Assembly: GCF_002943425.1 (NCBI RefSeq)
Contig: NZ_PTRA01000002.1
Span: 124,090-188,089, forward strand
DNA: 64,000 bases
Reading direction: 5' to 3'
From: Siphonobacter curvatus
Lineage (GTDB): Bacteria > Bacteroidota > Bacteroidia > Cytophagales > Spirosomataceae
Below the pieces are notes generated by a model that saw only the letters and a list, made by a program, of their open reading frames with translations, was not told where the DNA came from and made no database searches. The position numbers and the translations under genes were made by a program. Positions 1 through 64,000 of this stretch are shown here, one piece after another (within the stretch, counting starts at the first letter, position 1; every line of letters begins with the position of its first letter).

Positions 1-1
1 A

Positions 2-622
2 GCCAAGGGCGAGACGATTAATTCGCTGAAACCCGGTACGGGCATCGGCGGTAACGTAACCCGCGATCTGGTGCTGGAATACGAAGAGGGCGATCTGCGG
101 AAGGATTTTTCGATCAAATTCGCCAATGATGCGGCCGTTAAAGATTACTTCATTACCAAATTCCGGGATGTGAGTGCCGGAGCGGGCGTAAACGGCTACG
201 GGGGCAATGACTGGATTTTGCTCCGCTACGCCGATGTGATCCTGATGCTTTCCGAAGTGCATGTGTATCTCGGGGATGAAGCGACGGCCATTACATATCT
301 GGATATGGTACGCGAACGGGCCAATCGTCCGAAGTACGCTGAGATGAAAGAGCAGGAAAGCTACCGAACTAAATTTCCGACGTTGAAACTAGCTCTTTTG
401 CACGAACGCCGCGTGGAGCTGGCCTTTGAGCACCAACGTTGGTTTGATCTGCTACGCTTTTTTACCATCGACGAACTGGTGACCTATATGCGAAGTAAGT
501 CTCAGGCGAATTTCGGTACGGCCCGTCTTTCCAACTTTGGTACCAAGGATCAATACTATCCCATTCCTTTCGATGAAAATAAACTCAATCCGGAAGGGAT
601 GTATCAAAATAAAGGGTACTAA
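2..622 (+). CDS. SusD/RagB-family outer-membrane lipoprotein, C-terminal part (5' end outside window)
   Basis: The reading frame is open from the window edge, so this is the C-terminal ~206 residues of a larger protein; a GTG at 71 is an internal codon, not a credible start. The tail shows the usual SusD C-terminal signatures: a helix with LLRYADVILMLSEV, a short loop, then LLHERRVELAFEHQRWFDLLRF, and a final segment ending near YPIPFDENKLNPEGMYQNKGY-type residues. SusD proteins are surface lipoproteins that cap a SusC TonB-dependent porin and capture oligosaccharides. The matching SusC should lie just upstream, outside the window. A strong terminator follows 40 bases after the stop, so this is the last gene of its operon. 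Substrate cannot be inferred. Confidence 0.9.
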   Translation, partial: AKGETINSLKPGTGIGGNVTRDLVLEYEEGDLRKDFSIKFANDAAVKDYFITKFRDVSAGAGVNGYGGNDWILLRYADVILMLSEVHVYLGDEATAITYLDMVRERANRPKYAEMKEQESYRTKFPTLKLALLHERRVELAFEHQRWFDLLRFFTIDELVTYMRSKSQANFGTARLSNFGTKDQYYPIPFDENKLNPEGMYQNKGY

Positions 623-662
623 AACGTAAATTATTCTGCTAAAAAATTACTGATAGAGGTTC

Positions 663-697
663 AATAAGATTATCCATTTTGGGTAATCTTATTTTTA
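663..697 (+). terminator. Intrinsic terminator of the upstream SusCD operon
   Basis: Ten-base perfect stem AATAAGATTA / TAATCTTATT (663-672 with 684-693), short loop with an inner CC/GG pair, followed by a T-run. It lies 41 bases after the SusD stop codon. Confidence 0.85.
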
Positions 698-830
698 TTG
701 ATGACTAAAATAAACAATATTAATTTGTAGGAAAGCAGCAAATAAAAGTAAAATCATATACCATAATGCAGAAGAATTATAAACCATTTGCTATAAAGTT
801 AGCACTTGCTTTAGGCTATTTTCTGTAAGC

Positions 831-1011
831 AAAAAACAAAAAAAGGTTACTTGCCGCCAAACAAGTAACCTCAAGATTCTGTGTTAAGACAAAGTCTTTT
901 GCAGAACACTTTTCAATTATCAATACTAAATTGAGAGCCAATTTCTAAAGCTGCACACATGCAAACAAGGAACTTAAATAGTGTTGTTGCTTCGTGCTTT
1001 GCCTTCAATTA
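831..1011 (-). ncRNA. Candidate small RNA, minus strand, about 180 nt
   Basis: No protein gene fits here. Read on the minus strand the segment starts just after a TTG-N20-TACCTTTG promoter (1047-1017) and ends in a 9-bp perfect stem GGTTACTTG/CAAGTAACC (870-862 with 853-845, 8-nt loop) followed by a nearly unbroken run of about 14 T. Between them lies a second hairpin: GTGTT...AACAC enclosing AAGAC-ttt-GTCTT. Promoter, structured body and terminator in register are what an independent sRNA gene shows. I do not recognise the family; 6S RNA was considered because of the size but no closing long-range stem was found by eye. It could also be an antisense leader or a remnant. Confidence 0.55.
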
Positions 1012-1016
1012 TAATA

Positions 1017-1047
1017 CAAAGGTACAGGCGTGTAAAAGGCTATACAA
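1017..1047 (-). promoter_or_regulatory. Bacteroidetes-type promoter of the candidate sRNA
   Basis: On the minus strand: TTG (1047-1045), a 20-base spacer, then TACCTTTG (1024-1017), a perfect match to the TAnnTTTG -7 element and its usual spacing. Expected transcript start is around 1010. Confidence 0.6.
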
Positions 1048-1286
1048 TAGTAGTACTTGGTATTAACTGTAGTATTAATTTTACAGTACTCAAAAAATTA
1101 CTTACTAGCCTAAGTATAAAGTTTATTTTCACTTAAAAGAATCGATTCAAGCGGTGATATAGGAATTTTCTATTGAATAGGAAAGGCTAAATGAGAGCAG
1201 AAGAGTAGTCCTTTAAAACGCTTTTAAAGTGCTGAGCATGATTCTTTTAGCTGTTACTTTCCTAAACAACCATCCAATCCCTGCGT

Positions 1287-2234
1287 ATGAATCATTACTC
1301 AGCTCTAGTAGGTCTTTGCCTCGTATGGCTTCTTGGAGCCTGCGTCAAAGATCACGTCGACGGTCCCATTGAAGTGAGTCTGGAACGGTATCCGATTCCT
1401 GGAGATAACTTCTTTCCCGAAGGCATTGCCTATGACTCAACTGCCGGCTTTTTTTACGTAGGAAGCATCGGTACCGGAGACATTTTAAAAGTAAATGTAC
1501 AAACCGGGCAAACCAGCCTGTTTTCCGCCGGAGCTTCATCCAATCGTCCTACTTGTAATGGTTTAAAACTGGATACCAAAGGACGCTTATGGGTGTGCGG
1601 CGGAACCCAGAACAAAATTCAGGTACTCAATCCGGACGGCAGTTTGCTGAAAAACTGGGATCTCACTTCTTTTGCTACCACGGGTTTTGTGAACGACGTA
1701 ATACTGAGCGACCGCTACGCCTACTTTACGGATTCTCAAAATCAACACCTCTATCGTATTGACGTCTCGACGGATCAGCCGGGTGAAGTGGAGGAATGGC
1801 TGACGTTCACCCAAGATCAAATTCCTTTTGCTACGACGGGGGTCAACGCCAACGGAATCGAATTAACGGAGGATCAAAAATACCTGATTGTAGTCGTTTC
1901 CACGTCGGGTAAACTGTATCGTATCGATACGGCTACCAAAGCCATATCGGAAATTCAGCTGAATACCCCCGTGATGGCGGGCGATGGCTTGTGGCTGGAC
2001 CGACATATGTTATACGTATCACGAAATGCCGTTAACCAGCTCTTTCCGGTTATCCTCAGTACGGATTATCTCCAGGGAACAGTAGGGGCGGGCTTTGGAG
2101 AGAACCTGCTTTTTAATACGACCATGGCCAAAGCGGGCCCGTATTTTCTAGTCGTGAATGGGCAACTCAATCGCCGGATGGGGTCAACGCCACCCGTATT
2201 ACCGTTTACGGTTTCCAGGGTACGCATTCCGTAA
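1287..2234 (+). CDS. SMP-30/gluconolactonase-like beta-propeller lipoprotein
   Basis: 315 residues. The N-terminus is a lipoprotein signal with lipobox LGAC, Cys19, so the mature protein should be membrane anchored. The rest has repeated propeller-blade patterns typical of SMP-30/NHL-like proteins: GIAYDSTAGFFYVGS, GLKLDTKGRLWVCGG, NDVILSDRYAYFTDS, ANGIELTEDQKYLIVV, GDGLWLDRHMLYVS. In this fold the central face holds a divalent metal and often hydrolyses a lactone or binds a sugar acid; the exact substrate is unknown. It stands alone, preceded by a 660-base non-coding gap and followed by its own terminator. An adhesion or scaffold propeller without catalysis is an alternative. Confidence 0.75.
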   Translation: MNHYSALVGLCLVWLLGACVKDHVDGPIEVSLERYPIPGDNFFPEGIAYDSTAGFFYVGSIGTGDILKVNVQTGQTSLFSAGASSNRPTCNGLKLDTKGRLWVCGGTQNKIQVLNPDGSLLKNWDLTSFATTGFVNDVILSDRYAYFTDSQNQHLYRIDVSTDQPGEVEEWLTFTQDQIPFATTGVNANGIELTEDQKYLIVVVSTSGKLYRIDTATKAISEIQLNTPVMAGDGLWLDRHMLYVSRNAVNQLFPVILSTDYLQGTVGAGFGENLLFNTTMAKAGPYFLVVNGQLNRRMGSTPPVLPFTVSRVRIP

Positions 2235-2259
2235 CCGCGTTGAGGGAAACAAATTGAAG

Positions 2260-2298
2260 GCAGGCATTTCTTCTTACTAAAGAAATGCCTGCTTTTTT
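2260..2298 (+). terminator. Intrinsic terminator after the SMP-30-like gene
   Basis: Thirteen-base perfect stem GCAGGCATTTCTT / AAGAAATGCCTGC (2260-2272 with 2280-2292), 7-nt loop, then six T. Confidence 0.92.
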
Positions 2299-2405
2299 AT
2301 GGAAAGCATAAATGGACCGTACAACAAAGAAAAATGGACTACACAACAATAGCCCCTCACTGGCCGGGGGCGAATTTTGTCGCGTCAACTAAAGGTACGA
2401 AAGTC

Positions 2406-3377
2406 ATGAATAAGGAATTAGTATTGGTTACGGGCGGCTCGGGCTTTGTAGGAAGCTATTGTATTCTGGAGCTTTTACGGCAGGGATACCGGGTTCGAAC
2501 GACATTGCGGTCTTTGCAGAAAGTGGAAGAGGTCAAAGCTATGCTCAGCCGGGGTGGGGCTACTAACCTAGAAGATCTCAGCTTCGTTGCTGCTGATTTG
2601 TCTCAGGATGAAGGCTGGGAAGAGGCCGTTCGGGATTGTACTTACGTTTTACACGTGGCTTCGCCCTTTCCGATTCAATCGCCCCAGGACGAAAACGAAC
2701 TTATTATACCCGCTCGTGAAGGAACCTTGCGGGTGCTGAAAGCCGCCAGTCAGGCGGGAGTTACACGGGTAGTATTGACCTCGTCGTTTGCAGCCATCGG
2801 GTACAGTATCGATCCCAAAGATCACGTATTTACCGAAGCTGACTGGACGGACCCTGCACAAACCAAGGACGCGTATATTAAATCGAAAACGCTGGCCGAA
2901 CGGGCCGCGTGGGATTTTGTAAAGGATCAGAAGCTGGAATTGACGGTCATTAATCCCGTGGGTATTTTCGGACCAGCTTTGACCCATGATTCTTCGACTT
3001 CACTGGCCTTCGTTACTCTTATTCTGACGGGACAAATGACCGAAAGCCTTCCCTTTTCTTTTGGTGTGGTAGACGTTCGTGATGTCGCCGATTTGCACGT
3101 CAGGGCCATGACTCTACCCCAGGCCAAAGGGGAACGCTTTCTGGCGACTGCCGATGGGGTAATGAATGTGTACACGATTGCTCAGCTCATTCGGGAACGG
3201 AAACCGGAACTGGCTTCGCAAGTTTCTAGGTTAAAACCAGTAGATTTATGGTTACAGCTTTCGAACGAAAAGGCCAAGACCGTATTACACTGGAATCCGC
3301 GTAGTAAGGAAGAGGCCATTCTGGCTTCCGTCGAAAGTCTACTTGATTTGGCTACTGTTTCCAAGGACAAAGGATAA
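2406..3377 (+). CDS. NAD(P)-dependent epimerase / dihydroflavonol-4-reductase-like extended SDR
   Basis: 323 residues from ATG 2406. An upstream ATG at 2334 would add 24 residues (MDYTTIAPHWPG...) that look like translated leader, while 2406 begins directly with the Rossmann strand (MNKELVLVTGG). Motifs: TGGSGFVGS (residues 9-17) for dinucleotide binding, and the catalytic YIKSK near 156-160. The pattern VLHVASPF followed by LTSSFAAIGY is typical of the DFR/aldehyde-reductase branch that reduces carbonyl groups with NADPH. Substrate unknown. The stop lies 6 bases before the AraC-type regulator start, so the two are almost surely co-transcribed and the regulator probably controls this enzyme. 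Confidence 0.85.
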   Translation: MNKELVLVTGGSGFVGSYCILELLRQGYRVRTTLRSLQKVEEVKAMLSRGGATNLEDLSFVAADLSQDEGWEEAVRDCTYVLHVASPFPIQSPQDENELIIPAREGTLRVLKAASQAGVTRVVLTSSFAAIGYSIDPKDHVFTEADWTDPAQTKDAYIKSKTLAERAAWDFVKDQKLELTVINPVGIFGPALTHDSSTSLAFVTLILTGQMTESLPFSFGVVDVRDVADLHVRAMTLPQAKGERFLATADGVMNVYTIAQLIRERKPELASQVSRLKPVDLWLQLSNEKAKTVLHWNPRSKEEAILASVESLLDLATVSKDKG

Positions 3378-3383
3378 GTTCGA

Positions 3384-4166
3384 ATGAATGCACCGATTAA
3401 AACGAGTTGTTACCACTGTCGAACTTCTGATTCTGAGCATGTACTGAAAGACTACGTGTTCGTATATCAGATCCAGGGGGCAATTCAGATGTATGATGCA
3501 AAAGAGGCCCTCCTGTTTGGGGAGGGTTCCTTTTATCTAGGTATCAAAAATAAAGTAGCCCGTTTTGTGAAACTACCGCCGGAAAAAGGCGAGTACCGGG
3601 CCATTTCTTTGACTTTTAGCGAGCAATTGCTGCAGGAGTTTAGTAGCGAGTATGGCTATGTATCAAGTCGGCGGGTGGATACAGCTCCGCTACTCGTACT
3701 ACCGAATCACCCCTTGTATCATAATTTTATTGCTTCCTTACAAGCCTATTCATTTCTAGCCAATACGTCGGATGAAACGCTGGTAAAGCTTAAACTCAAG
3801 GAAGCTCTTTTGGTATTACTGAAAATTCAGCCCGAACTGAAAGACATACTCTTCGACTTCGCCGAACCCTACAAAATAGATCTGGCTTCCTTTATGGAAC
3901 AGAACTTTCGGTTTAACCTGCCTTTAACAACGTTTGCTTACCTGACGGGGCGAAGTATTTCGGCCTTTAAACGTGATTTCGAAAAACTTTTCCACGCTCC
4001 GCCCGCCAAGTGGCTACAGGAAAAACGCCTTAATGCAGCCTATTTTCTTTTAAAGGAGAAGAAACAAAAACCCACGCAAGTTTACGAAGCAGTGGGTTTT
4101 AAGGACTTTTCGCATTTTTCATTTGTCTTCAAAAAACACTTTGGCCTGAATCCTTCCTCGGTATAA
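3384..4166 (+). CDS. AraC-family transcriptional regulator
   Basis: 260 residues. The N-terminal ~150 residues are a small cupin-like sensing domain, beginning with the cysteine-containing stretch TSCYHCRTSD. The C-terminal ~100 residues are a double helix-turn-helix: first HTH around TTFAYLTGRSISAFKRDFEKLF, second around QVYEAVGFKDFSHFSFVFKKHFG, the AraC signature. It starts 6 bases after the epimerase stop and forms an operon with it. The CxxC pair near the start could make it redox or metal responsive, which is inference only. An imperfect 12-bp hairpin without a T-run follows at 4171-4202 and may end the transcript. Confidence 0.9.
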   Translation: MNAPIKTSCYHCRTSDSEHVLKDYVFVYQIQGAIQMYDAKEALLFGEGSFYLGIKNKVARFVKLPPEKGEYRAISLTFSEQLLQEFSSEYGYVSSRRVDTAPLLVLPNHPLYHNFIASLQAYSFLANTSDETLVKLKLKEALLVLLKIQPELKDILFDFAEPYKIDLASFMEQNFRFNLPLTTFAYLTGRSISAFKRDFEKLFHAPPAKWLQEKRLNAAYFLLKEKKQKPTQVYEAVGFKDFSHFSFVFKKHFGLNPSSV

Positions 4167-4264
4167 TTAAGTAATCCTTCGTTTTCTGTAAAAACGGATT
4201 ACCGAATGAGTAGTAATGCGTAGCCTGTACAAGTAATGCTACAGAAGATCATCAACCTATACTA

Positions 4265-4295
4265 TTGCTAGGGCTTTGGGAAAGGTATTCCTTTG
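4265..4295 (+). promoter_or_regulatory. Promoter candidate for the structured RNA at 4.3-4.7 kb
   Basis: TTG (4265-4267), 20-base spacer, TTCCTTTG (4288-4295): one mismatch to TAnnTTTG with correct spacing. Start expected near 4302. Confidence 0.4.
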
Positions 4296-4301
4296 TACCT
4301 A

Positions 4302-4695
4302 CAAAACACCTGACCACATAAACACTTTGTATTAACCATACTTCTTATGAATGACCGCTATCATTCACTTGATATTCGCTCTGTACTCGTTCGTTTGAAG
4401 AAGGGTATTTCCTTTACAACAGTTTCGTTCAACTTTCAATACTGCTCTGTCAACCTAACATCGGCACGCCACCAAAGGCTTGCCGATGAATAGATTTGAT
4501 AAGCCTTGTGTGATCTGCTTCGGTAGTTCACACAGAAGTATGCGTTTGCCCCGTATGAGCGGAAGAAAGTGTAGTTCATCCATACCCACGTTTTATAAAA
4601 ATTCGATCAAAAGCGTATTAAATCAAGAGCAACTACCCGAAGGTAGTTTAGGTGTGATTAGTTAAACCGTCCTTAGTTTCTAAGGGCGGTTTTTT
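4302..4695 (+). ncRNA. Candidate structured RNA of about 390 nt ending in an intrinsic terminator
   Basis: Gap between the AraC gene and the DUF3291 gene. Five successive hairpins are visible: TGAATGA/TCATTCA (4348-4354, 4361-4367); CATCGGCA-c-GCC / GGC-t-TGCCGATG (4459-4470, 4477-4488); TGTGTGA-t-CTGC-TTCG-GTAG-t-TCACACA (4507-4534), a stem capped by a UUCG tetraloop; AACTACC/GGTAGTT (4631-4648); and the terminator AAACCG-t-CCTTAG / CTAAGG-g-CGGTTT plus T-run (4664-4695). Symmetric mismatches and a UUCG loop are hallmarks of functional RNA rather than chance. A 61-codon frame (4480-4665) runs through three of the hairpins and stops at the terminator; its composition does not look like protein. 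Not tmRNA or RNase P by the motifs I know. Confidence 0.5.
4664..4695 (+). terminator. Intrinsic terminator ending the candidate RNA
   Basis: Stem AAACCG-t-CCTTAG with CTAAGG-g-CGGTTT, 3-nt loop, followed by a T-run merging with the stem. Confidence 0.85.
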
Positions 4696-4847
4696 ATATT
4701 CAGGTACATAAGTCAATTGCCATATTTTCAGGGCGGCCCTGCCCACAATTCATTCCTATTTTTGACCAGTTCATTCCGAGAATACTTGAAGAAGAAATGC
4801 TTTTTGAAGCAATTTGGCGTTTTGTTTAATCGCTTCGTAGCACAGAG

Positions 4848-5297
4848 ATGATTTCCCATCAATTAGCTCAAGTAAACATCGTTCGCTTACTAGCCCCCTT
4901 GGACAGTGCCGAGTTGGCGGACTATACATCCAGTGTGGAACCTCTTAATACCTTAGCCGATGGCAGTCCTGGTTTTGTCTGGCGATTGCAAAGCGATACG
5001 GGAGATGCGACGTCTATTCAAGCATACGAGGATCCGATGATTCTGATTAATCTTTCGGTTTGGGAAGATGTAGAAACGCTGAAAGCGTATACGTACCGGT
5101 CGGATCACGCCACGATCATGAAACGTCGACGGGAATGGTTTGCTAAAATTAAGTCCGTAACGCTAGCCTTGTGGTGGATTGAAGCAGGCACTGTTCCTAC
5201 GGCCGAGCAGGCACGGCAGCGACTTGATTTTCTGGATCAACACGGCCCTACGCCCTTTGCCTTTACGTTTAAAACACCGTTTGATGCACCCGTTTGA
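4848..5297 (+). CDS. DUF3291 domain-containing protein
   Basis: 149 residues, no signal peptide. The whole length matches the DUF3291 pattern: an opening HQLAQVNIVRL, a segment on score-like residues SPGFVWRL, then NLSVWEDVETLKAYTYRSDHATIMKRRREWF and a closing LWWIEAG. The fold resembles the ABM/dimeric ferredoxin-like barrels, and members are often annotated as monooxygenase-like, but no reaction is established. It stands between the candidate RNA's terminator and the GNAT gene, 115 bases apart from the latter's start and with a separate promoter candidate between, so it is probably monocistronic. Confidence 0.8.
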   Translation: MISHQLAQVNIVRLLAPLDSAELADYTSSVEPLNTLADGSPGFVWRLQSDTGDATSIQAYEDPMILINLSVWEDVETLKAYTYRSDHATIMKRRREWFAKIKSVTLALWWIEAGTVPTAEQARQRLDFLDQHGPTPFAFTFKTPFDAPV

Positions 5298-5370
5298 GTA
5301 CGTGCGGGTTCGTTTGAGGTGAATTAATTAACTAGAAGGCAGTAACCCCGCGTATCCTTTTCTTGAGCTA

Positions 5371-5378
5371 TAACTTTG
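5371..5378 (+). promoter_or_regulatory. -7 promoter element of the GNAT gene
   Basis: TAACTTTG, a perfect TAnnTTTG match, but without a clear TTG 20 bases upstream. Transcription would begin near 5385, after the GTG at 5383, which argues for a start codon further in. Confidence 0.45.
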
Positions 5379-5412
5379 GGGAGTGAACAGGATGTCATCC
5401 CTTAAAAAAACA

Positions 5413-5982
5413 ATGAACGCTATTTCATTAGAAACACCCCGCCTACGCTTACGACCCTGGCAGGAATCTGATCAGGAAGCTTTTGCGGCCATGAACGCGG
5501 ATCCCGAAGTCATGCTCCATTTTCCAGCTCCCCTCAACCGTACCGAGAGTGGTGGGTTAATGGATAGATTCGTAAATCATTTCGAAACGCACGGCTGGGG
5601 CCGATGGGCGGTGGAAGAACGGGAGACCGGAAAGCTGTTAGGCTTCTGCGGGTTAGCAACCGTACCTTTTCAGACTACTTTCACGCCAGCCGTTGAAATT
5701 GGCTGGCGATTTGCCCGGGAATACTGGGGAAAAGGATATGCTTTTGAAGCCGCTCAGGCAGCCCTGCGGGATGGATTTGAACGTCTGCATTTGCCGGAAA
5801 TCGTTTCCTTTACCGTACCGGCGAACGTACGCTCGTATCGACTGATGCAACGGCTGGGCATGCAACCGGGAAATAATTTTGAGCATCCCAAACTGGCCGT
5901 ATGTCACCCCTTAAGGGAGCACGTATTGTACCGGATTACTCGTTCGCAATTCGAGAAAGATTGGGCTGATCAGGTCCATTAA
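5413..5982 (+). CDS. GNAT-family N-acetyltransferase (RimJ/RimL-like)
   Basis: 189 residues from ATG 5413. In-frame GTG 5383 and ATG 5392 exist upstream, but the promoter element at 5371-5378 puts the transcript start at about 5385, and the typical RimJ-like opening (ISLETPRLRLRPW) begins right after 5413. The acetyl-CoA-binding motif is WGKGYAFEA (about residues 101-109), preceded by VEIGWRFAREY. The closing region has the expected VPANVRSYRLMQRLGM helix. The family transfers acetyl groups to N-terminal alpha-amines of ribosomal proteins or to small amines such as antibiotics; the substrate here cannot be told. Possibly co-transcribed with the following small gene (33-base gap). Confidence 0.85.
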   Translation: MNAISLETPRLRLRPWQESDQEAFAAMNADPEVMLHFPAPLNRTESGGLMDRFVNHFETHGWGRWAVEERETGKLLGFCGLATVPFQTTFTPAVEIGWRFAREYWGKGYAFEAAQAALRDGFERLHLPEIVSFTVPANVRSYRLMQRLGMQPGNNFEHPKLAVCHPLREHVLYRITRSQFEKDWADQVH

Positions 5983-6015
5983 CTAGTTTTACTGCTCTTG
6001 TAAACAATAGATGAC

Positions 6016-6366
6016 ATGGAATTTAAAGCCGTACTACGGGAAGAAGATGATGAATTGATGGGTTTTGTAAGGGCTCATTCCGAAACCGGCCCGTTTGAGG
6101 CCTACACGTTTTTCAAATACCCTTTACAAGTATTCAACACGGAACGACAGGCCGAAAACTTCCTGCAAACCAATGGCCTGCGAGTCTTGATGGAGCGGTG
6201 GTGCTTTTTTGATGAAACGCATCAAGACTGGTACACGTGCCAGATTACGGAAGCCAATACCCGGCAAATTAAATATACAATTACGGATTTGGGTCATCCG
6301 GATTTGTTTACGACGCACGTGCTACTCGCCCCTCATCCGGGTAATTTTAAATTGAAAGAATACTAG
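6016..6366 (+). CDS. Small acidic cytoplasmic protein of unknown function
   Basis: 116 residues, not recognised. No signal peptide, no membrane segment. Alternating aromatic/hydrophobic pattern (TFFKYPLQVF, RWCFFDETHQDWYTCQI, IKYTITDLGHPDLF) suggests a compact alpha/beta domain; two Cys are present. It begins 33 bases after the GNAT stop on the same strand and is followed by a 7-bp hairpin (GGAGTAG/CTACTCC at 6371-6390), so it may be the second gene of that transcript. Codon use resembles the neighbours, which supports a real gene. Confidence 0.6.
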   Translation: MEFKAVLREEDDELMGFVRAHSETGPFEAYTFFKYPLQVFNTERQAENFLQTNGLRVLMERWCFFDETHQDWYTCQITEANTRQIKYTITDLGHPDLFTTHVLLAPHPGNFKLKEY

Positions 6367-6517
6367 ACAAAGGGAGTAGTAAAAGCTACTCCGAACATGC
6401 ACGGTTATTACCCTAATTCTTTCTTCAGCACGTTTATCCCATCATAAATCAGCACTTTGAAAAAGGGAAAGGACCTTCAGATTCCGTCTACGTTGTAAGG
6501 AACCTCGTAAACGCCTG

Positions 6518-7729
6518 ATGATGCCCGCATTCATTCGAAACCTGGGAATTGGTTTATTTACCTTCGCCGCTACTGCCGGACTAAACGCTCAAACCGCCCA
6601 AACTTCGACACCGCTCGACTGGGCCGTTCGTATGGCTGATTCGGACATGCAGCGAAATCCGAAGGGCTGGATGCTGGATTTTTCGAAAGAACCCCGCTGG
6701 AATTACTGTCATGGTCTCGTTTGCACGTCCCTGGAGAAACTCTGGAAACGGCAGGGGAACCCCAAATACTACGCCTACATCAAGGCGTACGCCGATGACA
6801 TGATTCAGCCCAATGGGACCATCAAAACCTACTCGCTGGAATCATACAACATTGACTGGGTCAATCCCGGCAAGTTCGTTTTTGCCCTCTACGAAAAAAC
6901 GGGTGACGAGAAGTACAAAAAAGCCCTGACGATGTTACGGGACCAAATGCGGACGCATCCCCGAACGAGTGAGGGCGGTTTCTGGCACAAGAAACGCTAC
7001 CCTTCCCAGATGTGGCTCGATGGGCTGTACATGGCGACCCCATTTCTGGCTCAGTACGCCAATACCTTTCAGGAACCCGAACTTTTCGATGAAGTAGCCC
7101 GACAGATCACCCTTATCGATCAGCATAACAAACAGCCCGGTACGAATCTCTACGTTCACGGTTGGGATGAAAGCCGTACGCAAGCCTGGGCCGATTCTCT
7201 GACGGGCCGCTCGCCACACGTCTGGGGGCGGGGAATGGGCTGGTATGCCATGACGCTGGTGGATGTACTGGACTATTTTCCCCAAAATCATCCCAAACGA
7301 ACGGACATTCTCCGCATTACTAAAAATCTGGCTGAAACGCTACAACGCTACCAGGATCCCGCTACGGGGCTGTGGTATCAAGTGATGGACGCCGGACCCA
7401 AAGCCGGTAATTATCTGGAATCTTCGGCCTCTACGATGCTGGCTTATTTTCTTGTGAAAGCGGGTCGGCAGAGCTACGCTTCTACGGCTAGTCTGGAAGC
7501 TGGCAAGAAAGCCTATCGGGGAATTCTTACCCACCAAATTCGAACGGAAACGGACGGAACCCTGGCCATCACCGATGCCTGTGCGGGAGCAGGGCTGGGC
7601 GGTACGCCTTATCGCTCAGGGACTTTTGCCTATTACGTTCAGGAAGCCAAACGCGATAACGATCCCAAATCTGTCGGCCCTTTTATTCTGCTAGCTCTGG
7701 AAATGGATCAACTCAAGTCCAGCCGTTAG
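6518..7729 (+). CDS. GH105/GH88 unsaturated rhamnogalacturonyl (or glucuronyl) hydrolase
   Basis: 403 residues; Sec signal peptide to about residue 24 (...AGLNAQT). The (alpha/alpha)6-barrel family pattern is clear: WAVRMADSDMQRNP, WNYCHGLVCTSLEKLW, FWHKKRYPSQMWLDGLYMATPFLA, and the HVWGRGMGWYAMTLVDVLDYFP segment near 233-252, ending with SGTFAYYVQEA. These enzymes release the 4,5-unsaturated uronate left at the non-reducing end by pectin lyases, by hydrating the double bond. Here it opens a plus-strand cluster of pectin enzymes and is separated by only 32 bases from the GH43 gene. Predicted location is periplasmic. Confidence 0.9.
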   Translation: MMPAFIRNLGIGLFTFAATAGLNAQTAQTSTPLDWAVRMADSDMQRNPKGWMLDFSKEPRWNYCHGLVCTSLEKLWKRQGNPKYYAYIKAYADDMIQPNGTIKTYSLESYNIDWVNPGKFVFALYEKTGDEKYKKALTMLRDQMRTHPRTSEGGFWHKKRYPSQMWLDGLYMATPFLAQYANTFQEPELFDEVARQITLIDQHNKQPGTNLYVHGWDESRTQAWADSLTGRSPHVWGRGMGWYAMTLVDVLDYFPQNHPKRTDILRITKNLAETLQRYQDPATGLWYQVMDAGPKAGNYLESSASTMLAYFLVKAGRQSYASTASLEAGKKAYRGILTHQIRTETDGTLAITDACAGAGLGGTPYRSGTFAYYVQEAKRDNDPKSVGPFILLALEMDQLKSSR

Positions 7730-7761
7730 GCATCTTCTCCCAGTACTCTATTTTTAGGTAT

Positions 7762-9411
7762 ATGCAAAAAATTACATTACTAGCCGCCGGATTGTCGCTG
7801 GGTTTGTCAGCCGTGGCACAGGTCAAACCTTCGGCTGAACTTTCAACCGTTTGGGTGGCGGATCAGGGGGATGGAACCTATAAAAATCCGGTACTGCATG
7901 CTGATTACTCCGATCCAGACGTCTGCCGGGTGGGAGCTGATTTTTACATGACGGCTTCGAGTTTCGATGCCATTCCGGGCCTGCCCATTCTGCATTCGAA
8001 GGATCTGGTCAACTGGTCGCTGATTGGTCATGCCCTGCGACGGCAGCCGCCTTTCGATCATTTCTCCAAAACCCAGCACGGCAATGGCGTTTGGGCTCCA
8101 GCAATACGCTTTCACCAAAATGAATTTTACTTGTATTATCCGGATCCTGATTTTGGTATTTACCTGACCAAAGCTAAAAATCCGGCGGGCCCCTGGTCGG
8201 AACCCGTGCTAGTAGAAGCTGGAAAGGGATTAATCGACCCCTGTCCGCTCTGGGACGACGATGGCCAGGTTTATCTCGTACACGGCTGGGCGGGGAGTCG
8301 GGCTGGTATCAAGAGCATCCTGACCGTTAAAAAACTCAACGCCGCCGGAACGAAGGTACGGGATGAAGGCGTGCTGGTCTACGACGGACATGTTCTGGAC
8401 CCGACGGTAGAAGGCCCCAAGTTTTACAAGCGAAACGGCTACTATTACATTTTTGCTCCGGCGGGCGGCGTTTCCACGGGCTGGCAATTGGTGCTTCGCT
8501 CGAAAAACGTGTACGGACCCTACGAACGGCGGGTAGTGATGGATCAGGGAAAGTCGCCCATCAATGGGCCGCACCAGGGGGCCTGGGTAACTACGCCTCC
8601 CGTTAAGGGTCAATCGGAGGACTGGTTCATCCATTTTCAGGACAAAGGAGCCTACGGGCGAATCGTGCATTTGCAACCCATGCAGTGGGTAAACGACTGG
8701 CCAGTCATTGGCATGGATGCGGACAAGGATGGCAAGGGCGAGCCCGTACTGACCCACCGAAAACCGAATGTAGGCAAGACTTACCCCAAAGCGACGCCAC
8801 CCGAATCGGATGAATTCAATCAGCTGACCCTCGGGCGACAGTGGCAATGGCAGGCTAACCCGCAGGGCATCTGGCACATGTTGCAAGCAGAAGGTTTTCT
8901 GCGGCTGTATTCGTACCAGGCTCCCGCCGAGGCACGGAATCTGTGGCATATTCCCAACGTACTTCTGCAAAAATTCCCGGCGGAAACGTTTCAGGTTACT
9001 ACTAAATTGACATTCACGCCCAATGCCAAGCTCGACAACGAAAAAGCGGGGCTGCTGGTGATGGGCTTACGTTACGCCAGCCTGTATTTGAAGAGTCAGA
9101 AGCAGGATATTGAACTCGTATCAGCGGTCTGTGAAAAAGCGGCGGACAATCAGCCGGAAAGTGAAAAACGTATTACCTCACTAAAGGCCGGACAACCCGT
9201 GTACCTGCGACTGGAAGTACGCCCCGGTGCCCGTTGTCAGTTTAGCTACAGTCTCAACGGAACTCAGTATCAGAAAGCTGGAGCCGAATTTCAGTCCGAA
9301 GTAGGCCGCTGGATTGGAGCCAAGATGGGGTTGTTCTGTACTCGAACGGCCCAGATCAATGATTCCGGATACGCCGATGTGGACTGGTTTCGTGTTGAAC
9401 CCTTACCCTAA
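7762..9411 (+). CDS. GH43-family glycoside hydrolase with C-terminal beta-sandwich
   Basis: 549 residues, Sec signal (…GLSAVAQ, about 1-19). The five-bladed propeller spans roughly 35-330: the catalytic base region reads NPVLHADYSDPDV (Asp near 48-54), followed by FYMTASSF, LIDPCPLWDDDGQVYLVHG and the general acid region DPTVEGPKFYKRNGYYYIFAP (Glu about 217). The C-terminal ~200 residues (from PPESDEFNQLTLGRQWQWQ) form the concanavalin-like domain usual in GH43 beta-xylosidase/arabinofuranosidase types. In this pectin cluster the likely role is removing arabinose, xylose or galactose from side chains; the exact specificity is not readable. Eight bases separate it from the pectinesterase gene. 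Confidence 0.9.
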   Translation: MQKITLLAAGLSLGLSAVAQVKPSAELSTVWVADQGDGTYKNPVLHADYSDPDVCRVGADFYMTASSFDAIPGLPILHSKDLVNWSLIGHALRRQPPFDHFSKTQHGNGVWAPAIRFHQNEFYLYYPDPDFGIYLTKAKNPAGPWSEPVLVEAGKGLIDPCPLWDDDGQVYLVHGWAGSRAGIKSILTVKKLNAAGTKVRDEGVLVYDGHVLDPTVEGPKFYKRNGYYYIFAPAGGVSTGWQLVLRSKNVYGPYERRVVMDQGKSPINGPHQGAWVTTPPVKGQSEDWFIHFQDKGAYGRIVHLQPMQWVNDWPVIGMDADKDGKGEPVLTHRKPNVGKTYPKATPPESDEFNQLTLGRQWQWQANPQGIWHMLQAEGFLRLYSYQAPAEARNLWHIPNVLLQKFPAETFQVTTKLTFTPNAKLDNEKAGLLVMGLRYASLYLKSQKQDIELVSAVCEKAADNQPESEKRITSLKAGQPVYLRLEVRPGARCQFSYSLNGTQYQKAGAEFQSEVGRWIGAKMGLFCTRTAQINDSGYADVDWFRVEPLP

Positions 9412-9419
9412 CAAAACTC

Positions 9420-10400
9420 ATGAACCGCTATTTACTGATTATTTTTCTGGTACCATTAAGTCTGTCAGGCTGGTGCCAACGTCGAGTGATTACCGTGGCT
9501 CAGGACGGGAGTGGCGACTTTCGACGTCTACAGGAAGCCCTTACTTCCGTACCCAGACCTAATAAAGAACCCGTAACCATTCGAATTAAAAAAGGCATAT
9601 ATAAGGAAAAACTACTGCTGGATTCAACCCAGCATCACGTAACCCTGATCGGCGAAAATGCCCAAACCACGATTTTAACGTTCGATGATTACAACGGAAA
9701 AATCAGCCCTTCAGGGAAACCCTTCCGAACCTTCGATTCGAGTAGTTTTACAGTGAAAGCCAACGATTTTCGGGCCGAGAATCTCAGTTTTGCCAACAGC
9801 TCCGGCCCCGTAGGTCAGGCCGTGGCGGTATTCGTTCCCGGTGATCGGGTGGTATTTATCAACTGCCGTTTTCTGGGTTTTCAGGACACGTTGTATCTGG
9901 GTATGCCGGGTCAGTACGGACGGCAGTATTACCAGAACTGTTACATCGAGGGTACCATCGATTTCATTTTTGGTTCGGCGACGGCGGTGTTTGATCACTG
10001 TACCATTCACAGCAAACAAAACGGGCCTTATGTCACAGCGGCCTCTACGTCGGAAGGTAAACCCTATGGCTTGGTATTTCTGCATTGCGAACTCACGGGT
10101 GATGATCTGGCGGGTACCGTCTACCTGGGAAGGCCCTGGCGGGATTACGCGAAAACGACTTTTCTGTCCTGCAAATTAGGGAAACACATTCGGGCAGAAG
10201 GCTGGCACGATTGGGATAAACCGCAGGCCCGGCAGACGGTCGTTTACGCTGAGTACGCTTCCAAAGGACCGGGAGCCAATCCGAAACGTCGCGTTGCCTG
10301 GGCCAGGCAGCTTTCGAAAGCAGAAGCCAAAACCTATCAGATTCCAGCGATTCTGGCGGGTGAGGATCATTGGAATCCCTTAACCACCGATAAACGATGA
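9420..10400 (+). CDS. Pectin methylesterase, CE8 family (first copy)
   Basis: 326 residues with signal peptide ending near SGWCQ. Right-handed beta-helix esterase that removes methyl groups from homogalacturonan. Signatures in order: VAQDGSGDFRRLQEAL, the QAVAVF strand, the oxyanion/catalytic FLGFQDTLYL (Asp near 156), the second catalytic GTIDFIFGSATAVF (Asp near 181), and substrate-binding YLGRPWRDYAKT (Arg about 237). The stop overlaps the start of the next esterase gene by ATGA, showing translational coupling. A second CE8 lies one gene downstream; the two differ clearly in sequence, so they are not a recent duplication. Confidence 0.93.
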   Translation: MNRYLLIIFLVPLSLSGWCQRRVITVAQDGSGDFRRLQEALTSVPRPNKEPVTIRIKKGIYKEKLLLDSTQHHVTLIGENAQTTILTFDDYNGKISPSGKPFRTFDSSSFTVKANDFRAENLSFANSSGPVGQAVAVFVPGDRVVFINCRFLGFQDTLYLGMPGQYGRQYYQNCYIEGTIDFIFGSATAVFDHCTIHSKQNGPYVTAASTSEGKPYGLVFLHCELTGDDLAGTVYLGRPWRDYAKTTFLSCKLGKHIRAEGWHDWDKPQARQTVVYAEYASKGPGANPKRRVAWARQLSKAEAKTYQIPAILAGEDHWNPLTTDKR

Positions 10401-11368
10401 GCCGGTATCTTTTGCTTCTGCTGAGTAATCTTTTCGTTGGAACGAGCTGGGCTCAGTTGGGTCCTACGGGTGGTCGAGATACCAGCTTTAGTATCGCAGG
10501 TTCTTTTACCAAAGAGGTGAAATACCATCCTGAGCTACAACTAGCTCATCCAGATTTGCCAGCAAACGTTCGAAAAACGGCCGCTCAGACGTACAAACGT
10601 ATCCCTGCAGGGCGGGAACTGCAACTTGATGTATTTCAGCCCACTTCCAGGAAGCTCCGACCAGCTATTCTGATGATTCACGGGGGTGGCTGGCGGTCGG
10701 GCGACCGTTCGCATAACTATACCCTGGCCGGACAACTGGCTGCTCGGGGGTACGTAACCGTAACGGCCGACTACCGTTTATCGACCGAAGCTTTGTATCC
10801 TGCCGCCGTTCATGATTTGAAAGCGGCAATAAGCTGGATTCGCCGCAACGCCAAAAACTACGCGATTGATCCACGTAAACTTGCCGTACTCGGTTTTTCG
10901 GCGGGTGGGCAACTGGCAGCGTTGATCGGCACTACCAATGGTAACCCTGCATTTGATGCCTCGGGCTCTGCGGATTCCAGTAACGTTCAGGCCATTATCG
11001 ACCTGGATGGAATTCTGGCCTTCATTCATCCGGAATCGGGCGAAGGAGATGATTCGAAATCTACCTCGGCGGCTACGTACTGGTTTGGCTATTCGAAAAC
11101 GGCAAAACCGGAGTTATGGAAACAGGGGTCGGCGTTAACACATGTGGGGGCTGCAACCCCGCCGACACTCTTTTTGAATAGTTCAGTAGCCCGAATGCAC
11201 GCCGGACGAGATGACTTTATCGCCGTTCTCAACCAGCACGGCATTTACTCCGAGGTACATACGTTTGAAAATGCCCCCCATACTTTTCTGTTTTTTGAAC
11301 CCTGGTTTACGCCAACGCTGGCTTACATAGATGGCTTTCTGCGACGGGTATTTTCCTCTTCCAACTAA
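10397..11368 (+). CDS. Secreted alpha/beta-hydrolase esterase (BD-FAE/acetylesterase-like)
   Basis: 323 residues; signal peptide ending about residue 19 (FVGTSWAQ). Alpha/beta-hydrolase: oxyanion motif LMIHGGGWRSGDRS (about 91-104), nucleophile elbow LGFSAGGQLA (Ser about 167), an acid near the NSSVARMHAGRDDF stretch and the catalytic His in NAPHTFLFF. This is the family of feruloyl/acetyl esterases acting on plant polysaccharides. Set between two pectin methylesterases and coupled by ATGA to the first, a role in removing acetyl or aryl ester groups from pectin is the natural inference. Its stop lies 4 bases before the start of the next pectinesterase gene. Confidence 0.85.
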   Translation: MSRYLLLLLSNLFVGTSWAQLGPTGGRDTSFSIAGSFTKEVKYHPELQLAHPDLPANVRKTAAQTYKRIPAGRELQLDVFQPTSRKLRPAILMIHGGGWRSGDRSHNYTLAGQLAARGYVTVTADYRLSTEALYPAAVHDLKAAISWIRRNAKNYAIDPRKLAVLGFSAGGQLAALIGTTNGNPAFDASGSADSSNVQAIIDLDGILAFIHPESGEGDDSKSTSAATYWFGYSKTAKPELWKQGSALTHVGAATPPTLFLNSSVARMHAGRDDFIAVLNQHGIYSEVHTFENAPHTFLFFEPWFTPTLAYIDGFLRRVFSSSN

Positions 11369-11372
11369 TCTG

Positions 11373-12359
11373 ATGAAACGAATTCTGATTTTTGTCTTTT
11401 TGTACCTGCTAGCGTACGTAAGTCAGGCTCAAACCGTAACCTACCCAAGCTCCTTTACCGTAGCTCTCGACGGCAGTGGAGATTTTAAAACCATTCAGGA
11501 GGCCGTCAATTCCTTTCGCGATCATTCACAGGTACGGGTTAAGTTATTCGTTAAAAATGGTATTTATACCGAAAAACTCGTCATTCCTTCCTGGAAACCG
11601 AATATTCACATTCTGGGAGAAAGTAAAGAAGGGGTGATTATTACGGGCGATGATTTCTCGGGTAAAGCGTATCCAGGTGGTAAAGACGCCACGGGCAAGG
11701 ACAAATTCAGTACCTATACTTCCTATACGGTGCTGGTGGATGCTCCGGATATTATTCTGGAAAATCTCACGATTCGTAATACCGCTGGTCGGGTAGGACA
11801 GGCCGTGGCTTTGCACGTAGAGGGTGATCGGTTTATCTGCCGGAATTGCGTGTTACTGGGGAATCAGGATACGTTGTTTGCCGCTCGGGAAGGGAGCCGC
11901 CAGTATTATCTGAATTGTCAGATTGAGGGAACGACGGATTTCATTTTTGGCAAGTGCATTGCCGTTTTCCAGAACTGTACGATCAAAAGTCTCTCGGATT
12001 CGTATATCACTGCCGCTGCTACGCCAGCCTATCAGACGTACGGTTTTACGTTTTTGGATTGCAACTTAACCGCCGACCCGTCGGCTACGAAAGTATACCT
12101 GGGTCGTCCCTGGCGACCGCAGGCGAAGACGATCTTTATCCGTACGGAAATGGGAGTCCATATCTTGCCCGTGGGTTGGGATAACTGGCGAAACCCGGAA
12201 AACGAGCAAACGGTGCTGTACGCTGAATTTCAGAGTCGGGGACCGGGAGCCCGAACCACAGAACGGGCGAAATGGTCGAAACAGTTAACGGCGGCTCAGG
12301 CAAAGACTTACACGGTGGAACGGATCCTGGCGGGCGGGGATGGGTGGAAACCCCGATGA
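11373..12359 (+). CDS. Pectin methylesterase, CE8 family (second copy)
   Basis: 328 residues from ATG 11373; an upstream in-frame ATG at 11331 lies inside the previous gene and gives no signal peptide at the very N-terminus, whereas 11373 yields MKRILIFVFLYLLAYVSQAQ, a clean Sec signal. CE8 signatures: VALDGSGDFKTIQEAV, QAVALHVEGDRF, LLGNQDTLFA, GTTDFIFGKCIAVF and YLGRPWRPQAKT. Function: demethylation of homogalacturonan in the periplasm or at the surface, preparing it for the GH28 enzyme encoded convergently. Last gene of the plus-strand run; a 13-bp hairpin at 12718-12751 lies between it and GH28. Confidence 0.93.
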   Translation: MKRILIFVFLYLLAYVSQAQTVTYPSSFTVALDGSGDFKTIQEAVNSFRDHSQVRVKLFVKNGIYTEKLVIPSWKPNIHILGESKEGVIITGDDFSGKAYPGGKDATGKDKFSTYTSYTVLVDAPDIILENLTIRNTAGRVGQAVALHVEGDRFICRNCVLLGNQDTLFAAREGSRQYYLNCQIEGTTDFIFGKCIAVFQNCTIKSLSDSYITAAATPAYQTYGFTFLDCNLTADPSATKVYLGRPWRPQAKTIFIRTEMGVHILPVGWDNWRNPENEQTVLYAEFQSRGPGARTTERAKWSKQLTAAQAKTYTVERILAGGDGWKPR

Positions 12360-12378
12360 TTGGGGATGACTGGGTATC

Positions 12379-12615
12379 CTACGGTCCTGTTTCTTCGCAT
12401 TGCATGCGGGGAAACGGAGGTTGAACCTCTTCGGGATTGGAAGGATCATGGGAAAAGAATAGAAGTTTAATTTCGCTCTCTTCCATTACAAATTCCTTCC
12501 CGAAACTCAGTAAAACTACCCGGACGCGTTGTCCGTCATTTGCTACGGACGCAAACGTTGGTAAGCTGTGACTGCCGGGCTGGACGCACCCCGCATTGCA
12601 TACGGGGCTAATCAA
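12379..12615 (-). other. Doubtful 78-codon frame flanked by near-identical palindromes
   Basis: Not recognised. The central part (RVRVVLLSFGKEFVMEESEIKLLFF) looks protein-like, but both ends lie in short palindromic repeats: CGCATTGCATGCGGGG (12396-12411) and CGCATTGCATACGGGG (12592-12607), the latter part of the near-palindrome 12589-12607. The rest of the 432-base gap between the CE8 and GH28 genes shows only an AT-rich tract and the hairpin at 12718-12751. It could be a remnant gene, a tiny mobile segment or chance. Confidence 0.25.
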
Positions 12616-12717
12616 ATTGAATCCTGCGGAGTTATGAAGGTTGGACTAGTGCAAGATTCATGGGTAAAGGCATTTTATTTATCGACGTATATATATAAGG
12701 GTTAGTATATATGAAAT

Positions 12718-12751
12718 GATCCGTTCGCTTAATCTCATAAGCGAACGGATC
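12718..12751. terminator. Bidirectional hairpin between convergent CE8 and GH28 genes
   Basis: Thirteen-base perfect stem GATCCGTTCGCTT / AAGCGAACGGATC (12718-12730, 12739-12751), 8-nt loop, in the convergent gap. T-runs are short on both sides, so termination strength is uncertain. Confidence 0.6.
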
Positions 12752-12791
12752 GTTTCATTCCCGCATGACTAGGCTCGGATGATGAACATTT

Positions 12792-14426
12792 CTACTTTAA
12801 CGCAGAAGCCTTCGCTCCGTTGGCAAAGACAGTTTGGTTCGTTTGAAAGTCCGTTTTTTGTACGCGGATATCTTGACTGCGTTCACCATTTACCGAAAAT
12901 AGAATGGGCATTTTGCCCGCGTATTCTACCGAATTAAAAGTAAGTTGTTGACTATTTTCAATGAAAACGAGCGGCTCACTGGTGGCCGTAACCAGTTCCA
13001 CCTGTTCGAGGCTAATTCCGCGAGTATCAATGAGTTCAACGCCCCGTTCGGTTTCCAGTACCAGGTTTTTCATACGTACCTGCTGAATGGGCATTTCGGG
13101 CAATCCCCGCACGAAAACGCCCTTTTTAGCTCCCTGACACACGACATTTTCAAAGACCATGTTTCTAAAAACGGGCGTACCTTCATTGACAACGGGCCGC
13201 TCGTCGCGGGGGCTGTCGGTCGCGAATTTCACGAAGTAGTACATGTCAAAGAAGATGGCCTCCTGGGCAATGTCCTTCATAAAAATATTACGGGCGTAGA
13301 TATGTTCAACCACGCCGCCCCGCCCCCGTACGGATTTGAACCGCAGGCCTTTATCCGTTCCCATGAAGGTACAGTTAGAGACAAACAGATACCGGGCTCC
13401 GCCGCTCATTTCACTGCCTACCACAAAACCGCCATGACCATTATAAACGACATTGTTGCGGATAATCCCGTTTTCGGTTGGAACACCGCGTTTACGGCCT
13501 TCTTCGTCTTTGCCCGATTTAATGCAAATGGCGTCATCACCTACATCGAGCGAGCAATCTTCCACCAGAAAGTTTTTGCAGGATTCAATGTCCATACCGT
13601 CGCCATTATGGGCATATTCCGGATTTTTAACGGTCAACTTACGGAGCGTCAGGTGTTGGCAAAGGAGCGGATGTAGGCACCAGGCCGGAGAATTCTGGAA
13701 GGTTAGCCCTTCAAGTAATACTTTTTTGCATCGCAATAGCACCACCAGATTGGGACGTAGAAAATCCTTCATGTCGGCAAACTCGGCAAGAGACTTATCC
13801 GGCGTTAGCAACATGCTTTTGTTTTGCTTACTGGCCATTTTAAAAGCGATACTTGGATACCAGGTCTTCTGATCATCGCTCAAAACGCCGCCCGAAGCCA
13901 CTTTTTCCTTCCACTGCGTGTCGGTCAGCTGACGCTGGTGCACGGCTCGCCAGACATCGCCGTTGCCATCTACGATACCCTGACCAGTCAACGCCACATT
14001 TTCCAGATCCGTACCGGAGATGGGCGACTGGTTACGGGCAGCGGCTTTGCCTTCGTAAAAACCTTCGACTAAAGCGTATTGGGATTTATCGGGCGAGAAA
14101 AGCAGGGTCGCGGCTTTTTTCAGGTGTAGATTGACGTTGCTTTTCAGAATGATCGGACCACTCATCCACAAACCCGCTGGAATTACGACAACCCCGCCGC
14201 CTTTCTGACTACACTCGGTAATGGCTTGATTGATGGCTTTCGTATTCAGTGTCAGGCCATCGCCTTTGGCTCCGTAGGAAGTAACCAGAAAGGTATCGGC
14301 CCGAAAGCGGGGCTGGTCGATCACGGGTAGGTTTTCCCAACTGTAGGTTTGCTGAGCCTGAGTGAAGAAAGGCGGTAGTAATAAACCTAAACTGGCTAAC
14401 CGGAGTAAAAAAGGGATTCGCAACAT
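12792..14426 (-). CDS. GH28 polygalacturonase-like pectin hydrolase
   Basis: 544 residues; signal peptide ending about residue 24 (PPFFTQAQQ). Right-handed beta-helix with the GH28 signature set: DTFLVTSYGAKGDGLTLNTKAIN near the start, LTGQGIVDGNGDVW, the catalytic triad regions NGDGMDIESC and DVGDDAICIKSG (two adjacent Asp), GHGGFVVGSEMSGG with the conserved His, and RFKSVRGRGG with the substrate-binding Arg-x-Lys. It hydrolyses galacturonan backbone or rhamnogalacturonan linkages after demethylation. Encoded convergently to the CE8 cluster and with its 5' end toward the SusC gene, about 1.07 kb away; that gap contains a member of the dispersed repeat family. Longer than typical fungal GH28, as usual in Bacteroidetes. 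Confidence 0.93.
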   Translation of the reverse strand: MLRIPFLLRLASLGLLLPPFFTQAQQTYSWENLPVIDQPRFRADTFLVTSYGAKGDGLTLNTKAINQAITECSQKGGGVVVIPAGLWMSGPIILKSNVNLHLKKAATLLFSPDKSQYALVEGFYEGKAAARNQSPISGTDLENVALTGQGIVDGNGDVWRAVHQRQLTDTQWKEKVASGGVLSDDQKTWYPSIAFKMASKQNKSMLLTPDKSLAEFADMKDFLRPNLVVLLRCKKVLLEGLTFQNSPAWCLHPLLCQHLTLRKLTVKNPEYAHNGDGMDIESCKNFLVEDCSLDVGDDAICIKSGKDEEGRKRGVPTENGIIRNNVVYNGHGGFVVGSEMSGGARYLFVSNCTFMGTDKGLRFKSVRGRGGVVEHIYARNIFMKDIAQEAIFFDMYYFVKFATDSPRDERPVVNEGTPVFRNMVFENVVCQGAKKGVFVRGLPEMPIQQVRMKNLVLETERGVELIDTRGISLEQVELVTATSEPLVFIENSQQLTFNSVEYAGKMPILFSVNGERSQDIRVQKTDFQTNQTVFANGAKASALK

Positions 14427-14854
14427 AGCTGAAAATTAGCCTTTAGGCAATCTTGACTGTACAGAAAATAAACGGCTGTAGGGGTCTATGTAAGGGGTAG
14501 TATTCGCAAGCAATATCAAAAGAATTCGAACGGAAGTACGAAATGGGTAAACCAGCGATGCTTACCTCAGGCAAACCGAGCAGATAACGCAGATGACGGC
14601 TAATGCCCGTCGGTACTGGTGAGCGTAAGCATGACTCAGTTGAAAGAAAGACGCTAGAGGGAATAGTCGCCCCTTACTTTATTGCCTGCCCAGAGCGTCT
14701 AGTTCAGCTTCTCCGGGTGTTGTCGCTTGGAAGTGTTTCTAAAAAGATCTTTTTATATCGTCTTGAATAGAAGGAATTTTCTACTCATCACTACGACCGA
14801 CTATTAGTCTATTTCTATTCCAAGGCAGAGTAAGCTCTACCCTTTTGGAAATTT
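14427..14854. other. Non-coding part of the GH28-SusC gap, upstream of the repeat copy
   Basis: No credible frame on either strand. The promoter of the GH28 gene must lie at its left end, but I see no clear TTG/TAnnTTTG pair. A short AAAAAGATCTTTTT palindrome sits at 14741-14754. Confidence 0.4.
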
Positions 14855-15178
14855 GTTATTCACCTAGACTGAGTTTGGTCCTCCTTACTGGCTGTTCGGT
14901 AGCCCCTGAGCCTCTCCACGACTAACGACATCCTGCTCTAAGCCACCGCGTTGCGGCTGTCGTAGGTCGTTCCGTTGCTCAGGGGCGGGAGAGGTTTTCT
15001 TCTTGTAACTGTAATCTATTCAAGTTATTAGTTGGTGGTTAGTAGTTGTTAAAAGACAGCCGAAACCTTCATGGACGACTTAAATCCAGGCCCCGTCCTA
15101 TCGCGAAAAGCCGCCTACTTCCTCAGCAATGCGGTGGCTTTGAGCAAGAGGAAGTCAGCGGCGTTCGCGATACGGACT
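14855..15178 (-). repeat. Dispersed intergenic repeat, copy C (longest copy)
   Basis: Read on the minus strand it shares with the copy at 49546-49790: the block around GCTCA..GCCACCGCATTGCTGAGG (15147-15121), the block AACGACC..CGACAGCCGCAACGCGGT (14972-14942), GTCGTTA.GCGTGG-like sequence, and the terminus GGACCAAAC then CAGTCTAGGTGAATAAC (14881-14855). The inner stem CGAC-ta-ACGACA / TGTCGT-ag-GTCG encloses CCGC-gtt-GCGG. Copy-specific: two complementary pairs GCCCCTGAG/CTCAGGGGC (14902-14910, 14978-14986) and CCTCTCC/GGAGAGG (14911-14917, 14988-14994) in crossing order, and a 26-bp imperfect hairpin at 15095-15177. No coding capacity. It lies between divergent GH28 and SusC genes. Confidence 0.7.
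15095..15177. repeat. Long imperfect hairpin at the head of repeat copy C
   Basis: Paired arms: GTCC/GGAC, TATCGCGAA/TTCGCGATA, GCCGC/GCGGC and ACTTCCTC/GAGGAAGT with 1-2-base interruptions, 26 pairs in total, around a 23-nt loop (15125-15147) that carries the sequence conserved in copy B. Confidence 0.8.
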
Positions 15179-15495
15179 GAAAAACCAGCCGCCTCAGCGG
15201 GACGAAGTTGTGGTCCGGTAATCTAGCAAACTTCATTACGAAATGACCAATCGTCTCATCGGGACGAAAACAGCACTGTCCTTGAATAAAGTACTACGAT
15301 GGTTTTGAGCAGATGCTTAACCGCCTATATCTCACTTTGAACCATGCAGATCGTACTCAGACACAAAAAATTATTCTAAAAAAAAATTAATTTTTTACTG
15401 GATAAGTCACATGAATTACGTCTTGTGTATCGAAGGGTCTTTCGATCCCCACCTTCTCACCGTATTCCTAATACGACTTCAGAACTACGCTGATT

Positions 15496-18400
15496 ATGAA
15501 CAAACTCCTACCTACTCGCCGCAGGTTGTACGAATACCTGCTGGCTTGCACCATTGGTTTTTTCTTGTTGCTCGGCCTGACCGTTCAGGCTCAGACATCC
15601 AGGACCCTCACGGGTACCGTCACGGATGAAACGGGAGCCACCTTACCCGGCGTGAGCATTCTTCGAAAAGGCTCGCAGCAGGGAACGACTACCAACGAAG
15701 AGGGAAAGTATCGACTTACCTTTAGTGAAGAAGCAGCTACCCTCATTTTTTCTTACGTAGGCTATACACCGCAGGAAGTTGCTGTAGGAGCCGGATCGGT
15801 GTTGGACGTCGTATTAAAAGCCGATTCTAAAGCTCTTTCGGAAGTGGTCGTTGTGGGTTACGGCACCCAGAAAAAAGCGGAGGTAGCCACCGCTGTGGGC
15901 AGTATTGAAGGGAAAACCATTGCCGATCGAGGTACAGTAAGTCCGTTACAGGGGGCTCAGGGTCAGATTGCCGGGGTGGATATTTCCGCCGGATCGGGTC
16001 GGGCCGGAGCGAGTTATTCCGTGCAGATTCGGGGTCAGAACTCTTTGGCGGGTGGTCAGCCGCTGTACGTAGTTGATGGCGTTATTGTTCCCGATATCAA
16101 CTTTCTCAACCCGCAGGACATTGCCAAAATGGACGTATTGAAAGACGCCGCCTCAACGGCTATCTACGGTTCACGGGGTTCTAACGGGGTAATTCTGGTG
16201 ACGACCAAGGGCGGTTCAAGTGCCAAAGGTCGGACGACGATTTCCTATGACGGTTACGTGGGGATTCGGGAAGTGGCCCGGATGCCACACTTCATGAGCG
16301 GTCCCGAATGGTGGGAATATCGGCAAAACACCTTTATTTCTCCCGAACTCATTGCCGGACGTACCAACTATGACAACACCATCGGTAGCCTGGGAAACCC
16401 AGTGGTACAACAACGCGTAGCCAATGGAGATTATACTAACTGGCGAGATTTAGTTCTGCGGACGGGTACGCAAATGAACCATTGGCTAACCATTTCGGGA
16501 GCGAGTGAAAAGAATACAGTACAATATTTGATTGGTGCGGGTTATCAGAAAGAGAAAGGTAACCTTTTGCAGGAAGGCCTGGATCGCTACAACTTCAAAG
16601 CCAGCGTGGATGGTCGGATGAATGACCACTGGTCGGCCGGCATGAGCGTGAACTTCTCGCTTTCTGACATTGAGCGGGGTAGCGATGATGCCGTCCGGAA
16701 TGCCTTCAACATGGCTCCGATCTTCAGCCCCTACGATGCAAATGGTAATCTGATGTTCCGGCCCGGACAGATTCCAGTACCCAATTCCACGACCATTTCG
16801 AGCTTTACCAGTACAGTAAACCCTTTGCTGGAAATTCCGAATACAGAGAATAATACCCGCCGCTTGTTCGGAGTTGGAAATCTTTACTTGCAGTATGCGT
16901 TGAATGACTGGCTGGAATTACGTTCGACGTTTTCGCCGAGTGTAAATTTTGAGCGGAACGGTCGGTACTGGGGATCCCTGACCGGCGTAGGTGATGGTCT
17001 TTTACCCGATGCTCAGCGTTCCAACGCCCAGTCGCTTTCCTACATCTTCGACAACATTGCGACCATCCGTAAAAATTTTGGTGATCACCGCTTTACGTTC
17101 ACGGGTCTGTTCAGTATGCAGAAGGACCGCTTCGAAGGCGATGGACTACGAGTGAATGATCTGCCCTTTAACTCTTCGTACTACAACCTGGGTTCTTCCA
17201 CGAATCGTCAGTCGGGCACGAGTTACTTCCGGCAGGTGTCGATTCTTTCCTACATGGCCCGTGTGAATTACGTCTTCAAAGATCGCTACTTCGCGACGCT
17301 GGCTACCCGTTGGGATGGTTCCTCCAAGCTGGCTGAAGGGCACAAGTGGTCTACGTTCCCTTCACTAGCGGTGGGCTGGCAGTTGTCGGAAGAAAACTTC
17401 CTGAAATCAGCCAACTTCATTTCGGATTTGAAACTCCGCGTGAGTGCCGGTATTGCGGGAAACAACAACAATATTAGTGCGTACGAAAGCCAGATGAATC
17501 TGAGCGACCCTACCTTCTACGATTACGGCGGAACGGTTGCTCTGGGTTACGGTCCCAGCCGACTGCCCAACCCGGGCCTGACTTGGGAGCGTACCCGCGA
17601 GTTGGATTTTGGTCTGGACTACGGATTCTTTAATGGTCGGATTTCCGGTACGTTGGATGTCTACAACAAGCTTTCACGAGGTATTTTGATGAATCGTGAT
17701 ATTCCCATCGAAACGGGCTGGTCCTCAATTAAAGATAACGTAGGATCGGTACGGAATAAAGGCATCGAGTTCTCGTTACGGACCGTGAACGTCTCGACGA
17801 AAAACTTTACCTGGTCAACTTCCTTCAATTTCGCCCGGAACAAAAACGAGATTGTGGATCTGCTTGACAAGAAAGAAGATCTGGTAGGGAACTGGTGGTT
17901 TATCGGCCGACCCATCAACGTAAATTACACCTACGTGTTTGACGGCATCTGGCAGGAGAGCGAACGCGAACTGGCCGTTAAGTATGGCCAGTTACCGGGT
18001 CAGGCTCGCGTCAAGGATTTGAATAACGACGGCAAGATTAGTAGTGCGGACGACCGGGCCATCATTGGTCAGAAAGATCCCAAATGGACCGGAGGCTTTT
18101 CGACGCAGTTTACGTATAAAAACTTTGATCTGTCGGCCTCGATGTTTGCCCGCCAGGGAGCCCAGGTATACAGTGCCTTCCACAGCATTTTCCTGAACTA
18201 CTCCGATCGGGGTACGAACAAAATTTACGAAGACTACTACATGACCGATAATAAGGTGACGCCTTCCCGGGTGTCCAATACTTATCCCATGCCGAATAAC
18301 ATCGGCCCCTACTGGACGGGCGTATCCGGCGTCGGCTATTACAAAGATGTATCCTTTGTGAAAGTTCAGAATATCGTATTAGGCTACACGTTACCGACAA

Positions 18401-18615
18401 CGCTGGTGGATAAAATCGGTGTTAAGAGCCTTCGGGTGTACGCCAACGTGCTGAATCCCTTCGTCTGGACGAAGTACAACGGCTTTGATCCTGAATACGC
18501 CAGCGGTATTGATCCGACCACGACCTCCAACGTGTCGAATACCACCACGGGCAATATTAATAACACGGGTCCGAGCACCATTACGTATCAATTTGGTCTG
18601 AACCTCAAATTTTAA
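15496..18615 (+). CDS. SusC/RagA-family TonB-dependent outer-membrane porin (pectin locus)
   Basis: 1039 residues. Signal peptide through about residue 32 (GLTVQAQ), CarboxypepD_reg-like domain ~37-115 (LTGTVTDETGATLPGVSI... FSYVGYTPQEV), TonB-box-like EVVVVGYGTQ, plug domain ~125-235 with PLYVVDGVIVP and AASTAIYGSRGSNGVILVTTKG, then the 22-strand barrel ending in ITYQFGLNLKF with terminal Phe. It imports oligosaccharides using TonB energy, capped by the SusD encoded 6 bases downstream. Adjacent pectin enzymes make pectin oligomers the likely cargo. The upstream 140 bases are AT-rich (a long A/T tract at 15365-15398) and should hold the promoter, though I see no exact -7 match. Confidence 0.95.
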   Translation: MNKLLPTRRRLYEYLLACTIGFFLLLGLTVQAQTSRTLTGTVTDETGATLPGVSILRKGSQQGTTTNEEGKYRLTFSEEAATLIFSYVGYTPQEVAVGAGSVLDVVLKADSKALSEVVVVGYGTQKKAEVATAVGSIEGKTIADRGTVSPLQGAQGQIAGVDISAGSGRAGASYSVQIRGQNSLAGGQPLYVVDGVIVPDINFLNPQDIAKMDVLKDAASTAIYGSRGSNGVILVTTKGGSSAKGRTTISYDGYVGIREVARMPHFMSGPEWWEYRQNTFISPELIAGRTNYDNTIGSLGNPVVQQRVANGDYTNWRDLVLRTGTQMNHWLTISGASEKNTVQYLIGAGYQKEKGNLLQEGLDRYNFKASVDGRMNDHWSAGMSVNFSLSDIERGSDDAVRNAFNMAPIFSPYDANGNLMFRPGQIPVPNSTTISSFTSTVNPLLEIPNTENNTRRLFGVGNLYLQYALNDWLELRSTFSPSVNFERNGRYWGSLTGVGDGLLPDAQRSNAQSLSYIFDNIATIRKNFGDHRFTFTGLFSMQKDRFEGDGLRVNDLPFNSSYYNLGSSTNRQSGTSYFRQVSILSYMARVNYVFKDRYFATLATRWDGSSKLAEGHKWSTFPSLAVGWQLSEENFLKSANFISDLKLRVSAGIAGNNNNISAYESQMNLSDPTFYDYGGTVALGYGPSRLPNPGLTWERTRELDFGLDYGFFNGRISGTLDVYNKLSRGILMNRDIPIETGWSSIKDNVGSVRNKGIEFSLRTVNVSTKNFTWSTSFNFARNKNEIVDLLDKKEDLVGNWWFIGRPINVNYTYVFDGIWQESERELAVKYGQLPGQARVKDLNNDGKISSADDRAIIGQKDPKWTGGFSTQFTYKNFDLSASMFARQGAQVYSAFHSIFLNYSDRGTNKIYEDYYMTDNKVTPSRVSNTYPMPNNIGPYWTGVSGVGYYKDVSFVKVQNIVLGYTLPTTLVDKIGVKSLRVYANVLNPFVWTKYNGFDPEYASGIDPTTTSNVSNTTTGNINNTGPSTITYQFGLNLKF

Positions 18616-18621
18616 ACGACC

Positions 18622-20289
18622 ATGAAATCCATAAAAGTAGCCGCCCTCCTGATTGGTCTGATGCTGACGGCTGGCGGGTGTAATGATTTTCTGAAGGAAG
18701 AAAATAAATCGAATATGGTGTCCGACGAGTACTACGCTACTTCGGAAGGATACGAAAAACTCATCAATGCGGCATACTCGTCCATGCGATCGGTGTACAG
18801 TCAGCCCTGGGTATTCTGTGCGGGAACGGATATGTACGTGGAAGGCCGCAGCCAGCAGCCCGTGGGCCTGAGCGAATACCAGAACCTGATTCCGGATGAT
18901 TCGGAAGTACTGAACTTTTACACCAACGTTTACCAGTCCATTCAGGTTTGTAATACGGCCCTGTACTTCAACGATAAAACGGCTTCAACGTCAACGCTGG
19001 AGAACCGCAAGGGAGAAATTCAGTTTCTGCGGGCTTACGACTACTTTCTGCTCGTGCAAACCTTTGGGGGTGTAGCTCTGGTGACGGACCGTTTTACGCA
19101 ACCCGTGGAATCATTCTCACGGGCCTCGGCTCAGGAGGTGTACGCCTTTATCATCAAGGAAATGACCGAAGCCCTGGAACTGGTTCCTGAAACGACGCCC
19201 AATTTTGGTCGCGTTACCAAGCGGGCCGTTCGGCACATGCTGGCTAAAATTCACCTGACGCGGGGCTACGAAAGCTTCGGAACGGCAGACGATTTTAAAA
19301 CGGCGGCGACCTACGCGGATGCGGCCATTCAGGGTCAGGGACTGACGCTTTCCTTTGAAGACGTATTCTTCCCCGGCAATGAAAAGAATGCCGAAATTCT
19401 ATTCTCCATTCAATGGGATGCCGCTTCGCTGCCCACGGCCAACTCGGGCGGTAATACGCAGGCGGCCTACTTTGGACCGTACTTCGGCGGTCAGGGTGGG
19501 GTAGAGGGCTATCCGTATCGGACCTATACCTTATGCCCAACGATGTATACGTTCGATCTGTTTACGGAGACGGATGCTCGGTTCGACGCCACGTTCATGA
19601 TTCAGTTCTACCAGCGGTATTACGATTATTATACGCGTCGAACGGAACGTAATCAGTTGAACGTGAAATATTATTATCCGCCTAAGTGGGCTAACAGCCC
19701 GGCAGCCATTGCGGCTTGGAAAGCTGCCGACCCTACTCGCCGGAACAACGCCGTGGTGTATCCTTATTCAGGAACGCTCTGGGAGGCCAGCCGCACGGTC
19801 GTACTGGATAATTACACGCCTTCCGTGAAAAAATTCGACGATCCCTCGGCCCAGTTTGGTAGCAATACCAGCACGCGGGATCTGTTCGTGGCCCGTCTCG
19901 GAGAAACGTACCTGCTGGCTGCGGAAGCGTACTTTAAAATGGGTAATCTGGCTCTGGCCGCGGACCGCATCAACGTAGTACGCAAGCGGGCCGCTAAATC
20001 AGGAGCTGAAACCAGTATGCAAATTCAGTCTTCGGACGTAACCCTTGATTTTATTCTGGATGAACGGGGTCGTGAGCTGGTGGGTGAGTACCACCGTTGG
20101 TTCGATCTGAAACGGACGGGTACCCTCATGACCCGGGCCCGGATGTACAACAAGGACGTGCGGAAGTGGTTTGATAACGGCATCAATCCGTTTATGGGGG
20201 CTGGCAATCAACCGAAACTGCTGCGACCCATTCCGACACGGGCTCTGGATCTAAACCAAGGAGCATTTGCTCAGAATCCGGGATACTAA
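18622..20289 (+). CDS. SusD/RagB-family surface lipoprotein (pectin locus)
   Basis: 555 residues. Lipobox AGGC with Cys20. N-terminal helical region with YEKLINAAYSSMRSVY and FLRAYDYFLLVQTFGGVALVTDRF, TPR-like middle (KRAVRHMLAKIHLTRGYESFG), C-terminal signature RLGETYLLAAEAYFKMGNL and LDERGRELVGEYHRWFDLKRTG, ending in LNQGAFAQNPGY as is typical. It binds the polysaccharide fragment and closes over the SusC porin. Starts 6 bases after SusC and is followed by a strong terminator, so it ends the transport operon. Confidence 0.95.
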   Translation: MKSIKVAALLIGLMLTAGGCNDFLKEENKSNMVSDEYYATSEGYEKLINAAYSSMRSVYSQPWVFCAGTDMYVEGRSQQPVGLSEYQNLIPDDSEVLNFYTNVYQSIQVCNTALYFNDKTASTSTLENRKGEIQFLRAYDYFLLVQTFGGVALVTDRFTQPVESFSRASAQEVYAFIIKEMTEALELVPETTPNFGRVTKRAVRHMLAKIHLTRGYESFGTADDFKTAATYADAAIQGQGLTLSFEDVFFPGNEKNAEILFSIQWDAASLPTANSGGNTQAAYFGPYFGGQGGVEGYPYRTYTLCPTMYTFDLFTETDARFDATFMIQFYQRYYDYYTRRTERNQLNVKYYYPPKWANSPAAIAAWKAADPTRRNNAVVYPYSGTLWEASRTVVLDNYTPSVKKFDDPSAQFGSNTSTRDLFVARLGETYLLAAEAYFKMGNLALAADRINVVRKRAAKSGAETSMQIQSSDVTLDFILDERGRELVGEYHRWFDLKRTGTLMTRARMYNKDVRKWFDNGINPFMGAGNQPKLLRPIPTRALDLNQGAFAQNPGY

Positions 20290-20311
20290 ATTTGCTTTCA
20301 TGGATTCGAAC

Positions 20312-20368
20312 CGATGCCTTACTTTTCCTACATTAGTTCTTTGGGAAAAGTAGGGCATCGCCATTTTT
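20312..20368 (+). terminator. Terminator of the pectin SusCD operon
   Basis: CGATGCC-t-TACTTTTCC paired with GGAAAAGTA-g-GGCATCG (20312-20328 with 20344-20360), then a short T-run. Sixteen pairs. Confidence 0.85.
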
Positions 20369-20436
20369 GTATCTTGCCACAAGAGGACAGCCGAACCGTA
20401 TAAAAGCATCAACACTAAACCATTCGTACAAAACAA

Positions 20437-21018
20437 ATGCGGAAATCAGCCTGGCAGATTATACGTATAGGAATTGCCTTTCTCCTGACTCAAAACGGTT
20501 TTTCGCAGAATCCTTATCCCGTGTATGACGCGGTACTGAAGCGTTTGAAAGAACACAGAAAGGTATCCTTTTTCCTGATCTCAGACCATACTACGATTCG
20601 TAATCTGCAAGAAGTCAACCTGCATGATCCGGAGCAACACGTACTGGATCCCAGTCAGCTAAAAAACATTCGAACGCCGGAATGGCGGTCTTTTTTAGAT
20701 AGTATACAGGTTGAAACCTTGAACCGTACAAAACTGGAACACCGGTTCAAATCTCGGGTTCGGTTTGTTGCCGAGGTGAAGGATTATTATCATAAGGGCG
20801 ATACGAGCCCCTGGCGAGGGCCCCGAAATAAATACAGAAACGTATACGGCATCGTATAGCTTTCGCCGGTCATTTTTTCAAGTGATTCAACCCGGGCCAT
20901 CTGTACCCTCTATGAATTCCAAAACCCCGAAGCAGCCAGTTCGCAAGTATTTTTTCTGGAAAAACGCGGTTCATCCCCATGGCAACTGGTTGATAGGATC
21001 TTACTAAGTATATCTTAA
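20437..21018 (+). pseudogene. Small exported-protein gene interrupted by an in-frame TAG
   Basis: The first frame (20437-20859) gives 140 residues with a signal peptide ending near residue 24 (NGFSQN). It stops at TAG 20857-20859, but the same frame stays open for 52 more codons to TAA 21016-21018 and reads convincingly as protein: SPVIFSSDSTRAICTLYEF followed by VFFLEKRGSSPWQLVDRILL. That F-S-D-S...A...Y...LEK...W pattern is a common ending in small Bacteroidetes exported proteins, where a strand pair with a conserved Trp closes the domain. So a single nonsense change (or sequencing error) most likely truncates a ~193-residue protein. Function unknown. It sits alone between the SusCD terminator and a long non-coding stretch. 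Confidence 0.7.
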
Positions 21019-21119
21019 GTAGAGCTACTCGGTGATGCAGGTATACGTCAAAACAGCTTCCTGCCTACCGCACCTTTTGGACAATAAAAGTGAAAAATGA
21101 GCTGGGAGTATGGTATGAA

Positions 21120-21151
21120 AAAAGCCTATCCGTATTAACGAATAGGCTTTG
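21120..21151 (-). terminator. Intrinsic terminator oriented to the minus strand, without an obvious gene
   Basis: Stem AAAGCCTAT-c-CG / CG-a-ATAGGCTTT around a 6-nt loop. On the minus strand the stem merges into TTTTTT, on the plus strand into TTTGTATT, so it works best for a minus-strand transcript, yet no minus gene is visible within 800 bases. Confidence 0.6.
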
Positions 21152-21787
21152 TATTGCATGCTCAGTCGTCCAAGCCGCCACTTATCTAACTGATTCAGCG
21201 GTACGAAAATACTAAGCTCGAATGGATGAAACCGTATGTTTTCAAGACCAGGTAACGATTCAATTTGATTTTAGGGCAAATTTGTAACTGAAGTGGTCAA
21301 TCAAGATACTAGTTCTTTCCCAAGGCCATTATATGAAGTGTTGGGTAGTCACGCTTCACACGGCTCACAACATCTCACAAGAACGGGCAGGTAACAGATT
21401 TAGGAACCTCAAAACAAGATTCTCTAAGGCACCTGCTTACGTATTAAAACCACTTTCTTTTCCAATTTAACCAAGTAGCCTTTGTCTGAGCCTGCCACTT
21501 TCCTTTGCATTCGTTTGAAAAGGAGAGGTTATTGTAGTGTAATCTCTTACCTACTGAATGATGTTTGCCAGAACAGCACTTTATAAATCTACAAAGAGAA
21601 TAGCAGTGGTAAGTCAAAACCTGGCGAAGGAAATGAGCCATTCTTCTATTACCAAAAAATAACCATCAAAGGCTGATCAGCGGATAAAAATTAGTCTATG
21701 GGAAAATTTAATAGATACGTTTGCTTGTTCAATTTTTAGTGAGTATACATTTCTATAGAATCTATAAATTGACATACAAATAAATGA

Positions 21788-21819
21788 TTGAAAGACCTAT
21801 TAATGCTTGGATAGTTTTG
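21788..21819 (+). promoter_or_regulatory. Promoter candidate upstream of the giant gene
   Basis: TTG (21788-21790), 21-base spacer, TAGTTTTG (21812-21819), an exact -7 match. The surroundings are AT-rich so chance matches are more likely. If used, the leader of the 22479 gene would be about 650 nt. Confidence 0.3.
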
Positions 21820-22478
21820 AGATAAAAATGTACATAAAAATAAATATCTTGATTTTAGTTATAGTAAAGGTATTTCTATCGGCTGATAATCAGTAATGCT
21901 ATTCTTTAACTAGCCAATTAACAGCACAAATTATGTAGTAGTAATACTATGTAACTATTCAATTATTACTATTTATACTTAAATTAATAAATGATAGGTT
22001 TGCTGCGTCAATGTGACATAGTATTAAGCCCCATCTCTTTTACAAATTCATACGTTTAAACCGCTACTTATGGATTCTGTCCACTTTGCTTATCCGTGTT
22101 CAATAGCTACTAAAGCTATGTCTTCAATACGTATCACTCATTCGCTTTTCGATTGAAACCCTCAATATACCTCCCTTAAAAGAAGTAAACATTTTTGCTA
22201 GGCTCCCGCTACAAGCGGCGAATCGAAGTACTCTCTACTGAATTCAATTAGACTCTCTCATTCGTATGCATAGGACTTGAAATAAAAAGTCCTCAAACGC
22301 TCGCGTTTCCCTATATCCTTAGCTCTAAAGATCACGCTTTCCGTAATCTTTTCAGGCTCTGTTGTGCCCTTTCCTATCCCTTGGACTGATCAGTATTCTC
22401 TGTCCTAGTCACCGATCGCTTTTACCTAAAGCCAACCCAATTCCAATTTATATATGTTTCATTTAAAGCAATGTTTCA

Positions 22479-25400
22479 ATGATTAAACAACTATTACTCT
22501 TTTCCTTTTTCACCGCTTCGGCCCTATTTTCGGTTTCTGCTCAGCAGAAACCTAGAGGGACGCTGGGTGTAATGAAGGAAAGTAGCCCGCCGCCTGCCGA
22601 GCAGGCCCAGGCTGCCCGTTGGTTGAAACAGAACCGTTCGGCTTTTACCGAAAACAAAGGTCAATTCCTGGACCAGTTCGGAAAGCCTAATGCTTCGGTC
22701 AGATACCTTCTAAATTTGCCGGGTTTAAACGTACAGCTCCGACAATCGGGTTTTAGTTATGATACTTACGCGGTAAAAGGTTCGGCTAAAAAGCTGGGTT
22801 TTCACCGGGTGGATGTTGAGCTGGTCGGAGCTAATCCCAAAGCTCAGCTTCGCACCGGGGCGGTGATGGCACCTTCCGTAAACGCGATTAATGGGAACGG
22901 AGCCTTTTCTAACATCCGTAGCTACGAGAAGGTGACCTATCAGGACATCTATCCGGACATTGACTTAGAGTTCGTGGCCCAAAAGGGTACTAACAAACCC
23001 ATTGAGTACAACTTCATTGTACGGCCAGGCGGCGATGCTTCTAAAATTCAGCTTCGCTACGAGGGAGCGAATGCCACGGCTCTAAAAAACGAGCGGGTGG
23101 TGATGAATCTCGTGCACGGTAAGCTTTCCGAGCGCATTCCAGCGAGTTGGATGAGTCAAAGCAAAAAGCCCGTCAGGGTGCACTACAGAGCTTTGGGCTC
23201 CGACATGTACGCGTTTAACGTACCCGCTTACGACAAAACCCAAACGCTGGTTATTGACCCGACACCCAATCTGGAGTGGGCCACTTACTATGGGGGAACG
23301 GGATTTGAAAGAATCTATGCAGTAGACATTGACTCTGAAGACAATATTTACGCGGTAGGGTACTCTGCAAGTACTGCTAACATTGCTAGTATAGGAGCAC
23401 CTCAAGGGAGTTTAATTGGAACAGATGATGGTTTTATCGCGAAATTTAACAGCAAGGGCCAACGACTTTGGGGAACATATTTCGGTGGGACTGGCACTGA
23501 CAGGATTCAAACTGTTAAGTTTCATAATGGTACTCTGTATATTGCTGGAACTACAGATAGCCCTAATTTAGGAACACCTGGAACCGAACAGCCTACTTAT
23601 AACGGCAAAGGATTTATAGCTACTGTAAACGCTACTACTGGACAAAAAAATTGGTTTACTTATGTAACTAATTCTACCGTCTTTCTTATGGAGTTTAAAC
23701 AAATTCTGATTGATCAAAGCGGAGCTTTGTATTTAGCAGGGTTTGTAGAAACCGGCATCGGAGCTACAACTAGTCCAGGAGAATTGGGAACGACTGGGAC
23801 CTTTCGTCCAACGACTGCTTCTGTTGGGCGTCCTTCTTTTTTGTTGAAATACAATGGAGCGACTGGCCGGAAAATTTGGGGAACGTATCTGGAGAATTTT
23901 TCCATGTATACTAGTATAGCTATGGATGCCGATGAAAGTATCTATGTAGCTGGTAGTTCACCAGGCTCAAGTACTGTGCCACAATGGTTAGCGTATACTA
24001 GCTTAGTAGGAGGAATTTCAGAGGGCCAAACCCGATACGAAGCTGATGGATATTTGTTGAAAATAAACCAAACAACTGGCCAGCGGATTTGGGGTCGTTA
24101 TTTTGGCGGTTCCCTCAACGACGATATTCGTGCTATTACTATTGATAAAGCCAAAGGTCGAATTTACGTGGGGGGGACGGCGGCAAGCACTACAGGCATA
24201 GCTTCTTCGGGGGCTTACCGCACCAATAAAGGAACTGCTACATCTGACGGCTTCTGGGCCAGCTTTGATCTGAATGGTAGCTTTCAGCAAGGTTCATATT
24301 TAGGAGCTCAATTGGGGGCTTTGACAAATGTAAGTAACATTCAACTTGATTTAGAAAGTAACCTGATTTTGGCAGGAACAACGAACACTACGACGGGTGA
24401 GCTTGCTAGTGAATGTACGTTTCAACCGATGCCTAAAGGCGGTACAGATCTCTTCCTAAACCATTTTAATATTACCTCAGGTCAACGCCTCTGGGGTACC
24501 TATTTTGGTTCATCAGTTAATGAAAATTTCGAAACGAATACTAGTTTGACGCTAAACTCTAAAGGTCATCTAGTATTAGGCTTTAGCGTTCAAGCAGGAA
24601 GCACGGGCCTAGCTACCCCTGGTTCGCACCAAACCAACCCAGGAGGTAACTTTGACGGCGTGATCGCCAAGTTTAACGGGGGCGAGTTGCCCTTGGACTT
24701 TGCCGTCACCCCTTCTACGGTGGCTCCCCTCACGCAAAATGCCTGCATTTTGGGCATTCCGGCCCTCGTTGAAGGCAACGCCGTCGGCGTCACTACTCCC
24801 AATCCCTACACCGGCAAGGTCTTCTACCAGTGGCAGAAGTCGGCTAGTGCTACGGGGCCCTGGGAAGATTTGCCGGGCGAAGTCTACAAGGACCTCCAGC
24901 CCCTGGCCTCCCAAACCACTTTGTACTACCGACGCCAGATCAAAGTCATCGCCGATTACTGTAACCTACAAGTCGTCGATACTTCTCCGGTTGCCTCGGT
25001 CATCATCGGCACCAATGCCGCCCCCATTGCTAGTGCCGACGGCCCCCAGTGGTTTGTATGCGGCAGCGGAGCTAACACTGTGACCTTAAACGGTTCAGCT
25101 ACCGGCGGAGCGGGTTCTTATACCTACCAGTGGTTTTCGGGCAGTACGTCCACCGGAACGTCCCTTTCGGCCACGGCGAGCTTGACTACCCCCGCCGTGA
25201 CCTCGGCCACCACCTACACCCTGCAAATCAAAGATGCCGCCGGCTGTACCGACATCGATCAGGTTACCATCGTACCCGCCGTGGCTAACGCGGGCGGCAA
25301 CAAGTCTTTTTGCCAGGGCAGCGGGGGCGTGCAGATCGGCACGGCTCCCGTCGCTAGCCCCTCGGTCACCTACGCCTGGAGTGTGGTTTCCGGGAGTGCC

Positions 25401-28400
25401 CTGAGTAGCTTAAGCTGCACCGACTGTGCCCAGCCCATTGCCACGCCGGCCGCCGTGACCACCTACCGCCTGACCGTGCGCGTCACCCAGAAAAATGGAG
25501 CGGTGTGCGCAACCACCAGCGATGTGACGGTAACCCCCGTGGCGGCTCCCAACAGCAATCCCACCGGCTTTGCTGGTTCCGATTACACGCTCTGTAAAAA
25601 CACCTCGCAGGTGTTGGGTAGTGCCACCGACGCTAGTTTTGCCTACACCTGGACCTCGGGCCAGTATCTGTCGGCTTCCCAGGTAGCCAAACCGACCTTT
25701 AATGCCGGAACGGCCGCTGTGACCAATGGCTTTATTGACTACACCGTCAATGCCGAAAAGAGCGGTTGCGTCTTTGTCGATCAGGTTCGCGTGTCGGTCT
25801 TAAACTACCGCATCACTGATCAAAACGAGACCCGCTGTGCTCCCCTGTGGTCTTCGCATCTAGACGAAGACAACGCCCCGGGCACTACGTATGCCTGGAG
25901 CGTAGTGAGCGGCACGGGTAGCGTGCTGCAAACCCGTAACAATGGCAAGGATGCTTACCTGCAAAGCACGAGTGGGGGGACCCGCTTCCGCCGCACGGTA
26001 AGCCTCAACGGCGTGAGCTGTACGGCTGACGTCTCGGTACAACCCTGTACGAACGGGGGAAATCTTTGTGACTTTGAGATCCTGACGCTTTCGGATCAGT
26101 CCTGCCCCAAAGTCTTCGGCGATGTGGCCCTCCGGCTGGGTACCAATATAACCAATCCGGCCGATGTGACCTATGCCTGGAGTCCGGCCAATCTGGTGGA
26201 TAATGCCTCGGCTTCCTCCGTGTTGATTACTGCCACGGCTCCGGCTACCATTACCCTGACCATTCGCAGTAAGTACGACGCGTCCATTACCTGCTCCAAG
26301 TCGATTGTGATCAACCCACCCGGCTGGTCCTTGCCCGTCTTTAATGCACCCAATGCCCATACCTGCCCGGGCACCCCCGTTCAGATTGGAAAGACGCCCC
26401 TTTCAGGCTTTACCTACGCCTGGACGCCAGCCGAAGGCCTTTCCAGCGTGACGGCCGCCAATCCAACGGCGACGGTCAGCTCGGCAAAAGAGTTTTACGT
26501 CACCATTACCGAAACGGCGACGGGTTGTCGCAACCGCGATACGGTACTCGTGAACGTTTCGGCTCCCGTAGCTGACGCCGGCAGAGACCGGGCCGTCTGT
26601 AACGGAGCCACCGTTACGCTGGGAACGCCCGCCCCCGCGGGTACTTCCTGGACCTACGCCTGGAGTCCCGCCAATGCCGCCTGGACCAACGGCACCACCG
26701 CTTCCTCGCCCCAACCTCAGGTGCAGTTTGCTTTCGCGACCCCCCAGACCTATACCTTGACGGTCACGGATCCCCAGTCAGGTTGTACGGCGACCGATCA
26801 GGTGGTGCTTCGCAATACCGTGCTGGCGGGTGAGTACGCCGGAGCCGCCCAGACTACCTGTCAGGGCGTACCCGTACAACTGGGAAGAGAGGCGGAACCC
26901 TTGGCTACCTACGAGTGGAGTCCGGCGGCGGGTTTAAGCTGCACTACGTGTGCCAGTCCTACGGTAACGAGTCCCACGGCGACCACGACCTACAGCGTGC
27001 GGGTGAGCTACCCCGGCTGTTCAACGCCCGTCACCGATCAGGTGACGGTAACCGTCAACCCCGTTTCGGGTCTTTCGCTGACCGACAAAACCCAGTGTTC
27101 GGGGGGCGTTCCCATCGGGTATGGCGCGGCCGGTAATCCCGCAGCTCCCAGTGGAGCCACCTACCTTTGGGCACCGGCTACGGGGCTGAGCTGCACTACG
27201 TGTGCGAACCCCACGGCTACCGTAGCCCAGCAGACGACTTACTCGGTTACCGTCACGCTTTCGAGTGGCTGTCAATTTACCGACGAAGTGGAAGTAACGC
27301 CGACGGCGGGAGCGGGCTCGCCCGTCACCCTTTGTCCGGGTGAATCCACCCAGATTGGAACGGCCGCTATCACCGGAGCTACCTATAGCTGGACGGGTGC
27401 GGGTATTGTGGGGGCTGCCAACGTAGCTCAGCCGACGGTCAAGCCCACCACGACGACGACCTACACGGTCACGGTGATTCTGAGCGGCTGCAGTTCAACA
27501 AGTCAGGTAACGGTAACGGTGAATACCCCTGCTGACTTTGCCATCACGGGCAACACGGCCCTCTGCCAGGGGGGAGCCACCACCTTAGCGCTAGTGGGCA
27601 CGCCGGCCGCTAACACGAGCTGGCAGTGGAGCCCGCTAACGGGGGTAGCGAGTCCCAACGCGACTGCGACGGTGATTACGCCATCAGCCACACAGACCTA
27701 CCGCTTAACGCAAACCAACCTAACGACGGGTTGTAGCAACTTTAAGGAAGTGGTCGTGGTGGTCAATCAAAACACGATTGCAGCGACCACGAGTGATCTG
27801 GCCGTTTGTGCAAGTTCGGCTACGCCGATGCCTTTGACGGTCACTTCTTCGGGCAGCTACACCTACGTCTGGTCGCCGGCAACGGGCCTTTCGAATCCTT
27901 TCGTAGCCCATCCGACCGTGACGACCGCTACGGCTCGCCTGTATACGGTGACCCTTACCGATAATACATCGAAGTGTCAGTTGGTACTCCCCGTAAACGT
28001 AACGCTTAATCCGATTGAAGCCTGCTATCCGCCGGTGACGCTTTCGGGTAACGTCTTTCACGATGCCAACGCGTTAACGGACGTGTCGGTGAATACCACC
28101 TCGAATCAGCCGATTCCTTCGAATCTATACGTCACGCTGGTAGATGGTACGGGTCAAGCCGTTAAAACGGTAGCGGTTGGCAGTAATGGTGCCTATGACT
28201 TTGGCGTAACTGCTCCGGGCAATTATAGCGTGGTGCTGCACCAGACGGCTGCGGGTTCCTCGACACCTAGTCTGCCTACGGGCTGGATCAATACGGGCGA
28301 GAACCTGGGAGCCGGCGTAGGCAGTGATGCGGCCGTTAATGGTATTCTGACCGGAATTACGGTAGCGAGTACCAACGTGACCAATGCCAACTTCGGCGTA

Positions 28401-31400
28401 CAACAACCGCCGGTCACCTCGGATAAAACCCTGCCTTCGCGGGTAAACCCGGGGGGCACCACGACGGTGGATCTTTCGAGTGCGTTTACCTACGCGGATG
28501 TCGATGGTACGCCTCAGACGATCACCTTTACGCAGTTTCCTAGCAATACAACGACCGTTACCATCAACGGTACGACCTACGTGCCGGCGGGACAGACGCC
28601 AGGCAGTGGTCAATCGGTATGGCCGGGGACGGTAACGGTTCCAGTAACGAATCTGAGTGTACTCATCGATCCCGTAGACGGAGCGGTTACTTCGCAGGTG
28701 CCGTTCTTAGTAACCGATAACGGCGGAGCTACCAGCAACACGAGCACGGTAACGGTGCCCTTCACGACGCCGACGGTACAACTCTCGGGCAATGTCTACC
28801 ATGATGCCAACGCGTTAACCGACAGCACAGTCAATACCACTTCGCAAGTAGCGATCCCAGGCGGCTTGTACGCGACGCTCGTCAACGCTTCCAATCAAGC
28901 GGTGGCTACGGTACCCGTAAATGCGGATGGTTCCTACAACTTTGGTAACGTTACGGCAGGTACGTACAGCGTCGTACTGCACCAGACGTCGACGGGTTCC
29001 ACAACTCCGGCTCTGCCGAGTGGTTGGATCAACACCGGTGAGCATCTGGGAGCAAACGCGGGTAGTGATGGCACAGTGAATGGTATTTTGCCGAACATCA
29101 CGGTCGCTACCACGGATGTAACGAATGTCAACTTCGGCGTCCAACAACCCCCCGTGACCTCGGACAAAACCCTGCCTTCGCGGGTGAATCCGGGTGGAAC
29201 GACGCCGGTGAATCTTTCGAGTGAGTTTACCTTCTCGGATGTCGATGGTACGCCTCAAACCATCACCTTCACGCAGTTCCCCTCAAGTGCGACGACCGTG
29301 ACGATTAACGGAACGACCTACGTCGCTCCGGGTCAAACGCCGGGAAGTGGACAGCAGGTATGGCCGGGTACGGTAACGGTTCCCGTGACGAATCTGAGTG
29401 TACTCGTGGATCCCGTAGACGGGGATGTCACCTCGCAGATTCCGTTCCTGGTAACGGATAACGGCGGAGCCAAGAGTAACACGAGCACGGTGACGGTTCC
29501 CTTTACCACGCCTCAGGTGACGCTTTCGGGCAATGTCTACCACGATGCCAACGGTTTGATGGATAACACCGTCAACACCACGTCCGCTCAGGCGATCCCA
29601 GGTGGCTTGTACGCCACGCTCGTTGATAGCACGGGTCAAGCGGTGAAAACGGTAGCGGTAGGTAGTAGTGGTGCTTATGACTTTGGTAGAGTAACTCCCG
29701 CAACCTACAGCGTCGTCTTGCACCAGACTCCGACGGGTTCAACCACGCCAAGTCTGCCTTCGGGTTGGATGAACACGGGTGAGCATTTGGGAGCCAGCGC
29801 GGGTAGTGACGGCACGGTCAACGGTATCTTACCGAACATCACCGTTACGACTACGGATGTCACCAACGCGAACTTTGGGGTGCAACAACCGCCGGTGACT
29901 TCGGATCAAACGCTGCCTTCGCGGGTGAATCCGGGGGGAACGACCACGGTGGATCTCTCCAGTGAATTTACCTTCTCCGACGTTGACGGTAGTGTCTCTT
30001 CGATTACCTTCACGCAGTTCCCAACGAACGTGACGACGGTAACGATTAACGGAACGACCTACGTACCCGAGGGACAAACACCCGCTGCGGGTCAGCAGGT
30101 CTGGCCGGGCACGGTAACCGTTCCAGTGACGAATCTTTCGGTCCTGGTGGATCCCGTAGACGGGGAGGTGACTTCGCAGGTACCGTTCTACGTAACCGAC
30201 AACGGCGGAGCTAAGAGTAACACGAGTACGGTGATGGTTCCCTTCACCACGCCTGTCGTTAGCCTAAGTGGTAACGTTTTCCACGATGCCAACGGTTTGA
30301 CGGATAACACGGTTAACAGTACGTCACAGGTAGCCATTCCGACGGGACTGTATGCGACGCTCGTCAATAGTACTGGTCAAGCGGTGAAAACAGCAACCGT
30401 AGCTTCAAACGGAGCTTACGACTTTGGGGTGACGCCAGCGGGTACGTATAGTGTCGTCTTGCATCAGACTCCGACGGGTTCGACGACGCCAAGTCTACCT
30501 TCGGGCTGGATCAACACGGGTGAGCATTTGGGAGCGAATGCGGGAAGCGACGGTACGGTGAACGGTATCCTGCCGAACATCACCGTCACGACGACGGATG
30601 TGACGAATGCGAACTTCGGCGTCCAGCAACCCCCCGTAGCTCAGCCCAAGGTCTATTTGATTGATGTACCGAGTCCGGGTACGAAGATCAAACTCGACAG
30701 CAGTCACGTTTCGACAGGTGTCGGAACGGCTGTGCCCGGTCAACTCACGGGCACCGATCCCGAGGATGGGGTCTTAAACGGAAGTAAGAAAGACCGCACC
30801 GTTACCATCACTACGCTACCTACCAACGGCCTACTCTGGTACGATGGCGTACGCGTAACCCCAGGTCAGGTGATTCAAAGCTACGATCCTTCGAAGCTGG
30901 AGCTTGAATTCACCGGTACGGGTTACACGTCGACGGTGTTTACCTACGCCTACCACGATGCGGCGGGCAGCGTGTCTGCACCCGTAACGTACGCCCTAAG
31001 CTGGGATAGTCCGCTGCCGGTACGTCTGACAAACTTCGATGCCAAAGTCAAAGGCCAGACCGTAGAACTTACTTGGGCCACGGCTCAGGAGCGAAACAGT
31101 CAGCATTTTGAAGTGCAACGGAGCCGCTCGGGTAACCCAGGCGAGTGGACGACCCTTCAGATCGTTTCGGCCAAAGGCCAGAGCACGACCAAACAAAGCT
31201 ACGCCTTTGTCGATCAGCAACCATTGGCTGGAGCGAGTCTGTACCGACTGAAAATGGTCGATCAGGATGGCAGTTTCGACTATAGCCGTAGCCGCTCGGT
31301 GAGCATGAAGGTTTCCTTCGAAACGAGCGTGTATCCTAACCCAGCTTCGGAGAAGGTATACCTCAAGGTGAGTGATCCGGCTCAGATTAAATCCGTTCGT

Positions 31401-31553
31401 CTGACGTCAGCCGTAGGAAATACGCTGTTGGAAATAAAGGGCTTACCGGAAAGTTCACTGGATGTGCAGGCGGTGCCTGCCGGCGTGTACCTGCTCAGCC
31501 TAGAGCATCAGGATGGTTCTACTTACAGCTACCGCGTGGTGATTGTCAAGTAA
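22479..31553 (+). CDS. Giant secreted multi-domain surface protein with T9SS sorting domain
   Basis: 3024 residues. Signal peptide 1-22. About 50-260: DUF7948-like domain (SAFTENKGQFLDQF ... YQDIYPDIDLEFVAQKG, ending LVIDPTPN). About 262-738: SBBP propeller repeats, each with WGTYFGG / ITIDKAKGRIYVGGTA-type strands. About 740-1850: a train of Ig/PKD-like modules, several marked by LSCTTCANPTATV-like strings with paired Cys. 1855-2720: three complete tandem repeats of exactly 247 residues and half a fourth (LSGNVxHDANxLxD ... NANFGVQQPP). About 2855 onward: PLPVRLTNFDAKVKGQTVELTW linker domain, then the type A C-terminal sorting domain from YPNPASEKVYL (~2951) to the VVIVK end. Such proteins are exported by the type IX system and attached to the surface; adhesion is the usual guess. 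One terminator follows. Confidence 0.9.
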   Translation: MIKQLLLFSFFTASALFSVSAQQKPRGTLGVMKESSPPPAEQAQAARWLKQNRSAFTENKGQFLDQFGKPNASVRYLLNLPGLNVQLRQSGFSYDTYAVKGSAKKLGFHRVDVELVGANPKAQLRTGAVMAPSVNAINGNGAFSNIRSYEKVTYQDIYPDIDLEFVAQKGTNKPIEYNFIVRPGGDASKIQLRYEGANATALKNERVVMNLVHGKLSERIPASWMSQSKKPVRVHYRALGSDMYAFNVPAYDKTQTLVIDPTPNLEWATYYGGTGFERIYAVDIDSEDNIYAVGYSASTANIASIGAPQGSLIGTDDGFIAKFNSKGQRLWGTYFGGTGTDRIQTVKFHNGTLYIAGTTDSPNLGTPGTEQPTYNGKGFIATVNATTGQKNWFTYVTNSTVFLMEFKQILIDQSGALYLAGFVETGIGATTSPGELGTTGTFRPTTASVGRPSFLLKYNGATGRKIWGTYLENFSMYTSIAMDADESIYVAGSSPGSSTVPQWLAYTSLVGGISEGQTRYEADGYLLKINQTTGQRIWGRYFGGSLNDDIRAITIDKAKGRIYVGGTAASTTGIASSGAYRTNKGTATSDGFWASFDLNGSFQQGSYLGAQLGALTNVSNIQLDLESNLILAGTTNTTTGELASECTFQPMPKGGTDLFLNHFNITSGQRLWGTYFGSSVNENFETNTSLTLNSKGHLVLGFSVQAGSTGLATPGSHQTNPGGNFDGVIAKFNGGELPLDFAVTPSTVAPLTQNACILGIPALVEGNAVGVTTPNPYTGKVFYQWQKSASATGPWEDLPGEVYKDLQPLASQTTLYYRRQIKVIADYCNLQVVDTSPVASVIIGTNAAPIASADGPQWFVCGSGANTVTLNGSATGGAGSYTYQWFSGSTSTGTSLSATASLTTPAVTSATTYTLQIKDAAGCTDIDQVTIVPAVANAGGNKSFCQGSGGVQIGTAPVASPSVTYAWSVVSGSALSSLSCTDCAQPIATPAAVTTYRLTVRVTQKNGAVCATTSDVTVTPVAAPNSNPTGFAGSDYTLCKNTSQVLGSATDASFAYTWTSGQYLSASQVAKPTFNAGTAAVTNGFIDYTVNAEKSGCVFVDQVRVSVLNYRITDQNETRCAPLWSSHLDEDNAPGTTYAWSVVSGTGSVLQTRNNGKDAYLQSTSGGTRFRRTVSLNGVSCTADVSVQPCTNGGNLCDFEILTLSDQSCPKVFGDVALRLGTNITNPADVTYAWSPANLVDNASASSVLITATAPATITLTIRSKYDASITCSKSIVINPPGWSLPVFNAPNAHTCPGTPVQIGKTPLSGFTYAWTPAEGLSSVTAANPTATVSSAKEFYVTITETATGCRNRDTVLVNVSAPVADAGRDRAVCNGATVTLGTPAPAGTSWTYAWSPANAAWTNGTTASSPQPQVQFAFATPQTYTLTVTDPQSGCTATDQVVLRNTVLAGEYAGAAQTTCQGVPVQLGREAEPLATYEWSPAAGLSCTTCASPTVTSPTATTTYSVRVSYPGCSTPVTDQVTVTVNPVSGLSLTDKTQCSGGVPIGYGAAGNPAAPSGATYLWAPATGLSCTTCANPTATVAQQTTYSVTVTLSSGCQFTDEVEVTPTAGAGSPVTLCPGESTQIGTAAITGATYSWTGAGIVGAANVAQPTVKPTTTTTYTVTVILSGCSSTSQVTVTVNTPADFAITGNTALCQGGATTLALVGTPAANTSWQWSPLTGVASPNATATVITPSATQTYRLTQTNLTTGCSNFKEVVVVVNQNTIAATTSDLAVCASSATPMPLTVTSSGSYTYVWSPATGLSNPFVAHPTVTTATARLYTVTLTDNTSKCQLVLPVNVTLNPIEACYPPVTLSGNVFHDANALTDVSVNTTSNQPIPSNLYVTLVDGTGQAVKTVAVGSNGAYDFGVTAPGNYSVVLHQTAAGSSTPSLPTGWINTGENLGAGVGSDAAVNGILTGITVASTNVTNANFGVQQPPVTSDKTLPSRVNPGGTTTVDLSSAFTYADVDGTPQTITFTQFPSNTTTVTINGTTYVPAGQTPGSGQSVWPGTVTVPVTNLSVLIDPVDGAVTSQVPFLVTDNGGATSNTSTVTVPFTTPTVQLSGNVYHDANALTDSTVNTTSQVAIPGGLYATLVNASNQAVATVPVNADGSYNFGNVTAGTYSVVLHQTSTGSTTPALPSGWINTGEHLGANAGSDGTVNGILPNITVATTDVTNVNFGVQQPPVTSDKTLPSRVNPGGTTPVNLSSEFTFSDVDGTPQTITFTQFPSSATTVTINGTTYVAPGQTPGSGQQVWPGTVTVPVTNLSVLVDPVDGDVTSQIPFLVTDNGGAKSNTSTVTVPFTTPQVTLSGNVYHDANGLMDNTVNTTSAQAIPGGLYATLVDSTGQAVKTVAVGSSGAYDFGRVTPATYSVVLHQTPTGSTTPSLPSGWMNTGEHLGASAGSDGTVNGILPNITVTTTDVTNANFGVQQPPVTSDQTLPSRVNPGGTTTVDLSSEFTFSDVDGSVSSITFTQFPTNVTTVTINGTTYVPEGQTPAAGQQVWPGTVTVPVTNLSVLVDPVDGEVTSQVPFYVTDNGGAKSNTSTVMVPFTTPVVSLSGNVFHDANGLTDNTVNSTSQVAIPTGLYATLVNSTGQAVKTATVASNGAYDFGVTPAGTYSVVLHQTPTGSTTPSLPSGWINTGEHLGANAGSDGTVNGILPNITVTTTDVTNANFGVQQPPVAQPKVYLIDVPSPGTKIKLDSSHVSTGVGTAVPGQLTGTDPEDGVLNGSKKDRTVTITTLPTNGLLWYDGVRVTPGQVIQSYDPSKLELEFTGTGYTSTVFTYAYHDAAGSVSAPVTYALSWDSPLPVRLTNFDAKVKGQTVELTWATAQERNSQHFEVQRSRSGNPGEWTTLQIVSAKGQSTTKQSYAFVDQQPLAGASLYRLKMVDQDGSFDYSRSRSVSMKVSFETSVYPNPASEKVYLKVSDPAQIKSVRLTSAVGNTLLEIKGLPESSLDVQAVPAGVYLLSLEHQDGSTYSYRVVIVK
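28041..30645 (+). repeat. In-gene tandem repeat, period 741 nt (247 aa), 3.5 units
   Basis: Unit starts at 28041, 28782, 29523 and 30264: the period is exactly 741 nt three times. The fourth unit stops after its first half at the NANFGVQQPP motif. Each unit has a B-like module (SGN-HDAN, then SVVLHQT, SGWINTGEHLGA) and a second module (TLPSRVNPGGTT, QTITFTQFP, WPGTVTVPVTNLSVL, TDNGGAKSNTST). Units differ by many synonymous changes, so they are not a very recent amplification. Confidence 0.95.
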
Positions 31554-31575
31554 AAACTACTCTGATTGATAAGTC

Positions 31576-31613
31576 AAGGGGCTACCTGCAACTAGCAGGT
31601 AGCCCCTTTGATT
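31576..31613 (+). terminator. Terminator after the giant gene
   Basis: Fourteen-base perfect stem AAGGGGCTACCTGC / GCAGGTAGCCCCTT (31576-31589, 31595-31608), 5-nt loop; the T-run is short. The remaining 31614-31968 holds no gene or structure that I can support. Confidence 0.85.
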
Positions 31614-31968
31614 GGTAGGCTCCGTTCATCGGTAACTCCAACTAGTACTACAAGATACTATCAACTACTACTACATGATTTTACAATTCCTACTATAGGT
31701 TACGTGCCTTGTATGAAAGTTCTTTGTTAAAGAATTGGCTGAATACTTTGCTGTTTGTAGCGTTTCTAGGGCTGATTACTAGCCGTCTACTTTCTGATGA
31801 CTAGCATGGATAACATTCACTGACCAGTGACGTTCTTTCTAATTAATCTATTACCCTTCTCTATTCCTCCTAACCTTGTAAGAATTAATCAAGCGGAGCC
31901 CTCGGTTTAAATCAAAGGGCCGAGACAACATCGATCATAACCCCCAAGTCCACACGTATTGATACGAT

Positions 31969-32967
31969 ATGATGCTATCTGTACTCCCTCCCCTTGTGGA
32001 AAGCGTCTCTATTAATCCGGTAATCCATCAGATTCGCTCATCCCGTAACTTAAACTCGAAGGTTCTACTCATCACGGATTACGATTACTTTCTTACAAAA
32101 CGGGATCTCAGGCGACTGTTGCTTTCCTTCCAGCGAATCATTTTGGTACCGGCTCAAATGAAGACAAACCAAAATCTGGAGACGTTAGTAAAACACTTTG
32201 AATACATTCATCTGGTTACGCGTCCTGGGTCCTGGCAGCCGTCGAAGGCTTTGCTCATTCAAAAAAGCTCAAAGTTTCACATCAGTACTATTTCCGACTT
32301 TTGTGAGCAGATGCTGGGTAAAGTCTACATTGCAGAATCCGCTACGCACCGTAGTCTGGCGGGAACATTACCCGGATTTTCGCCTTCCATACGTCTATTT
32401 AAGAAAGGGGTAGATGCCATTTTTAGCCTTGGTTTACTGCTGGCAAGTTGTCCCTTTTGGTTGTGGAGTGCCTTTAAAATCAATCAACAATCCCCCGGTT
32501 CCGTATTTTACCGACAAGTACGGGTGGGATGGAAAGAACGCGAATTTACCTGCGTTAAATTTCGCTCCATGCGGCTGGATGCCGAAGCTTCGGGGGCGAC
32601 TTTTTCCAGTAAACGTGATCCGCGAACGTTTGCCTTCGGTGCTTTCATGCGAAAAATTCGGCTCGATGAATTGCCTCAGCTACTAAGTGTACTGAAAGGA
32701 GAAATGTCACTGATTGGTCCTCGGCCGGAACGCCGGGTTTTCACGGAGGTTTTTGAAGAGCAGATTCCGCATTATCGGGAGCGTCATCGGATTAAACCCG
32801 GAATCACCGGCTATGCCCAAATTTGCTATCCCTACGGAGCAGGTCTCAAAGATGCTCGCCATAAACTCATGTACGATCTCTACTACATCAAGCACTGGAG
32901 CGTACGGTTGGAAGCATACATTTTTTTTCGAACCATTGTTACCGTATTTACCAAACAAGGATGCTAA
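31969..32967 (+). CDS. Bacterial sugar transferase (undecaprenyl-phosphate glycosyl-1-phosphate transferase type)
   Basis: 332 residues. The C-terminal ~190 residues are the conserved sugar-transferase domain: one membrane-inserting helix (about 148-168, IFSLGLLLASCPFWLW), FYRQVRVGWKEREFTCVKFRSMRLDAE, the catalytic RDPRTFAFGAFMRKIRLDELPQL, SLIGPRPERR and KPGITGYAQ. It transfers a sugar-1-phosphate from a nucleotide sugar to undecaprenyl phosphate, starting a surface polysaccharide unit. The N-terminal ~140 residues are soluble and lack the four-helix part of WcaJ/WbaP-type proteins, giving a short form. No other polysaccharide gene is near; its only left neighbour is the giant T9SS protein. 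A hairpin (32976-33015 region) follows the stop. Confidence 0.88.
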   Translation: MMLSVLPPLVESVSINPVIHQIRSSRNLNSKVLLITDYDYFLTKRDLRRLLLSFQRIILVPAQMKTNQNLETLVKHFEYIHLVTRPGSWQPSKALLIQKSSKFHISTISDFCEQMLGKVYIAESATHRSLAGTLPGFSPSIRLFKKGVDAIFSLGLLLASCPFWLWSAFKINQQSPGSVFYRQVRVGWKEREFTCVKFRSMRLDAEASGATFSSKRDPRTFAFGAFMRKIRLDELPQLLSVLKGEMSLIGPRPERRVFTEVFEEQIPHYRERHRIKPGITGYAQICYPYGAGLKDARHKLMYDLYYIKHWSVRLEAYIFFRTIVTVFTKQGC

Positions 32968-33085
32968 AACAAAATCGTCGTCGATAGACAGTTTACCTCC
33001 TATCGGCGACGACTTGCTGCGAATAAGGTTCACGGGAAAATTCCTTGATAGACGATTCCTTGCAGCTAATGAACCATCCATTCTT

Positions 33086-34096
33086 TTACAGAACGTCCAG
33101 ATCCAAAAGAATACCTCCCATTTGCTTCAAGCGGCTAAAATAAGCTGTTGAATCAAGTAACTGATAAGGGAAATACAAGCCTGCCGGAGTCGCCGGCTTA
33201 CCGTCAAGTCCGATCAGCCGTTCCAGAACCATGGACACCCCGAATCCCGTCAAGGGCATCTGACCTTCCGGATGAACGACCGCATGACGCGTACGCAAAG
33301 CTTGGCCTGTATGATCTTCTCCTTCCAGTTCAATTATTATTTCCGTTGACATCGGCTCTCCGCGACGACGGGTCGAAGTCACACCAATAGCCAGATTGAA
33401 TTGAACGTTGGGCGAGCCTGTTACCGTAGCCAGACTAATGACGTCATTGGGAGCCAGGGCAAAAGCGTCCATTTCCGTACCATCCACGGCCCGAAAGGTA
33501 GTTTTGCCCTCGTCGCCACTCCGCCACACGTAAGCACCCTCGCGGCGAGTGAGGGATAAAGGCATCGTTTTCATTTGTCGTTCCAGGTCGGCATCTGCTG
33601 CCGGACCGCCAGCGTCCTCTTCGTCCAGGAGTGCACTGAGGGTGATGGCATGTACACGGCTAAAATCTTTCGCAAATTCCAGCGTAGGAATCGTCGTAGC
33701 ACCCACCAGCCATTCCGTACCCAATACAATCGGAGCGGCGTCTGGCCTATGGATGTAGGCGGCTATTTCCGGGGCGATTTCATGCAAACCCGGAGAAATC
33801 GTGAGGTACGGAACGCCGCGTGACTGAGCGAAATGCAATCCGGCAGCCCGTTCATCCGTAAAAAAGAGGGCGACCGCACTAACCGGGCGATCGCCCAGAC
33901 CGAGATCCTCGGCCGTGAGATCGATCTTCACACCTTCCGCCTGACTGATTTCAGCCGCTGCCTTTTTCGCTTTAGCAAGATCCCGTCCACCGATCAGCAG
34001 GGGTACTTCCGGATGGGCTTTTCGTAGGAAATGAGCGGTCCAACGGCCCACGATACCGGAGCCGCCGATGAGTAAAATAGGGTTGGATGTCATCAT
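33086..34096 (-). CDS. Saccharopine-dehydrogenase-like NAD(P)-binding protein
   Basis: 336 residues from ATG 34096 (a second ATG follows at 34093). The frame is open to ATG 34150, but that adds a hydrophilic, non-conserved NTSFHGFSITNSNTKDL. The Rossmann motif follows the chosen start at once: PILLIGGSGIVGRWTAHFL, then LLIGGRDLAKAKKAAAEI. The middle TISPGLHEIAPEIAAYI and the C-terminal GFGVSMVLERLIG fit the saccharopine dehydrogenase-like reductases of unknown substrate rather than the lysine-pathway enzyme. It converges with the sugar transferase gene and is divergent from the LytS operon. No partner gene is evident. Confidence 0.75.
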   Translation of the reverse strand: MMTSNPILLIGGSGIVGRWTAHFLRKAHPEVPLLIGGRDLAKAKKAAAEISQAEGVKIDLTAEDLGLGDRPVSAVALFFTDERAAGLHFAQSRGVPYLTISPGLHEIAPEIAAYIHRPDAAPIVLGTEWLVGATTIPTLEFAKDFSRVHAITLSALLDEEDAGGPAADADLERQMKTMPLSLTRREGAYVWRSGDEGKTTFRAVDGTEMDAFALAPNDVISLATVTGSPNVQFNLAIGVTSTRRRGEPMSTEIIIELEGEDHTGQALRTRHAVVHPEGQMPLTGFGVSMVLERLIGLDGKPATPAGLYFPYQLLDSTAYFSRLKQMGGILLDLDVL

Positions 34097-34348
34097 CAAA
34101 TCTTTAGTATTGCTATTCGTGATAGAAAATCCATGAAAAGAAGTGTTCACGGGTGAGACTCGATCCGAAGCAAAAAAGTTTTAGTCCTGACTGAAATAGT
34201 GGTTTCATTCGATACGGAAATCTGTAGGAACGGAGTCTGTTTAAATCAGTAATCAATCAATAAAAGGCTTCCCTTTACCTCATTTGTGGCTGTAGATTTT
34301 TACCCTGAATCTTTTCACCCCATAATTTGAAGCTCTTACCCCATTTTT

Positions 34349-34379
34349 TTGCGATACAGCCGCTTACCTTTTTGCTTTG
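34349..34379 (+). promoter_or_regulatory. Promoter of the LytS-TlpA-LytTR operon
   Basis: TTG (34349-34351), 20-base spacer, TTGCTTTG (34372-34379), one mismatch to TAnnTTTG. The expected start near 34386 lies inside the longest reading frame and so decides for ATG 34409 as the kinase start. Confidence 0.45.
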
Positions 34380-34408
34380 ATGCATTCATCGTCTGCGATT
34401 CGGCAATT

Positions 34409-35458
34409 ATGGCTATTACACGTTTACCCATCTGGCAACAATGGCTTATCCATGCCCTGGTCCTCTGGCTAGGAATGGAGCTGAGTGATGCTCTTTCTTA
34501 TCGCTATCAGGTGTACACGGAGGGGCCCTATCTCATCAATCCCGATGGCTCGCCGGTCACGGTCTGGCAACGTTTTATGAACCACAATTACACGCAGGGC
34601 TTGTGGGCAGTGCTGGCCGTAGGAACGTTACTGGTCGAACTTAACTACCACCTGATTTTCAGAAAGAAATCTATCTCCTTTTTTCTGATTAGTACCAGTT
34701 TGGGCTCGGTGGGTTTCAGTGTACTACTCACGTATTTCAAACAGTGGAAGTTTGGAGGAATGCCTAACCCGATCGGAGAACCCACTCTGGCCGTGGCAGC
34801 TTATAGCATTAGCTATGCGTTGTTGCGGCAGTACATCCAGCAGCGGGTGGATCAGACGCAACAGCAGATTCAGCTCACCCATGCCGAACTGCATGCCCTG
34901 AAAGCTCACATCAACCCTCACTTTTTCTTCAATACCCTGAATACCTTGTACGGAACGGCCTTACTCGAACAGGCGGAGCAGACGGCTCAAAGCATTGAAC
35001 AACTCGCCAGCATTATGCGATATACGGTTGACCGTTCGAGGAACGATCTGGTATCGGTTGCCGAAGAGCTAACGTTTATTAATGATTACGTGCAGCTACA
35101 AAAACTACGGCTGCCCGTACGGGAGAATATTCAGATTCAAACCGAGCTTATCTACGACGAAAAGCCCACTCAGATGGCCCCCTTGCTATTGCTCCCTTTG
35201 TTGGAAAATGCCTTTAAATACGGTATTCGCATGGATGAGCCCTGCTTTATCACCCTGCAATTGAGCATTCAGCAACAGGAGCTGGAATTGGCCATTGAAA
35301 ACAGCCTGTTTCCCCGGCGGAACGATCAGCCGAGCTTGGGTACCGGTTTAGCAAACACAAAAAAACGCCTGTCGCTTTTGTATCCGGATAAACATCAACT
35401 CAGCATTCAGTCTTTGGCGGATCGGTACTGCGTCCGCCTGCATCTTACTCTTCACTAA
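34409..35458 (+). CDS. LytS/YehU-family sensor histidine kinase
   Basis: 349 residues from ATG 34409; the frame extends to a TTG at 34349, but that codon belongs to the promoter. The first ~130 residues carry four hydrophobic segments (WLIHALVLWLGMEL, GLWAVLAVGTLLVELNYHLIF, SFFLISTSLGSVGFSVLLTYF, LAVAAYSISYALL). The His_kinase domain shows LKAHINPHFFFNTLNTLYG with the phosphorylated His, followed by ATPase residues LLLLPLLENAFKYGI and GTGLANTKKRLSLLYPD. It should phosphorylate the LytTR regulator two genes downstream. The gap to the TlpA-like gene is 13 bases. Confidence 0.9.
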   Translation: MAITRLPIWQQWLIHALVLWLGMELSDALSYRYQVYTEGPYLINPDGSPVTVWQRFMNHNYTQGLWAVLAVGTLLVELNYHLIFRKKSISFFLISTSLGSVGFSVLLTYFKQWKFGGMPNPIGEPTLAVAAYSISYALLRQYIQQRVDQTQQQIQLTHAELHALKAHINPHFFFNTLNTLYGTALLEQAEQTAQSIEQLASIMRYTVDRSRNDLVSVAEELTFINDYVQLQKLRLPVRENIQIQTELIYDEKPTQMAPLLLLPLLENAFKYGIRMDEPCFITLQLSIQQQELELAIENSLFPRRNDQPSLGTGLANTKKRLSLLYPDKHQLSIQSLADRYCVRLHLTLH

Positions 35459-35471
35459 TCTACTAGTTATT

Positions 35472-36935
35472 ATGCGATTATTTCTTGTTTTTGCACTCCT
35501 AGGTGTGCAGTTGAATGCTTATGCCCAGCTGAAACTTTCGGGCAAGCTGAGTCCAACCGTGAAAACGCTCACGTTTTATATACCCTTTGATTGCTGGGTG
35601 TACCGGGCCGATTCGCGAAAAGTGAGTCTGGACGCTCAGGGGAACTTTTCCGTTCAGCTACCCGTAACGACACCGCAAATCATTTTCATGGATTATGCCG
35701 ATCAACGCCTGTACCTCTACGCCGAACCCGGCAAGACCTTAATAATGCGGGCAGATCGCAGTAACATCCGATTCAGCGGAAGTCTGGCTAAAGAAAACCA
35801 GTTTCGCCAGCGACTAGGCTTGACGCATAATCGACTGGGGCGAACGACCTATAACGATTCACTGAGTAGCCCGGCTGCGATTCTGACGGATATTCAGCAA
35901 AGTCAAACCTGGGCCTTCGCTCAGCTTAAAACCCTTGCTTTCAAGCCGACGTCTGCTTTTTTAGAAATGACAACCGCCGACCTTACCTACTTTGCGGCCA
36001 GTAAAGTCTGGGACCTGATTTGGGAAAACGGCGTGTGGACATCCCGCAATAAATCCCAGTACGGTCAGCCGGAGTGGCGGGCTGTTCTCAAAAAAACCTA
36101 TCAATCCATACATCTGTCCGATGCAACGGCTTTACGCAGTTATCCCTACCAACAGGTGATTGCCTATTACTCCCGCTATCTCCAGCACCAGTGTGCCTCG
36201 AAAGAGGACTTTGCGACGCTGGCTGAGGAAATGTTTGAAAAGCCCTTTACAACGGTCAATCAGGAATTGCGTGAAAAGGGCGAGCGTTACTGGGAGTACA
36301 AAGCCATCAACTACGGCCTCAGCGGACCGTCGCTGGAACGGGCGATTGCCTCGTTCCTGACCCAGGGAATCAAGCATGGTGAGCTGGGTTACCAACGCGA
36401 GGCGTATGAGGACTTCATGCACCGCTTTCCCAAAAGCTCCTACCGACCGTATGTACAACAACTTATGAAACCCTACTGGGATAGTGTGTTACAAACCGAA
36501 CGGTCATATATACACGTACACCCTGCTTCCATACCTACACTGGATTCGTTGCTGGTAGCTCACCGGGGGAAGGTGGTCTATCTGGATCTGTGGGGAAGCT
36601 GGTGCGGTCCCTGTCGGGAGGAATTTACTTTCAATCAGGCTCTGAAAGAACACTTCAAGGGACAAGCCGTCGATTTCTTGTACGTAGCGGTTGAACATAC
36701 GACGAACCCTGAAAAAGGCTGGCGGGAGATGATTGCATTCTATCAGTTAACGGGTTATCATATCCTGGCGGGGAAAGCACTGGTGGATGATGTACAGCGG
36801 CACTATTCGCCGCAGAGTCATCTTCAGTTTCCATCGTATATCTTAGTCGACAAATCGGGTAAAATAGTGACCGTGCACGCAAAACGGCCCTCCGAAAAGG
36901 AAGCTCTGTATGAACAAATCCGGCAACTCTTGTGA
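35472..36935 (+). CDS. TlpA/ResA-like periplasmic thiol-disulfide oxidoreductase
   Basis: 487 residues; signal peptide ending about residue 19 (LNAYAQ). The N-terminal ~340 residues form a DUF4369-like and helical region; the C-terminal thioredoxin fold has VVYLDLWGSWCGPCREEF with the CGPC active site at Cys378 and Cys381, and the cis-Pro region QFPSYILVD. Such proteins reduce or isomerise disulfides in the periplasm, often feeding on membrane electron donors. It is placed between a LytS kinase and a LytTR regulator; its stop overlaps the regulator start (GTGA), so all three are translationally linked. This suggests that the two-component system senses or controls thiol redox state; that is inference. 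Confidence 0.88.
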   Translation: MRLFLVFALLGVQLNAYAQLKLSGKLSPTVKTLTFYIPFDCWVYRADSRKVSLDAQGNFSVQLPVTTPQIIFMDYADQRLYLYAEPGKTLIMRADRSNIRFSGSLAKENQFRQRLGLTHNRLGRTTYNDSLSSPAAILTDIQQSQTWAFAQLKTLAFKPTSAFLEMTTADLTYFAASKVWDLIWENGVWTSRNKSQYGQPEWRAVLKKTYQSIHLSDATALRSYPYQQVIAYYSRYLQHQCASKEDFATLAEEMFEKPFTTVNQELREKGERYWEYKAINYGLSGPSLERAIASFLTQGIKHGELGYQREAYEDFMHRFPKSSYRPYVQQLMKPYWDSVLQTERSYIHVHPASIPTLDSLLVAHRGKVVYLDLWGSWCGPCREEFTFNQALKEHFKGQAVDFLYVAVEHTTNPEKGWREMIAFYQLTGYHILAGKALVDDVQRHYSPQSHLQFPSYILVDKSGKIVTVHAKRPSEKEALYEQIRQLL

Positions 36936-37639
36936 AAAAAGATTCCGCTCCGCTCCGTTGCTTACTGATTGATGATGAACCCATGGGCCTGCACGTGCTG
37001 GAGTCGCACGCCCGACAGGTACCCTATGTACAGGTAGTTGCCAGCTTTGCCAGTGCTACGCAGGCCCTGGCTTTTTTACAGACGGAATCCGTGGATTTGC
37101 TATTTCTGGATATTCAGATGCCCGATTTATCCGGACTGGAAATGGCTCAGATCATTGGTTCATCCGTACCAATCATTTTCACGACGGCTTACGCAGAATA
37201 TGCGGTGAACGGTTTTGAGCTGGAAGCCCTCGATTATTTATTAAAGCCCATCCGTTTGAGCCGTTTCGTCCAAGCCTGCCAGCGGGCCATGGCCAAACGC
37301 TCGCAGCAACATTTACCAGAATGGGTAGCCTCTGATTCCCTGTTCGTGAAAACGGGTTACGACTGGGCACGCATCGACCGAGCAACCTTGCTGTACGTGG
37401 AGGCGGATGATAATTACCTGACGTTTCACGAACCCAGCCGCCGGACCTTAACCCGCATGAAACTGTCAGAAGCCATGGAGCGATTGCCCGCCGATCAGTT
37501 TATACGCATCCATAAGTCGTATATCGTCTCCCTGAGCAAAGTTGAGAAAATCGAACGGCATCAGGTCACCCTGACCACGGGTGCTGTTTTACCCTTGTCC
37601 GCTTTGTATCGGGATGAATTGCTGAATCGATTAACCTAA
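36932..37639 (+). CDS. LytTR-family response regulator
   Basis: 235 residues, start GTG 36932 overlapping the previous stop by four bases. Receiver domain 1-125: DDEP acidic pocket, phosphorylation site in LLFLDIQMPDLSG (first Asp), then TTAYAEYAVNGFELEALDYLLKPI with the conserved Lys. LytTR DNA-binding domain from about 135: FVKTGYDWARIDRATLLYVEADDNYLTFH and IRIHKSYIVSLSKVEKIERHQVTL. Cognate to the upstream LytS kinase. LytTR regulators bind paired direct repeats; none was evident before 34409 by eye. Confidence 0.92.
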   Translation: MKKDSAPLRCLLIDDEPMGLHVLESHARQVPYVQVVASFASATQALAFLQTESVDLLFLDIQMPDLSGLEMAQIIGSSVPIIFTTAYAEYAVNGFELEALDYLLKPIRLSRFVQACQRAMAKRSQQHLPEWVASDSLFVKTGYDWARIDRATLLYVEADDNYLTFHEPSRRTLTRMKLSEAMERLPADQFIRIHKSYIVSLSKVEKIERHQVTLTTGAVLPLSALYRDELLNRLT

Positions 37640-37762
37640 CCGCTATTTTTGCAACAAGAAGGGAGTCTACGCGTGCCGCGAAATGTCTATTCACCAAGAG
37701 TAGAATTCGCCAAACCAGCCGGTAGCTGGGTCGTGTAACGCCACCCTTAAACGCTTGTTGCC

Positions 37763-38092
37763 ATGCCTAACCTTTCTAAAACGACCCTGCTCGCCCTGTC
37801 TCTGGTAATTGCAGGAGGGATACTAATCATTTACTGCGTTAAAACCGCTACCTCCTTCTTTTTACCCTGTTTGGTAGCCATCCTGACGGCTTTTGGGCTG
37901 GGTATCCTGGAACCCCAGAAAGGCTGGAAGTTTGCCTTACTCGAAGTTGCCATTCTATGGGTAGGCTACTGGGTTTTTACCAATTTCCCTGAAAACGAGA
38001 CGCGTCAAAGTGTAGAGTTACTGGCCTTAGGCTTTTCAACGGTCATTGCCTTTGCCTGTTCAGCATTAATAGGGTTTGTTCGTAGGGCGTAA
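37763..38092 (+). CDS. Small integral membrane protein of unknown function
   Basis: 109 residues with about four hydrophobic segments (LLALSLVIAGGILIIYCV, FFLPCLVAILTAFGLGIL, FALLEVAILWVGYWVF, LLALGFSTVIAFACSALIGFV) and a positively charged RRA end. Not recognised. Lies 123 bases after the LytTR gene on the same strand. A hairpin with ACGAAAAA/TTTTTCGT arms (38112-38119, 38143-38150) follows 20 bases after the stop and probably ends the transcript. Confidence 0.6.
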   Translation: MPNLSKTTLLALSLVIAGGILIIYCVKTATSFFLPCLVAILTAFGLGILEPQKGWKFALLEVAILWVGYWVFTNFPENETRQSVELLALGFSTVIAFACSALIGFVRRA

Positions 38093-38160
38093 GGTTTAGC
38101 TTTTCAGCTGTACGAAAAAAAGGATATCTAATAATAGATCAGTTTTTCGTCCCTTAAATG

Positions 38161-38336
38161 CGGCTGGTGATTTAGTCCATATACATTCCATGTCGGCACG
38201 CCCACCGCTCTTTTCATCCTGCTTCAGGCCACCATGGAATGGAAGGCGGCTTGAGCCCGGCATGCAATGCTGATATGCTACTAGCCAGCCGTGCCAACAG
38301 GACCAAACTCGATCTAGGTGAATAACGAAGCTCTAA
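38161..38336 (+). repeat. Dispersed intergenic repeat, copy A (internally deleted)
   Basis: Starts with CGGCTGGTGATTTAGTCC and shares with copy B the block CCATGYCGGCACGCCCACCGCTCTTTTCAT, in pieces 38189-38216, then GCCACCATGGAATGG, and the terminus ACAGGACCAAAC...ATCTAGGTGAATAACGAA (38298-38329). Copy B has an extra 20 bases bounded by GCCACC direct repeats and about 60 more bases in the central stem. Non-coding, between a small membrane-protein gene and an AraC gene facing it. The other parts of the 360-base gap hold only the hairpin noted for the upstream gene. Confidence 0.75.
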
Positions 38337-38452
38337 AAGAACTAAGTTTTCGATGGGAAGGTAGTCTACGAAGGCATGAAGGGCCAGCTAGCCGTCTCTA
38401 ATGAACGAAACTCAATTTCGTTTAAAGCAACCTAAATTAACAATCAATAACG

Positions 38453-39361
38453 TTAGTTAAAACATTGCCTAAACTCCAACGGACTCTGCTTCGTCTTGGT
38501 TTTGAAGAGTTTGCTGAACGATTGTGAATGCTCGAAGCCTAATTCGTACGCGATTTCACTGACCGACAAATCCGTGGTGGAGAGCATCTCTTTCGCTTTT
38601 TCAATGAGCTTGTGGTGAATGTGTTGTTGGGTAGTTTGTCCGGTGTGCTGCTTCAGTAAACTGCTGAGGTATTTGGTGGACATGTGCAGAGTATCGGCGA
38701 TGTCCTGCACCTTGGGTAAGCCCTTCAACAAGAGATCTTCCTGATTAAAATAATCCGTCAGTACCTGCTCCAGCCGATCCAGTACCTTGCTGTTGGTGAT
38801 TTTCCGGGTGATGAACTGTCGCTCGTAGAAGCGTTGAGCGTACGTGAAGAGGAGTTCCAGCTGGGCAACAATCACATCCTGGCTAAACTTATCGATCGAT
38901 GAATGGTACTCTTGCTTGATATGGTCAACGATGCTGTTGATCAGGGTTTCCTCTTTGTCGGAGAGAAACAGGGCTTCATGAGCCGAGTACCCAAAAAACT
39001 CGTATTGCCTGATTTTCTTAGCTAGGGGCGTGTTCCATAGAAAGTCGGGATGGATAAATAACATCCAGCCTTCCAGCCGGTGGGCACTGTCACTTGCGTC
39101 ACCGCGTAAAATCTGTCCCGGAGCCGTGAATCCCATGATTCCCTCGTCGAAATCATACTGTTGCTGTCCGTAGAATAGCGTATCGCAACCTCTTTTCAGG
39201 GAAATGGTATAAAAGTCGAATACGACCGCGGTAACGCCTGCGTCTCTCGTCAATTCGGACACATCCACCACGCTAATGAGCGGATGATGCGGTTTGGGAA
39301 GTTTCGCGAGCCGATGCCCTTCGGTAATGGACTTAATACGGAGTGGCGTTTTGGTTTCCAT
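38453..39361 (-). CDS. AraC-family transcriptional regulator
   Basis: 302 residues. N-terminal cupin-like sensing domain ~1-170 (FDFYTISLKRGCDTLFYGQQQYDF, IMGFTAPGQILRG), C-terminal double HTH ~205-300: VQDIADTLHMSTKYLSSLLKQHTG and SVSEIAYELGFEHSQSFSKLFKTKTKQSPLEFR. It is the third gene of a minus-strand run SDR, DoxX-like, AraC with gaps of 4 and 54 bases, so it probably regulates its own operon. This SDR-AraC pairing is frequent in Bacteroidetes. Confidence 0.9.
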   Translation of the reverse strand: METKTPLRIKSITEGHRLAKLPKPHHPLISVVDVSELTRDAGVTAVVFDFYTISLKRGCDTLFYGQQQYDFDEGIMGFTAPGQILRGDASDSAHRLEGWMLFIHPDFLWNTPLAKKIRQYEFFGYSAHEALFLSDKEETLINSIVDHIKQEYHSSIDKFSQDVIVAQLELLFTYAQRFYERQFITRKITNSKVLDRLEQVLTDYFNQEDLLLKGLPKVQDIADTLHMSTKYLSSLLKQHTGQTTQQHIHHKLIEKAKEMLSTTDLSVSEIAYELGFEHSQSFSKLFKTKTKQSPLEFRQCFN

Positions 39362-39415
39362 GTGGGTAAGTTAGTTATTCTTCCGAAAGGATAGTATCTG
39401 GCAGGCAGTATTCAC

Positions 39416-39760
39416 CTACCCTTTGAAGGGATATTTCAACCAAATCAATAATAAGGGCAAGGCAAGAAAAGGAATTTCCATCAAAGCGATGCTACTGTTC
39501 CCCGCCCGTAACGACAGGGCCATGATCAGAACAATTGTAACCGCATTCAGCACATTGGCCACGAAAAAGGTCTGCGGGAAAAACAGCAGGACCCCCACGG
39601 CGATCGACCATACGCCCATGTAGGGCATAATGGTTTTGGAGAGCCCAAGGGCCGACAACATTTTTGCCTGTTCCGCGTTAGCGGGCTGGAAGGCGTCCCA
39701 GCCGTGTTTAATACTCAGAAAGGCCGAGATCAACAGGAGTACGATAGCTACAATTTTCAT
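39416..39760 (-). CDS. DoxX-like small membrane protein
   Basis: 114 residues with four hydrophobic segments: MKIVAIVLLLISAFLS, GVWSIAVGVLLFF, NAVTIVLIMALSL and IPFLALPLLLIWL. The helix pattern with KHGWDAF after the first helix and PYMGVWSIAVG resembles DoxX/DUF6041-like proteins, a loosely defined family of quinone-associated or unknown membrane proteins. It begins 4 bases after the SDR stop and is followed by the AraC gene, so it belongs to that operon. No reaction can be assigned. Confidence 0.7.
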   Translation of the reverse strand: MKIVAIVLLLISAFLSIKHGWDAFQPANAEQAKMLSALGLSKTIMPYMGVWSIAVGVLLFFPQTFFVANVLNAVTIVLIMALSLRAGNSSIALMEIPFLALPLLLIWLKYPFKG

Positions 39761-39764
39761 GGAT

Positions 39765-40619
39765 TTACTGGAAAGATTCGAGGTAATGAATGGTGATTAG
39801 ACGGTTAGATGCATATGCCAGGGGCCAACATGATTCGACTTTACTTCGTACCATACATCGTAGACGCCCTATTTTACCCGCCTGCGAAAGCATTAACTTA
39901 GGAGCCACTCGGCTCATCACCCGCATCAATCCAGCTAGACCGGGGTAAATTTCATCCTTGTCGTTTTTCATGCCCTGGATGGCCGCGTCGACAATTTTTT
40001 CGGGAGCCATTAGGGTTTTGGCGTTGAATCCATCTTCCTCAATGAATTTGTCATTCAGGGGCGTCGAACTTCCGGGAGCTACCAGTTCAATGACTTTAAT
40101 GCTCGTTTTTATGAGCTGTACGCGTAAGGCCTGCGTATACGCCCGCAGTCCGGATTTGCTGGCACTGTAAATGGGGGAGATGGGGAAGGGCATGAACGCG
40201 ATACCCGAGGTCACATTCAGAATTACTGCCTTAGGTTTTGTTTTCAGATGCGGCAGAAACTGCTGTACCATGCGAATCGGTCCCATCAGGTTGATTTCCA
40301 CTTCACGGGTAATGTCCGAAAGCTCGTGGGGCTGATTCAGGCTGAGTTTACGCATTTCACCGGCATTATTGATGATCATGTTCAAGGCAGGAAATTGTCG
40401 GGTCACCTGATCATACAGGGCTACAATGTCTTCCGCTTTACTTACATCGCTTTGGATGGTATGTACTGCCGGAAGTTGTTGCTGGGTTTCCTGTAGTTTT
40501 TGTGTATTTCTTCCCGTAATAATCACGGTATTACCCAGAGCCAGAAGTCGGGAAGCGAATTCAAGTCCAAATCCGCTGGTGCCGCCGGTAATCAGGATGG
40601 TGTTGTTATGCAAGTCCAT
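39765..40619 (-). CDS. Short-chain dehydrogenase/reductase, DltE-like
   Basis: 284 residues. Classic SDR: ITGGTSGFGLEFASRL (residues 10-25), IINNAGEM, catalytic Ser in LNVTSGIAFM and YSASKSGLRAYTQAL with Tyr and Lys. It reduces or oxidises a hydroxyl/carbonyl with NAD(P). DltE-like members normally end near 245-250 residues, soon after an APKLML-type helix. Here the frame continues about 38 residues past it (AGKIGRLRCMVRSKVESCWPL...) with composition unlike the rest; a neighbouring frame stops within a few codons of that point. A one-base indel that extended the C-terminus is plausible. First gene of the SDR-DoxX-AraC operon. Confidence 0.85.
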   Translation of the reverse strand: MDLHNNTILITGGTSGFGLEFASRLLALGNTVIITGRNTQKLQETQQQLPAVHTIQSDVSKAEDIVALYDQVTRQFPALNMIINNAGEMRKLSLNQPHELSDITREVEINLMGPIRMVQQFLPHLKTKPKAVILNVTSGIAFMPFPISPIYSASKSGLRAYTQALRVQLIKTSIKVIELVAPGSSTPLNDKFIEEDGFNAKTLMAPEKIVDAAIQGMKNDKDEIYPGLAGLMRVMSRVAPKLMLSQAGKIGRLRCMVRSKVESCWPLAYASNRLITIHYLESFQ

Positions 40620-40935
40620 ATTCTTTCCGTTTTGTTTCTACAAAGATCAGTCACGATTCCTAAAACACTTGTAGTCGATTGTCGCAAGGATGTAGCCAGA
40701 AGGGAAGATTCGACACGAAAGGGGTAGGAGGTTTTGCGTATTCCGCGAGCTTAATACGGTACTTATGGGCTTTTCATGCGTGTAAGAACGAGTGATTGCC
40801 TTACTTTAGAGTCGTGTATGGCATGGAAACGAGCAGTACACGGGGACTTCTCAAGTCGATTCTCAGGAAACGAAGAAGTACCCACGCATTCCGCCCTTTC
40901 GATTCCGCCACTATTCTACTCTAAAACCTAGTTGA
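40620..40935. other. Non-coding gap between divergent SDR and GH32 genes
   Basis: It should hold both promoters. I see no exact TAnnTTTG with a well-placed TTG on either strand and no strong hairpin. Confidence 0.4.
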
Positions 40936-42579
40936 ATGACCGCAGCCGTAAAATGGATTACGCTGAGCCTGACGGGCTTAAGCTTGACTCTCCACGCCCA
41001 GACTCGCTCGCTGAAAATTACCAAACGCTACCTGAATCTGCCCGTAGCCCAGTCCCAGCACCGGGGAACCATGGCGTTGGTGACGCCACAGCAGACGGAA
41101 CAGTCCTTTAAAATACGGCTGGCTCCGGGTAAACCCGATTACTGGGTCTTCTATGATGTCTCCGCCTGGCAGGGCAAAACCCTTACCCTTCGTTACGACG
41201 GCAGTCCCGAAGGATTAAACCAGATTTACCAGGATGATCGCCTAGCGGGTCAGGATTCCCTGTATCACGAAAAAAACCGGCCGCAATACCACTTTACCAG
41301 CCGCCGGGGCTGGATCAACGACCCAAACGGGATGATTTTTTATGAGGGCGAATACCACCTGTTCTACCAGCATAATCCTTTCGAACGCGAATGGGAAAAC
41401 ATGTCCTGGGGTCATGCCGTAAGCAAAGACATGGTTCACTGGGAGGAACTGCCCACGGCCCTGTCACCCGATCGGATGGGAACTATGTTTTCCGGCTCAA
41501 CGGTGATTGATTACGAAAATACGGCGGGTTTTAACCGGGGGAGTGTACCGGCGATGGTTGCTTTTTTCACGGTGGATAGTCCGGAAAAGCAGGTACAGTG
41601 CATGGCTTATAGTCTGGATAAAGGACGTACGTGGACCAAATACGACCAGAACCCGCTGATCGACTCCAAAGCGAAATGGGAGAGTAAGGATACCCGTGAC
41701 CCTCGGGTGTTCTGGTACCAACCGGGTCGGCACTGGGTGATGGTATTGAATGAGCGGGACGGCCATTCGATTTATACCTCGAAAAACATGAAGCAATGGA
41801 CGTACGAAAGTCACATTACCGGCTTTTGGGAGTGCCCGGACCTGTTCGAACTTCCCATCGATGGTGATCCAAATAAAACCAAATGGGTAATGTACGGAGC
41901 CTCCACCACGTACATGATTGGCGATTTCGACGGGAAAAAATTCACGCCGGAGTCGGGTAAACACTCGTATACGCACGGGACCATCTACGCCGCTCAGACG
42001 TTTACGAATATGCCCGAAAAGGACCCTCGCCGGATTCAGATTGGCTGGGGGCGGGTACAGCAGCCGGGGATGCCCTTCAATGGCATGATGCTACTGCCCA
42101 CTGAGCTACGGCTTCGTACGACCAAAAACGGTCCCCGCCTCTTTAGTCTACCCGTCAAAGAAACGGAACAACTGTTTACACCAGCGGGTCAATGGACCTC
42201 ACTACGGGTCGAGGAAGCCCGGGAGAAACTCAAATCGGTGGACGTACAGGATGCGTTTCGACTCAAAACTACGCTCAAACTTTCCCACGCGACGGACGCA
42301 GGTATTTCGCTTTTTGGTCAGCGAATCCTCAATTATGATTTGAATTTCAATCAGTTGAATGGAGCCTTCTATTCGCCAGAGGATATGACAAGCATGGAAA
42401 TTACCGCAGATATCTTCGTGGACCGAACCTCAGTAGAGGTGTTTGTGGATGGCGGTCGGTATTCCTTTTCGCTGGAACGGAAACCCGTACCGGGCAATCA
42501 GGAAGGGCTCCAGTTCTGGGGCAATCGGATTGAGGTGAAAGACCTTCAGGTATACAAAGTGAAGTCGATTTGGAAGTAA
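40936..42579 (+). CDS. GH32 fructan hydrolase (levanase/inulinase-like)
   Basis: 547 residues, signal peptide ending about residue 21 (LHAQT). Unusual extra N-terminal ~100 residues before the catalytic domain. Five-bladed propeller with the GH32 triad: nucleophile in RGWINDPNGM (about 122-131), stabiliser in TRDPRVFWY (about 253), acid/base in FWECPDLFEL (about 297). C-terminal beta-sandwich with ITADIFVDRTSVEVFVDGGRYSFS. It cleaves beta-fructosidic bonds of levan, inulin or sucrose. No fructan transporter of clear identity or fructokinase is adjacent; the SusCD pair converging on it may be unrelated. Exo or endo action cannot be told. Confidence 0.93.
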   Translation: MTAAVKWITLSLTGLSLTLHAQTRSLKITKRYLNLPVAQSQHRGTMALVTPQQTEQSFKIRLAPGKPDYWVFYDVSAWQGKTLTLRYDGSPEGLNQIYQDDRLAGQDSLYHEKNRPQYHFTSRRGWINDPNGMIFYEGEYHLFYQHNPFEREWENMSWGHAVSKDMVHWEELPTALSPDRMGTMFSGSTVIDYENTAGFNRGSVPAMVAFFTVDSPEKQVQCMAYSLDKGRTWTKYDQNPLIDSKAKWESKDTRDPRVFWYQPGRHWVMVLNERDGHSIYTSKNMKQWTYESHITGFWECPDLFELPIDGDPNKTKWVMYGASTTYMIGDFDGKKFTPESGKHSYTHGTIYAAQTFTNMPEKDPRRIQIGWGRVQQPGMPFNGMMLLPTELRLRTTKNGPRLFSLPVKETEQLFTPAGQWTSLRVEEAREKLKSVDVQDAFRLKTTLKLSHATDAGISLFGQRILNYDLNFNQLNGAFYSPEDMTSMEITADIFVDRTSVEVFVDGGRYSFSLERKPVPGNQEGLQFWGNRIEVKDLQVYKVKSIWK

Positions 42580-42618
42580 GGTTGGAAGTAAGGGTAGTTG
42601 GGTAGATATAAAAACAAA

Positions 42619-42655
42619 GGTGCAGAAACGAACCACCTCCGTTCATTTCTGCACC
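42619..42655. terminator. Bidirectional terminator between GH32 and SusD genes
   Basis: GGTGCAGAAA-c-GAAC paired with GTTC-a-TTTCTGCACC, 7-nt loop, 14 pairs. On the minus strand it is followed by TTTGTTTTTATAT, so it mainly ends the SusD transcript. Confidence 0.85.
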
Positions 42656-42677
42656 CGTTCGAAAATCCAACCAAGTA

Positions 42678-44003
42678 TTAAATCGCCGGTTCCGCCGGTG
42701 TATTCGGGTTCGTCAGGCGTTCCTGATCCGGATAGGGATAGAAGTTTCGCGTGCGTTCGGCCGAGAGCGGTATCGGGTTAACATTCACCGCAGGAGCCGT
42801 ACGGTTGAAACGGCGACTATCTTCCAGCCGTAAACCCTGCATGAAAAGCTCCGTACTGCGTTGTTTATAAATCTCCGTGAGCAGACTGGCCGCATCAGTA
42901 CCGCCAGCGTAGGCGGGTAAAGCGGCATTTACGCCGAAGGGATCACCCGTCGTTTGCGTACGAACGGCGTTGATCTGAGCTACGGCTTCGGTAATCGAAC
43001 CATTACTCCGGACCAGTGCTTCGGCTTTGATCAGACGAATCTCATCGGGCAGATATACCGGAATGGGCTTGGTGATTTCATTGAAAAATCCGGCTACTGA
43101 ACGCAGTACCTCGCCACCCACAGTAACCTCCGGCGTAGCCGTGTAAAAATTAATCCGGGCATCTCCCGTTTCCAGCAGCGACGTCGGTAACCCTAATGTA
43201 GCCCGGGGCTGGTAATTTTTACTAACGACAATTTGCTGGTAAATGGGATTGGGCGATTGCGACGAATACACAAACTGCGACCGCGACGTCAGGTTAACCG
43301 CATTCGCCGAGGCTAGTGCATCAGCGTAGCGACCCAGCATCATCTGGTAGCGAGCCCGGTACGCGTTCAGGCAATCCCGCAACTGAAAATCCGTACCCAG
43401 CACCCGCGTATTGAATTCCGTCGAAGGAGCCGTGGCCGTAATCAGATCAATGCCCTGCGAAAGTAACGTTACGGCTTCGGTCAGGGCTTGTTGGCGGGGT
43501 ACAAACGGGGCCTGTCCGTTCTTGTTGGTTTGCGTAGGGAACTGCTCAAAACCCGTTGCCAGTCCGCCCAGAGCCATCGCCTTGAACAGATACGCGTGAG
43601 CCAGTACACCACTGCGGGTGGCTTCGTCGGTAGCCAGTACGGTGGGGGCATTGGCGATTAATTCGTCAGCCATGCCCATCACCCGGTACATCCGGGCCCA
43701 GAGGTTGAGGACGTTGCCGTTGAAAGAAGGCAGAGCCGTACCCCCGGCTTCGAGTTCGAGTACATTGGTAAAGGTAGTAATGCCTTTCAGCTCACGCGTG
43801 GTCGTCCCCGGTGTAATGATGAGAGCTTCCAGGGCCGAGGTCGAATAGTATTGTTTCATCCCCAGACTCAGGGTCAGCATCCCTTCCCGACTGGATAGTA
43901 CCTGTTCGTCGGTAGGAGCATTGGGGTTGGGAATATCCAGTTTACAACCCGTCAGTAAACCAGCAGCCAGAAAAGAGGCCAGAATGTATGTTTTGAATTG
44001 CAT
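42678..44003 (-). CDS. SusD/RagB-family surface lipoprotein (anmK-linked)
   Basis: 441 residues, lipobox LTGC with Cys20. SusD features: PNPNAPTDEQVLSSREGMLTLSLGMKQYY, ALGGLATGFEQFPTQ, PVYLPDEIRLIKAEALVRSNGSITEAVAQINAVR and YKQRSTELFMQGLRLEDSRRFNR, ending in NTPAEPAI. Shorter than the pectin SusD (555), so the ligand pocket probably differs. It follows its SusC by 20 bases and is the last gene of the minus-strand group DeoR-anmK-SusC-SusD. Confidence 0.9.
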   Translation of the reverse strand: MQFKTYILASFLAAGLLTGCKLDIPNPNAPTDEQVLSSREGMLTLSLGMKQYYSTSALEALIITPGTTTRELKGITTFTNVLELEAGGTALPSFNGNVLNLWARMYRVMGMADELIANAPTVLATDEATRSGVLAHAYLFKAMALGGLATGFEQFPTQTNKNGQAPFVPRQQALTEAVTLLSQGIDLITATAPSTEFNTRVLGTDFQLRDCLNAYRARYQMMLGRYADALASANAVNLTSRSQFVYSSQSPNPIYQQIVVSKNYQPRATLGLPTSLLETGDARINFYTATPEVTVGGEVLRSVAGFFNEITKPIPVYLPDEIRLIKAEALVRSNGSITEAVAQINAVRTQTTGDPFGVNAALPAYAGGTDAASLLTEIYKQRSTELFMQGLRLEDSRRFNRTAPAVNVNPIPLSAERTRNFYPYPDQERLTNPNTPAEPAI

Positions 44004-44023
44004 GATCTTCAGTGGATTAATGC

Positions 44024-47000
44024 TTAGAAATTGACACTTACGCCGAACAGGAAGCTACGCGGAATCGGTACTTCCACGAAATCGAAACCTCGCACGGCAT
44101 TATCCTGACCGGCGGCGTTGGTTTCCGGGTCCCAGCCACTGTAGTTATCAATCGAAAGCAGGTTACGGCCAATGAGCGTAAGCCGCAGGTTCTGCATTTT
44201 CCAAAGCTTCGGTGTCAGAACATACGACGCGGAAATTTCCCGGAGCTTCACGAAAGAGCCATCTTCAATGTAATTTTCAAAGATCGAGAACAGGGCCGCA
44301 CTCGTACCCTTGGGCACATCGCCGCGAAGCTCGGGTTCGTATCCTTTCAGAGAAGCATAGAGGTCACGCTCGCCGACCCTACGGGTGAAGTTGAACACCT
44401 CAAAGCCCAGCATGCCGTCCCATTGCATCCGAAAATTGAATTTTCCAATCTCAAACTCATTCGTAAAGCCAACAATACCCCAGGGGTTGGGATCGCCGAT
44501 GACCTTGCTGAGGATCGTTCCGGTGGGTTGACCGTTGGCATCCCGCTGAACGGTATACTGTCCGTTGGCCAGCTGAGTACCCCGTTCCCGTTGCGGATAG
44601 CGATTGGGGTTCGTAGCCGTAGGGGCGGTTAGCAGTAAGGAACCGTCCGGATTGCGGGCAAAAAAGGTGCTGTAATACGCTCCAAGCGGGTAGCCATTGA
44701 CGGCAGCCACCTGACTAAATCCACCCGCGAAAGGTAGTACGCCGTTGCCTTCCACACCATTGACCGTATTCTTGTTGGACGTATAGGTCAGCGTAGTAAT
44801 CCAGCGGAACCTACTGGTCTGCACGGGTACGGCTTTCACCATGACTTCAAAGCCTTTGTTAGTCATCGAACCCACGTTGATGAGTCGGTTGTTGAAGCCC
44901 GTCGTGGGAGCCAGCGTACGGTTCAGAATCAGATCGGCTACGCTCTTGTTGAAGTACGAAAACTCCACACTCACGCGATCGTTCAACAGGCTGAAATCCG
45001 CACCAATTTCGGTTTCGGTCTGACGCTCAGGTTTTACCGTAAAGTTTCCGAACTGAGCGGGAGAGGTATAGCCCGTCTGGCCACCGTAAATGACGGGGCT
45101 GTAATTGGTAAAGCGGTCGTAGGCTCCAATGGCGGTCAGGTTGCCCGACTGCCCCCAGGCGGCCCGGAGTTTGAATGAATTGACAACGCGGCCCAGGGCT
45201 CCTTCACTCCAGAATTTTTCGTTGGAAAGCACGTACGAACCACTCACTTTTGGGAAAAACTGCCAGCGGTTATCGATGCCGTATACCGACGAAGCATCGA
45301 CTCGGGCCGCTCCCGTAATGAAGTAGCGATCTTTAATGCCAAAACTCTGCTGAGCGAATGCTCCGAGAATGGATCGCTCCGAGCGGAATTCCGTCGCAAT
45401 AATGGTTCCGTTGTTGATCGTCTCGCCAAACGCTCCCAGTTGCTGGGCCGTAGCTCCGAAGGTTAGCGTACGATCGTATTGGATCGTGCCGCCAATACCC
45501 GAAGTCGAGGTCAGCCAGTCGTTCACTTTTGTATTGTAACTGACATTCAGATCGTTGTTGATCTGGAAAACCGTAGCATCAGCCCGGCGGGCGAGTCCCT
45601 GATCGTAGGTCGGCGTGGTGTTTTTCGGTGGAATGTAAGCCGTAGCCGACTGCGTGTAGTTGTCGATACCGACGGTATAATCAATGTTCAGACCTTCGAT
45701 GGGTTTCAGATTGAAATTGAAATCCGAAATGATCCGGCTCGTTCGTTGTCCAAACTTGAAACGGTTGATGGCTTCGAGCGGGTTCGTCCGTCGTACTACG
45801 CTGACGGGAGCGGTGGAGGGATAGACACCCGTGACTGGATCGGGTTCCGGATTGACGGAGTTGTTACTGAAAATGAAGCCCGTTAAAGCCCCATACGCCT
45901 CGCTAATACCGCCGTTGGGAATCTCCTTACTGGAGCTGTACACGTAGTTGCTACCCGCCGAAATCGTGGCTTTGTTGCCGATTTTCTGCTGAATCCGCAG
46001 GCGAATGCCATTACGGTTGAAATCCGTACTTTTAATAATTCCCTGATTATAATAATTAGATCCCGAAACAAAGTATTTGGTATTAGCCGTACCGCCCGAA
46101 AGCGACAGGTAATTTTCGGTACCGAAAGCATTCTGGAAGATTTTATCCTGATAATCGTAACGGGTAACCGGAACCTGCGTCTCGTCCGTCGGCGTGGTGT
46201 TCGCGAAAGCAAACGGATATTCGTTGTAGGCCATTTTCTTACGAAGCTGACTGACCCGAAACTGCGTAGAGAACGTAATGGATGGTTTGCCTTCTTTCCC
46301 TTTTTTGGTGAAAATCTGGACGACCCCGTTGTTGGCCCGCGACCCGTAAATGGCCGCTGCTGCCGCTCCTTTGATGACCTCAATGCGATCAATATCCGCC
46401 GGGTTGATATCCACCAGACGATTTTGGGAGTAACCGCCCAGGTCAATCAACTGTCGGGAATCGTTGTTGACAATGACCCCATCCACGATATACAACGGAT
46501 CCGATGAACCGACAATCGTGCTCGGTCCCCGCATCCGGATGCTGATTCCACCCGCGGGGTTCCCGGAGTTTTGCGTAATCTGAGCACCGGAGAGCTTGCC
46601 CTGTAAGGCGGCATCGAGGGAGGGGGCGGCGGAAAATTGAAGATCTTTCGCTCCTACGGTAGCGATGGAGTTGCCCAGCTCGCGTTTGCTGGTGGCACCC
46701 ATCGTACCCGTCACTACCACTTCATCCAAACCGAGCACGTCTTCCTCAAGCGTAGCATCAAGGGTTACCGCATTCTGACTGGCGTTTACGTCAAAGCTTT
46801 TCTGCTGACTTTTGTACCCTACGCCGGAAAAGATCAGCGTATACCGACCCGGCTTCAAGGAAGGCGTAAACTGGTACGTCCCACTGGCGTTAGTCGTGGT
46901 TCCTGTACTGGCCGAACTTAATTTCACGGTAATAAACGGAAGGCCGGACCCACTGGCATCGCTGACCTTCCCCTGCAGTTGTACCTGAGCCGAAACGGAA

Positions 47001-47068
47001 CCCGCCAGGGCCGTCCAGGCAAAAAGAAGGTAAAACAGGAGCTTCCCTGGAAGTACTGATTTTCGCAT
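44024..47068 (-). CDS. SusC/RagA-family TonB-dependent outer-membrane porin (anmK-linked)
   Basis: 1014 residues. Signal peptide ending about residue 27 (GSVSAQ), CarboxypepD_reg domain (LQGKVSDASGSGLPFITV ... SGVGYKSQQKSF), LDEVVVTGTMG box, plug with PLYIVDGVIVNNDSR and AAAAAIYGSRANNGVVQIFTKKG, then the barrel ending in RSFLFGVSVNF with terminal Phe. It works with the downstream SusD. The 117-base gap to anmK contains a hairpin with T-run, so expression may partly uncouple from anmK. Confidence 0.93.
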   Translation of the reverse strand: MRKSVLPGKLLFYLLFAWTALAGSVSAQVQLQGKVSDASGSGLPFITVKLSSASTGTTTNASGTYQFTPSLKPGRYTLIFSGVGYKSQQKSFDVNASQNAVTLDATLEEDVLGLDEVVVTGTMGATSKRELGNSIATVGAKDLQFSAAPSLDAALQGKLSGAQITQNSGNPAGGISIRMRGPSTIVGSSDPLYIVDGVIVNNDSRQLIDLGGYSQNRLVDINPADIDRIEVIKGAAAAAIYGSRANNGVVQIFTKKGKEGKPSITFSTQFRVSQLRKKMAYNEYPFAFANTTPTDETQVPVTRYDYQDKIFQNAFGTENYLSLSGGTANTKYFVSGSNYYNQGIIKSTDFNRNGIRLRIQQKIGNKATISAGSNYVYSSSKEIPNGGISEAYGALTGFIFSNNSVNPEPDPVTGVYPSTAPVSVVRRTNPLEAINRFKFGQRTSRIISDFNFNLKPIEGLNIDYTVGIDNYTQSATAYIPPKNTTPTYDQGLARRADATVFQINNDLNVSYNTKVNDWLTSTSGIGGTIQYDRTLTFGATAQQLGAFGETINNGTIIATEFRSERSILGAFAQQSFGIKDRYFITGAARVDASSVYGIDNRWQFFPKVSGSYVLSNEKFWSEGALGRVVNSFKLRAAWGQSGNLTAIGAYDRFTNYSPVIYGGQTGYTSPAQFGNFTVKPERQTETEIGADFSLLNDRVSVEFSYFNKSVADLILNRTLAPTTGFNNRLINVGSMTNKGFEVMVKAVPVQTSRFRWITTLTYTSNKNTVNGVEGNGVLPFAGGFSQVAAVNGYPLGAYYSTFFARNPDGSLLLTAPTATNPNRYPQRERGTQLANGQYTVQRDANGQPTGTILSKVIGDPNPWGIVGFTNEFEIGKFNFRMQWDGMLGFEVFNFTRRVGERDLYASLKGYEPELRGDVPKGTSAALFSIFENYIEDGSFVKLREISASYVLTPKLWKMQNLRLTLIGRNLLSIDNYSGWDPETNAAGQDNAVRGFDFVEVPIPRSFLFGVSVNF

Positions 47069-47110
47069 ACGGTTAACTAGTTTGGAGTGTGTACTACTAA
47101 AAAAGGCAGG

Positions 47111-47147
47111 TCGTGGGAAAGCTGTAGCAGCCGCCCGCGTCCCACGA
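47111..47147 (-). terminator. Hairpin between anmK and SusC, possible partial terminator
   Basis: TCGTGGGA/TCCCACGA (47111-47118, 47140-47147) with inner GCTG-tag-CAGC; on the minus strand TTTTTT follows seven bases after the stem. The spacer makes it weaker than a standard terminator. Confidence 0.4.
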
Positions 47148-47185
47148 AAAACGTATTCAGGAAGTCGATTTAGAGGAGAAAACGA

Positions 47186-48391
47186 TTAATTCGGGAATGA
47201 AATCTTACCCATCGATACGCTGGGAACGCCCTGCCGATTGCCAAAGTGGGTCTTGCCACCCACCAGAGCTTCGTTGGCCAGAGTGGCAAATAGTACGGCT
47301 TCTTTCGCATCTCCCGAAATACCCAGTTCATCGGTCCGGCAAAGGGTCATTTCGGGCAAAAGCTCCTGGATATACTGCCAGAGTAAGGGGTTATGCATCC
47401 CGCCTCCGCTGGCGTACAATACCCAGGGTTGGGTAGTATCCCGGCTTTTCAGCGAACGGTGCACGGCTTCGGCAATGGTTTCCGCCGAAAATCGCGTAAG
47501 GGTCGCCAGTACGTCTTCAGGACTGAGGTCGGTACGCTGGATTTGTTGCTGAGCCGCCTCCAGATATGCCAGACTAAAGAGTTCTGGCCCCGTGGTTTTG
47601 GGAAAGGGTTTCTCAAAAAACGGGTTCTGCTTCAACGCGGCCAGTAAGGGTTCGTGTATCGTTCCCCGGCGGGCCAAAGCCGCATCTGCGTCGTAGGCTT
47701 TATTGAATTTCTGACGCGTATAGGCATCAAGCAGCGTATTGCCAGTGCCGGTATCGGTAGCGAATACTTCATCCGCATTCAGATTGGCCGGAAGGAAGGT
47801 AAAGTTGGCAATACCACCCAGATTCAGCAGAATTCGGTTTTCTCCCGCTTCCGAAAAAATCAGATAGTCGCCGTACACGGCCAGCGGAGCCCCTTCACCA
47901 CCCGCTGCACAATGTTTCTGCCGAAAATCGGACAGGGTAATAATGCCCGTAGTAACTGCCACGTGATCCCCATCGCCAATTTGTAGGGTAGCGTTGGGAA
48001 ACTGGTCCAGACCGTGCAGAATTCGGGGGGCGTGAAAGACCGTCTGTCCGTGACTGGCAATCACATCCACTTCCGCCGGAGCAATGCCCCAGCTTTCCAG
48101 ACAGTCGAGCACCAGCCGCCCGTGCAGGTTGCCAATCCAGGGATTCAGTACGCACAGGTGTTGGAAATCAATGGTTCGCTTGGCGAATACGGTTCGAATT
48201 TCCGCTTTAATTTCCTCGGTAAAATCTACCGTCCGAAACTCGCGTACGGTAACCTGCGTTTGTCCGCCTTCCCCCCGAAAAGTACAGAGGGCCACGTCCA
48301 GTCCATCCATCGAAGTACCCGACATCAAGCCAATGATGGTACGTTCAGGTTTCTGAGCAATCGTATATAGTTTCTGTATATGTGCGTTCAT
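47186..48391 (-). CDS. anmK: Anhydro-N-acetylmuramic acid kinase
   Basis: 401 residues, soluble. The ATP-binding opening IIGLMSGTSMDGLDVALC (residues 19-36) is diagnostic; later IASHGQTVFHAP, LNLGGIANFTFLP, ATDTGTGNTLLDAY and VLYASGGGMHNPLL match the family throughout. It opens the 1,6-anhydro ring of anhMurNAc and phosphorylates it to MurNAc-6-phosphate, a step in cell-wall recycling. Encoded 17 bases after a DeoR-type regulator and followed on the same strand by a SusC/SusD pair, suggesting control by a recycling sugar phosphate and linkage to uptake of wall fragments from outside. No murQ or permease is visible in the window. Confidence 0.95.
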   Translation of the reverse strand: MNAHIQKLYTIAQKPERTIIGLMSGTSMDGLDVALCTFRGEGGQTQVTVREFRTVDFTEEIKAEIRTVFAKRTIDFQHLCVLNPWIGNLHGRLVLDCLESWGIAPAEVDVIASHGQTVFHAPRILHGLDQFPNATLQIGDGDHVAVTTGIITLSDFRQKHCAAGGEGAPLAVYGDYLIFSEAGENRILLNLGGIANFTFLPANLNADEVFATDTGTGNTLLDAYTRQKFNKAYDADAALARRGTIHEPLLAALKQNPFFEKPFPKTTGPELFSLAYLEAAQQQIQRTDLSPEDVLATLTRFSAETIAEAVHRSLKSRDTTQPWVLYASGGGMHNPLLWQYIQELLPEMTLCRTDELGISGDAKEAVLFATLANEALVGGKTHFGNRQGVPSVSMGKISFPN

Positions 48392-48408
48392 GGTTCGTTT
48401 GGGGTGAA

Positions 48409-49170
48409 TTAAAGGGTTTTGACGCCGAGAGCGAGATACGGCTGCAGACTGGGATGGCTGGCGTCAAGTTCGGTAATCAGGTAATCAAGCGTGGTGACGG
48501 GGCATACCCGTAGTTTCATTGAGGTATTCAGTTTTTCGGCGATGGCCAGAATAGCAATAGTCTGAGCCGCCTTGAACATCGCCTTTTTGATCTCCACGGT
48601 TTCCCATTCCAGATCGGTAATCCCTTCCGTAGGGTCAATGGCATTCGTACCCATAATGCAAAGGTCGGCCCGAATATCGGCAAGCTTCAAAAACGCATCG
48701 CCACCTATTACGGTTTGACTATACGTTGATACTTTGCCACCAATCAAAATAGTTTCAAGGTTGGGCTTGTTCAGTAACGCAATGCAGGTATGCGGATTGA
48801 CCGTTACGAAGGTCGCCCGTAGCTGATCGGGTATGGCTTCGATGAAGGCCTGTACCGTTGTGCCGCCGCCGATGAGTACAATCATGCCGTCCCTCACAAG
48901 GGATACTGCTTTTCGGGCGATCCGCTCTTTGCTGGAGGAGGCGTATCGCAATGATTTTTCGCTTTGGGGACTGAAGTGATTGCCCGCCGCCATGGCTCCG
49001 CCCTTGATTTTAATGATGAGCCGCTCGTCAGACAGTTCATTTAGGTCACGGCGAATGGTCTCCTCGGATACATGGAGTAGTTGAGACAAGTCACCGAACG
49101 TAACCCGGGAGTGGATGTTGACGTGTTTAAGTATAAGTTCTTTTCGCTCTTTTTTGACCAGCGTAATCAT
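48409..49170 (-). CDS. DeoR-family transcriptional regulator
   Basis: 253 residues. N-terminal winged HTH of DeoR type (RVTFGDLSQLLHVSEETIRRDLNEL, about 23-47) followed by the DeoRC sugar-phosphate sensor: RIARKAVSLVRDGMIVLIGGGTTVQAFIEAIP, VTVNPHTCIALL, LETILIGGKVSTYSQTVIGGDA, LCIMGTNAIDPTEGITDLEWE. These usually respond to a phosphorylated sugar. First gene of the anmK-SusCD group, so MurNAc-6-P or a related amino-sugar phosphate is a likely signal (inference). Confidence 0.92.
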   Translation of the reverse strand: MITLVKKERKELILKHVNIHSRVTFGDLSQLLHVSEETIRRDLNELSDERLIIKIKGGAMAAGNHFSPQSEKSLRYASSSKERIARKAVSLVRDGMIVLIGGGTTVQAFIEAIPDQLRATFVTVNPHTCIALLNKPNLETILIGGKVSTYSQTVIGGDAFLKLADIRADLCIMGTNAIDPTEGITDLEWETVEIKKAMFKAAQTIAILAIAEKLNTSMKLRVCPVTTLDYLITELDASHPSLQPYLALGVKTL

Positions 49171-49545
49171 AGCTATTGCCCAGTAATCTGTCTCTCTCGC
49201 CTAATCATCTTTACAAATATTAAAAATAATTGTCAATGTTTGGCTGGTAATTAAATATTATTTGGAAATAGTGAAAAAAACTAATTAAATGCATTGTGTT
49301 TGTTTTAAATTATGATATTTAATTCTAAAATATTTAATAAATTAAAGGTGATATTTATATAAATAGGGTACTTTAATTTAAGTATTTGATTATTAAATTG
49401 TATAAAATAAATAAATAATATATATTTTTGAGATAGTGAAAAATTTTGGAGTTGGATAGGGTATGCGTTTCGTTTGTGTAATGGATATACTAGTAAAGTA
49501 TCGGTTCTTTTTTAGAAGAACAAGACTGTTTCCGGCACGTAAGTA
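49171..49545. other. Very AT-rich non-coding stretch upstream of the DeoR gene
   Basis: Positions about 49200-49440 are among the most AT-rich in the window and hold no gene. AAATATTTAATA-type palindromes occur around 49317-49340. Probably the DeoR/anmK promoter region; on the minus strand AATATTTG (49221-49214) is one base from the -7 consensus, without a well-placed TTG. Confidence 0.4.
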
Positions 49546-49790
49546 CGGCTGATTTTTAGTCCCTATGCATCCCATGCCGGCACGCCCACCGCTCTTTTCA
49601 TTTTGCTCAGGGCCACCGCATTGCTGAGGGAGCCACCATGGAATGGCAACTGAACGACCTGCGACAGCCGCAACGCGGTAGCCAAAAGCGAGCTGTCGTT
49701 AAGCGTGGGGAGGTCCAGCCTGGAAGGCTTACGGGCTAACAGCCGTATTTACAGGACCAAACCCAGTCTAGGTGAATAACGAAACGCTAA
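49546..49790 (+). repeat. Dispersed intergenic repeat, copy B
   Basis: Begins CGGCTGATTTTTAGTCC like copy A; then ATGCCGGCACGCCCACCGC, TTGCTCAGGGCCACCGCATTGCTGAGG as in copy C, GCCACCATGGAATGG as in A, the stem CGACAGC/GCTGTCG around CCGC-aac-GCGG as in C, and the terminus ACAGGACCAAAC then CAGTCTAGGTGAATAAC shared by all. It is therefore the copy that links A and C. Between the divergent DeoR and enolase-superfamily genes; no coding capacity. Confidence 0.78.
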
Positions 49791-49930
49791 ATGCAGGATA
49801 TATCGCATACATCTACGTCTAGCTAGAACCGTAACTGGCCGTAATCCACACAATTGTTATACGTAAGCGACTAATCATTGGCGTTTTCTTAGTTTCTTTA
49901 CCACCGTTAGAATCCTCTTACGCTAAACCT

Positions 49931-51139
49931 ATGATCAGAAGACAGTTTATTCAACAGGTACTGCAAGGTGCCGCTTCTACGGCTGTGCTCAGTACACCCT
50001 GGGTTGCCGCAGCCGCTGACTGGCCTGCTGCCGCCGATCTCCAGAGCCATACCATTGCGGACATCAGCTATACCGAAGTACAACTCAAATGGCCCCGGTT
50101 TGTGGGTAAAAATGGTCGGCGGGATAACCACGGTTATGGCCCTAAAGTGGGCGTTTGTACACTAACGACGGATCAGGGAGCGAAAGGCTGGGGGATGCAC
50201 GGGGGGCGAAATCAGGAGGCTATTGCCTACCTGAAGGGCAAACGGGTTTCGGAGGTGTTTCAACCCGCTGTCGGGGTTACTGACCCTAAAGTTTTGGCTT
50301 TCGATGTGCCCCTACACGATCTGGCCGGTGTGATCCTGAATAAGCCGGTTTACGAATTATTGGGACAGAAAAAGCCCATCCTGACCAAGTGTTACAGCGG
50401 GATGATTTATTTCGACGAGCTGGAAACGAATGAAGGTCCCGTAAAGACGGCGACCGGGGGACTGGATAAACTGATCGAAAACTGTAGACACGATTATGAA
50501 CTGGGGTATCGGCAACTCAAGCTTAAAATTGGTCGCGGCAATATGTGGATGCCGAAAGAAGAAGGGCTGAAACGTGATATTGAGGTGACCAAATTGGTGG
50601 CCAAAACGTTCCCGGATGTCGAAATTCTGGTGGATGCCAATGACGGCTATACCGCCGATACAGCGATTGCCTACTTGAAAGGCATTGGTGATATTCCCCT
50701 TTTCTGGATGGAAGAACCCTTTGCCGAAACGGTTGCCGACTACCAGAAACTGCGGTCCTGGACCAAAGCTAATAAGCCTAAAATGCTGCTGGCCGAGGGC
50801 GAAGCCAATCCCAATCAGGAATTATTACGCGAGTTGGGAGAGAAAAAACTGATCGACGTCCACCTGACTGACATCATAGGCTACGGATTTACTCCCTGGC
50901 GGAAACTCATGCCCGAACTTAAGAAAATGGGCATTCTAGCCTCACCGCACGCCTTTGGTGAATTACTCAAATCGTACTACTGCACGCATTTGGCGGGTGG
51001 ACTGGGCAATACAACGACTATTGAAGGCGTACCCGCCACGAGTGAAGACATTGATTTTGGTAAGTATAAAATCGAAAAGGGAAAATTCATTCCTTCTCCG
51101 GATCCTGGCTTTGGTATGACTTTGCTTAAAAAGAGCTGA
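49931..51139 (+). CDS. Tat-exported enolase-superfamily (mandelate racemase/muconate lactonising) protein
   Basis: 402 residues. The N-terminus MIRRQFIQQVLQGAASTAVL is a twin-arginine signal (RRQFIQ) with a hydrophobic core ending at WVAAAA, so it is exported folded, unusual for this mostly cytoplasmic superfamily. Catalytic-type residues: KLKIGRG (about 195-201), metal ligands in VDANDGY (~234), EEPF (~261), EGEANPN (~291), and HAFGE (~341). This arrangement fits an acid-sugar dehydratase/racemase-like member. Substrate unknown. Followed by a convergent SDR gene with a shared hairpin. Confidence 0.85.
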   Translation: MIRRQFIQQVLQGAASTAVLSTPWVAAAADWPAAADLQSHTIADISYTEVQLKWPRFVGKNGRRDNHGYGPKVGVCTLTTDQGAKGWGMHGGRNQEAIAYLKGKRVSEVFQPAVGVTDPKVLAFDVPLHDLAGVILNKPVYELLGQKKPILTKCYSGMIYFDELETNEGPVKTATGGLDKLIENCRHDYELGYRQLKLKIGRGNMWMPKEEGLKRDIEVTKLVAKTFPDVEILVDANDGYTADTAIAYLKGIGDIPLFWMEEPFAETVADYQKLRSWTKANKPKMLLAEGEANPNQELLRELGEKKLIDVHLTDIIGYGFTPWRKLMPELKKMGILASPHAFGELLKSYYCTHLAGGLGNTTTIEGVPATSEDIDFGKYKIEKGKFIPSPDPGFGMTLLKKS

Positions 51140-51245
51140 AGGACGGGAGGTTTGAAAGAGTTTAAGGTTTGAAGAGGTTGAAGTAGTTTCAGGTTTAAAT
51201 CTTGCGTTGTAGAAATTGAGGGGAGAGTGAATAAATGAATTGTGA

Positions 51246-51297
51246 ATCGAGTGCTCGGATAGGGTAACCCATGGGCACAGCTACCTGAGCACTCGAT
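51246..51297. terminator. Bidirectional hairpin between convergent genes
   Basis: ATCGAGTGCTC / GAGCACTCGAT (51246-51256, 51287-51297), 11 perfect pairs around a 30-nt loop with an inner GGGT/ACCC. No long T-run. Confidence 0.6.
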
Positions 51298-51309
51298 CTG
51301 GACTAGCGT

Positions 51310-52047
51310 TTACCAGGGGCTTATACCCGTTTCCGGAGCGTTGTCATCACTGAAGAATTGACTGGTTGGACCATCAGCATCCAGCAGAGCCGCTTTTACC
51401 ACGCGACTGGCAGCATCTGCCACGGTACCGGTACCGTTGTGGTGATTGAAATCCGTGGCCGTGTAGCCCGGATCTACGGCATTTACTCTAAAAGCCGTAT
51501 CCCGCAATTCATGTGCCAGCACAATGGTGTAGGCATTCAGGGCGGCTTTGGAAGTCGTGTAATAGGCTCCCTTCACGGCATAATACTTCCAGCTCGGATC
51601 ATTATGCAGCGTTAGTGAACTTAAACCTGAGGTGACGTTCACAATCCGAGGTTGCGAAGAAGCCCGGAGTAAATCCAGAAAAGCCTGGGTGGTTTCGATG
51701 ACGCCAAAGAAATTGGTTTCGAACACTTGTCGAAAGGTATTTATATCCCCCTCTGCAGCCGTTTGAGGAAAGCCACCACTGATGCCCGCATTATTGATGA
51801 GTACATCCAGTACCTGCGTTTTTAGTCCGAGTACCTGACGAGCAGCTTTAATGGATTCCGGCCGATCAACATCGATGGTAATCGCTTCAACTTGGGTTAA
51901 TCCTTCGGAGTTAAGCTGAGCGACGGCCTGCTCACCTTTCTGAGCATCGCGACTACCTAGATACACGTAATAGTCTTTTTGTAAAAGTTGTCGAGCGGTT
52001 TCAAATCCAATACTTTTGTTAGCTCCAGTAATGAGTGCAGTCTTCAT
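51310..52047 (-). CDS. Short-chain dehydrogenase/reductase
   Basis: 245 residues. Cofactor motif TALITGANKSIGFETARQL (residues 3-21, with the unusual GANKSIG), YLGSRD for NADP preference, VLINNAGISGG, catalytic Ser in NVTSGLSSL and YTTSKAALNAY (Tyr/Lys). Resembles carbonyl-reductase-like SDRs of plants and bacteria. Length is standard. The AraC-type regulator at 52119 is on the same strand, 71 bases upstream, and probably controls it. Confidence 0.9.
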   Translation of the reverse strand: MKTALITGANKSIGFETARQLLQKDYYVYLGSRDAQKGEQAVAQLNSEGLTQVEAITIDVDRPESIKAARQVLGLKTQVLDVLINNAGISGGFPQTAAEGDINTFRQVFETNFFGVIETTQAFLDLLRASSQPRIVNVTSGLSSLTLHNDPSWKYYAVKGAYYTTSKAALNAYTIVLAHELRDTAFRVNAVDPGYTATDFNHHNGTGTVADAASRVVKAALLDADGPTSQFFSDDNAPETGISPW

Positions 52048-52118
52048 GTTTTAGGTGTTTTCTTGTTGGGACAAAGGTAGAATAGCCCCTTCAGGCCACT
52101 GAAACACATTTTGCGGTA

Positions 52119-53009
52119 TTACTGGTACATTCTTCGGGTAGCCGCCCGATACTCGGCTGGGGTAACCTGCGTTTCGCGTTTAAAGAAGCGACTGAAGTAC
52201 GAAGCATCCGAAAAACCCAGTCCAAACGCGATTTCCTTCAAGGACTGTTCGGAATGAAACAACAGGCGGCGGGCTTCCAGTACTAACCGGTCATGGATAT
52301 GCGTAATGGCTGATTTACTGCTTTGGGCTTTGATAACTTCACTTAGATACCCCGCCGATACATGCAGCAGCGACGCGTAATCACTGACCTGATGAAGTTG
52401 ATGAAAATGCTTGTTTATTTCCGCCTGGTACTTTTTCAGAAGTTGAGTTTCCGCTGAAAAAGTCTTACGCTCAAATTGTTCCGTGTACAATCGGCTCAAA
52501 TACGTCAGCAGAACCTGCAGGTAGGCCGACAGCATTCGCTGATGCCATACGCCCGCAGTCAGATACTCGGAATAAATTTTATCCAGCAAGTCTTCTACAA
52601 ACATAACATCTGCTTCAGACAGAGCGAGCTCGTGCCCATTTTCCGGATTTTGGATCATCGGAAGAGTCCTTAACAGTGTGTTTTCCTGCAAAGCCAGAAA
52701 TTCCTGCGTAAAGGCAAAAGCGGTACCCCAGGTGGGCAAAGGCTCTTCCTTGACCGTAATCTGTTGCGGAGCAAAAAAATAGAAAGTCTGATCTTTCGGT
52801 TCGTAGGGAACCATATCCACCCAGTGCCGTCCGCCACCCTGCCGAATGAATCCAAGTAAATAGTAGTCTTTTCGGTGGGGAATGAGAAGTTCGGAGTGAT
52901 GGGTAACCGTTCCTTCAAAACGGGACATACTGAATAGCTTGCTGCCTAAAATGGGGTCCTGCTCTAGCGTGTAAAGGGGAATGGGTGGATCAAGGGTCGT
53001 AAGATTCAT
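52119..53009 (-). CDS. AraC-family transcriptional regulator
   Basis: 296 residues. Sensing domain ~1-160 with HHSELLIPHRKDYYLLGFIRQGGGRHWVD; double HTH ~190-290: VSDYASLLHVSAGYLSEVIKAQSSKSA and SLKEIAFGLGFSDASYFSRFFKRETQVTPAEYR. Lies upstream of the SDR gene on the same strand; pattern as in the other oxidoreductase/AraC pairs of this window. The region 53010-53312 to its right holds no gene that I can support and must carry promoters for this gene and the kinase. Confidence 0.9.
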   Translation of the reverse strand: MNLTTLDPPIPLYTLEQDPILGSKLFSMSRFEGTVTHHSELLIPHRKDYYLLGFIRQGGGRHWVDMVPYEPKDQTFYFFAPQQITVKEEPLPTWGTAFAFTQEFLALQENTLLRTLPMIQNPENGHELALSEADVMFVEDLLDKIYSEYLTAGVWHQRMLSAYLQVLLTYLSRLYTEQFERKTFSAETQLLKKYQAEINKHFHQLHQVSDYASLLHVSAGYLSEVIKAQSSKSAITHIHDRLVLEARRLLFHSEQSLKEIAFGLGFSDASYFSRFFKRETQVTPAEYRAATRRMYQ

Positions 53010-53312
53010 TGTTAAAAGTACAAAATTTCCGTTTTCACTTACGCCTAATTGACAAACGGTGGTTGACTCAACTTGCCAGCGTTTCGCAGGGACGTAAGGG
53101 ATTATGCCTCCCTCTACTCCGTCAAACCATCCATTCTATATATTACCAAAGTAATGCCTGTACGAACAGACACATCTTTTTCTGGTACTACTCATGCAAA
53201 AGATTTACGTCCTAAAATGCTGGTAAATGAGCGAAAGCCAGAATTTAAATGATTCGCTTTTCCAACCATTTAGTAAGAATGGAGTTATTCCAATACACTT
53301 TTGACGAATGAT

Positions 53313-55769
53313 ATGCCAGGTGAGAAATTCCCCCATGCAGGGTCGCTTCGAGAGCGTTTAGATATTGATTTTGCCTTAACCTCGGCGGGTTTGGGCGTTT
53401 GGGAGTTAGATCCTATTTCCAGACAGGTACTCTGGGATGATCGTTGCCGGGAGCTGCATGGCTTAGCTGACGATAATATTCTTCCCTATGAAAAAGTGAT
53501 GGCCTATATCCACCCCGATGATGTGGTTCGCGTGGATAAGACGGTTCAGGAAGCTTTTCAAATACCCTCTGGGGGTAATTACGATGTGACCTACCGTACC
53601 ATTGGGGCAAATGACGGCAAATTACGCTGGGTACGCTTTTACGGAAAAGCCTATTTTAATGAACAAGGAGACGTGTACCGTTTTGGCGGCGTTGCTCAAG
53701 ATGTAACCCGTGATATGGAAAGCCTGCAAAATCAGCAGGCCGCTCAGCAACAAATGCTCGATTCATTTGAAGCGTCACCGGTAGGAATTGCCGTGATTGA
53801 TCGCCATGAACTGACCTTTCTGCGAGCGAATGCCTTTTACGGAGAATTAGTGGGCCGAACGCCCGATCAAATCGTAGGTAAATCACTATTAACCGCTTTG
53901 CCAGAGCTGGCGGGGCAAGGCTTTGATGACCTACTACAAGGCGTGCTAGACACGGGTACACCCTTTATTGCGAAAGAAGTAGCGGCTACACTGGTTCGAA
54001 ATCAGCTTTTAGAAACGATCTATGTCGATCTAACCTATCAGCCCCAGCGGCCTCCCAATCAGACCGAAATTACGGGCATTCTGGTGATTGCCACCGATGT
54101 AACGCAACAGGTACTTTCCCGAAAAAGAATTGAAGCCAGCGAAGCCCAGCTCAAAGCGATCATCGCGACGGCTCCGGCGGCCATGGGACTGTTTGTGGGC
54201 CGCGACTTGATCGTCGAGATGCCTAATCAAGCCTTTATTGATATTGTAGGAAAAGGGCCAGACATTGAGGGTAAGCCGTTGCGGGAAGTAATGCCAGAAT
54301 TGGAAAATCAACCCTTCCTGCAAATTCTGGATGATGTGTATACCTCGGGAAAGATGTTTCAAAGTGACGGCTCTCAGGTGAACATTGTTCAGCATGGCGT
54401 GATGACCCATAACTTCTACAATATTACCTATACGCCATTAGTTAATGAAAAGGGAGAGGTGTACGCCATTTTGGATATTGCCATTGACGTAACGGAAAGC
54501 ATACGCGTACAACAAAAACTTCAGGAAACTCAGGCAAAATTACAGGAAACCATTGAACTGGCCGAACTAGCCGCTTGGGAGATTGATTTCAATACAGGGG
54601 TGGTGACATATTCCGACCGTCTACGCGATTGGTGTGGATTCGAAAGAGAAGAGCCTTTGACGATCGAACGGGCTTATGAGGTAATGGATTCTCAAAATCG
54701 GCTGATTGTCAAATCGGCAGTGGATACGGCTCGTCAACCGATGAATGAGGATCGGTACGAAGCTGAGTTTTCCGTGAATTGTCTGAAGACAGGACAAAAA
54801 CGAATTCTACACGCCCAGGGAAAGTTAACCCGGGATGAGCAGGGTATGGTTTGCGGGGTTACGGGAAGTTCCCAGGACGTTACGCTGCAGCGTCAAACCC
54901 AAGCCGCCCTGGAATTATTAGTACAGGAGCGAACGGAAGAATTAGAATCGACTAACGAAGAACTCTTTGCTTCCAATGAAGAGCTGGCTCATATTAATGA
55001 GCAGTTACATCAGGTTAATGATCAGCTGCTTCGGTCGAACAGCAGCCTGGAACAGTTCGCTTACATTGCCAGTCACGATTTACAAGCCCCCCTTCGTAAG
55101 ATTCAGCAATTCATCGATATTTTGGTGAAACGTCATGAACATACCTTGGCCGAAGACAGTCGATTGCTGGTTCGGATCAAGGAATCGGCTCATCGGATGG
55201 GGCTGCTCATTAACGATTTACTTACTTTTTCGAAAATTTCGAATGGACGAGCGGAGACCCAGCAAGTCATGCTGGCGGAGGTGGTAACTCAGGCCATCGA
55301 TAATTTGTCGGTAGCCATTGAAGAAACCGGTGCTAACATCAGCTTAGCTCAGCTACCTCCATTCAGGGGCGACGCCCGACAGTTAGAGCAGCTCTTTCAA
55401 AATCTACTCTCCAATGCGATTAAGTTTAGTAGTAAGGATTTGCAGGGGAATACGACCCTTCCGTCGATTCAGTTAACCTACCAGTTACTGGAATCTGGGG
55501 AAATTCCTTCGATTACGGGCTGGACCCCCGTACACGCCAGTTACCACCGAATCTGTATTCAGGACAATGGAATTGGTTTTGAGGAACAATACGTGGACCG
55601 GATTTTCGGGGTATTTCAACGCTTGCACGGGAAAAGTGAGTTTGAAGGGACGGGCGTGGGACTGGCGATCTGTCAAAAGGTTGCTTTGAATCACGAAGGG
55701 TTTATTCAGGCTCACGGTGAACTGGAGCAGGGGGCCACCTTTGAGCTTTATCTACCCGTTCAAACGTAA
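53313..55769 (+). CDS. Multi-PAS sensor histidine kinase, soluble
   Basis: 818 residues from ATG 53313 (the frame also allows TTG 53301, not preferred). No membrane segment. Four PAS/PAC units: ~5-120 (WELDPISRQVLWDDRCREL ... FGGVAQDVTR), ~135-265, ~270-395 and ~405-520 (AAWEIDFNTGVVTYSDRLRDW). A coiled coil (TEELESTNEELFASNEEL...) connects to HisKA with SHDLQAPLRK (His about 588) and HATPase with NLLSNAIKFSS, DNGIGFEEQYVDRIFGVFQRLH and GTGVGLAICQKV. Domain order is like phytochrome-type kinases that lack the chromophore part. No receiver or regulator is adjacent, so it is an orphan. A terminator overlaps the stop codon. Confidence 0.9.
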   Translation: MPGEKFPHAGSLRERLDIDFALTSAGLGVWELDPISRQVLWDDRCRELHGLADDNILPYEKVMAYIHPDDVVRVDKTVQEAFQIPSGGNYDVTYRTIGANDGKLRWVRFYGKAYFNEQGDVYRFGGVAQDVTRDMESLQNQQAAQQQMLDSFEASPVGIAVIDRHELTFLRANAFYGELVGRTPDQIVGKSLLTALPELAGQGFDDLLQGVLDTGTPFIAKEVAATLVRNQLLETIYVDLTYQPQRPPNQTEITGILVIATDVTQQVLSRKRIEASEAQLKAIIATAPAAMGLFVGRDLIVEMPNQAFIDIVGKGPDIEGKPLREVMPELENQPFLQILDDVYTSGKMFQSDGSQVNIVQHGVMTHNFYNITYTPLVNEKGEVYAILDIAIDVTESIRVQQKLQETQAKLQETIELAELAAWEIDFNTGVVTYSDRLRDWCGFEREEPLTIERAYEVMDSQNRLIVKSAVDTARQPMNEDRYEAEFSVNCLKTGQKRILHAQGKLTRDEQGMVCGVTGSSQDVTLQRQTQAALELLVQERTEELESTNEELFASNEELAHINEQLHQVNDQLLRSNSSLEQFAYIASHDLQAPLRKIQQFIDILVKRHEHTLAEDSRLLVRIKESAHRMGLLINDLLTFSKISNGRAETQQVMLAEVVTQAIDNLSVAIEETGANISLAQLPPFRGDARQLEQLFQNLLSNAIKFSSKDLQGNTTLPSIQLTYQLLESGEIPSITGWTPVHASYHRICIQDNGIGFEEQYVDRIFGVFQRLHGKSEFEGTGVGLAICQKVALNHEGFIQAHGELEQGATFELYLPVQT

Positions 55770-55832
55770 GAGTACTACGAAAAGTCGATTACGCTAGCGT
55801 CGGAAATTTACTGGGTAGTACTCTCTTTTTTT
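55769..55832 (+). terminator. Terminator of the PAS kinase gene
   Basis: AGAGTACTAC / GTAGTACTCT (55769-55778, 55815-55824) with a 36-nt loop containing a small inner hairpin, followed by seven T. Confidence 0.75.
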
Positions 55833-56008
55833 AATAAACCCGTGGAACCAAGGGGTCCTACGGAATGTAAGCATTTAGTCCATTTAGATTAAAAAATGAA
55901 CGCTTAGTCGCATAAATGAAGGAGTCCTCCGATTTGATTCATAATTTTATACCTTGATTTCCACAAGAACGGTATGAATTATTCGATTTTATCTCGATTC
56001 TGTCATTA

Positions 56009-58378
56009 ATGACTTTACGAATAGTAGGAGTAATCCTCCTAGGCTTATTTTGCTTTTCTTCCCAAGCTCAACACTTCATCAAAGGCCGCGTTAAAGAAGC
56101 TCAGTCTCCCCAACGCCCCCTGGCAGGAGCCAGCATTCAACTAACGGGCACAACTCAGGGAACCGTATCTAACGATGAAGGGTATTTTGAACTACAGAGT
56201 ACGGCTTCGTCGCCATCTATTACCGTGAGTCACGTGGGGTACCAAACCCAGCGAATTTCGCTTACGGGAAACACCACTCCCATTGAAATAAATCTGGTTG
56301 CGGCCACCGCACAGGGACTCAAAGAAGTGACGGTTACTTCCCGGTATTACAAGCCGTATCATCTGAATACGGTTTCGAGTGCCTTGCGTCTACAGACACC
56401 CCTGATTAACCTTTCCCAGAATATTCAGGAAATCAGTGCGGAGGTCATTTATGATCAGGGAAGTTTTAACATGACCGACGGGATCACCCGGAATGTCAGT
56501 GGCGTGATTCGACAGGAAGTTTCCAATAATCTGGGACCCTACATGTTCATGCGGGGCGGTCAGATTTCGACGCTTCGCAATGGAATCGACCTGACGCCCA
56601 TTTACCGCGGCCCCGTTCCCGAAGACGCCGCCATTATTGATCGGGTCGAATTCATGAAAGGCCCTTCGCTCTTCATGAATAACATTGGCGACCCCGCCGG
56701 CACCTTCAATGTGCTAACCAAACAACCCACGGGTACGCCGCAGTATTCCGCTACGGCGATGCTGGGTAGCTGGAATTTGTACCGGCTAGCTGCGGATGTG
56801 GATGGCGTGCTGGATACCCAAAAGAAGTTTCAGTACCGTTTGAATGTGATGGGAATGACGAGTCAATCCTTCGTCAAATACGATTTCAATCGCCGCTTGT
56901 TGGTGGCTCCCGTGCTGAAATACCAGATCAGTGATCGTACTTCCCTAACCGCTGAATACAATTACCAGCAATTCAGCTATGCATTGTTTAGCCCGATTGT
57001 GATGTCACCGAAGGGGTATGCAACCTTGCCCCGCGATTTCACCATTCACGAACCAACGCTGAAGCCGTACCACGTTCGCGACCATACGGCATTCTTAACC
57101 TTTACGCATGCTTTCAGTAAAAACTGGTCGCTAACCGCTCGGGGAGCCCTGATGCAAAATGATTACGAGGGCATTTATATGTGGGTCACGGGCGTAAATG
57201 CGGCCAATCCGAACATTCTGCTTCGCAATCCCAAATACGATTTGGCCCGGACACAGGTGTACTCGCAGCAGGCGTTTATCAACGGGAAAATCTGGACGAC
57301 GGACTTAACGCAACAGATTCTGGCGGGTGTGGATGTCAACCAGAAGCGGTTCCGGGCGGATAGTTACGTAACCTACGATACGTACACGGATGCCGCCGGA
57401 AAAACGCAGCCTACGTATTACCCGCTGACTATTGATGCCCCCGAATACCGGGTCGAAATTCCCAATTACCATACGCCGGGTGGACTCGCCAAGGGCAATA
57501 CCAAGCAATCCATCGATTATTATTCGGTGTATGTCCTGGATGAATTGACGTTCTGGAAAGAGAAGCTGCGATTGACGTTGGGCGGACGGTATACTTCAGT
57601 GAACACCCACAATAACGTATCCTCTGTACTGACTTCCTCGAAAGATCAGCTATTTACGCCACGAGTGGGGTTGAGCTACAGCATTCAGCCCACTTGGTCG
57701 GTGTACGCCCTGTATGATCAAACGCTGATTCCGCAAGCTGGGATTCTAGCTACGGGGGAGGCCATTCGTCCGTTGGAAGGTATCAATCGGGAAATCGGTA
57801 TGAAGAAAGACTGGCTGGACGGCCGCTGGAATACAACACTTTCGGTGTACCATATTCACCGCAGTAACATCGTCGCTACCGACCCCAACAATGCCTTGTA
57901 CCGACTACAAGTGGGTAAAACGCATGCCAAAGGCATTGAACTCGACGTGGTTGGCGAAGTACTGCCGGGCCTGAACGCCGTCATTAACTACGCCTACAAC
58001 GATTCGAAAATCGATTCTGACGTCAATCCCCAGCTCATTGGAGCCCGTACACCCATGTACGTGAAGCACGTACAGAATACCTGGCTGAATTATCACCTGC
58101 CCGGCTCGAAGCTTTCCTCGTTCTCCGTATCGGCGGGTTATCAGTACCAGGGTGGACGTGGTGAGCGTTATACTACGGCGACCCCGCATTCCAGTCCGGA
58201 TTATTTCCGCCTGGATGGAGGCATTGGCTGGCATCGCAAACACTTGAAGGTTAATGTTTTAGTGAATAATATTTTAAATAAAAACCTGATTGCGACGCCC
58301 TGGTTTCGCAGTGGGTTATACTATTGGGTACCACAGGCTCCCATCAATGCCCGCCTGAGTATTCATTACGTACTTTAG
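56009..58378 (+). CDS. TonB-dependent siderophore-type receptor with CarboxypepD_reg domain
   Basis: 789 residues. Signal peptide to about residue 20 (CFSSQAQ), CarboxypepD_reg-like domain ~22-95 (IKGRVKEAQSPQRPLAGASIQLTG ... SHVGYQTQRI), EVTVTSRYY box, plug ~110-225 with GVIRQEVSNNLGPYMFMRGG and FMKGPSLFMNNIGDPAGTFNVLTKQP typical of ferrichrome/FhuA-FecA receptors, then the barrel ending in PINARLSIHYVL. No SusD partner, consistent with a metal-chelate receptor. The ABC-transporter genes follow at 10 bases, so they form one operon. Confidence 0.88.
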   Translation: MTLRIVGVILLGLFCFSSQAQHFIKGRVKEAQSPQRPLAGASIQLTGTTQGTVSNDEGYFELQSTASSPSITVSHVGYQTQRISLTGNTTPIEINLVAATAQGLKEVTVTSRYYKPYHLNTVSSALRLQTPLINLSQNIQEISAEVIYDQGSFNMTDGITRNVSGVIRQEVSNNLGPYMFMRGGQISTLRNGIDLTPIYRGPVPEDAAIIDRVEFMKGPSLFMNNIGDPAGTFNVLTKQPTGTPQYSATAMLGSWNLYRLAADVDGVLDTQKKFQYRLNVMGMTSQSFVKYDFNRRLLVAPVLKYQISDRTSLTAEYNYQQFSYALFSPIVMSPKGYATLPRDFTIHEPTLKPYHVRDHTAFLTFTHAFSKNWSLTARGALMQNDYEGIYMWVTGVNAANPNILLRNPKYDLARTQVYSQQAFINGKIWTTDLTQQILAGVDVNQKRFRADSYVTYDTYTDAAGKTQPTYYPLTIDAPEYRVEIPNYHTPGGLAKGNTKQSIDYYSVYVLDELTFWKEKLRLTLGGRYTSVNTHNNVSSVLTSSKDQLFTPRVGLSYSIQPTWSVYALYDQTLIPQAGILATGEAIRPLEGINREIGMKKDWLDGRWNTTLSVYHIHRSNIVATDPNNALYRLQVGKTHAKGIELDVVGEVLPGLNAVINYAYNDSKIDSDVNPQLIGARTPMYVKHVQNTWLNYHLPGSKLSSFSVSAGYQYQGGRGERYTTATPHSSPDYFRLDGGIGWHRKHLKVNVLVNNILNKNLIATPWFRSGLYYWVPQAPINARLSIHYVL

Positions 58379-58388
58379 TCTTTTTCCC

Positions 58389-59105
58389 ATGTTAAAAGCA
58401 GTTAACCTAACCAAAGCCTACGGCTCGCATACCGCTCTGGATCACCTGAACCTGGAAATACAGGCGGGTGAAATCTATTGCCTGCTGGGCTCGAATGGGG
58501 CGGGAAAGTCAACCACGATCAACCTGTTTCTGGGTTTCATTCCGGCCACGAGCGGTCAGGCATTCATCGATGGGGTAGAAGTTTCGGTGAATAATCAGGC
58601 TACCCGCGATATGGTAGCTTACATCCCCGAAATCGTAAATCTCTACCCGACGCTTTCCGGGATGGAAAACCTGGAGTTTTTCAGTGGACTCTCCGGCTTT
58701 CAGTATACCAAACAGGAGCTGGGCCGTTTCATGGAAGTAGCGGGTCTGCAGGCTTCGGCTTTCCATAAACGGGTGTCTTCGTACTCCAAAGGGATGCGGC
58801 AAAAGGTAGGTATTGCCATTGCTCTGGTAAAAAAAGCAAAGGTCCTTTTTCTGGACGAACCCACGTCTGGACTTGATCCGCACGCGAGCAATGAATTTTC
58901 CGAAATCATTACCCAGCTCAGCTTACAGGGCGTTAGTACGCTCATGGCTACGCACGACTTGCTCATAGCCAAAAACCTCGGTCACCGCATTGGCATCATG
59001 CATGAGGGAAAGCTCAAACAGGAGCTGATTTCTGACGAGGTATCGCACGCCGATCTGACCAGAATTTACATTGATCTGGTAAAAGAAAAAGAGGTTCGGG
59101 TGTAA
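58389..59105 (+). CDS. ABC transporter ATP-binding protein (ABC-2 type)
   Basis: 238 residues. Walker A GSNGAGKST (residues 34-42), Q-loop region around AYIPEIVNLYPTLSGMENLEFF, signature YSKGMRQK (~133-140), Walker B VLFLDEPTSGLDPH, H-loop TLMATHDL. The YSKGMRQK form of the signature is that of ABC-2 exporters such as drug or NosF-type systems. It provides energy for the two permeases downstream. Ten bases after the TonB receptor and 87 bases before the first permease. Confidence 0.93.
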   Translation: MLKAVNLTKAYGSHTALDHLNLEIQAGEIYCLLGSNGAGKSTTINLFLGFIPATSGQAFIDGVEVSVNNQATRDMVAYIPEIVNLYPTLSGMENLEFFSGLSGFQYTKQELGRFMEVAGLQASAFHKRVSSYSKGMRQKVGIAIALVKKAKVLFLDEPTSGLDPHASNEFSEIITQLSLQGVSTLMATHDLLIAKNLGHRIGIMHEGKLKQELISDEVSHADLTRIYIDLVKEKEVRV

Positions 59106-59192
59106 AGCTGATCGGCTGAATCCTCATACGCAAGCCAGATTCAGTTTGGAGTAACAACATACAAACCCTGACCTGACAAGCCCTTATCCAGC

Positions 59193-60590
59193 ATGATTCA
59201 ACTCGTTATTCAAAAAGAACTTCGGGAGATTTTCCGGACTGCCAAGGTCCTCTGGTTGCTCATCGGCGTTCTGATCTTGATGGGTTTAGCCTTGTATAAT
59301 GGCTATTCCTATTACGCATCTCACAGTGCCTTGCTGCGGGAATCCCAGAAAGTGACGTATCAGCAGTTTATCTCGCAGGGCGATAAAAATCCTCACTTGG
59401 GGGCTCATTTTGGCTTCTATGCTTACAAGCCCACGGCCGAACTGGCCATGATCGACAACGGTATCGAAGATTATACCGGTAATTCCTTTTACCTCGAACC
59501 GCATAAACGCGGCGTGGTACGCTTTCGGGAAGTGACTGATGCAACGGGAATCCGGAGTTTCGGTTTCTTCAATGTCGGTTATTTCTCCCAGTTCATTCTG
59601 CCGCTGTTCATCTTTCTCATTGCTCACAATATCTTTTCGAAAGAATGGGAAAATGGGACCATCAAAATGATCTTAAGCTCAAAAGCCACGACGCGACAGA
59701 TTTTCATGGGTAAGTTACTGGCCTGTCTGATTCTGGTTTTTGCTCTGTTAGTATTGCTGGGGATCGCCTCGCTGGGTTTGTTGAGTCTGGGACCGGACTC
59801 AATCCATTTGCCGCGGATACTAGGGGCGTATGGTCTGTACTGGCTGGGTTTAACGGTCTTTAGCCTATTGATTACCGTCATCGGCGTGTCCGTATCCCTG
59901 CTCACGCGGAATTCTTCGCTTTCCCTGGTAAGCCTGTCTGGCTTCTGGTTACTGGGTGTGTTCCTGATTCCCCGGTTATCCAGTGAGGTTTCCAAGCGAA
60001 TGTATCCATCCATTACTTCGCTGGAATTCGAGAATACGACCTTTCATGATAAAGAGTACGGGGTGGATGGCGAAGGTACGAAGGATGAACGACGGGCCAC
60101 TCTGGAAAAAGAGACTCTGAAGAAATATGGCGTAACCCGGCTCGAAGACTTACCCGTTTTCTACATTCCCATCACCATCGAACACTTCGAAGAATCGGAT
60201 GGCAAAGTCATGGATCGGGCGTACGAGGCCGTGGAGATGAATGAGAAAAAACAGAATGCCGTCCTGCTAACCTCGTCCGTATTGTCTCCCTTTCTGGCTT
60301 TCCGGGATTTTTCAATGCGGATGACGGCGACGGATATGCATACGCACAATGATTTTGCGGAGAAAGCGGAGCTGCACCGCCGGAAAGTAGGCGTAATCGT
60401 GGATGACTTTTACCAGAAAAACACCGTTGCCGGTAATGATTTCTGGAAAACTGTCCCGCAGTTTGCGTATACCGCTCCGGGGATTAGCTGGCGACTGGCT
60501 TCGGCCGCCCCAGCCATTGCTATTTTGTTCGGCTGGACGCTCGTATCCGTGCTGCTAATGTTCTTCTCGTATCGAAAAATGACCGTCTAG
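59193..60590 (+). CDS. ABC-2 type permease, DUF3526-like (first)
   Basis: 465 residues. One N-terminal helix (VLWLLIGVLILMGLAL), then a large extracytoplasmic domain ~40-125, a block of five helices ~130-270 (FILPLFIFLIAHNIF, LLACLILVFALLVLLGIASLGLLSL, LTVFSLLITVIGVSV, LVSLSGFWLLGVFLIP), a second large soluble domain ~275-430 and a final helix (AIAILFGWTLVSVLLMFFSY). EWENGTIKMILSSKATTRQIFMGKLLAC is the ABC-2 coupling-helix region. Pairs with the next gene to form the channel. Function: probably export or lipoprotein/metal handling, unproven. Confidence 0.82.
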   Translation: MIQLVIQKELREIFRTAKVLWLLIGVLILMGLALYNGYSYYASHSALLRESQKVTYQQFISQGDKNPHLGAHFGFYAYKPTAELAMIDNGIEDYTGNSFYLEPHKRGVVRFREVTDATGIRSFGFFNVGYFSQFILPLFIFLIAHNIFSKEWENGTIKMILSSKATTRQIFMGKLLACLILVFALLVLLGIASLGLLSLGPDSIHLPRILGAYGLYWLGLTVFSLLITVIGVSVSLLTRNSSLSLVSLSGFWLLGVFLIPRLSSEVSKRMYPSITSLEFENTTFHDKEYGVDGEGTKDERRATLEKETLKKYGVTRLEDLPVFYIPITIEHFEESDGKVMDRAYEAVEMNEKKQNAVLLTSSVLSPFLAFRDFSMRMTATDMHTHNDFAEKAELHRRKVGVIVDDFYQKNTVAGNDFWKTVPQFAYTAPGISWRLASAAPAIAILFGWTLVSVLLMFFSYRKMTV

Positions 60591-60596
60591 GTTCTC

Positions 60597-62081
60597 ATGG
60601 CTAGTGGAGGTAAACGCATGAAATTATCCATCGTTCGGGTCATCTGGAACCTGGAATTGAAAATATTATCCCGGAATAAAGTACTGGTGGCTTTGTTTGC
60701 CATCATGCTTGTGATGCTCCTTTCCGCCCTCTGGATTGGCAACAGCATGTACCGCAAACAGGAACAGACCATCGGCAAAATTCAGGTTCACGAAGCCGAA
60801 ATGCTCGATAGTCTTAAAACCCGTATCCGCCGGATTGAAGCGAACCACATGGTTCACCCCGGCTTTATCTGGGACGATCCGACCTTTGCCTATAACACCG
60901 CCCGTAACGAAGGACCCAAGTTTGCGGTTAAGCAACCCTTTGTTTTACAAGCTCTTAATGTGGGGCAAAGTGACATTCAGCCCTTTTATTACAAAGTGTA
61001 CATCAACAAGAAGCAGTACCTGACGTACGAAGGGGAAATTGATAATAGTCTGCTCCAGTTCATTGGGAACTTTGATTTTGCCTTCGTAGTCATCTACCTG
61101 TTTCCCCTGTTGATTATCGTATTTACGTACAACGTATTATCGAGTGAAAAGGAACAGGGAACTTGGGTACTGCTCAAAACCAGTAATCAATCCATTGCCC
61201 GCTTGATTCAACTACGGGTTAGTATTCGTTACGTGCTCTTTACGGGTCTGTTCTGGTTGCTGGTCATTCCCATCATGGTGGCTTTGCTGGGCAGCAGCTT
61301 TTTAGCCACTTCGAACTGGTGGTGGACCTTCGCCCTGGTTTCGTTGTACTTCGGATTCTGGTTTGTCCTTTCTTTTCTGGTGAACAGTTTCTCGCTAACC
61401 TCGACCGTAAATGCCATGGTTTTGATTTTCCTTTGGCTATTTACGGGGATCCTGATTCCTAATGTATTACAGATTGGTCTGAGTCAGGCATATCCTATTC
61501 CCAGCCGGATTTCGCAGACCAATGAGGAACGGAAAGCCGTCAACAAGTACTTTGAGAAAGACGGACAGCTCCTGACGAAGGAAGTCTTTAGCAGTCCCCG
61601 GACTCTGATTCGGCAGGCTTCGATTGTCACGCCCGGTATGGTGTATGGGTATGGCGTAATCGTTTACAAGAGTCAGGAAATTAAAGATGCGGCGGCAGAG
61701 GTAGCGGAGCGGAAATTGTACGGGCAAATCGAAAAACAGCAGGCGGCCATCCAAGCTTTTCAACTGCTTAGTCCGGCCCTAATGATGCAGGAAGAGCTTT
61801 CCGCTTTGTCGGGAACGCACTGGTTTCAGTTTAACGCCTTTAGCCGCGATGTGGATCAGTTCCGCAAACGCACGCAGCAGTTTTATTACCCGAAAATGAC
61901 GTATGAATCTACCTATCGCACGTTTTCGGTAAAAGACGCTGAGGCGATTCCCACCTTTACGCCCCAGTCGTATCATGATTATAGCTGGAGCAAAATTCCG
62001 CAGGCGTTTATCAGCTACCTGGCTATTATGGGACTGTTGGGCTGGATCGGGCACCGTAAGTTACTGAACGCTCAACGGTAG
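60597..62081 (+). CDS. ABC-2 type permease, DUF3526-like (second)
   Basis: 494 residues from ATG 60597; an internal ATG at 60618 (KLSIVRVIWNLELK) is an equally good start and gives 487. Same architecture as the preceding permease: N-terminal helix VALFAIMLVMLLSALWIG, soluble domain, helices around VVIYLFPLLIIVFTYNVL, YVLFTGLFWLLVIPIMVALLG, WWTFALVSLYFGFWFVLSFLV, NAMVLIFLWLFTGILIP, second soluble domain with coiled-coil-like AAAEVAERKLYGQIEKQQAAIQAF, final helix. SSEKEQGTWVLLKTSNQSIARLIQLR is the coupling segment. Starts 6 bases after its partner; ends the operon before a good terminator. Confidence 0.82.
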   Translation: MASGGKRMKLSIVRVIWNLELKILSRNKVLVALFAIMLVMLLSALWIGNSMYRKQEQTIGKIQVHEAEMLDSLKTRIRRIEANHMVHPGFIWDDPTFAYNTARNEGPKFAVKQPFVLQALNVGQSDIQPFYYKVYINKKQYLTYEGEIDNSLLQFIGNFDFAFVVIYLFPLLIIVFTYNVLSSEKEQGTWVLLKTSNQSIARLIQLRVSIRYVLFTGLFWLLVIPIMVALLGSSFLATSNWWWTFALVSLYFGFWFVLSFLVNSFSLTSTVNAMVLIFLWLFTGILIPNVLQIGLSQAYPIPSRISQTNEERKAVNKYFEKDGQLLTKEVFSSPRTLIRQASIVTPGMVYGYGVIVYKSQEIKDAAAEVAERKLYGQIEKQQAAIQAFQLLSPALMMQEELSALSGTHWFQFNAFSRDVDQFRKRTQQFYYPKMTYESTYRTFSVKDAEAIPTFTPQSYHDYSWSKIPQAFISYLAIMGLLGWIGHRKLLNAQR

Positions 62082-62105
62082 AAATAGATAGATGGGATAG
62101 ACTGG

Positions 62106-62139
62106 GTTATAGTGTAGGCCCACTGTAACTCATTTTTTT
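62106..62139 (+). terminator. Terminator of the TonB receptor-ABC operon
   Basis: GTTATAGTG / CACTGTAAC (62106-62114, 62121-62129; one G-U pair), 6-nt loop, then seven T after a 3-base spacer. Confidence 0.8.
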
Positions 62140-62177
62140 AGAAGACGTATCTGAAAGTATTCTTGCTCTGGTAATCT

Positions 62178-63113
62178 TCAGGAACGACTGTATTGTTTCG
62201 GTTTCGTACCGATGTGTTCGTGAAACACCTTGGAGAAATGACTCAGGTTGGTAAAGCCCAGCCGGTATCCCACCTCTGCTACCGATAGCTTTTCTTCTTT
62301 CAGCAAGCGGGCCGCTTCTTTAATTCGGAAGGTTTGGTAATAACTAAAAAGGCTGTCGCCGAAAATCTGCCGGAATAGGCGTTTGAATTTGGAGGAACTC
62401 ATGTGGGCCTGCCGGGCTAATTCTTCAATAACCGGCGGCGTTTCTAGTCGGGCAAGCATCTGATCCCGAATCGTGTAGATGATTTCCAGATCGTGTGGAT
62501 TCAGGGCATACAGCGGCGTCTGATCCCGCTTTTTTAAAACCATCAGTAATCGGCAAATCAGCTCTTCTACCTTGACTCGTAGAAAAAATAGCTTAAAGGT
62601 TTCTTCGACGGGTTCGCTAACAATCGCGTCCACTAGGGTCTGTAGCGACGGGAAAATCATTTCTTCAAAAAGCAAAGGCTGCGTGTTTTCGATAAGGCTT
62701 TGCAGAAGGGGCGGCAGGTGCGAAGTATCCAGCAAACTCTTTAAATACTGAGCGTCTATTTCGATGTTGAGGGTAGATCGATGGGAGTGAATGGGAACCA
62801 CACCATCGGTTTGCATGTGGCTGGTAGCAATCAAAACCGAAGGTCTATTGGCACCTTGGGTTTCGGGAATGACGTTCTGAAATTTGAAAAGAATCATTTT
62901 TCCGGGAGGCATGACCTCCGGACTCTTAACAATCAGATCTTCGCGGAGGTCGTAATTCAGAATCAGTAACCGGATATGCTCATTGAAAACATAGCCGGAA
63001 CAGGTACCGCTGCCAAAGGTCTCCGGAATGACGACAATTCGGTTCTGAATGACTGTACTTAGTCGTTGTGCCAGTAAAGGTAGAATTTTAGGTACGGTTG
63101 AATCTGGGCTCAT
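62178..63113 (-). CDS. AraC-family transcriptional regulator
   Basis: 311 residues. The ~200-residue N-terminal domain belongs to the AraC_N/ExsA-like type found with oxidoreductase genes (FNEHIRLLILNYDLREDL, HSHRSTLNIEIDAQYLKSLLD, LFFLRVKVEELICRLL). C-terminal double HTH: PPVIEELARQAHMSSSKFKRLFRQIFG and SVAEVGYRLGFTNLSHFSKVFHEHIG. Divergent from the Tet(X)-like monooxygenase gene with only 93 bases between, so it very likely controls that gene. Confidence 0.92.
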   Translation of the reverse strand: MSPDSTVPKILPLLAQRLSTVIQNRIVVIPETFGSGTCSGYVFNEHIRLLILNYDLREDLIVKSPEVMPPGKMILFKFQNVIPETQGANRPSVLIATSHMQTDGVVPIHSHRSTLNIEIDAQYLKSLLDTSHLPPLLQSLIENTQPLLFEEMIFPSLQTLVDAIVSEPVEETFKLFFLRVKVEELICRLLMVLKKRDQTPLYALNPHDLEIIYTIRDQMLARLETPPVIEELARQAHMSSSKFKRLFRQIFGDSLFSYYQTFRIKEAARLLKEEKLSVAEVGYRLGFTNLSHFSKVFHEHIGTKPKQYSRS

Positions 63114-63156
63114 GGATGATCGTTTACGACTGTTTTTAGGCCTAAGGTAGTTATTT

Positions 63157-63164
63157 TATCTTTG
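63157..63164 (+). promoter_or_regulatory. -7 promoter element of the Tet(X)-like gene
   Basis: TATCTTTG, an exact TAnnTTTG match in the 93-base divergent gap, with a partial TTT at the -33 position. Start expected near 63171, 36 bases before the ATG. Confidence 0.5.
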
Positions 63165-63206
63165 AAAGGTCGCCGACTTTTGTACCATCATTAATCAAAC
63201 AAGAAG

Positions 63207-64000
63207 ATGGTACTCAAGGATAAGAAAGTAGCGATCATTGGTGCGGGTCCGGTGGGCCTGACCATGGCCCGATTACTCCAGCAAAAAGGCGTGGATGTAA
63301 GGGTGTACGAACGGGACCCAGATGCCAACGCCCGAATCTGGGGTGGTACGCTGGATTTACACTGGGAATCGGGTCAGAAAGTCTTTCAACAGGCGGGTTT
63401 GCTGGAAAGTTACCTGGACAAAGCCGTACCGATGGGACGGACGCTGGCGGATGAACTGGGCCGTATACACTTCACAAAACAACCTACGCCCGAAAACCAG
63501 TACAACCAACCCGAAATTAACCGGAATGTGCTACGGGAAATTCTGCTGAATAGTTTAGCCGACGGGACGGTGATGTGGGACCGCAAATGTACTAGTCTCG
63601 AAGTAGCGGAGGGGAGTTGGGTACTGCATTTTGACAAGGGGCTAAAGGCCACGGCTGATGTAATCATTGGAGCGAATGGCGGGATGTCTCAGGTAAGAAA
63701 ATGGGTAACGGATCGTGAAGTGGAAGAGACGGGAACGCTGATGATTCAGGGGGAGGTGGTCAATCCCGCCGTTGAATGCCCGAATTTTTATGAATTATGT
63801 CAGGGTAACATCCTGATGAGTGCTTATACGGGAAAGGCCCTGGTGGCCAATCCCAACAACCGGGGCGTGTTGACGTACAATGTCATTCTGCCGAATAAAG
63901 GCGATACTTCCAGTACGGAAAGTATGCGGAGACTGATTGCCGATCAGTTCAAAAGTTGGGCAGAACCCTATCAGCAGTTATTTCGGGCTACCTCGGTTTA
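63207..64000 (+). CDS. Tet(X)-like FAD-dependent monooxygenase (3' end outside window)
   Basis: First 264 residues from ATG 63207; the gene continues past the window. FAD-binding motif VAIIGAGPVGLTMARLLQQKG (in pieces, residues 8-28), VYERD, GGTLDLH, PEINRNVLREILLNSL, then IIGANGGMSQVRKWVTD and VEETGTLMIQGE. By memory alignment this follows tetracycline destructase Tet(X) closely over the full available length, with few gaps up to about residue 220, much more closely than generic phenol hydroxylases. Conserved relative to Tet(X): Arg in the YERD motif, Arg117 and Gln192 equivalents. Not conserved: the Arg213, His234 and Gly236 equivalents appear as Ile, Thr and Asn. So it may hydroxylate a different ring substrate. 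It adds oxygen using NADPH and FAD, in the cytoplasm. Confidence 0.88.
   Translation, partial: MVLKDKKVAIIGAGPVGLTMARLLQQKGVDVRVYERDPDANARIWGGTLDLHWESGQKVFQQAGLLESYLDKAVPMGRTLADELGRIHFTKQPTPENQYNQPEINRNVLREILLNSLADGTVMWDRKCTSLEVAEGSWVLHFDKGLKATADVIIGANGGMSQVRKWVTDREVEETGTLMIQGEVVNPAVECPNFYELCQGNILMSAYTGKALVANPNNRGVLTYNVILPNKGDTSSTESMRRLIADQFKSWAEPYQQLFRATSV

What the first reader, a model, noticed from the sequence alone, without database searches (positions are those of the whole stretch)
14855..49790. Undescribed dispersed intergenic repeat family, three copies in 64 kb
Copies at 14855-15178 (minus), 38161-38336 (plus) and 49546-49790 (plus) share a terminus of about 27 bases, GGACCAAAC followed by CAGTCTAGGTGAATAAC in two copies and CGATCTAGG in the third, plus inner blocks (CGGCACGCCCACCGCTC; GCCACCGCATTGCTGAGG; CGACAGCCGCAACGCGGT). 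Copies differ in length (176-324 bases) and are hairpin-rich without coding capacity. They lie in divergent and convergent gaps alike, so they are not ordinary promoter or terminator parts. The picture fits a REP/MITE-like mobile element or a family of structured RNAs.
Basis: seen in the sequence. Interest (0 to 1): 0.75.

Follow-up and report, generated by a model that had tools for sequence, protein, structure and literature searches.

The report
Hairpin repeat family with 14-base modules
Scattered between the genes of this Siphonobacter-type bacterium are dozens of copies of a long, two-halved DNA hairpin that sits at shared places in a sister species but whose stems are rebuilt, mostly in steps of 14 bases, a new variant of the palindromic repeats known from other bacteria.

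Summary
TCTAGGTGAATAAC occurs exactly 16 times in the genome (3 in the window; reversed control 0); 46 of 50 own-genome loci picked by repeat hits carry the repeat. Full elements are inverted dimers of one hairpin unit: D2 and the reverse complement of D1 share a loop, GCAAYGCGGTGGCCTARAGCRGG, on stems of differing but complementary sequence. All 39 unit pairs within 600 nt run minus-then-plus. Domain lengths go in steps of 14 nt, by reading mostly mini-hairpins such as CCATGGAATGG. The family appears in 2 of 6 genomes of the genus searched; an exact scan of 84,980 species found only Siphonobacter sp. BAB-5405. There all three window sites are occupied, but interiors differ: 14-nt steps and paired stem replacement (A), inversion (B), deletion (C). 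No transposase partner, clean empty site or target duplication was found, within limited searches. Best reading: an old REPIN/BIME-like palindrome family, probably not transposing now, remodelled by template switching or slippage and exchange between copies. An RNA role is not excluded. New variant of a known kind.

The parts
14855..15206 (-). Site A, core element: inner left end, domain D1, AT-rich middle, domain D2, right end
   Evidence: DNA fold of 14855-15210 z -4.60
15233..15268 (-). Site A, outer left end (TTCGTCCCGATGAGACG...), second copy of the terminal sequence about 60 nt outside the inner one; its inward limit is approximate
   Evidence: sequence; end-pattern hit with 3 mismatches C2:139336-139357
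15173..15206 (-). Site A, inner left terminal sequence TTCGTCCCGCTGAGGCGGCTGG...AGTCC
   Evidence: end-pattern hit with 1 mismatch C2:139274-139295
15095..15178 (-). Site A, domain D1, 84-nt base form without modules; its reverse complement carries the unit loop (model R1 hit 15112-15163 +)
   Evidence: R1 68.5 bits
14899..14994 (-). Site A, domain D2, 96-nt base form; unit loop in the forward sense of the element (model R1 hit 14917-14968 -)
   Evidence: R1 69.3 bits
14855..14881 (-). Site A, right end GGACCAAACTCAGTCTAGGTGAATAAC
14786..14810 (-). Site A, possible degenerate outer right end (AGACTAATAGTCGGTCGTAGTGATG)
   Evidence: by eye against outer ends of other copies; weak
38146..38326 (+). 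Site B, degenerate core: left end, D1 with a module, right end; D2 not recognised
   Evidence: end-pattern hit with 3 mismatches 38146-38167; R1 hit 38203-38248 (-), 24.5 bits, E 0.002; fold z -0.99
38385..38411 (+). Site B, outer right end (CAGCTAGCCGTCTCTAATGAACGAAAC)
   Evidence: by eye against the terminal sequence
49528..49780 (+). Site C, core, lacking about 150 nt of interior relative to the sister genome
   Evidence: R1 hits 49587-49631 (-) and 49656-49707 (+); fold z -0.91
49754..49780 (+). Site C, right end GGACCAAACCCAGTCTAGGTGAATAAC

Best explanation
An old family of composite palindromic DNA repeats. Shown: full elements are inverted dimers of a hairpin unit with a conserved loop and differing, complementary stems, bounded by imperfect inverted ends and lying between genes; domain lengths change mostly in 14-nt steps; positions are shared with a sister species while many interiors differ. 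Inferred: the family spread before the two lineages split, by an unidentified or lost transposition machinery, as is proposed for REPINs; it is now mostly fixed in place. Hairpins exposed as single strands in replication are remodelled by slippage and template switching (adding and removing 14-nt modules, keeping arms complementary, inverting interiors), and copies exchange segments by homologous recombination. Its effect on the cell, if any, is most likely at DNA level (cruciform or topology, protein binding) or as a stem-loop in transcripts that cross it; neither was tested.
For: Copies. Inverted dimer: shared loop, 39 of 39 unit pairs within 600 nt minus-then-plus. Stem covariation: on 51 cores pre-selected for complementary arms, 95.0% of cells paired against 72.0% shuffled and 126 double-changed cells against 47.3, 0 of 500 shuffles as high; without that selection, 124 loop matches inside the repeat give 79.1% inner-helix cells paired against 56.4% (highest 61.7% of 500) when whole arms are dealt out anew. 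14-nt step: Rayleigh R 0.68 for 54 of 63 D1 and 0.92 for 27 of 30 D2 sequences (the others fall outside the length limits), period 14 best of 7-20 (copies are related, so P values are nominal). In 19 orthologous domain comparisons 17 length differences lie within 1 of a multiple of 14; of the 12 that exceed 1 nt, 10 do. Modules: 111 mini-hairpins in 43 own copies, neighbouring spacing exactly 14 in 29 cases; on 384 kb of own contig 2, 12 inside elements (3.2 per kb) and 110 outside (0.29 per kb). Shared sites with differing interiors. No G.T excess over A.C in stems.
Against: RNA folding energy is lower on the unit strand in 43 of 46 (D1) and 24 of 27 (D2) sequences, still in 41 of 44 and 25 of 27 with the loop replaced and in 38 of 46 and 20 of 27 with GU disallowed, as an RNA role would predict. 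The conserved loop is unexplained by a purely mutational account. Arm types match in only 34 of 48 classifiable D1 domains, so arms are not strictly changed together. Two of 11 orthologous D1 differences (36 and 17) do not fit 14-nt steps. At the 215-kb site interiors correspond and are not remodelled. The original mobility is inferred only.
Confidence: 0.5

Rival explanations
1. A family of structured RNAs (cis-acting stem-loops or small RNAs): the unit folds as RNA, its loop binds a protein or another RNA, and stem sequence is free to vary if pairing is kept.
For: Covariation with a conserved loop; unit strand folds better as RNA in 43 of 46 and 24 of 27; somewhat more GU pairs in folds of the unit strand (148 of 1837 against 110 of 1753; 82 of 1006 against 61 of 1013).
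Against: The two units of an element lie on opposite strands, so no transcript carries both in the same sense; stem mismatches G.T 58 and A.C 54, 57 and 52, though 9 and 4 in the pre-selected inner helix; no Rfam match; no clear orientation or gap preference relative to genes (26 tandem, 12 convergent, 8 divergent of 46; background 68, 21, 27). No positive control with a known RNA was run for the mismatch test.
Confidence: 0.2
2. An active miniature transposon (MITE) moved in trans by a transposase that recognises the TTCGTCCCGC... ends.
For: Imperfect inverted ends, 40 and 41 end-pattern matches in two genomes; intergenic, both strands; differing arrangement at one shared site (site B); one G060 copy at 316 kb whose place holds different DNA in G000.
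Against: No facing ends 1-3 kb apart among the ends listed for G000 and G060 (read); no Y1 transposase (PF01797) in G000; three in G060, none with the repeat in the 3-5 kb fetched around each; no TnpB zinc-ribbon domain in G000; shared sites and no clean empty site. Other transposase families were not searched.
Confidence: 0.15
3. Chromosome-organising binding sites: the conserved loop or the 14-nt modules bind a nucleoid protein, gyrase or a partition factor, as reported for E. coli BIMEs (recalled).
For: Conserved loop and repeated 14-nt modules at dispersed, positionally shared sites.
Against: Not found in four other genomes of the genus, so not an essential organiser of the genus; several copies are decayed.
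Confidence: 0.13

Closest known systems
REPIN / BIME (REP doublets; Bertels and Rainey 2011, PMC3116915, abstract seen)
   Same: Dispersed, extragenic, inverted doublets with a spacer that can fold as a hairpin
   Different: The domains here are 84 nt and more instead of a 20-40 bp REP, with a long conserved loop and 14-nt modules; no associated RAYT found
CGTC-tagged REPs (Di Nocera et al. 2013, PMC3733652; abstract, sections 6 and 14 and passages seen)
   Same: Terminal CGTC motif (here TTCGTCC), dimers, no dedicated transposase; reported also from Bacteroidetes
   Different: CGTC REPs have 8-9 bp stems and 4-5 nt loops with a short tail, mostly CCA; that hairpin was not recognised at the ends here (by eye only)
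Other composite intergenic elements (BOX, ERIC; recalled, no call)
   Same: Intergenic, variable in length through internal segments
   Different: No series of 14-nt mini-hairpins or unit loop of this kind is known to me; not compared by tool
Template-switch remodelled hairpins (Monttinen and Loytynoja 2022, PMC8794818, abstract and opening seen)
   Same: Multibase compensatory stem changes explained by replication template switching
   Different: Described there for RNA genes; here an intergenic repeat family with stepwise modules

Membership tests
REP / BIME / REPIN | Extragenic, many copies per genome | tested here: met
   Of 46 own places 41 overlap no called ORF; 4 overlap an ORF of about 93-112 aa and L030 overlaps a neighbouring ORF by 27 nt
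REP / BIME / REPIN | Inverted doublets of a palindromic unit | tested here: met
   39 of 39 unit pairs within 600 nt minus-then-plus; 26 of 54 and 21 of 71 units single at this threshold
REP / BIME / REPIN | Unit of 20-40 bp | tested here: not met
   D1 base form 84 nt, D2 96 nt, growing by 14
REP / BIME / REPIN | RAYT (Y1 tyrosine transposase) flanked by the repeat | tested here: not met
   0 matches of PF01797 in G000; 3 in G060, repeat not found in the stretch fetched around any of the 3
REP / BIME / REPIN | GTAG or CGTC unpaired tag | tested here: inconclusive
   Ends read TTCGTCC and contain CGTC; whether it is unpaired next to a REP hairpin was not shown
MITE | Terminal inverted repeats | tested here: met
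   Left end TTCGTCCCGC... with its inverse (GGGACGAA) at the other side in some copies, the variant right end in others; imperfect
MITE | Target site duplication / empty site | tested here: inconclusive
   Orthologous sites compared are occupied or carry remnants, except the 316-kb G060 place, where G000 has different DNA; four other congeners too distant for empty sites
MITE | Autonomous partner with the same ends | tested here: inconclusive
   None seen among the ends; only PF01797, PF07282 and PF14239 searched, PF14239 with a silent control
Structured RNA family | Covarying helices | tested here: met
   the count of pairs with a change on both sides (8) is not above shuffles (mean 7.1, 126 of 500 reach it), the other measures are
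Structured RNA family | Strand asymmetry from G-U pairs | tested here: inconclusive
   58 G.T and 54 A.C, 57 and 52; folding energy favours the unit strand
Structured RNA family | Match to a described RNA family | tested here: not met
   No Rfam match at gathering score over the window; on loci L001, L002, L008, L009 and L010 at E<=10 one hit, outside the repeat, 21 bits against a gathering score of 55
Structured RNA family | Transcription | not testable with these tools
   no RNA-seq
TnpB / IscB guide RNA (omega RNA) | TnpB or IscB gene in the genome | tested here: inconclusive
   No PF07282 in G000 (control rings in 6 of 14); no PF14239 but its control rang nowhere

The most novel reading that the evidence does not exclude
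A self-remodelling hairpin system: fixed chromosomal sites whose stems are exchanged as 14-nt modules and paired cassettes among dozens of copies by a dedicated process (an enzyme acting on the conserved loop), so that the elements diversify in concert while their positions stay put.
Probability: 0.1. Interest if true: 0.8.

Novelty: new variant of a known kind. Interest (0 to 1): 0.5.

Why it matters
It gives a natural series of long palindromes at the same chromosomal places in two species, with interiors that differ mostly by countable 14-nt steps and by replaced stem pairs. That makes it a test bed for how bacterial palindromes are kept, corrected and exchanged (template switching, slippage, gene conversion), and for telling DNA-level from RNA-level causes of stem covariation: here stems covary though their mismatches show no G-U excess.

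Tried and rejected
Rejected or unsupported: HEARO/omega RNA idea (no Rfam match, no TnpB zinc ribbon in G000); RAYT-driven REPIN; a pseudoknot between CCTCTCC and GGAGAGG in D2, considered and dropped because that pair did not seem to covary (by eye; not counted); plasmid or phage origin (no BLASTN match of the site-A element in either collection; one 17-mer in a viral contig matches the repeat over 16-18 bases only); weak model match in G398 of another family (28.4 bits) without BLAST support at E<=0.001; single 14-mer hits in G009, G030 and G073 show no repeat around them (by eye). A first strand-energy test used loose extraction with chance sequences, gave a weaker and partly different picture (D2 65 of 112) and is superseded. 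Looking for empty sites in other congeners failed: matches there are 63-78% alike and scattered, and seven stretches fetched there hold only chance-like matches (12-28 nt, E>=0.004). A terminator and promoter scan at site B found none, where shuffles average 1.0 and 0.6, so it says nothing.

Limits: model searches scored 29, 20 or 150 candidates per genome, so unit counts are lower bounds. Own loci were chosen by repeat hits, and so were the G060 loci, so only the contig comparison bears on occupancy. The 51 cores of alignment A1 are 51 of 64 listed, which had been filtered for complementary arms (148 of 340 loop-pattern hits passed); I left out one chance match and 12 others, mostly with a module in one arm. 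One search, made for this reason, uses no stem filter. The 44 units had to reach an arm-alignment score; failures were not counted. ORF calling is mechanical. Of 31 locus pairs given to, 11 had D1 and 8 had D2 extracted on both sides.
Full report
Observation. The three copies are real. TCTAGGTGAATAAC lies exactly at 14855-14868 (-), 38313-38326 (+) and 49767-49780 (+); with up to three mismatches the window has 11 matches where 100 shuffles average 4.42 and none reaches 11. The window belongs to a 6.39-Mb genome (G000), in which the 14-mer occurs 16 times, 8 on each strand, with none for the reversed control. One copy used as a BLASTN query gives 62 matches at E<=0.001. Of 50 own-genome loci, picked because of such hits and compared with each other, 46 carry a central repeated segment; L065, L077 and L078 do not and L073 is doubtful.

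Anatomy. Read in the orientation of the right end, a full element has a left end TTCGTCCCGCNNANACGGCTGG...AGTCC, a first domain D1 (AGTCC...GGAC), an AT-rich middle of about 100 nt, a second domain D2 (CCTCTCCCGCC...GGGCTAC), and a right end CAGCC...GGACCAAACYCRGTCTAGGTGAATAAC. Many copies have a second, outer end sequence some tens of nt further out on one or both sides, some have the left-type end on both sides, and in some the interior is inverted relative to the right end; this was read by eye. D2 and the reverse complement of D1 share a loop, GCAAYGCGGTGGCCTARAGCRGG, so the element is an inverted dimer of one hairpin unit. A covariance model of 51 unit cores (R1) finds at least 54 units in G000 and 71 in the sister genome G060 at E<=0.01 (150 candidates scored in each). 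Within 600 nt these form 14 and 25 pairs, all 39 minus-then-plus, with 26 and 21 units left single.

Structure. On the 51-core alignment (2 helices, 11 pairs) 95.0% of cells pair against 72.0% in shuffles, 126 cells change on both sides against 47.3, and the covariation score is 0.580 against 0.194, with 0 of 500 shuffles as high in these three; the number of pairs with a double change (8) is not above shuffles (7.1; 126 of 500 reach it), and further pair types are 20 against 16.6 (7 of 500). Sliding the partners by 1 to 3 columns gives 33-67% pairing. These cores had been pre-selected for complementary arms and mix the D1 and D2 classes, both of which raise the figures. Without selection on arms, 124 distinct loop matches (up to 4 mismatches) inside repeat intervals give 758 of 958 inner-helix cells paired (79.1%), against a mean of 56.4% and a maximum of 61.7% when whole 3' arms are dealt out anew 500 times; 93 of 124 units have 6 to 8 of 8 positions paired and 31 have 5 or fewer. 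The stems vary as whole sequences (for example ACGACAG/CTGTCGT, TTTCATCC/GGATGAAA, ACTTCCTC/GAGGAAGT) around a loop that varies much less.

Steps of 14. D1 and D2 lengths cluster near 84 plus 14n and 96 plus 14n. Of periods 7 to 20, period 14 fits best for 54 of 63 D1 (R 0.68) and 27 of 30 D2 sequences (R 0.92), the others being outside the length limits set; copies are related, so the nominal P values overstate the case. Better evidence comes from orthologous domains in G000 and G060: of 19 comparisons (11 D1, 8 D2), 17 length differences are within 1 nt of a multiple of 14, and of the 12 that exceed 1 nt, 10 are; the two exceptions are 36 and 17. By reading, the added pieces are largely mini-hairpins with arms such as CCAT/ATGG and GCAT/ATGC; 111 of them were counted in 43 own copies, 72 with loop TCC or GGA, and 29 neighbouring pairs are spaced by exactly 14, the commonest spacing. 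On 384 kb of own contig 2 there are 12 such mini-hairpins in 3.7 kb of elements (3.2 per kb) and 110 elsewhere (0.29 per kb). In 48 D1 domains where both arms could be classed, both arms have the same type in 34 and differ in 14 (Fisher P 0.009); 6 further domains could not be classed.

Comparison with the sister genome. Own contig 2 (44-428 kb) was compared with G060 contig 163 (105-437 kb). Of 11 own places, six mapped on both flanks and were called occupied (at 88.7, 138.9, 162.2, 173.6, 206.0 and 215.2 kb; the first is weak, with 7 library hits on the own and 1 on the G060 side), a seventh at 425 kb is occupied on inspection, one at 387 kb is weak and mapped on one side, and three lay outside aligned parts; of 8 G060 places one at 316 kb has different DNA in G000 instead. 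At site A the two elements are nearly identical outside the modules, yet both arms of the outer D1 stem differ together and four gaps of 14, 14, 13 and 14 nt, besides single-base gaps, separate them; at site B the G060 copy is longer and inverted; at site C the own copy lacks about 150 nt. At the 206-kb site flanks and ends match while D1 and D2 interiors are of other types; at 215 kb the interiors correspond. At two other sites (L018/L111, L042/L115) G060 keeps only an end remnant. In 8 of 11 D1 and 5 of 8 D2 comparisons a paralogue in the own genome is more alike than the orthologue, with one tie; identity was scaled to the longer sequence, so length differences weigh in.

Distribution. In 200 genomes of the family, only G000 and G060 have more than one exact 14-mer; three have a single hit with no repeat around it. 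The left-end pattern with up to 3 mismatches gives 40 and 41 matches in G000 and G060 (reversed control 1 and 3) and 0 to 7 in four other congeners (control 0 to 5). Model R1 matches 2 of 200 family genomes and, of 291 in the order, G000 and one weak match in G398. An exact scan of 84,980 species genomes for an 18-mer right end returns five stretches, all from BAB-5405 (the window's own genome may be left out, and diverged right ends would be missed). Plasmid and phage collections have no BLASTN match to the site-A element.

Context. Of 46 copies, 41 overlap no called ORF, 4 overlap an ORF of about 93-112 aa and one overlaps a neighbour by 27 nt. Gap types are 26 tandem, 12 convergent and 8 divergent, against 68, 21 and 27 for gaps of at least 100 nt on the fetched pieces of contig 2, so there is no clear preference. 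Neighbours of the three window copies include a GH28 glycoside hydrolase and a TonB-dependent receptor (A), an AraC-type regulator (B), and a DeoR regulator with an enolase-like protein (C).

DNA or RNA. A symmetric arm alignment of 44 units counts 58 G.T and 54 A.C stem mismatches; the unfiltered 124 units give 57 and 52. An RNA under selection should favour G.T; no known RNA was run as positive control. Against this, RNA folding energy is lower on the unit strand in 43 of 46 D1 and 24 of 27 D2 sequences; base-shuffled copies explain part of this for D1 (mean -2.5 kcal/mol, 40 sequences) but not for D2 (+0.6). The difference persists with the loop replaced (41 of 44 and 25 of 27) and shrinks but persists with GU pairs disallowed (38 of 46 and 20 of 27). 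In the pre-selected inner helix there are 9 G.T and 4 A.C. I therefore leave the RNA question open and lean to DNA, because the two units of an element lie on opposite strands and the gap types show no fixed relation to genes.

Mobility. No Y1 transposase is found in G000; G060 has three, none with the repeat in the 3-5 kb fetched around it. No TnpB zinc ribbon is present in G000; the IscB search is uninformative because its control rang nowhere. No pair of facing ends 1-3 kb apart is listed. A pair of units 3 kb apart in G060 is two separate elements flanking what read as efflux genes. I infer an old spread and later fixation.

Verdict. A REPIN/BIME-like composite palindrome family, restricted as far as searched to one branch of Siphonobacter, distinguished by unit size, a conserved loop and stepwise 14-nt stems. 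It is not filed as a REP/RAYT family, because unit size and RAYT association were tested and not met. The odds given here did not change with the check that added. Literature: PMC3733652 (abstract, sections 6 and 14, passages), PMC8794818 and PMC3116915 (abstracts, for the first also the opening), PMC12306157 and PMC2267715 (passages), other titles from listings only.

Noticed in passing
window 22479-31553 (+): A 3024-aa protein with DUF7948 near the N-terminus, an SdrD_B-like match and a Por secretion tail, containing tandem repeats of 741 bp (62-85% to the reference copies).
   Followed up: partly
window 12711-12758: 21-nt inverted repeat (95% complementary, 6-nt spacer) just beyond the 3' end of the GH28 gene 12792-14426 (-), perhaps its terminator.
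   Followed up: no
window 14700-15400 against G060:C163:377150-377980: The intergenic region around site A looks more conserved between the two genomes (few differences outside the modules, by eye) than the surroundings (91% over 8.4 kb); possible recent exchange or constraint.
   Followed up: partly
G398:C237:332017-332064: A single weak match to the unit model (28.4 bits, E 1.1e-4) in a genome of another family of the order; no BLAST similarity to the repeat.
   Followed up: partly
L156 (G060:C189:14000-20000): Two separate copies of the repeat flank an efflux-type gene pair (HlyD-like and TolC-like by reading the translation) about 3 kb apart.
   Followed up: partly
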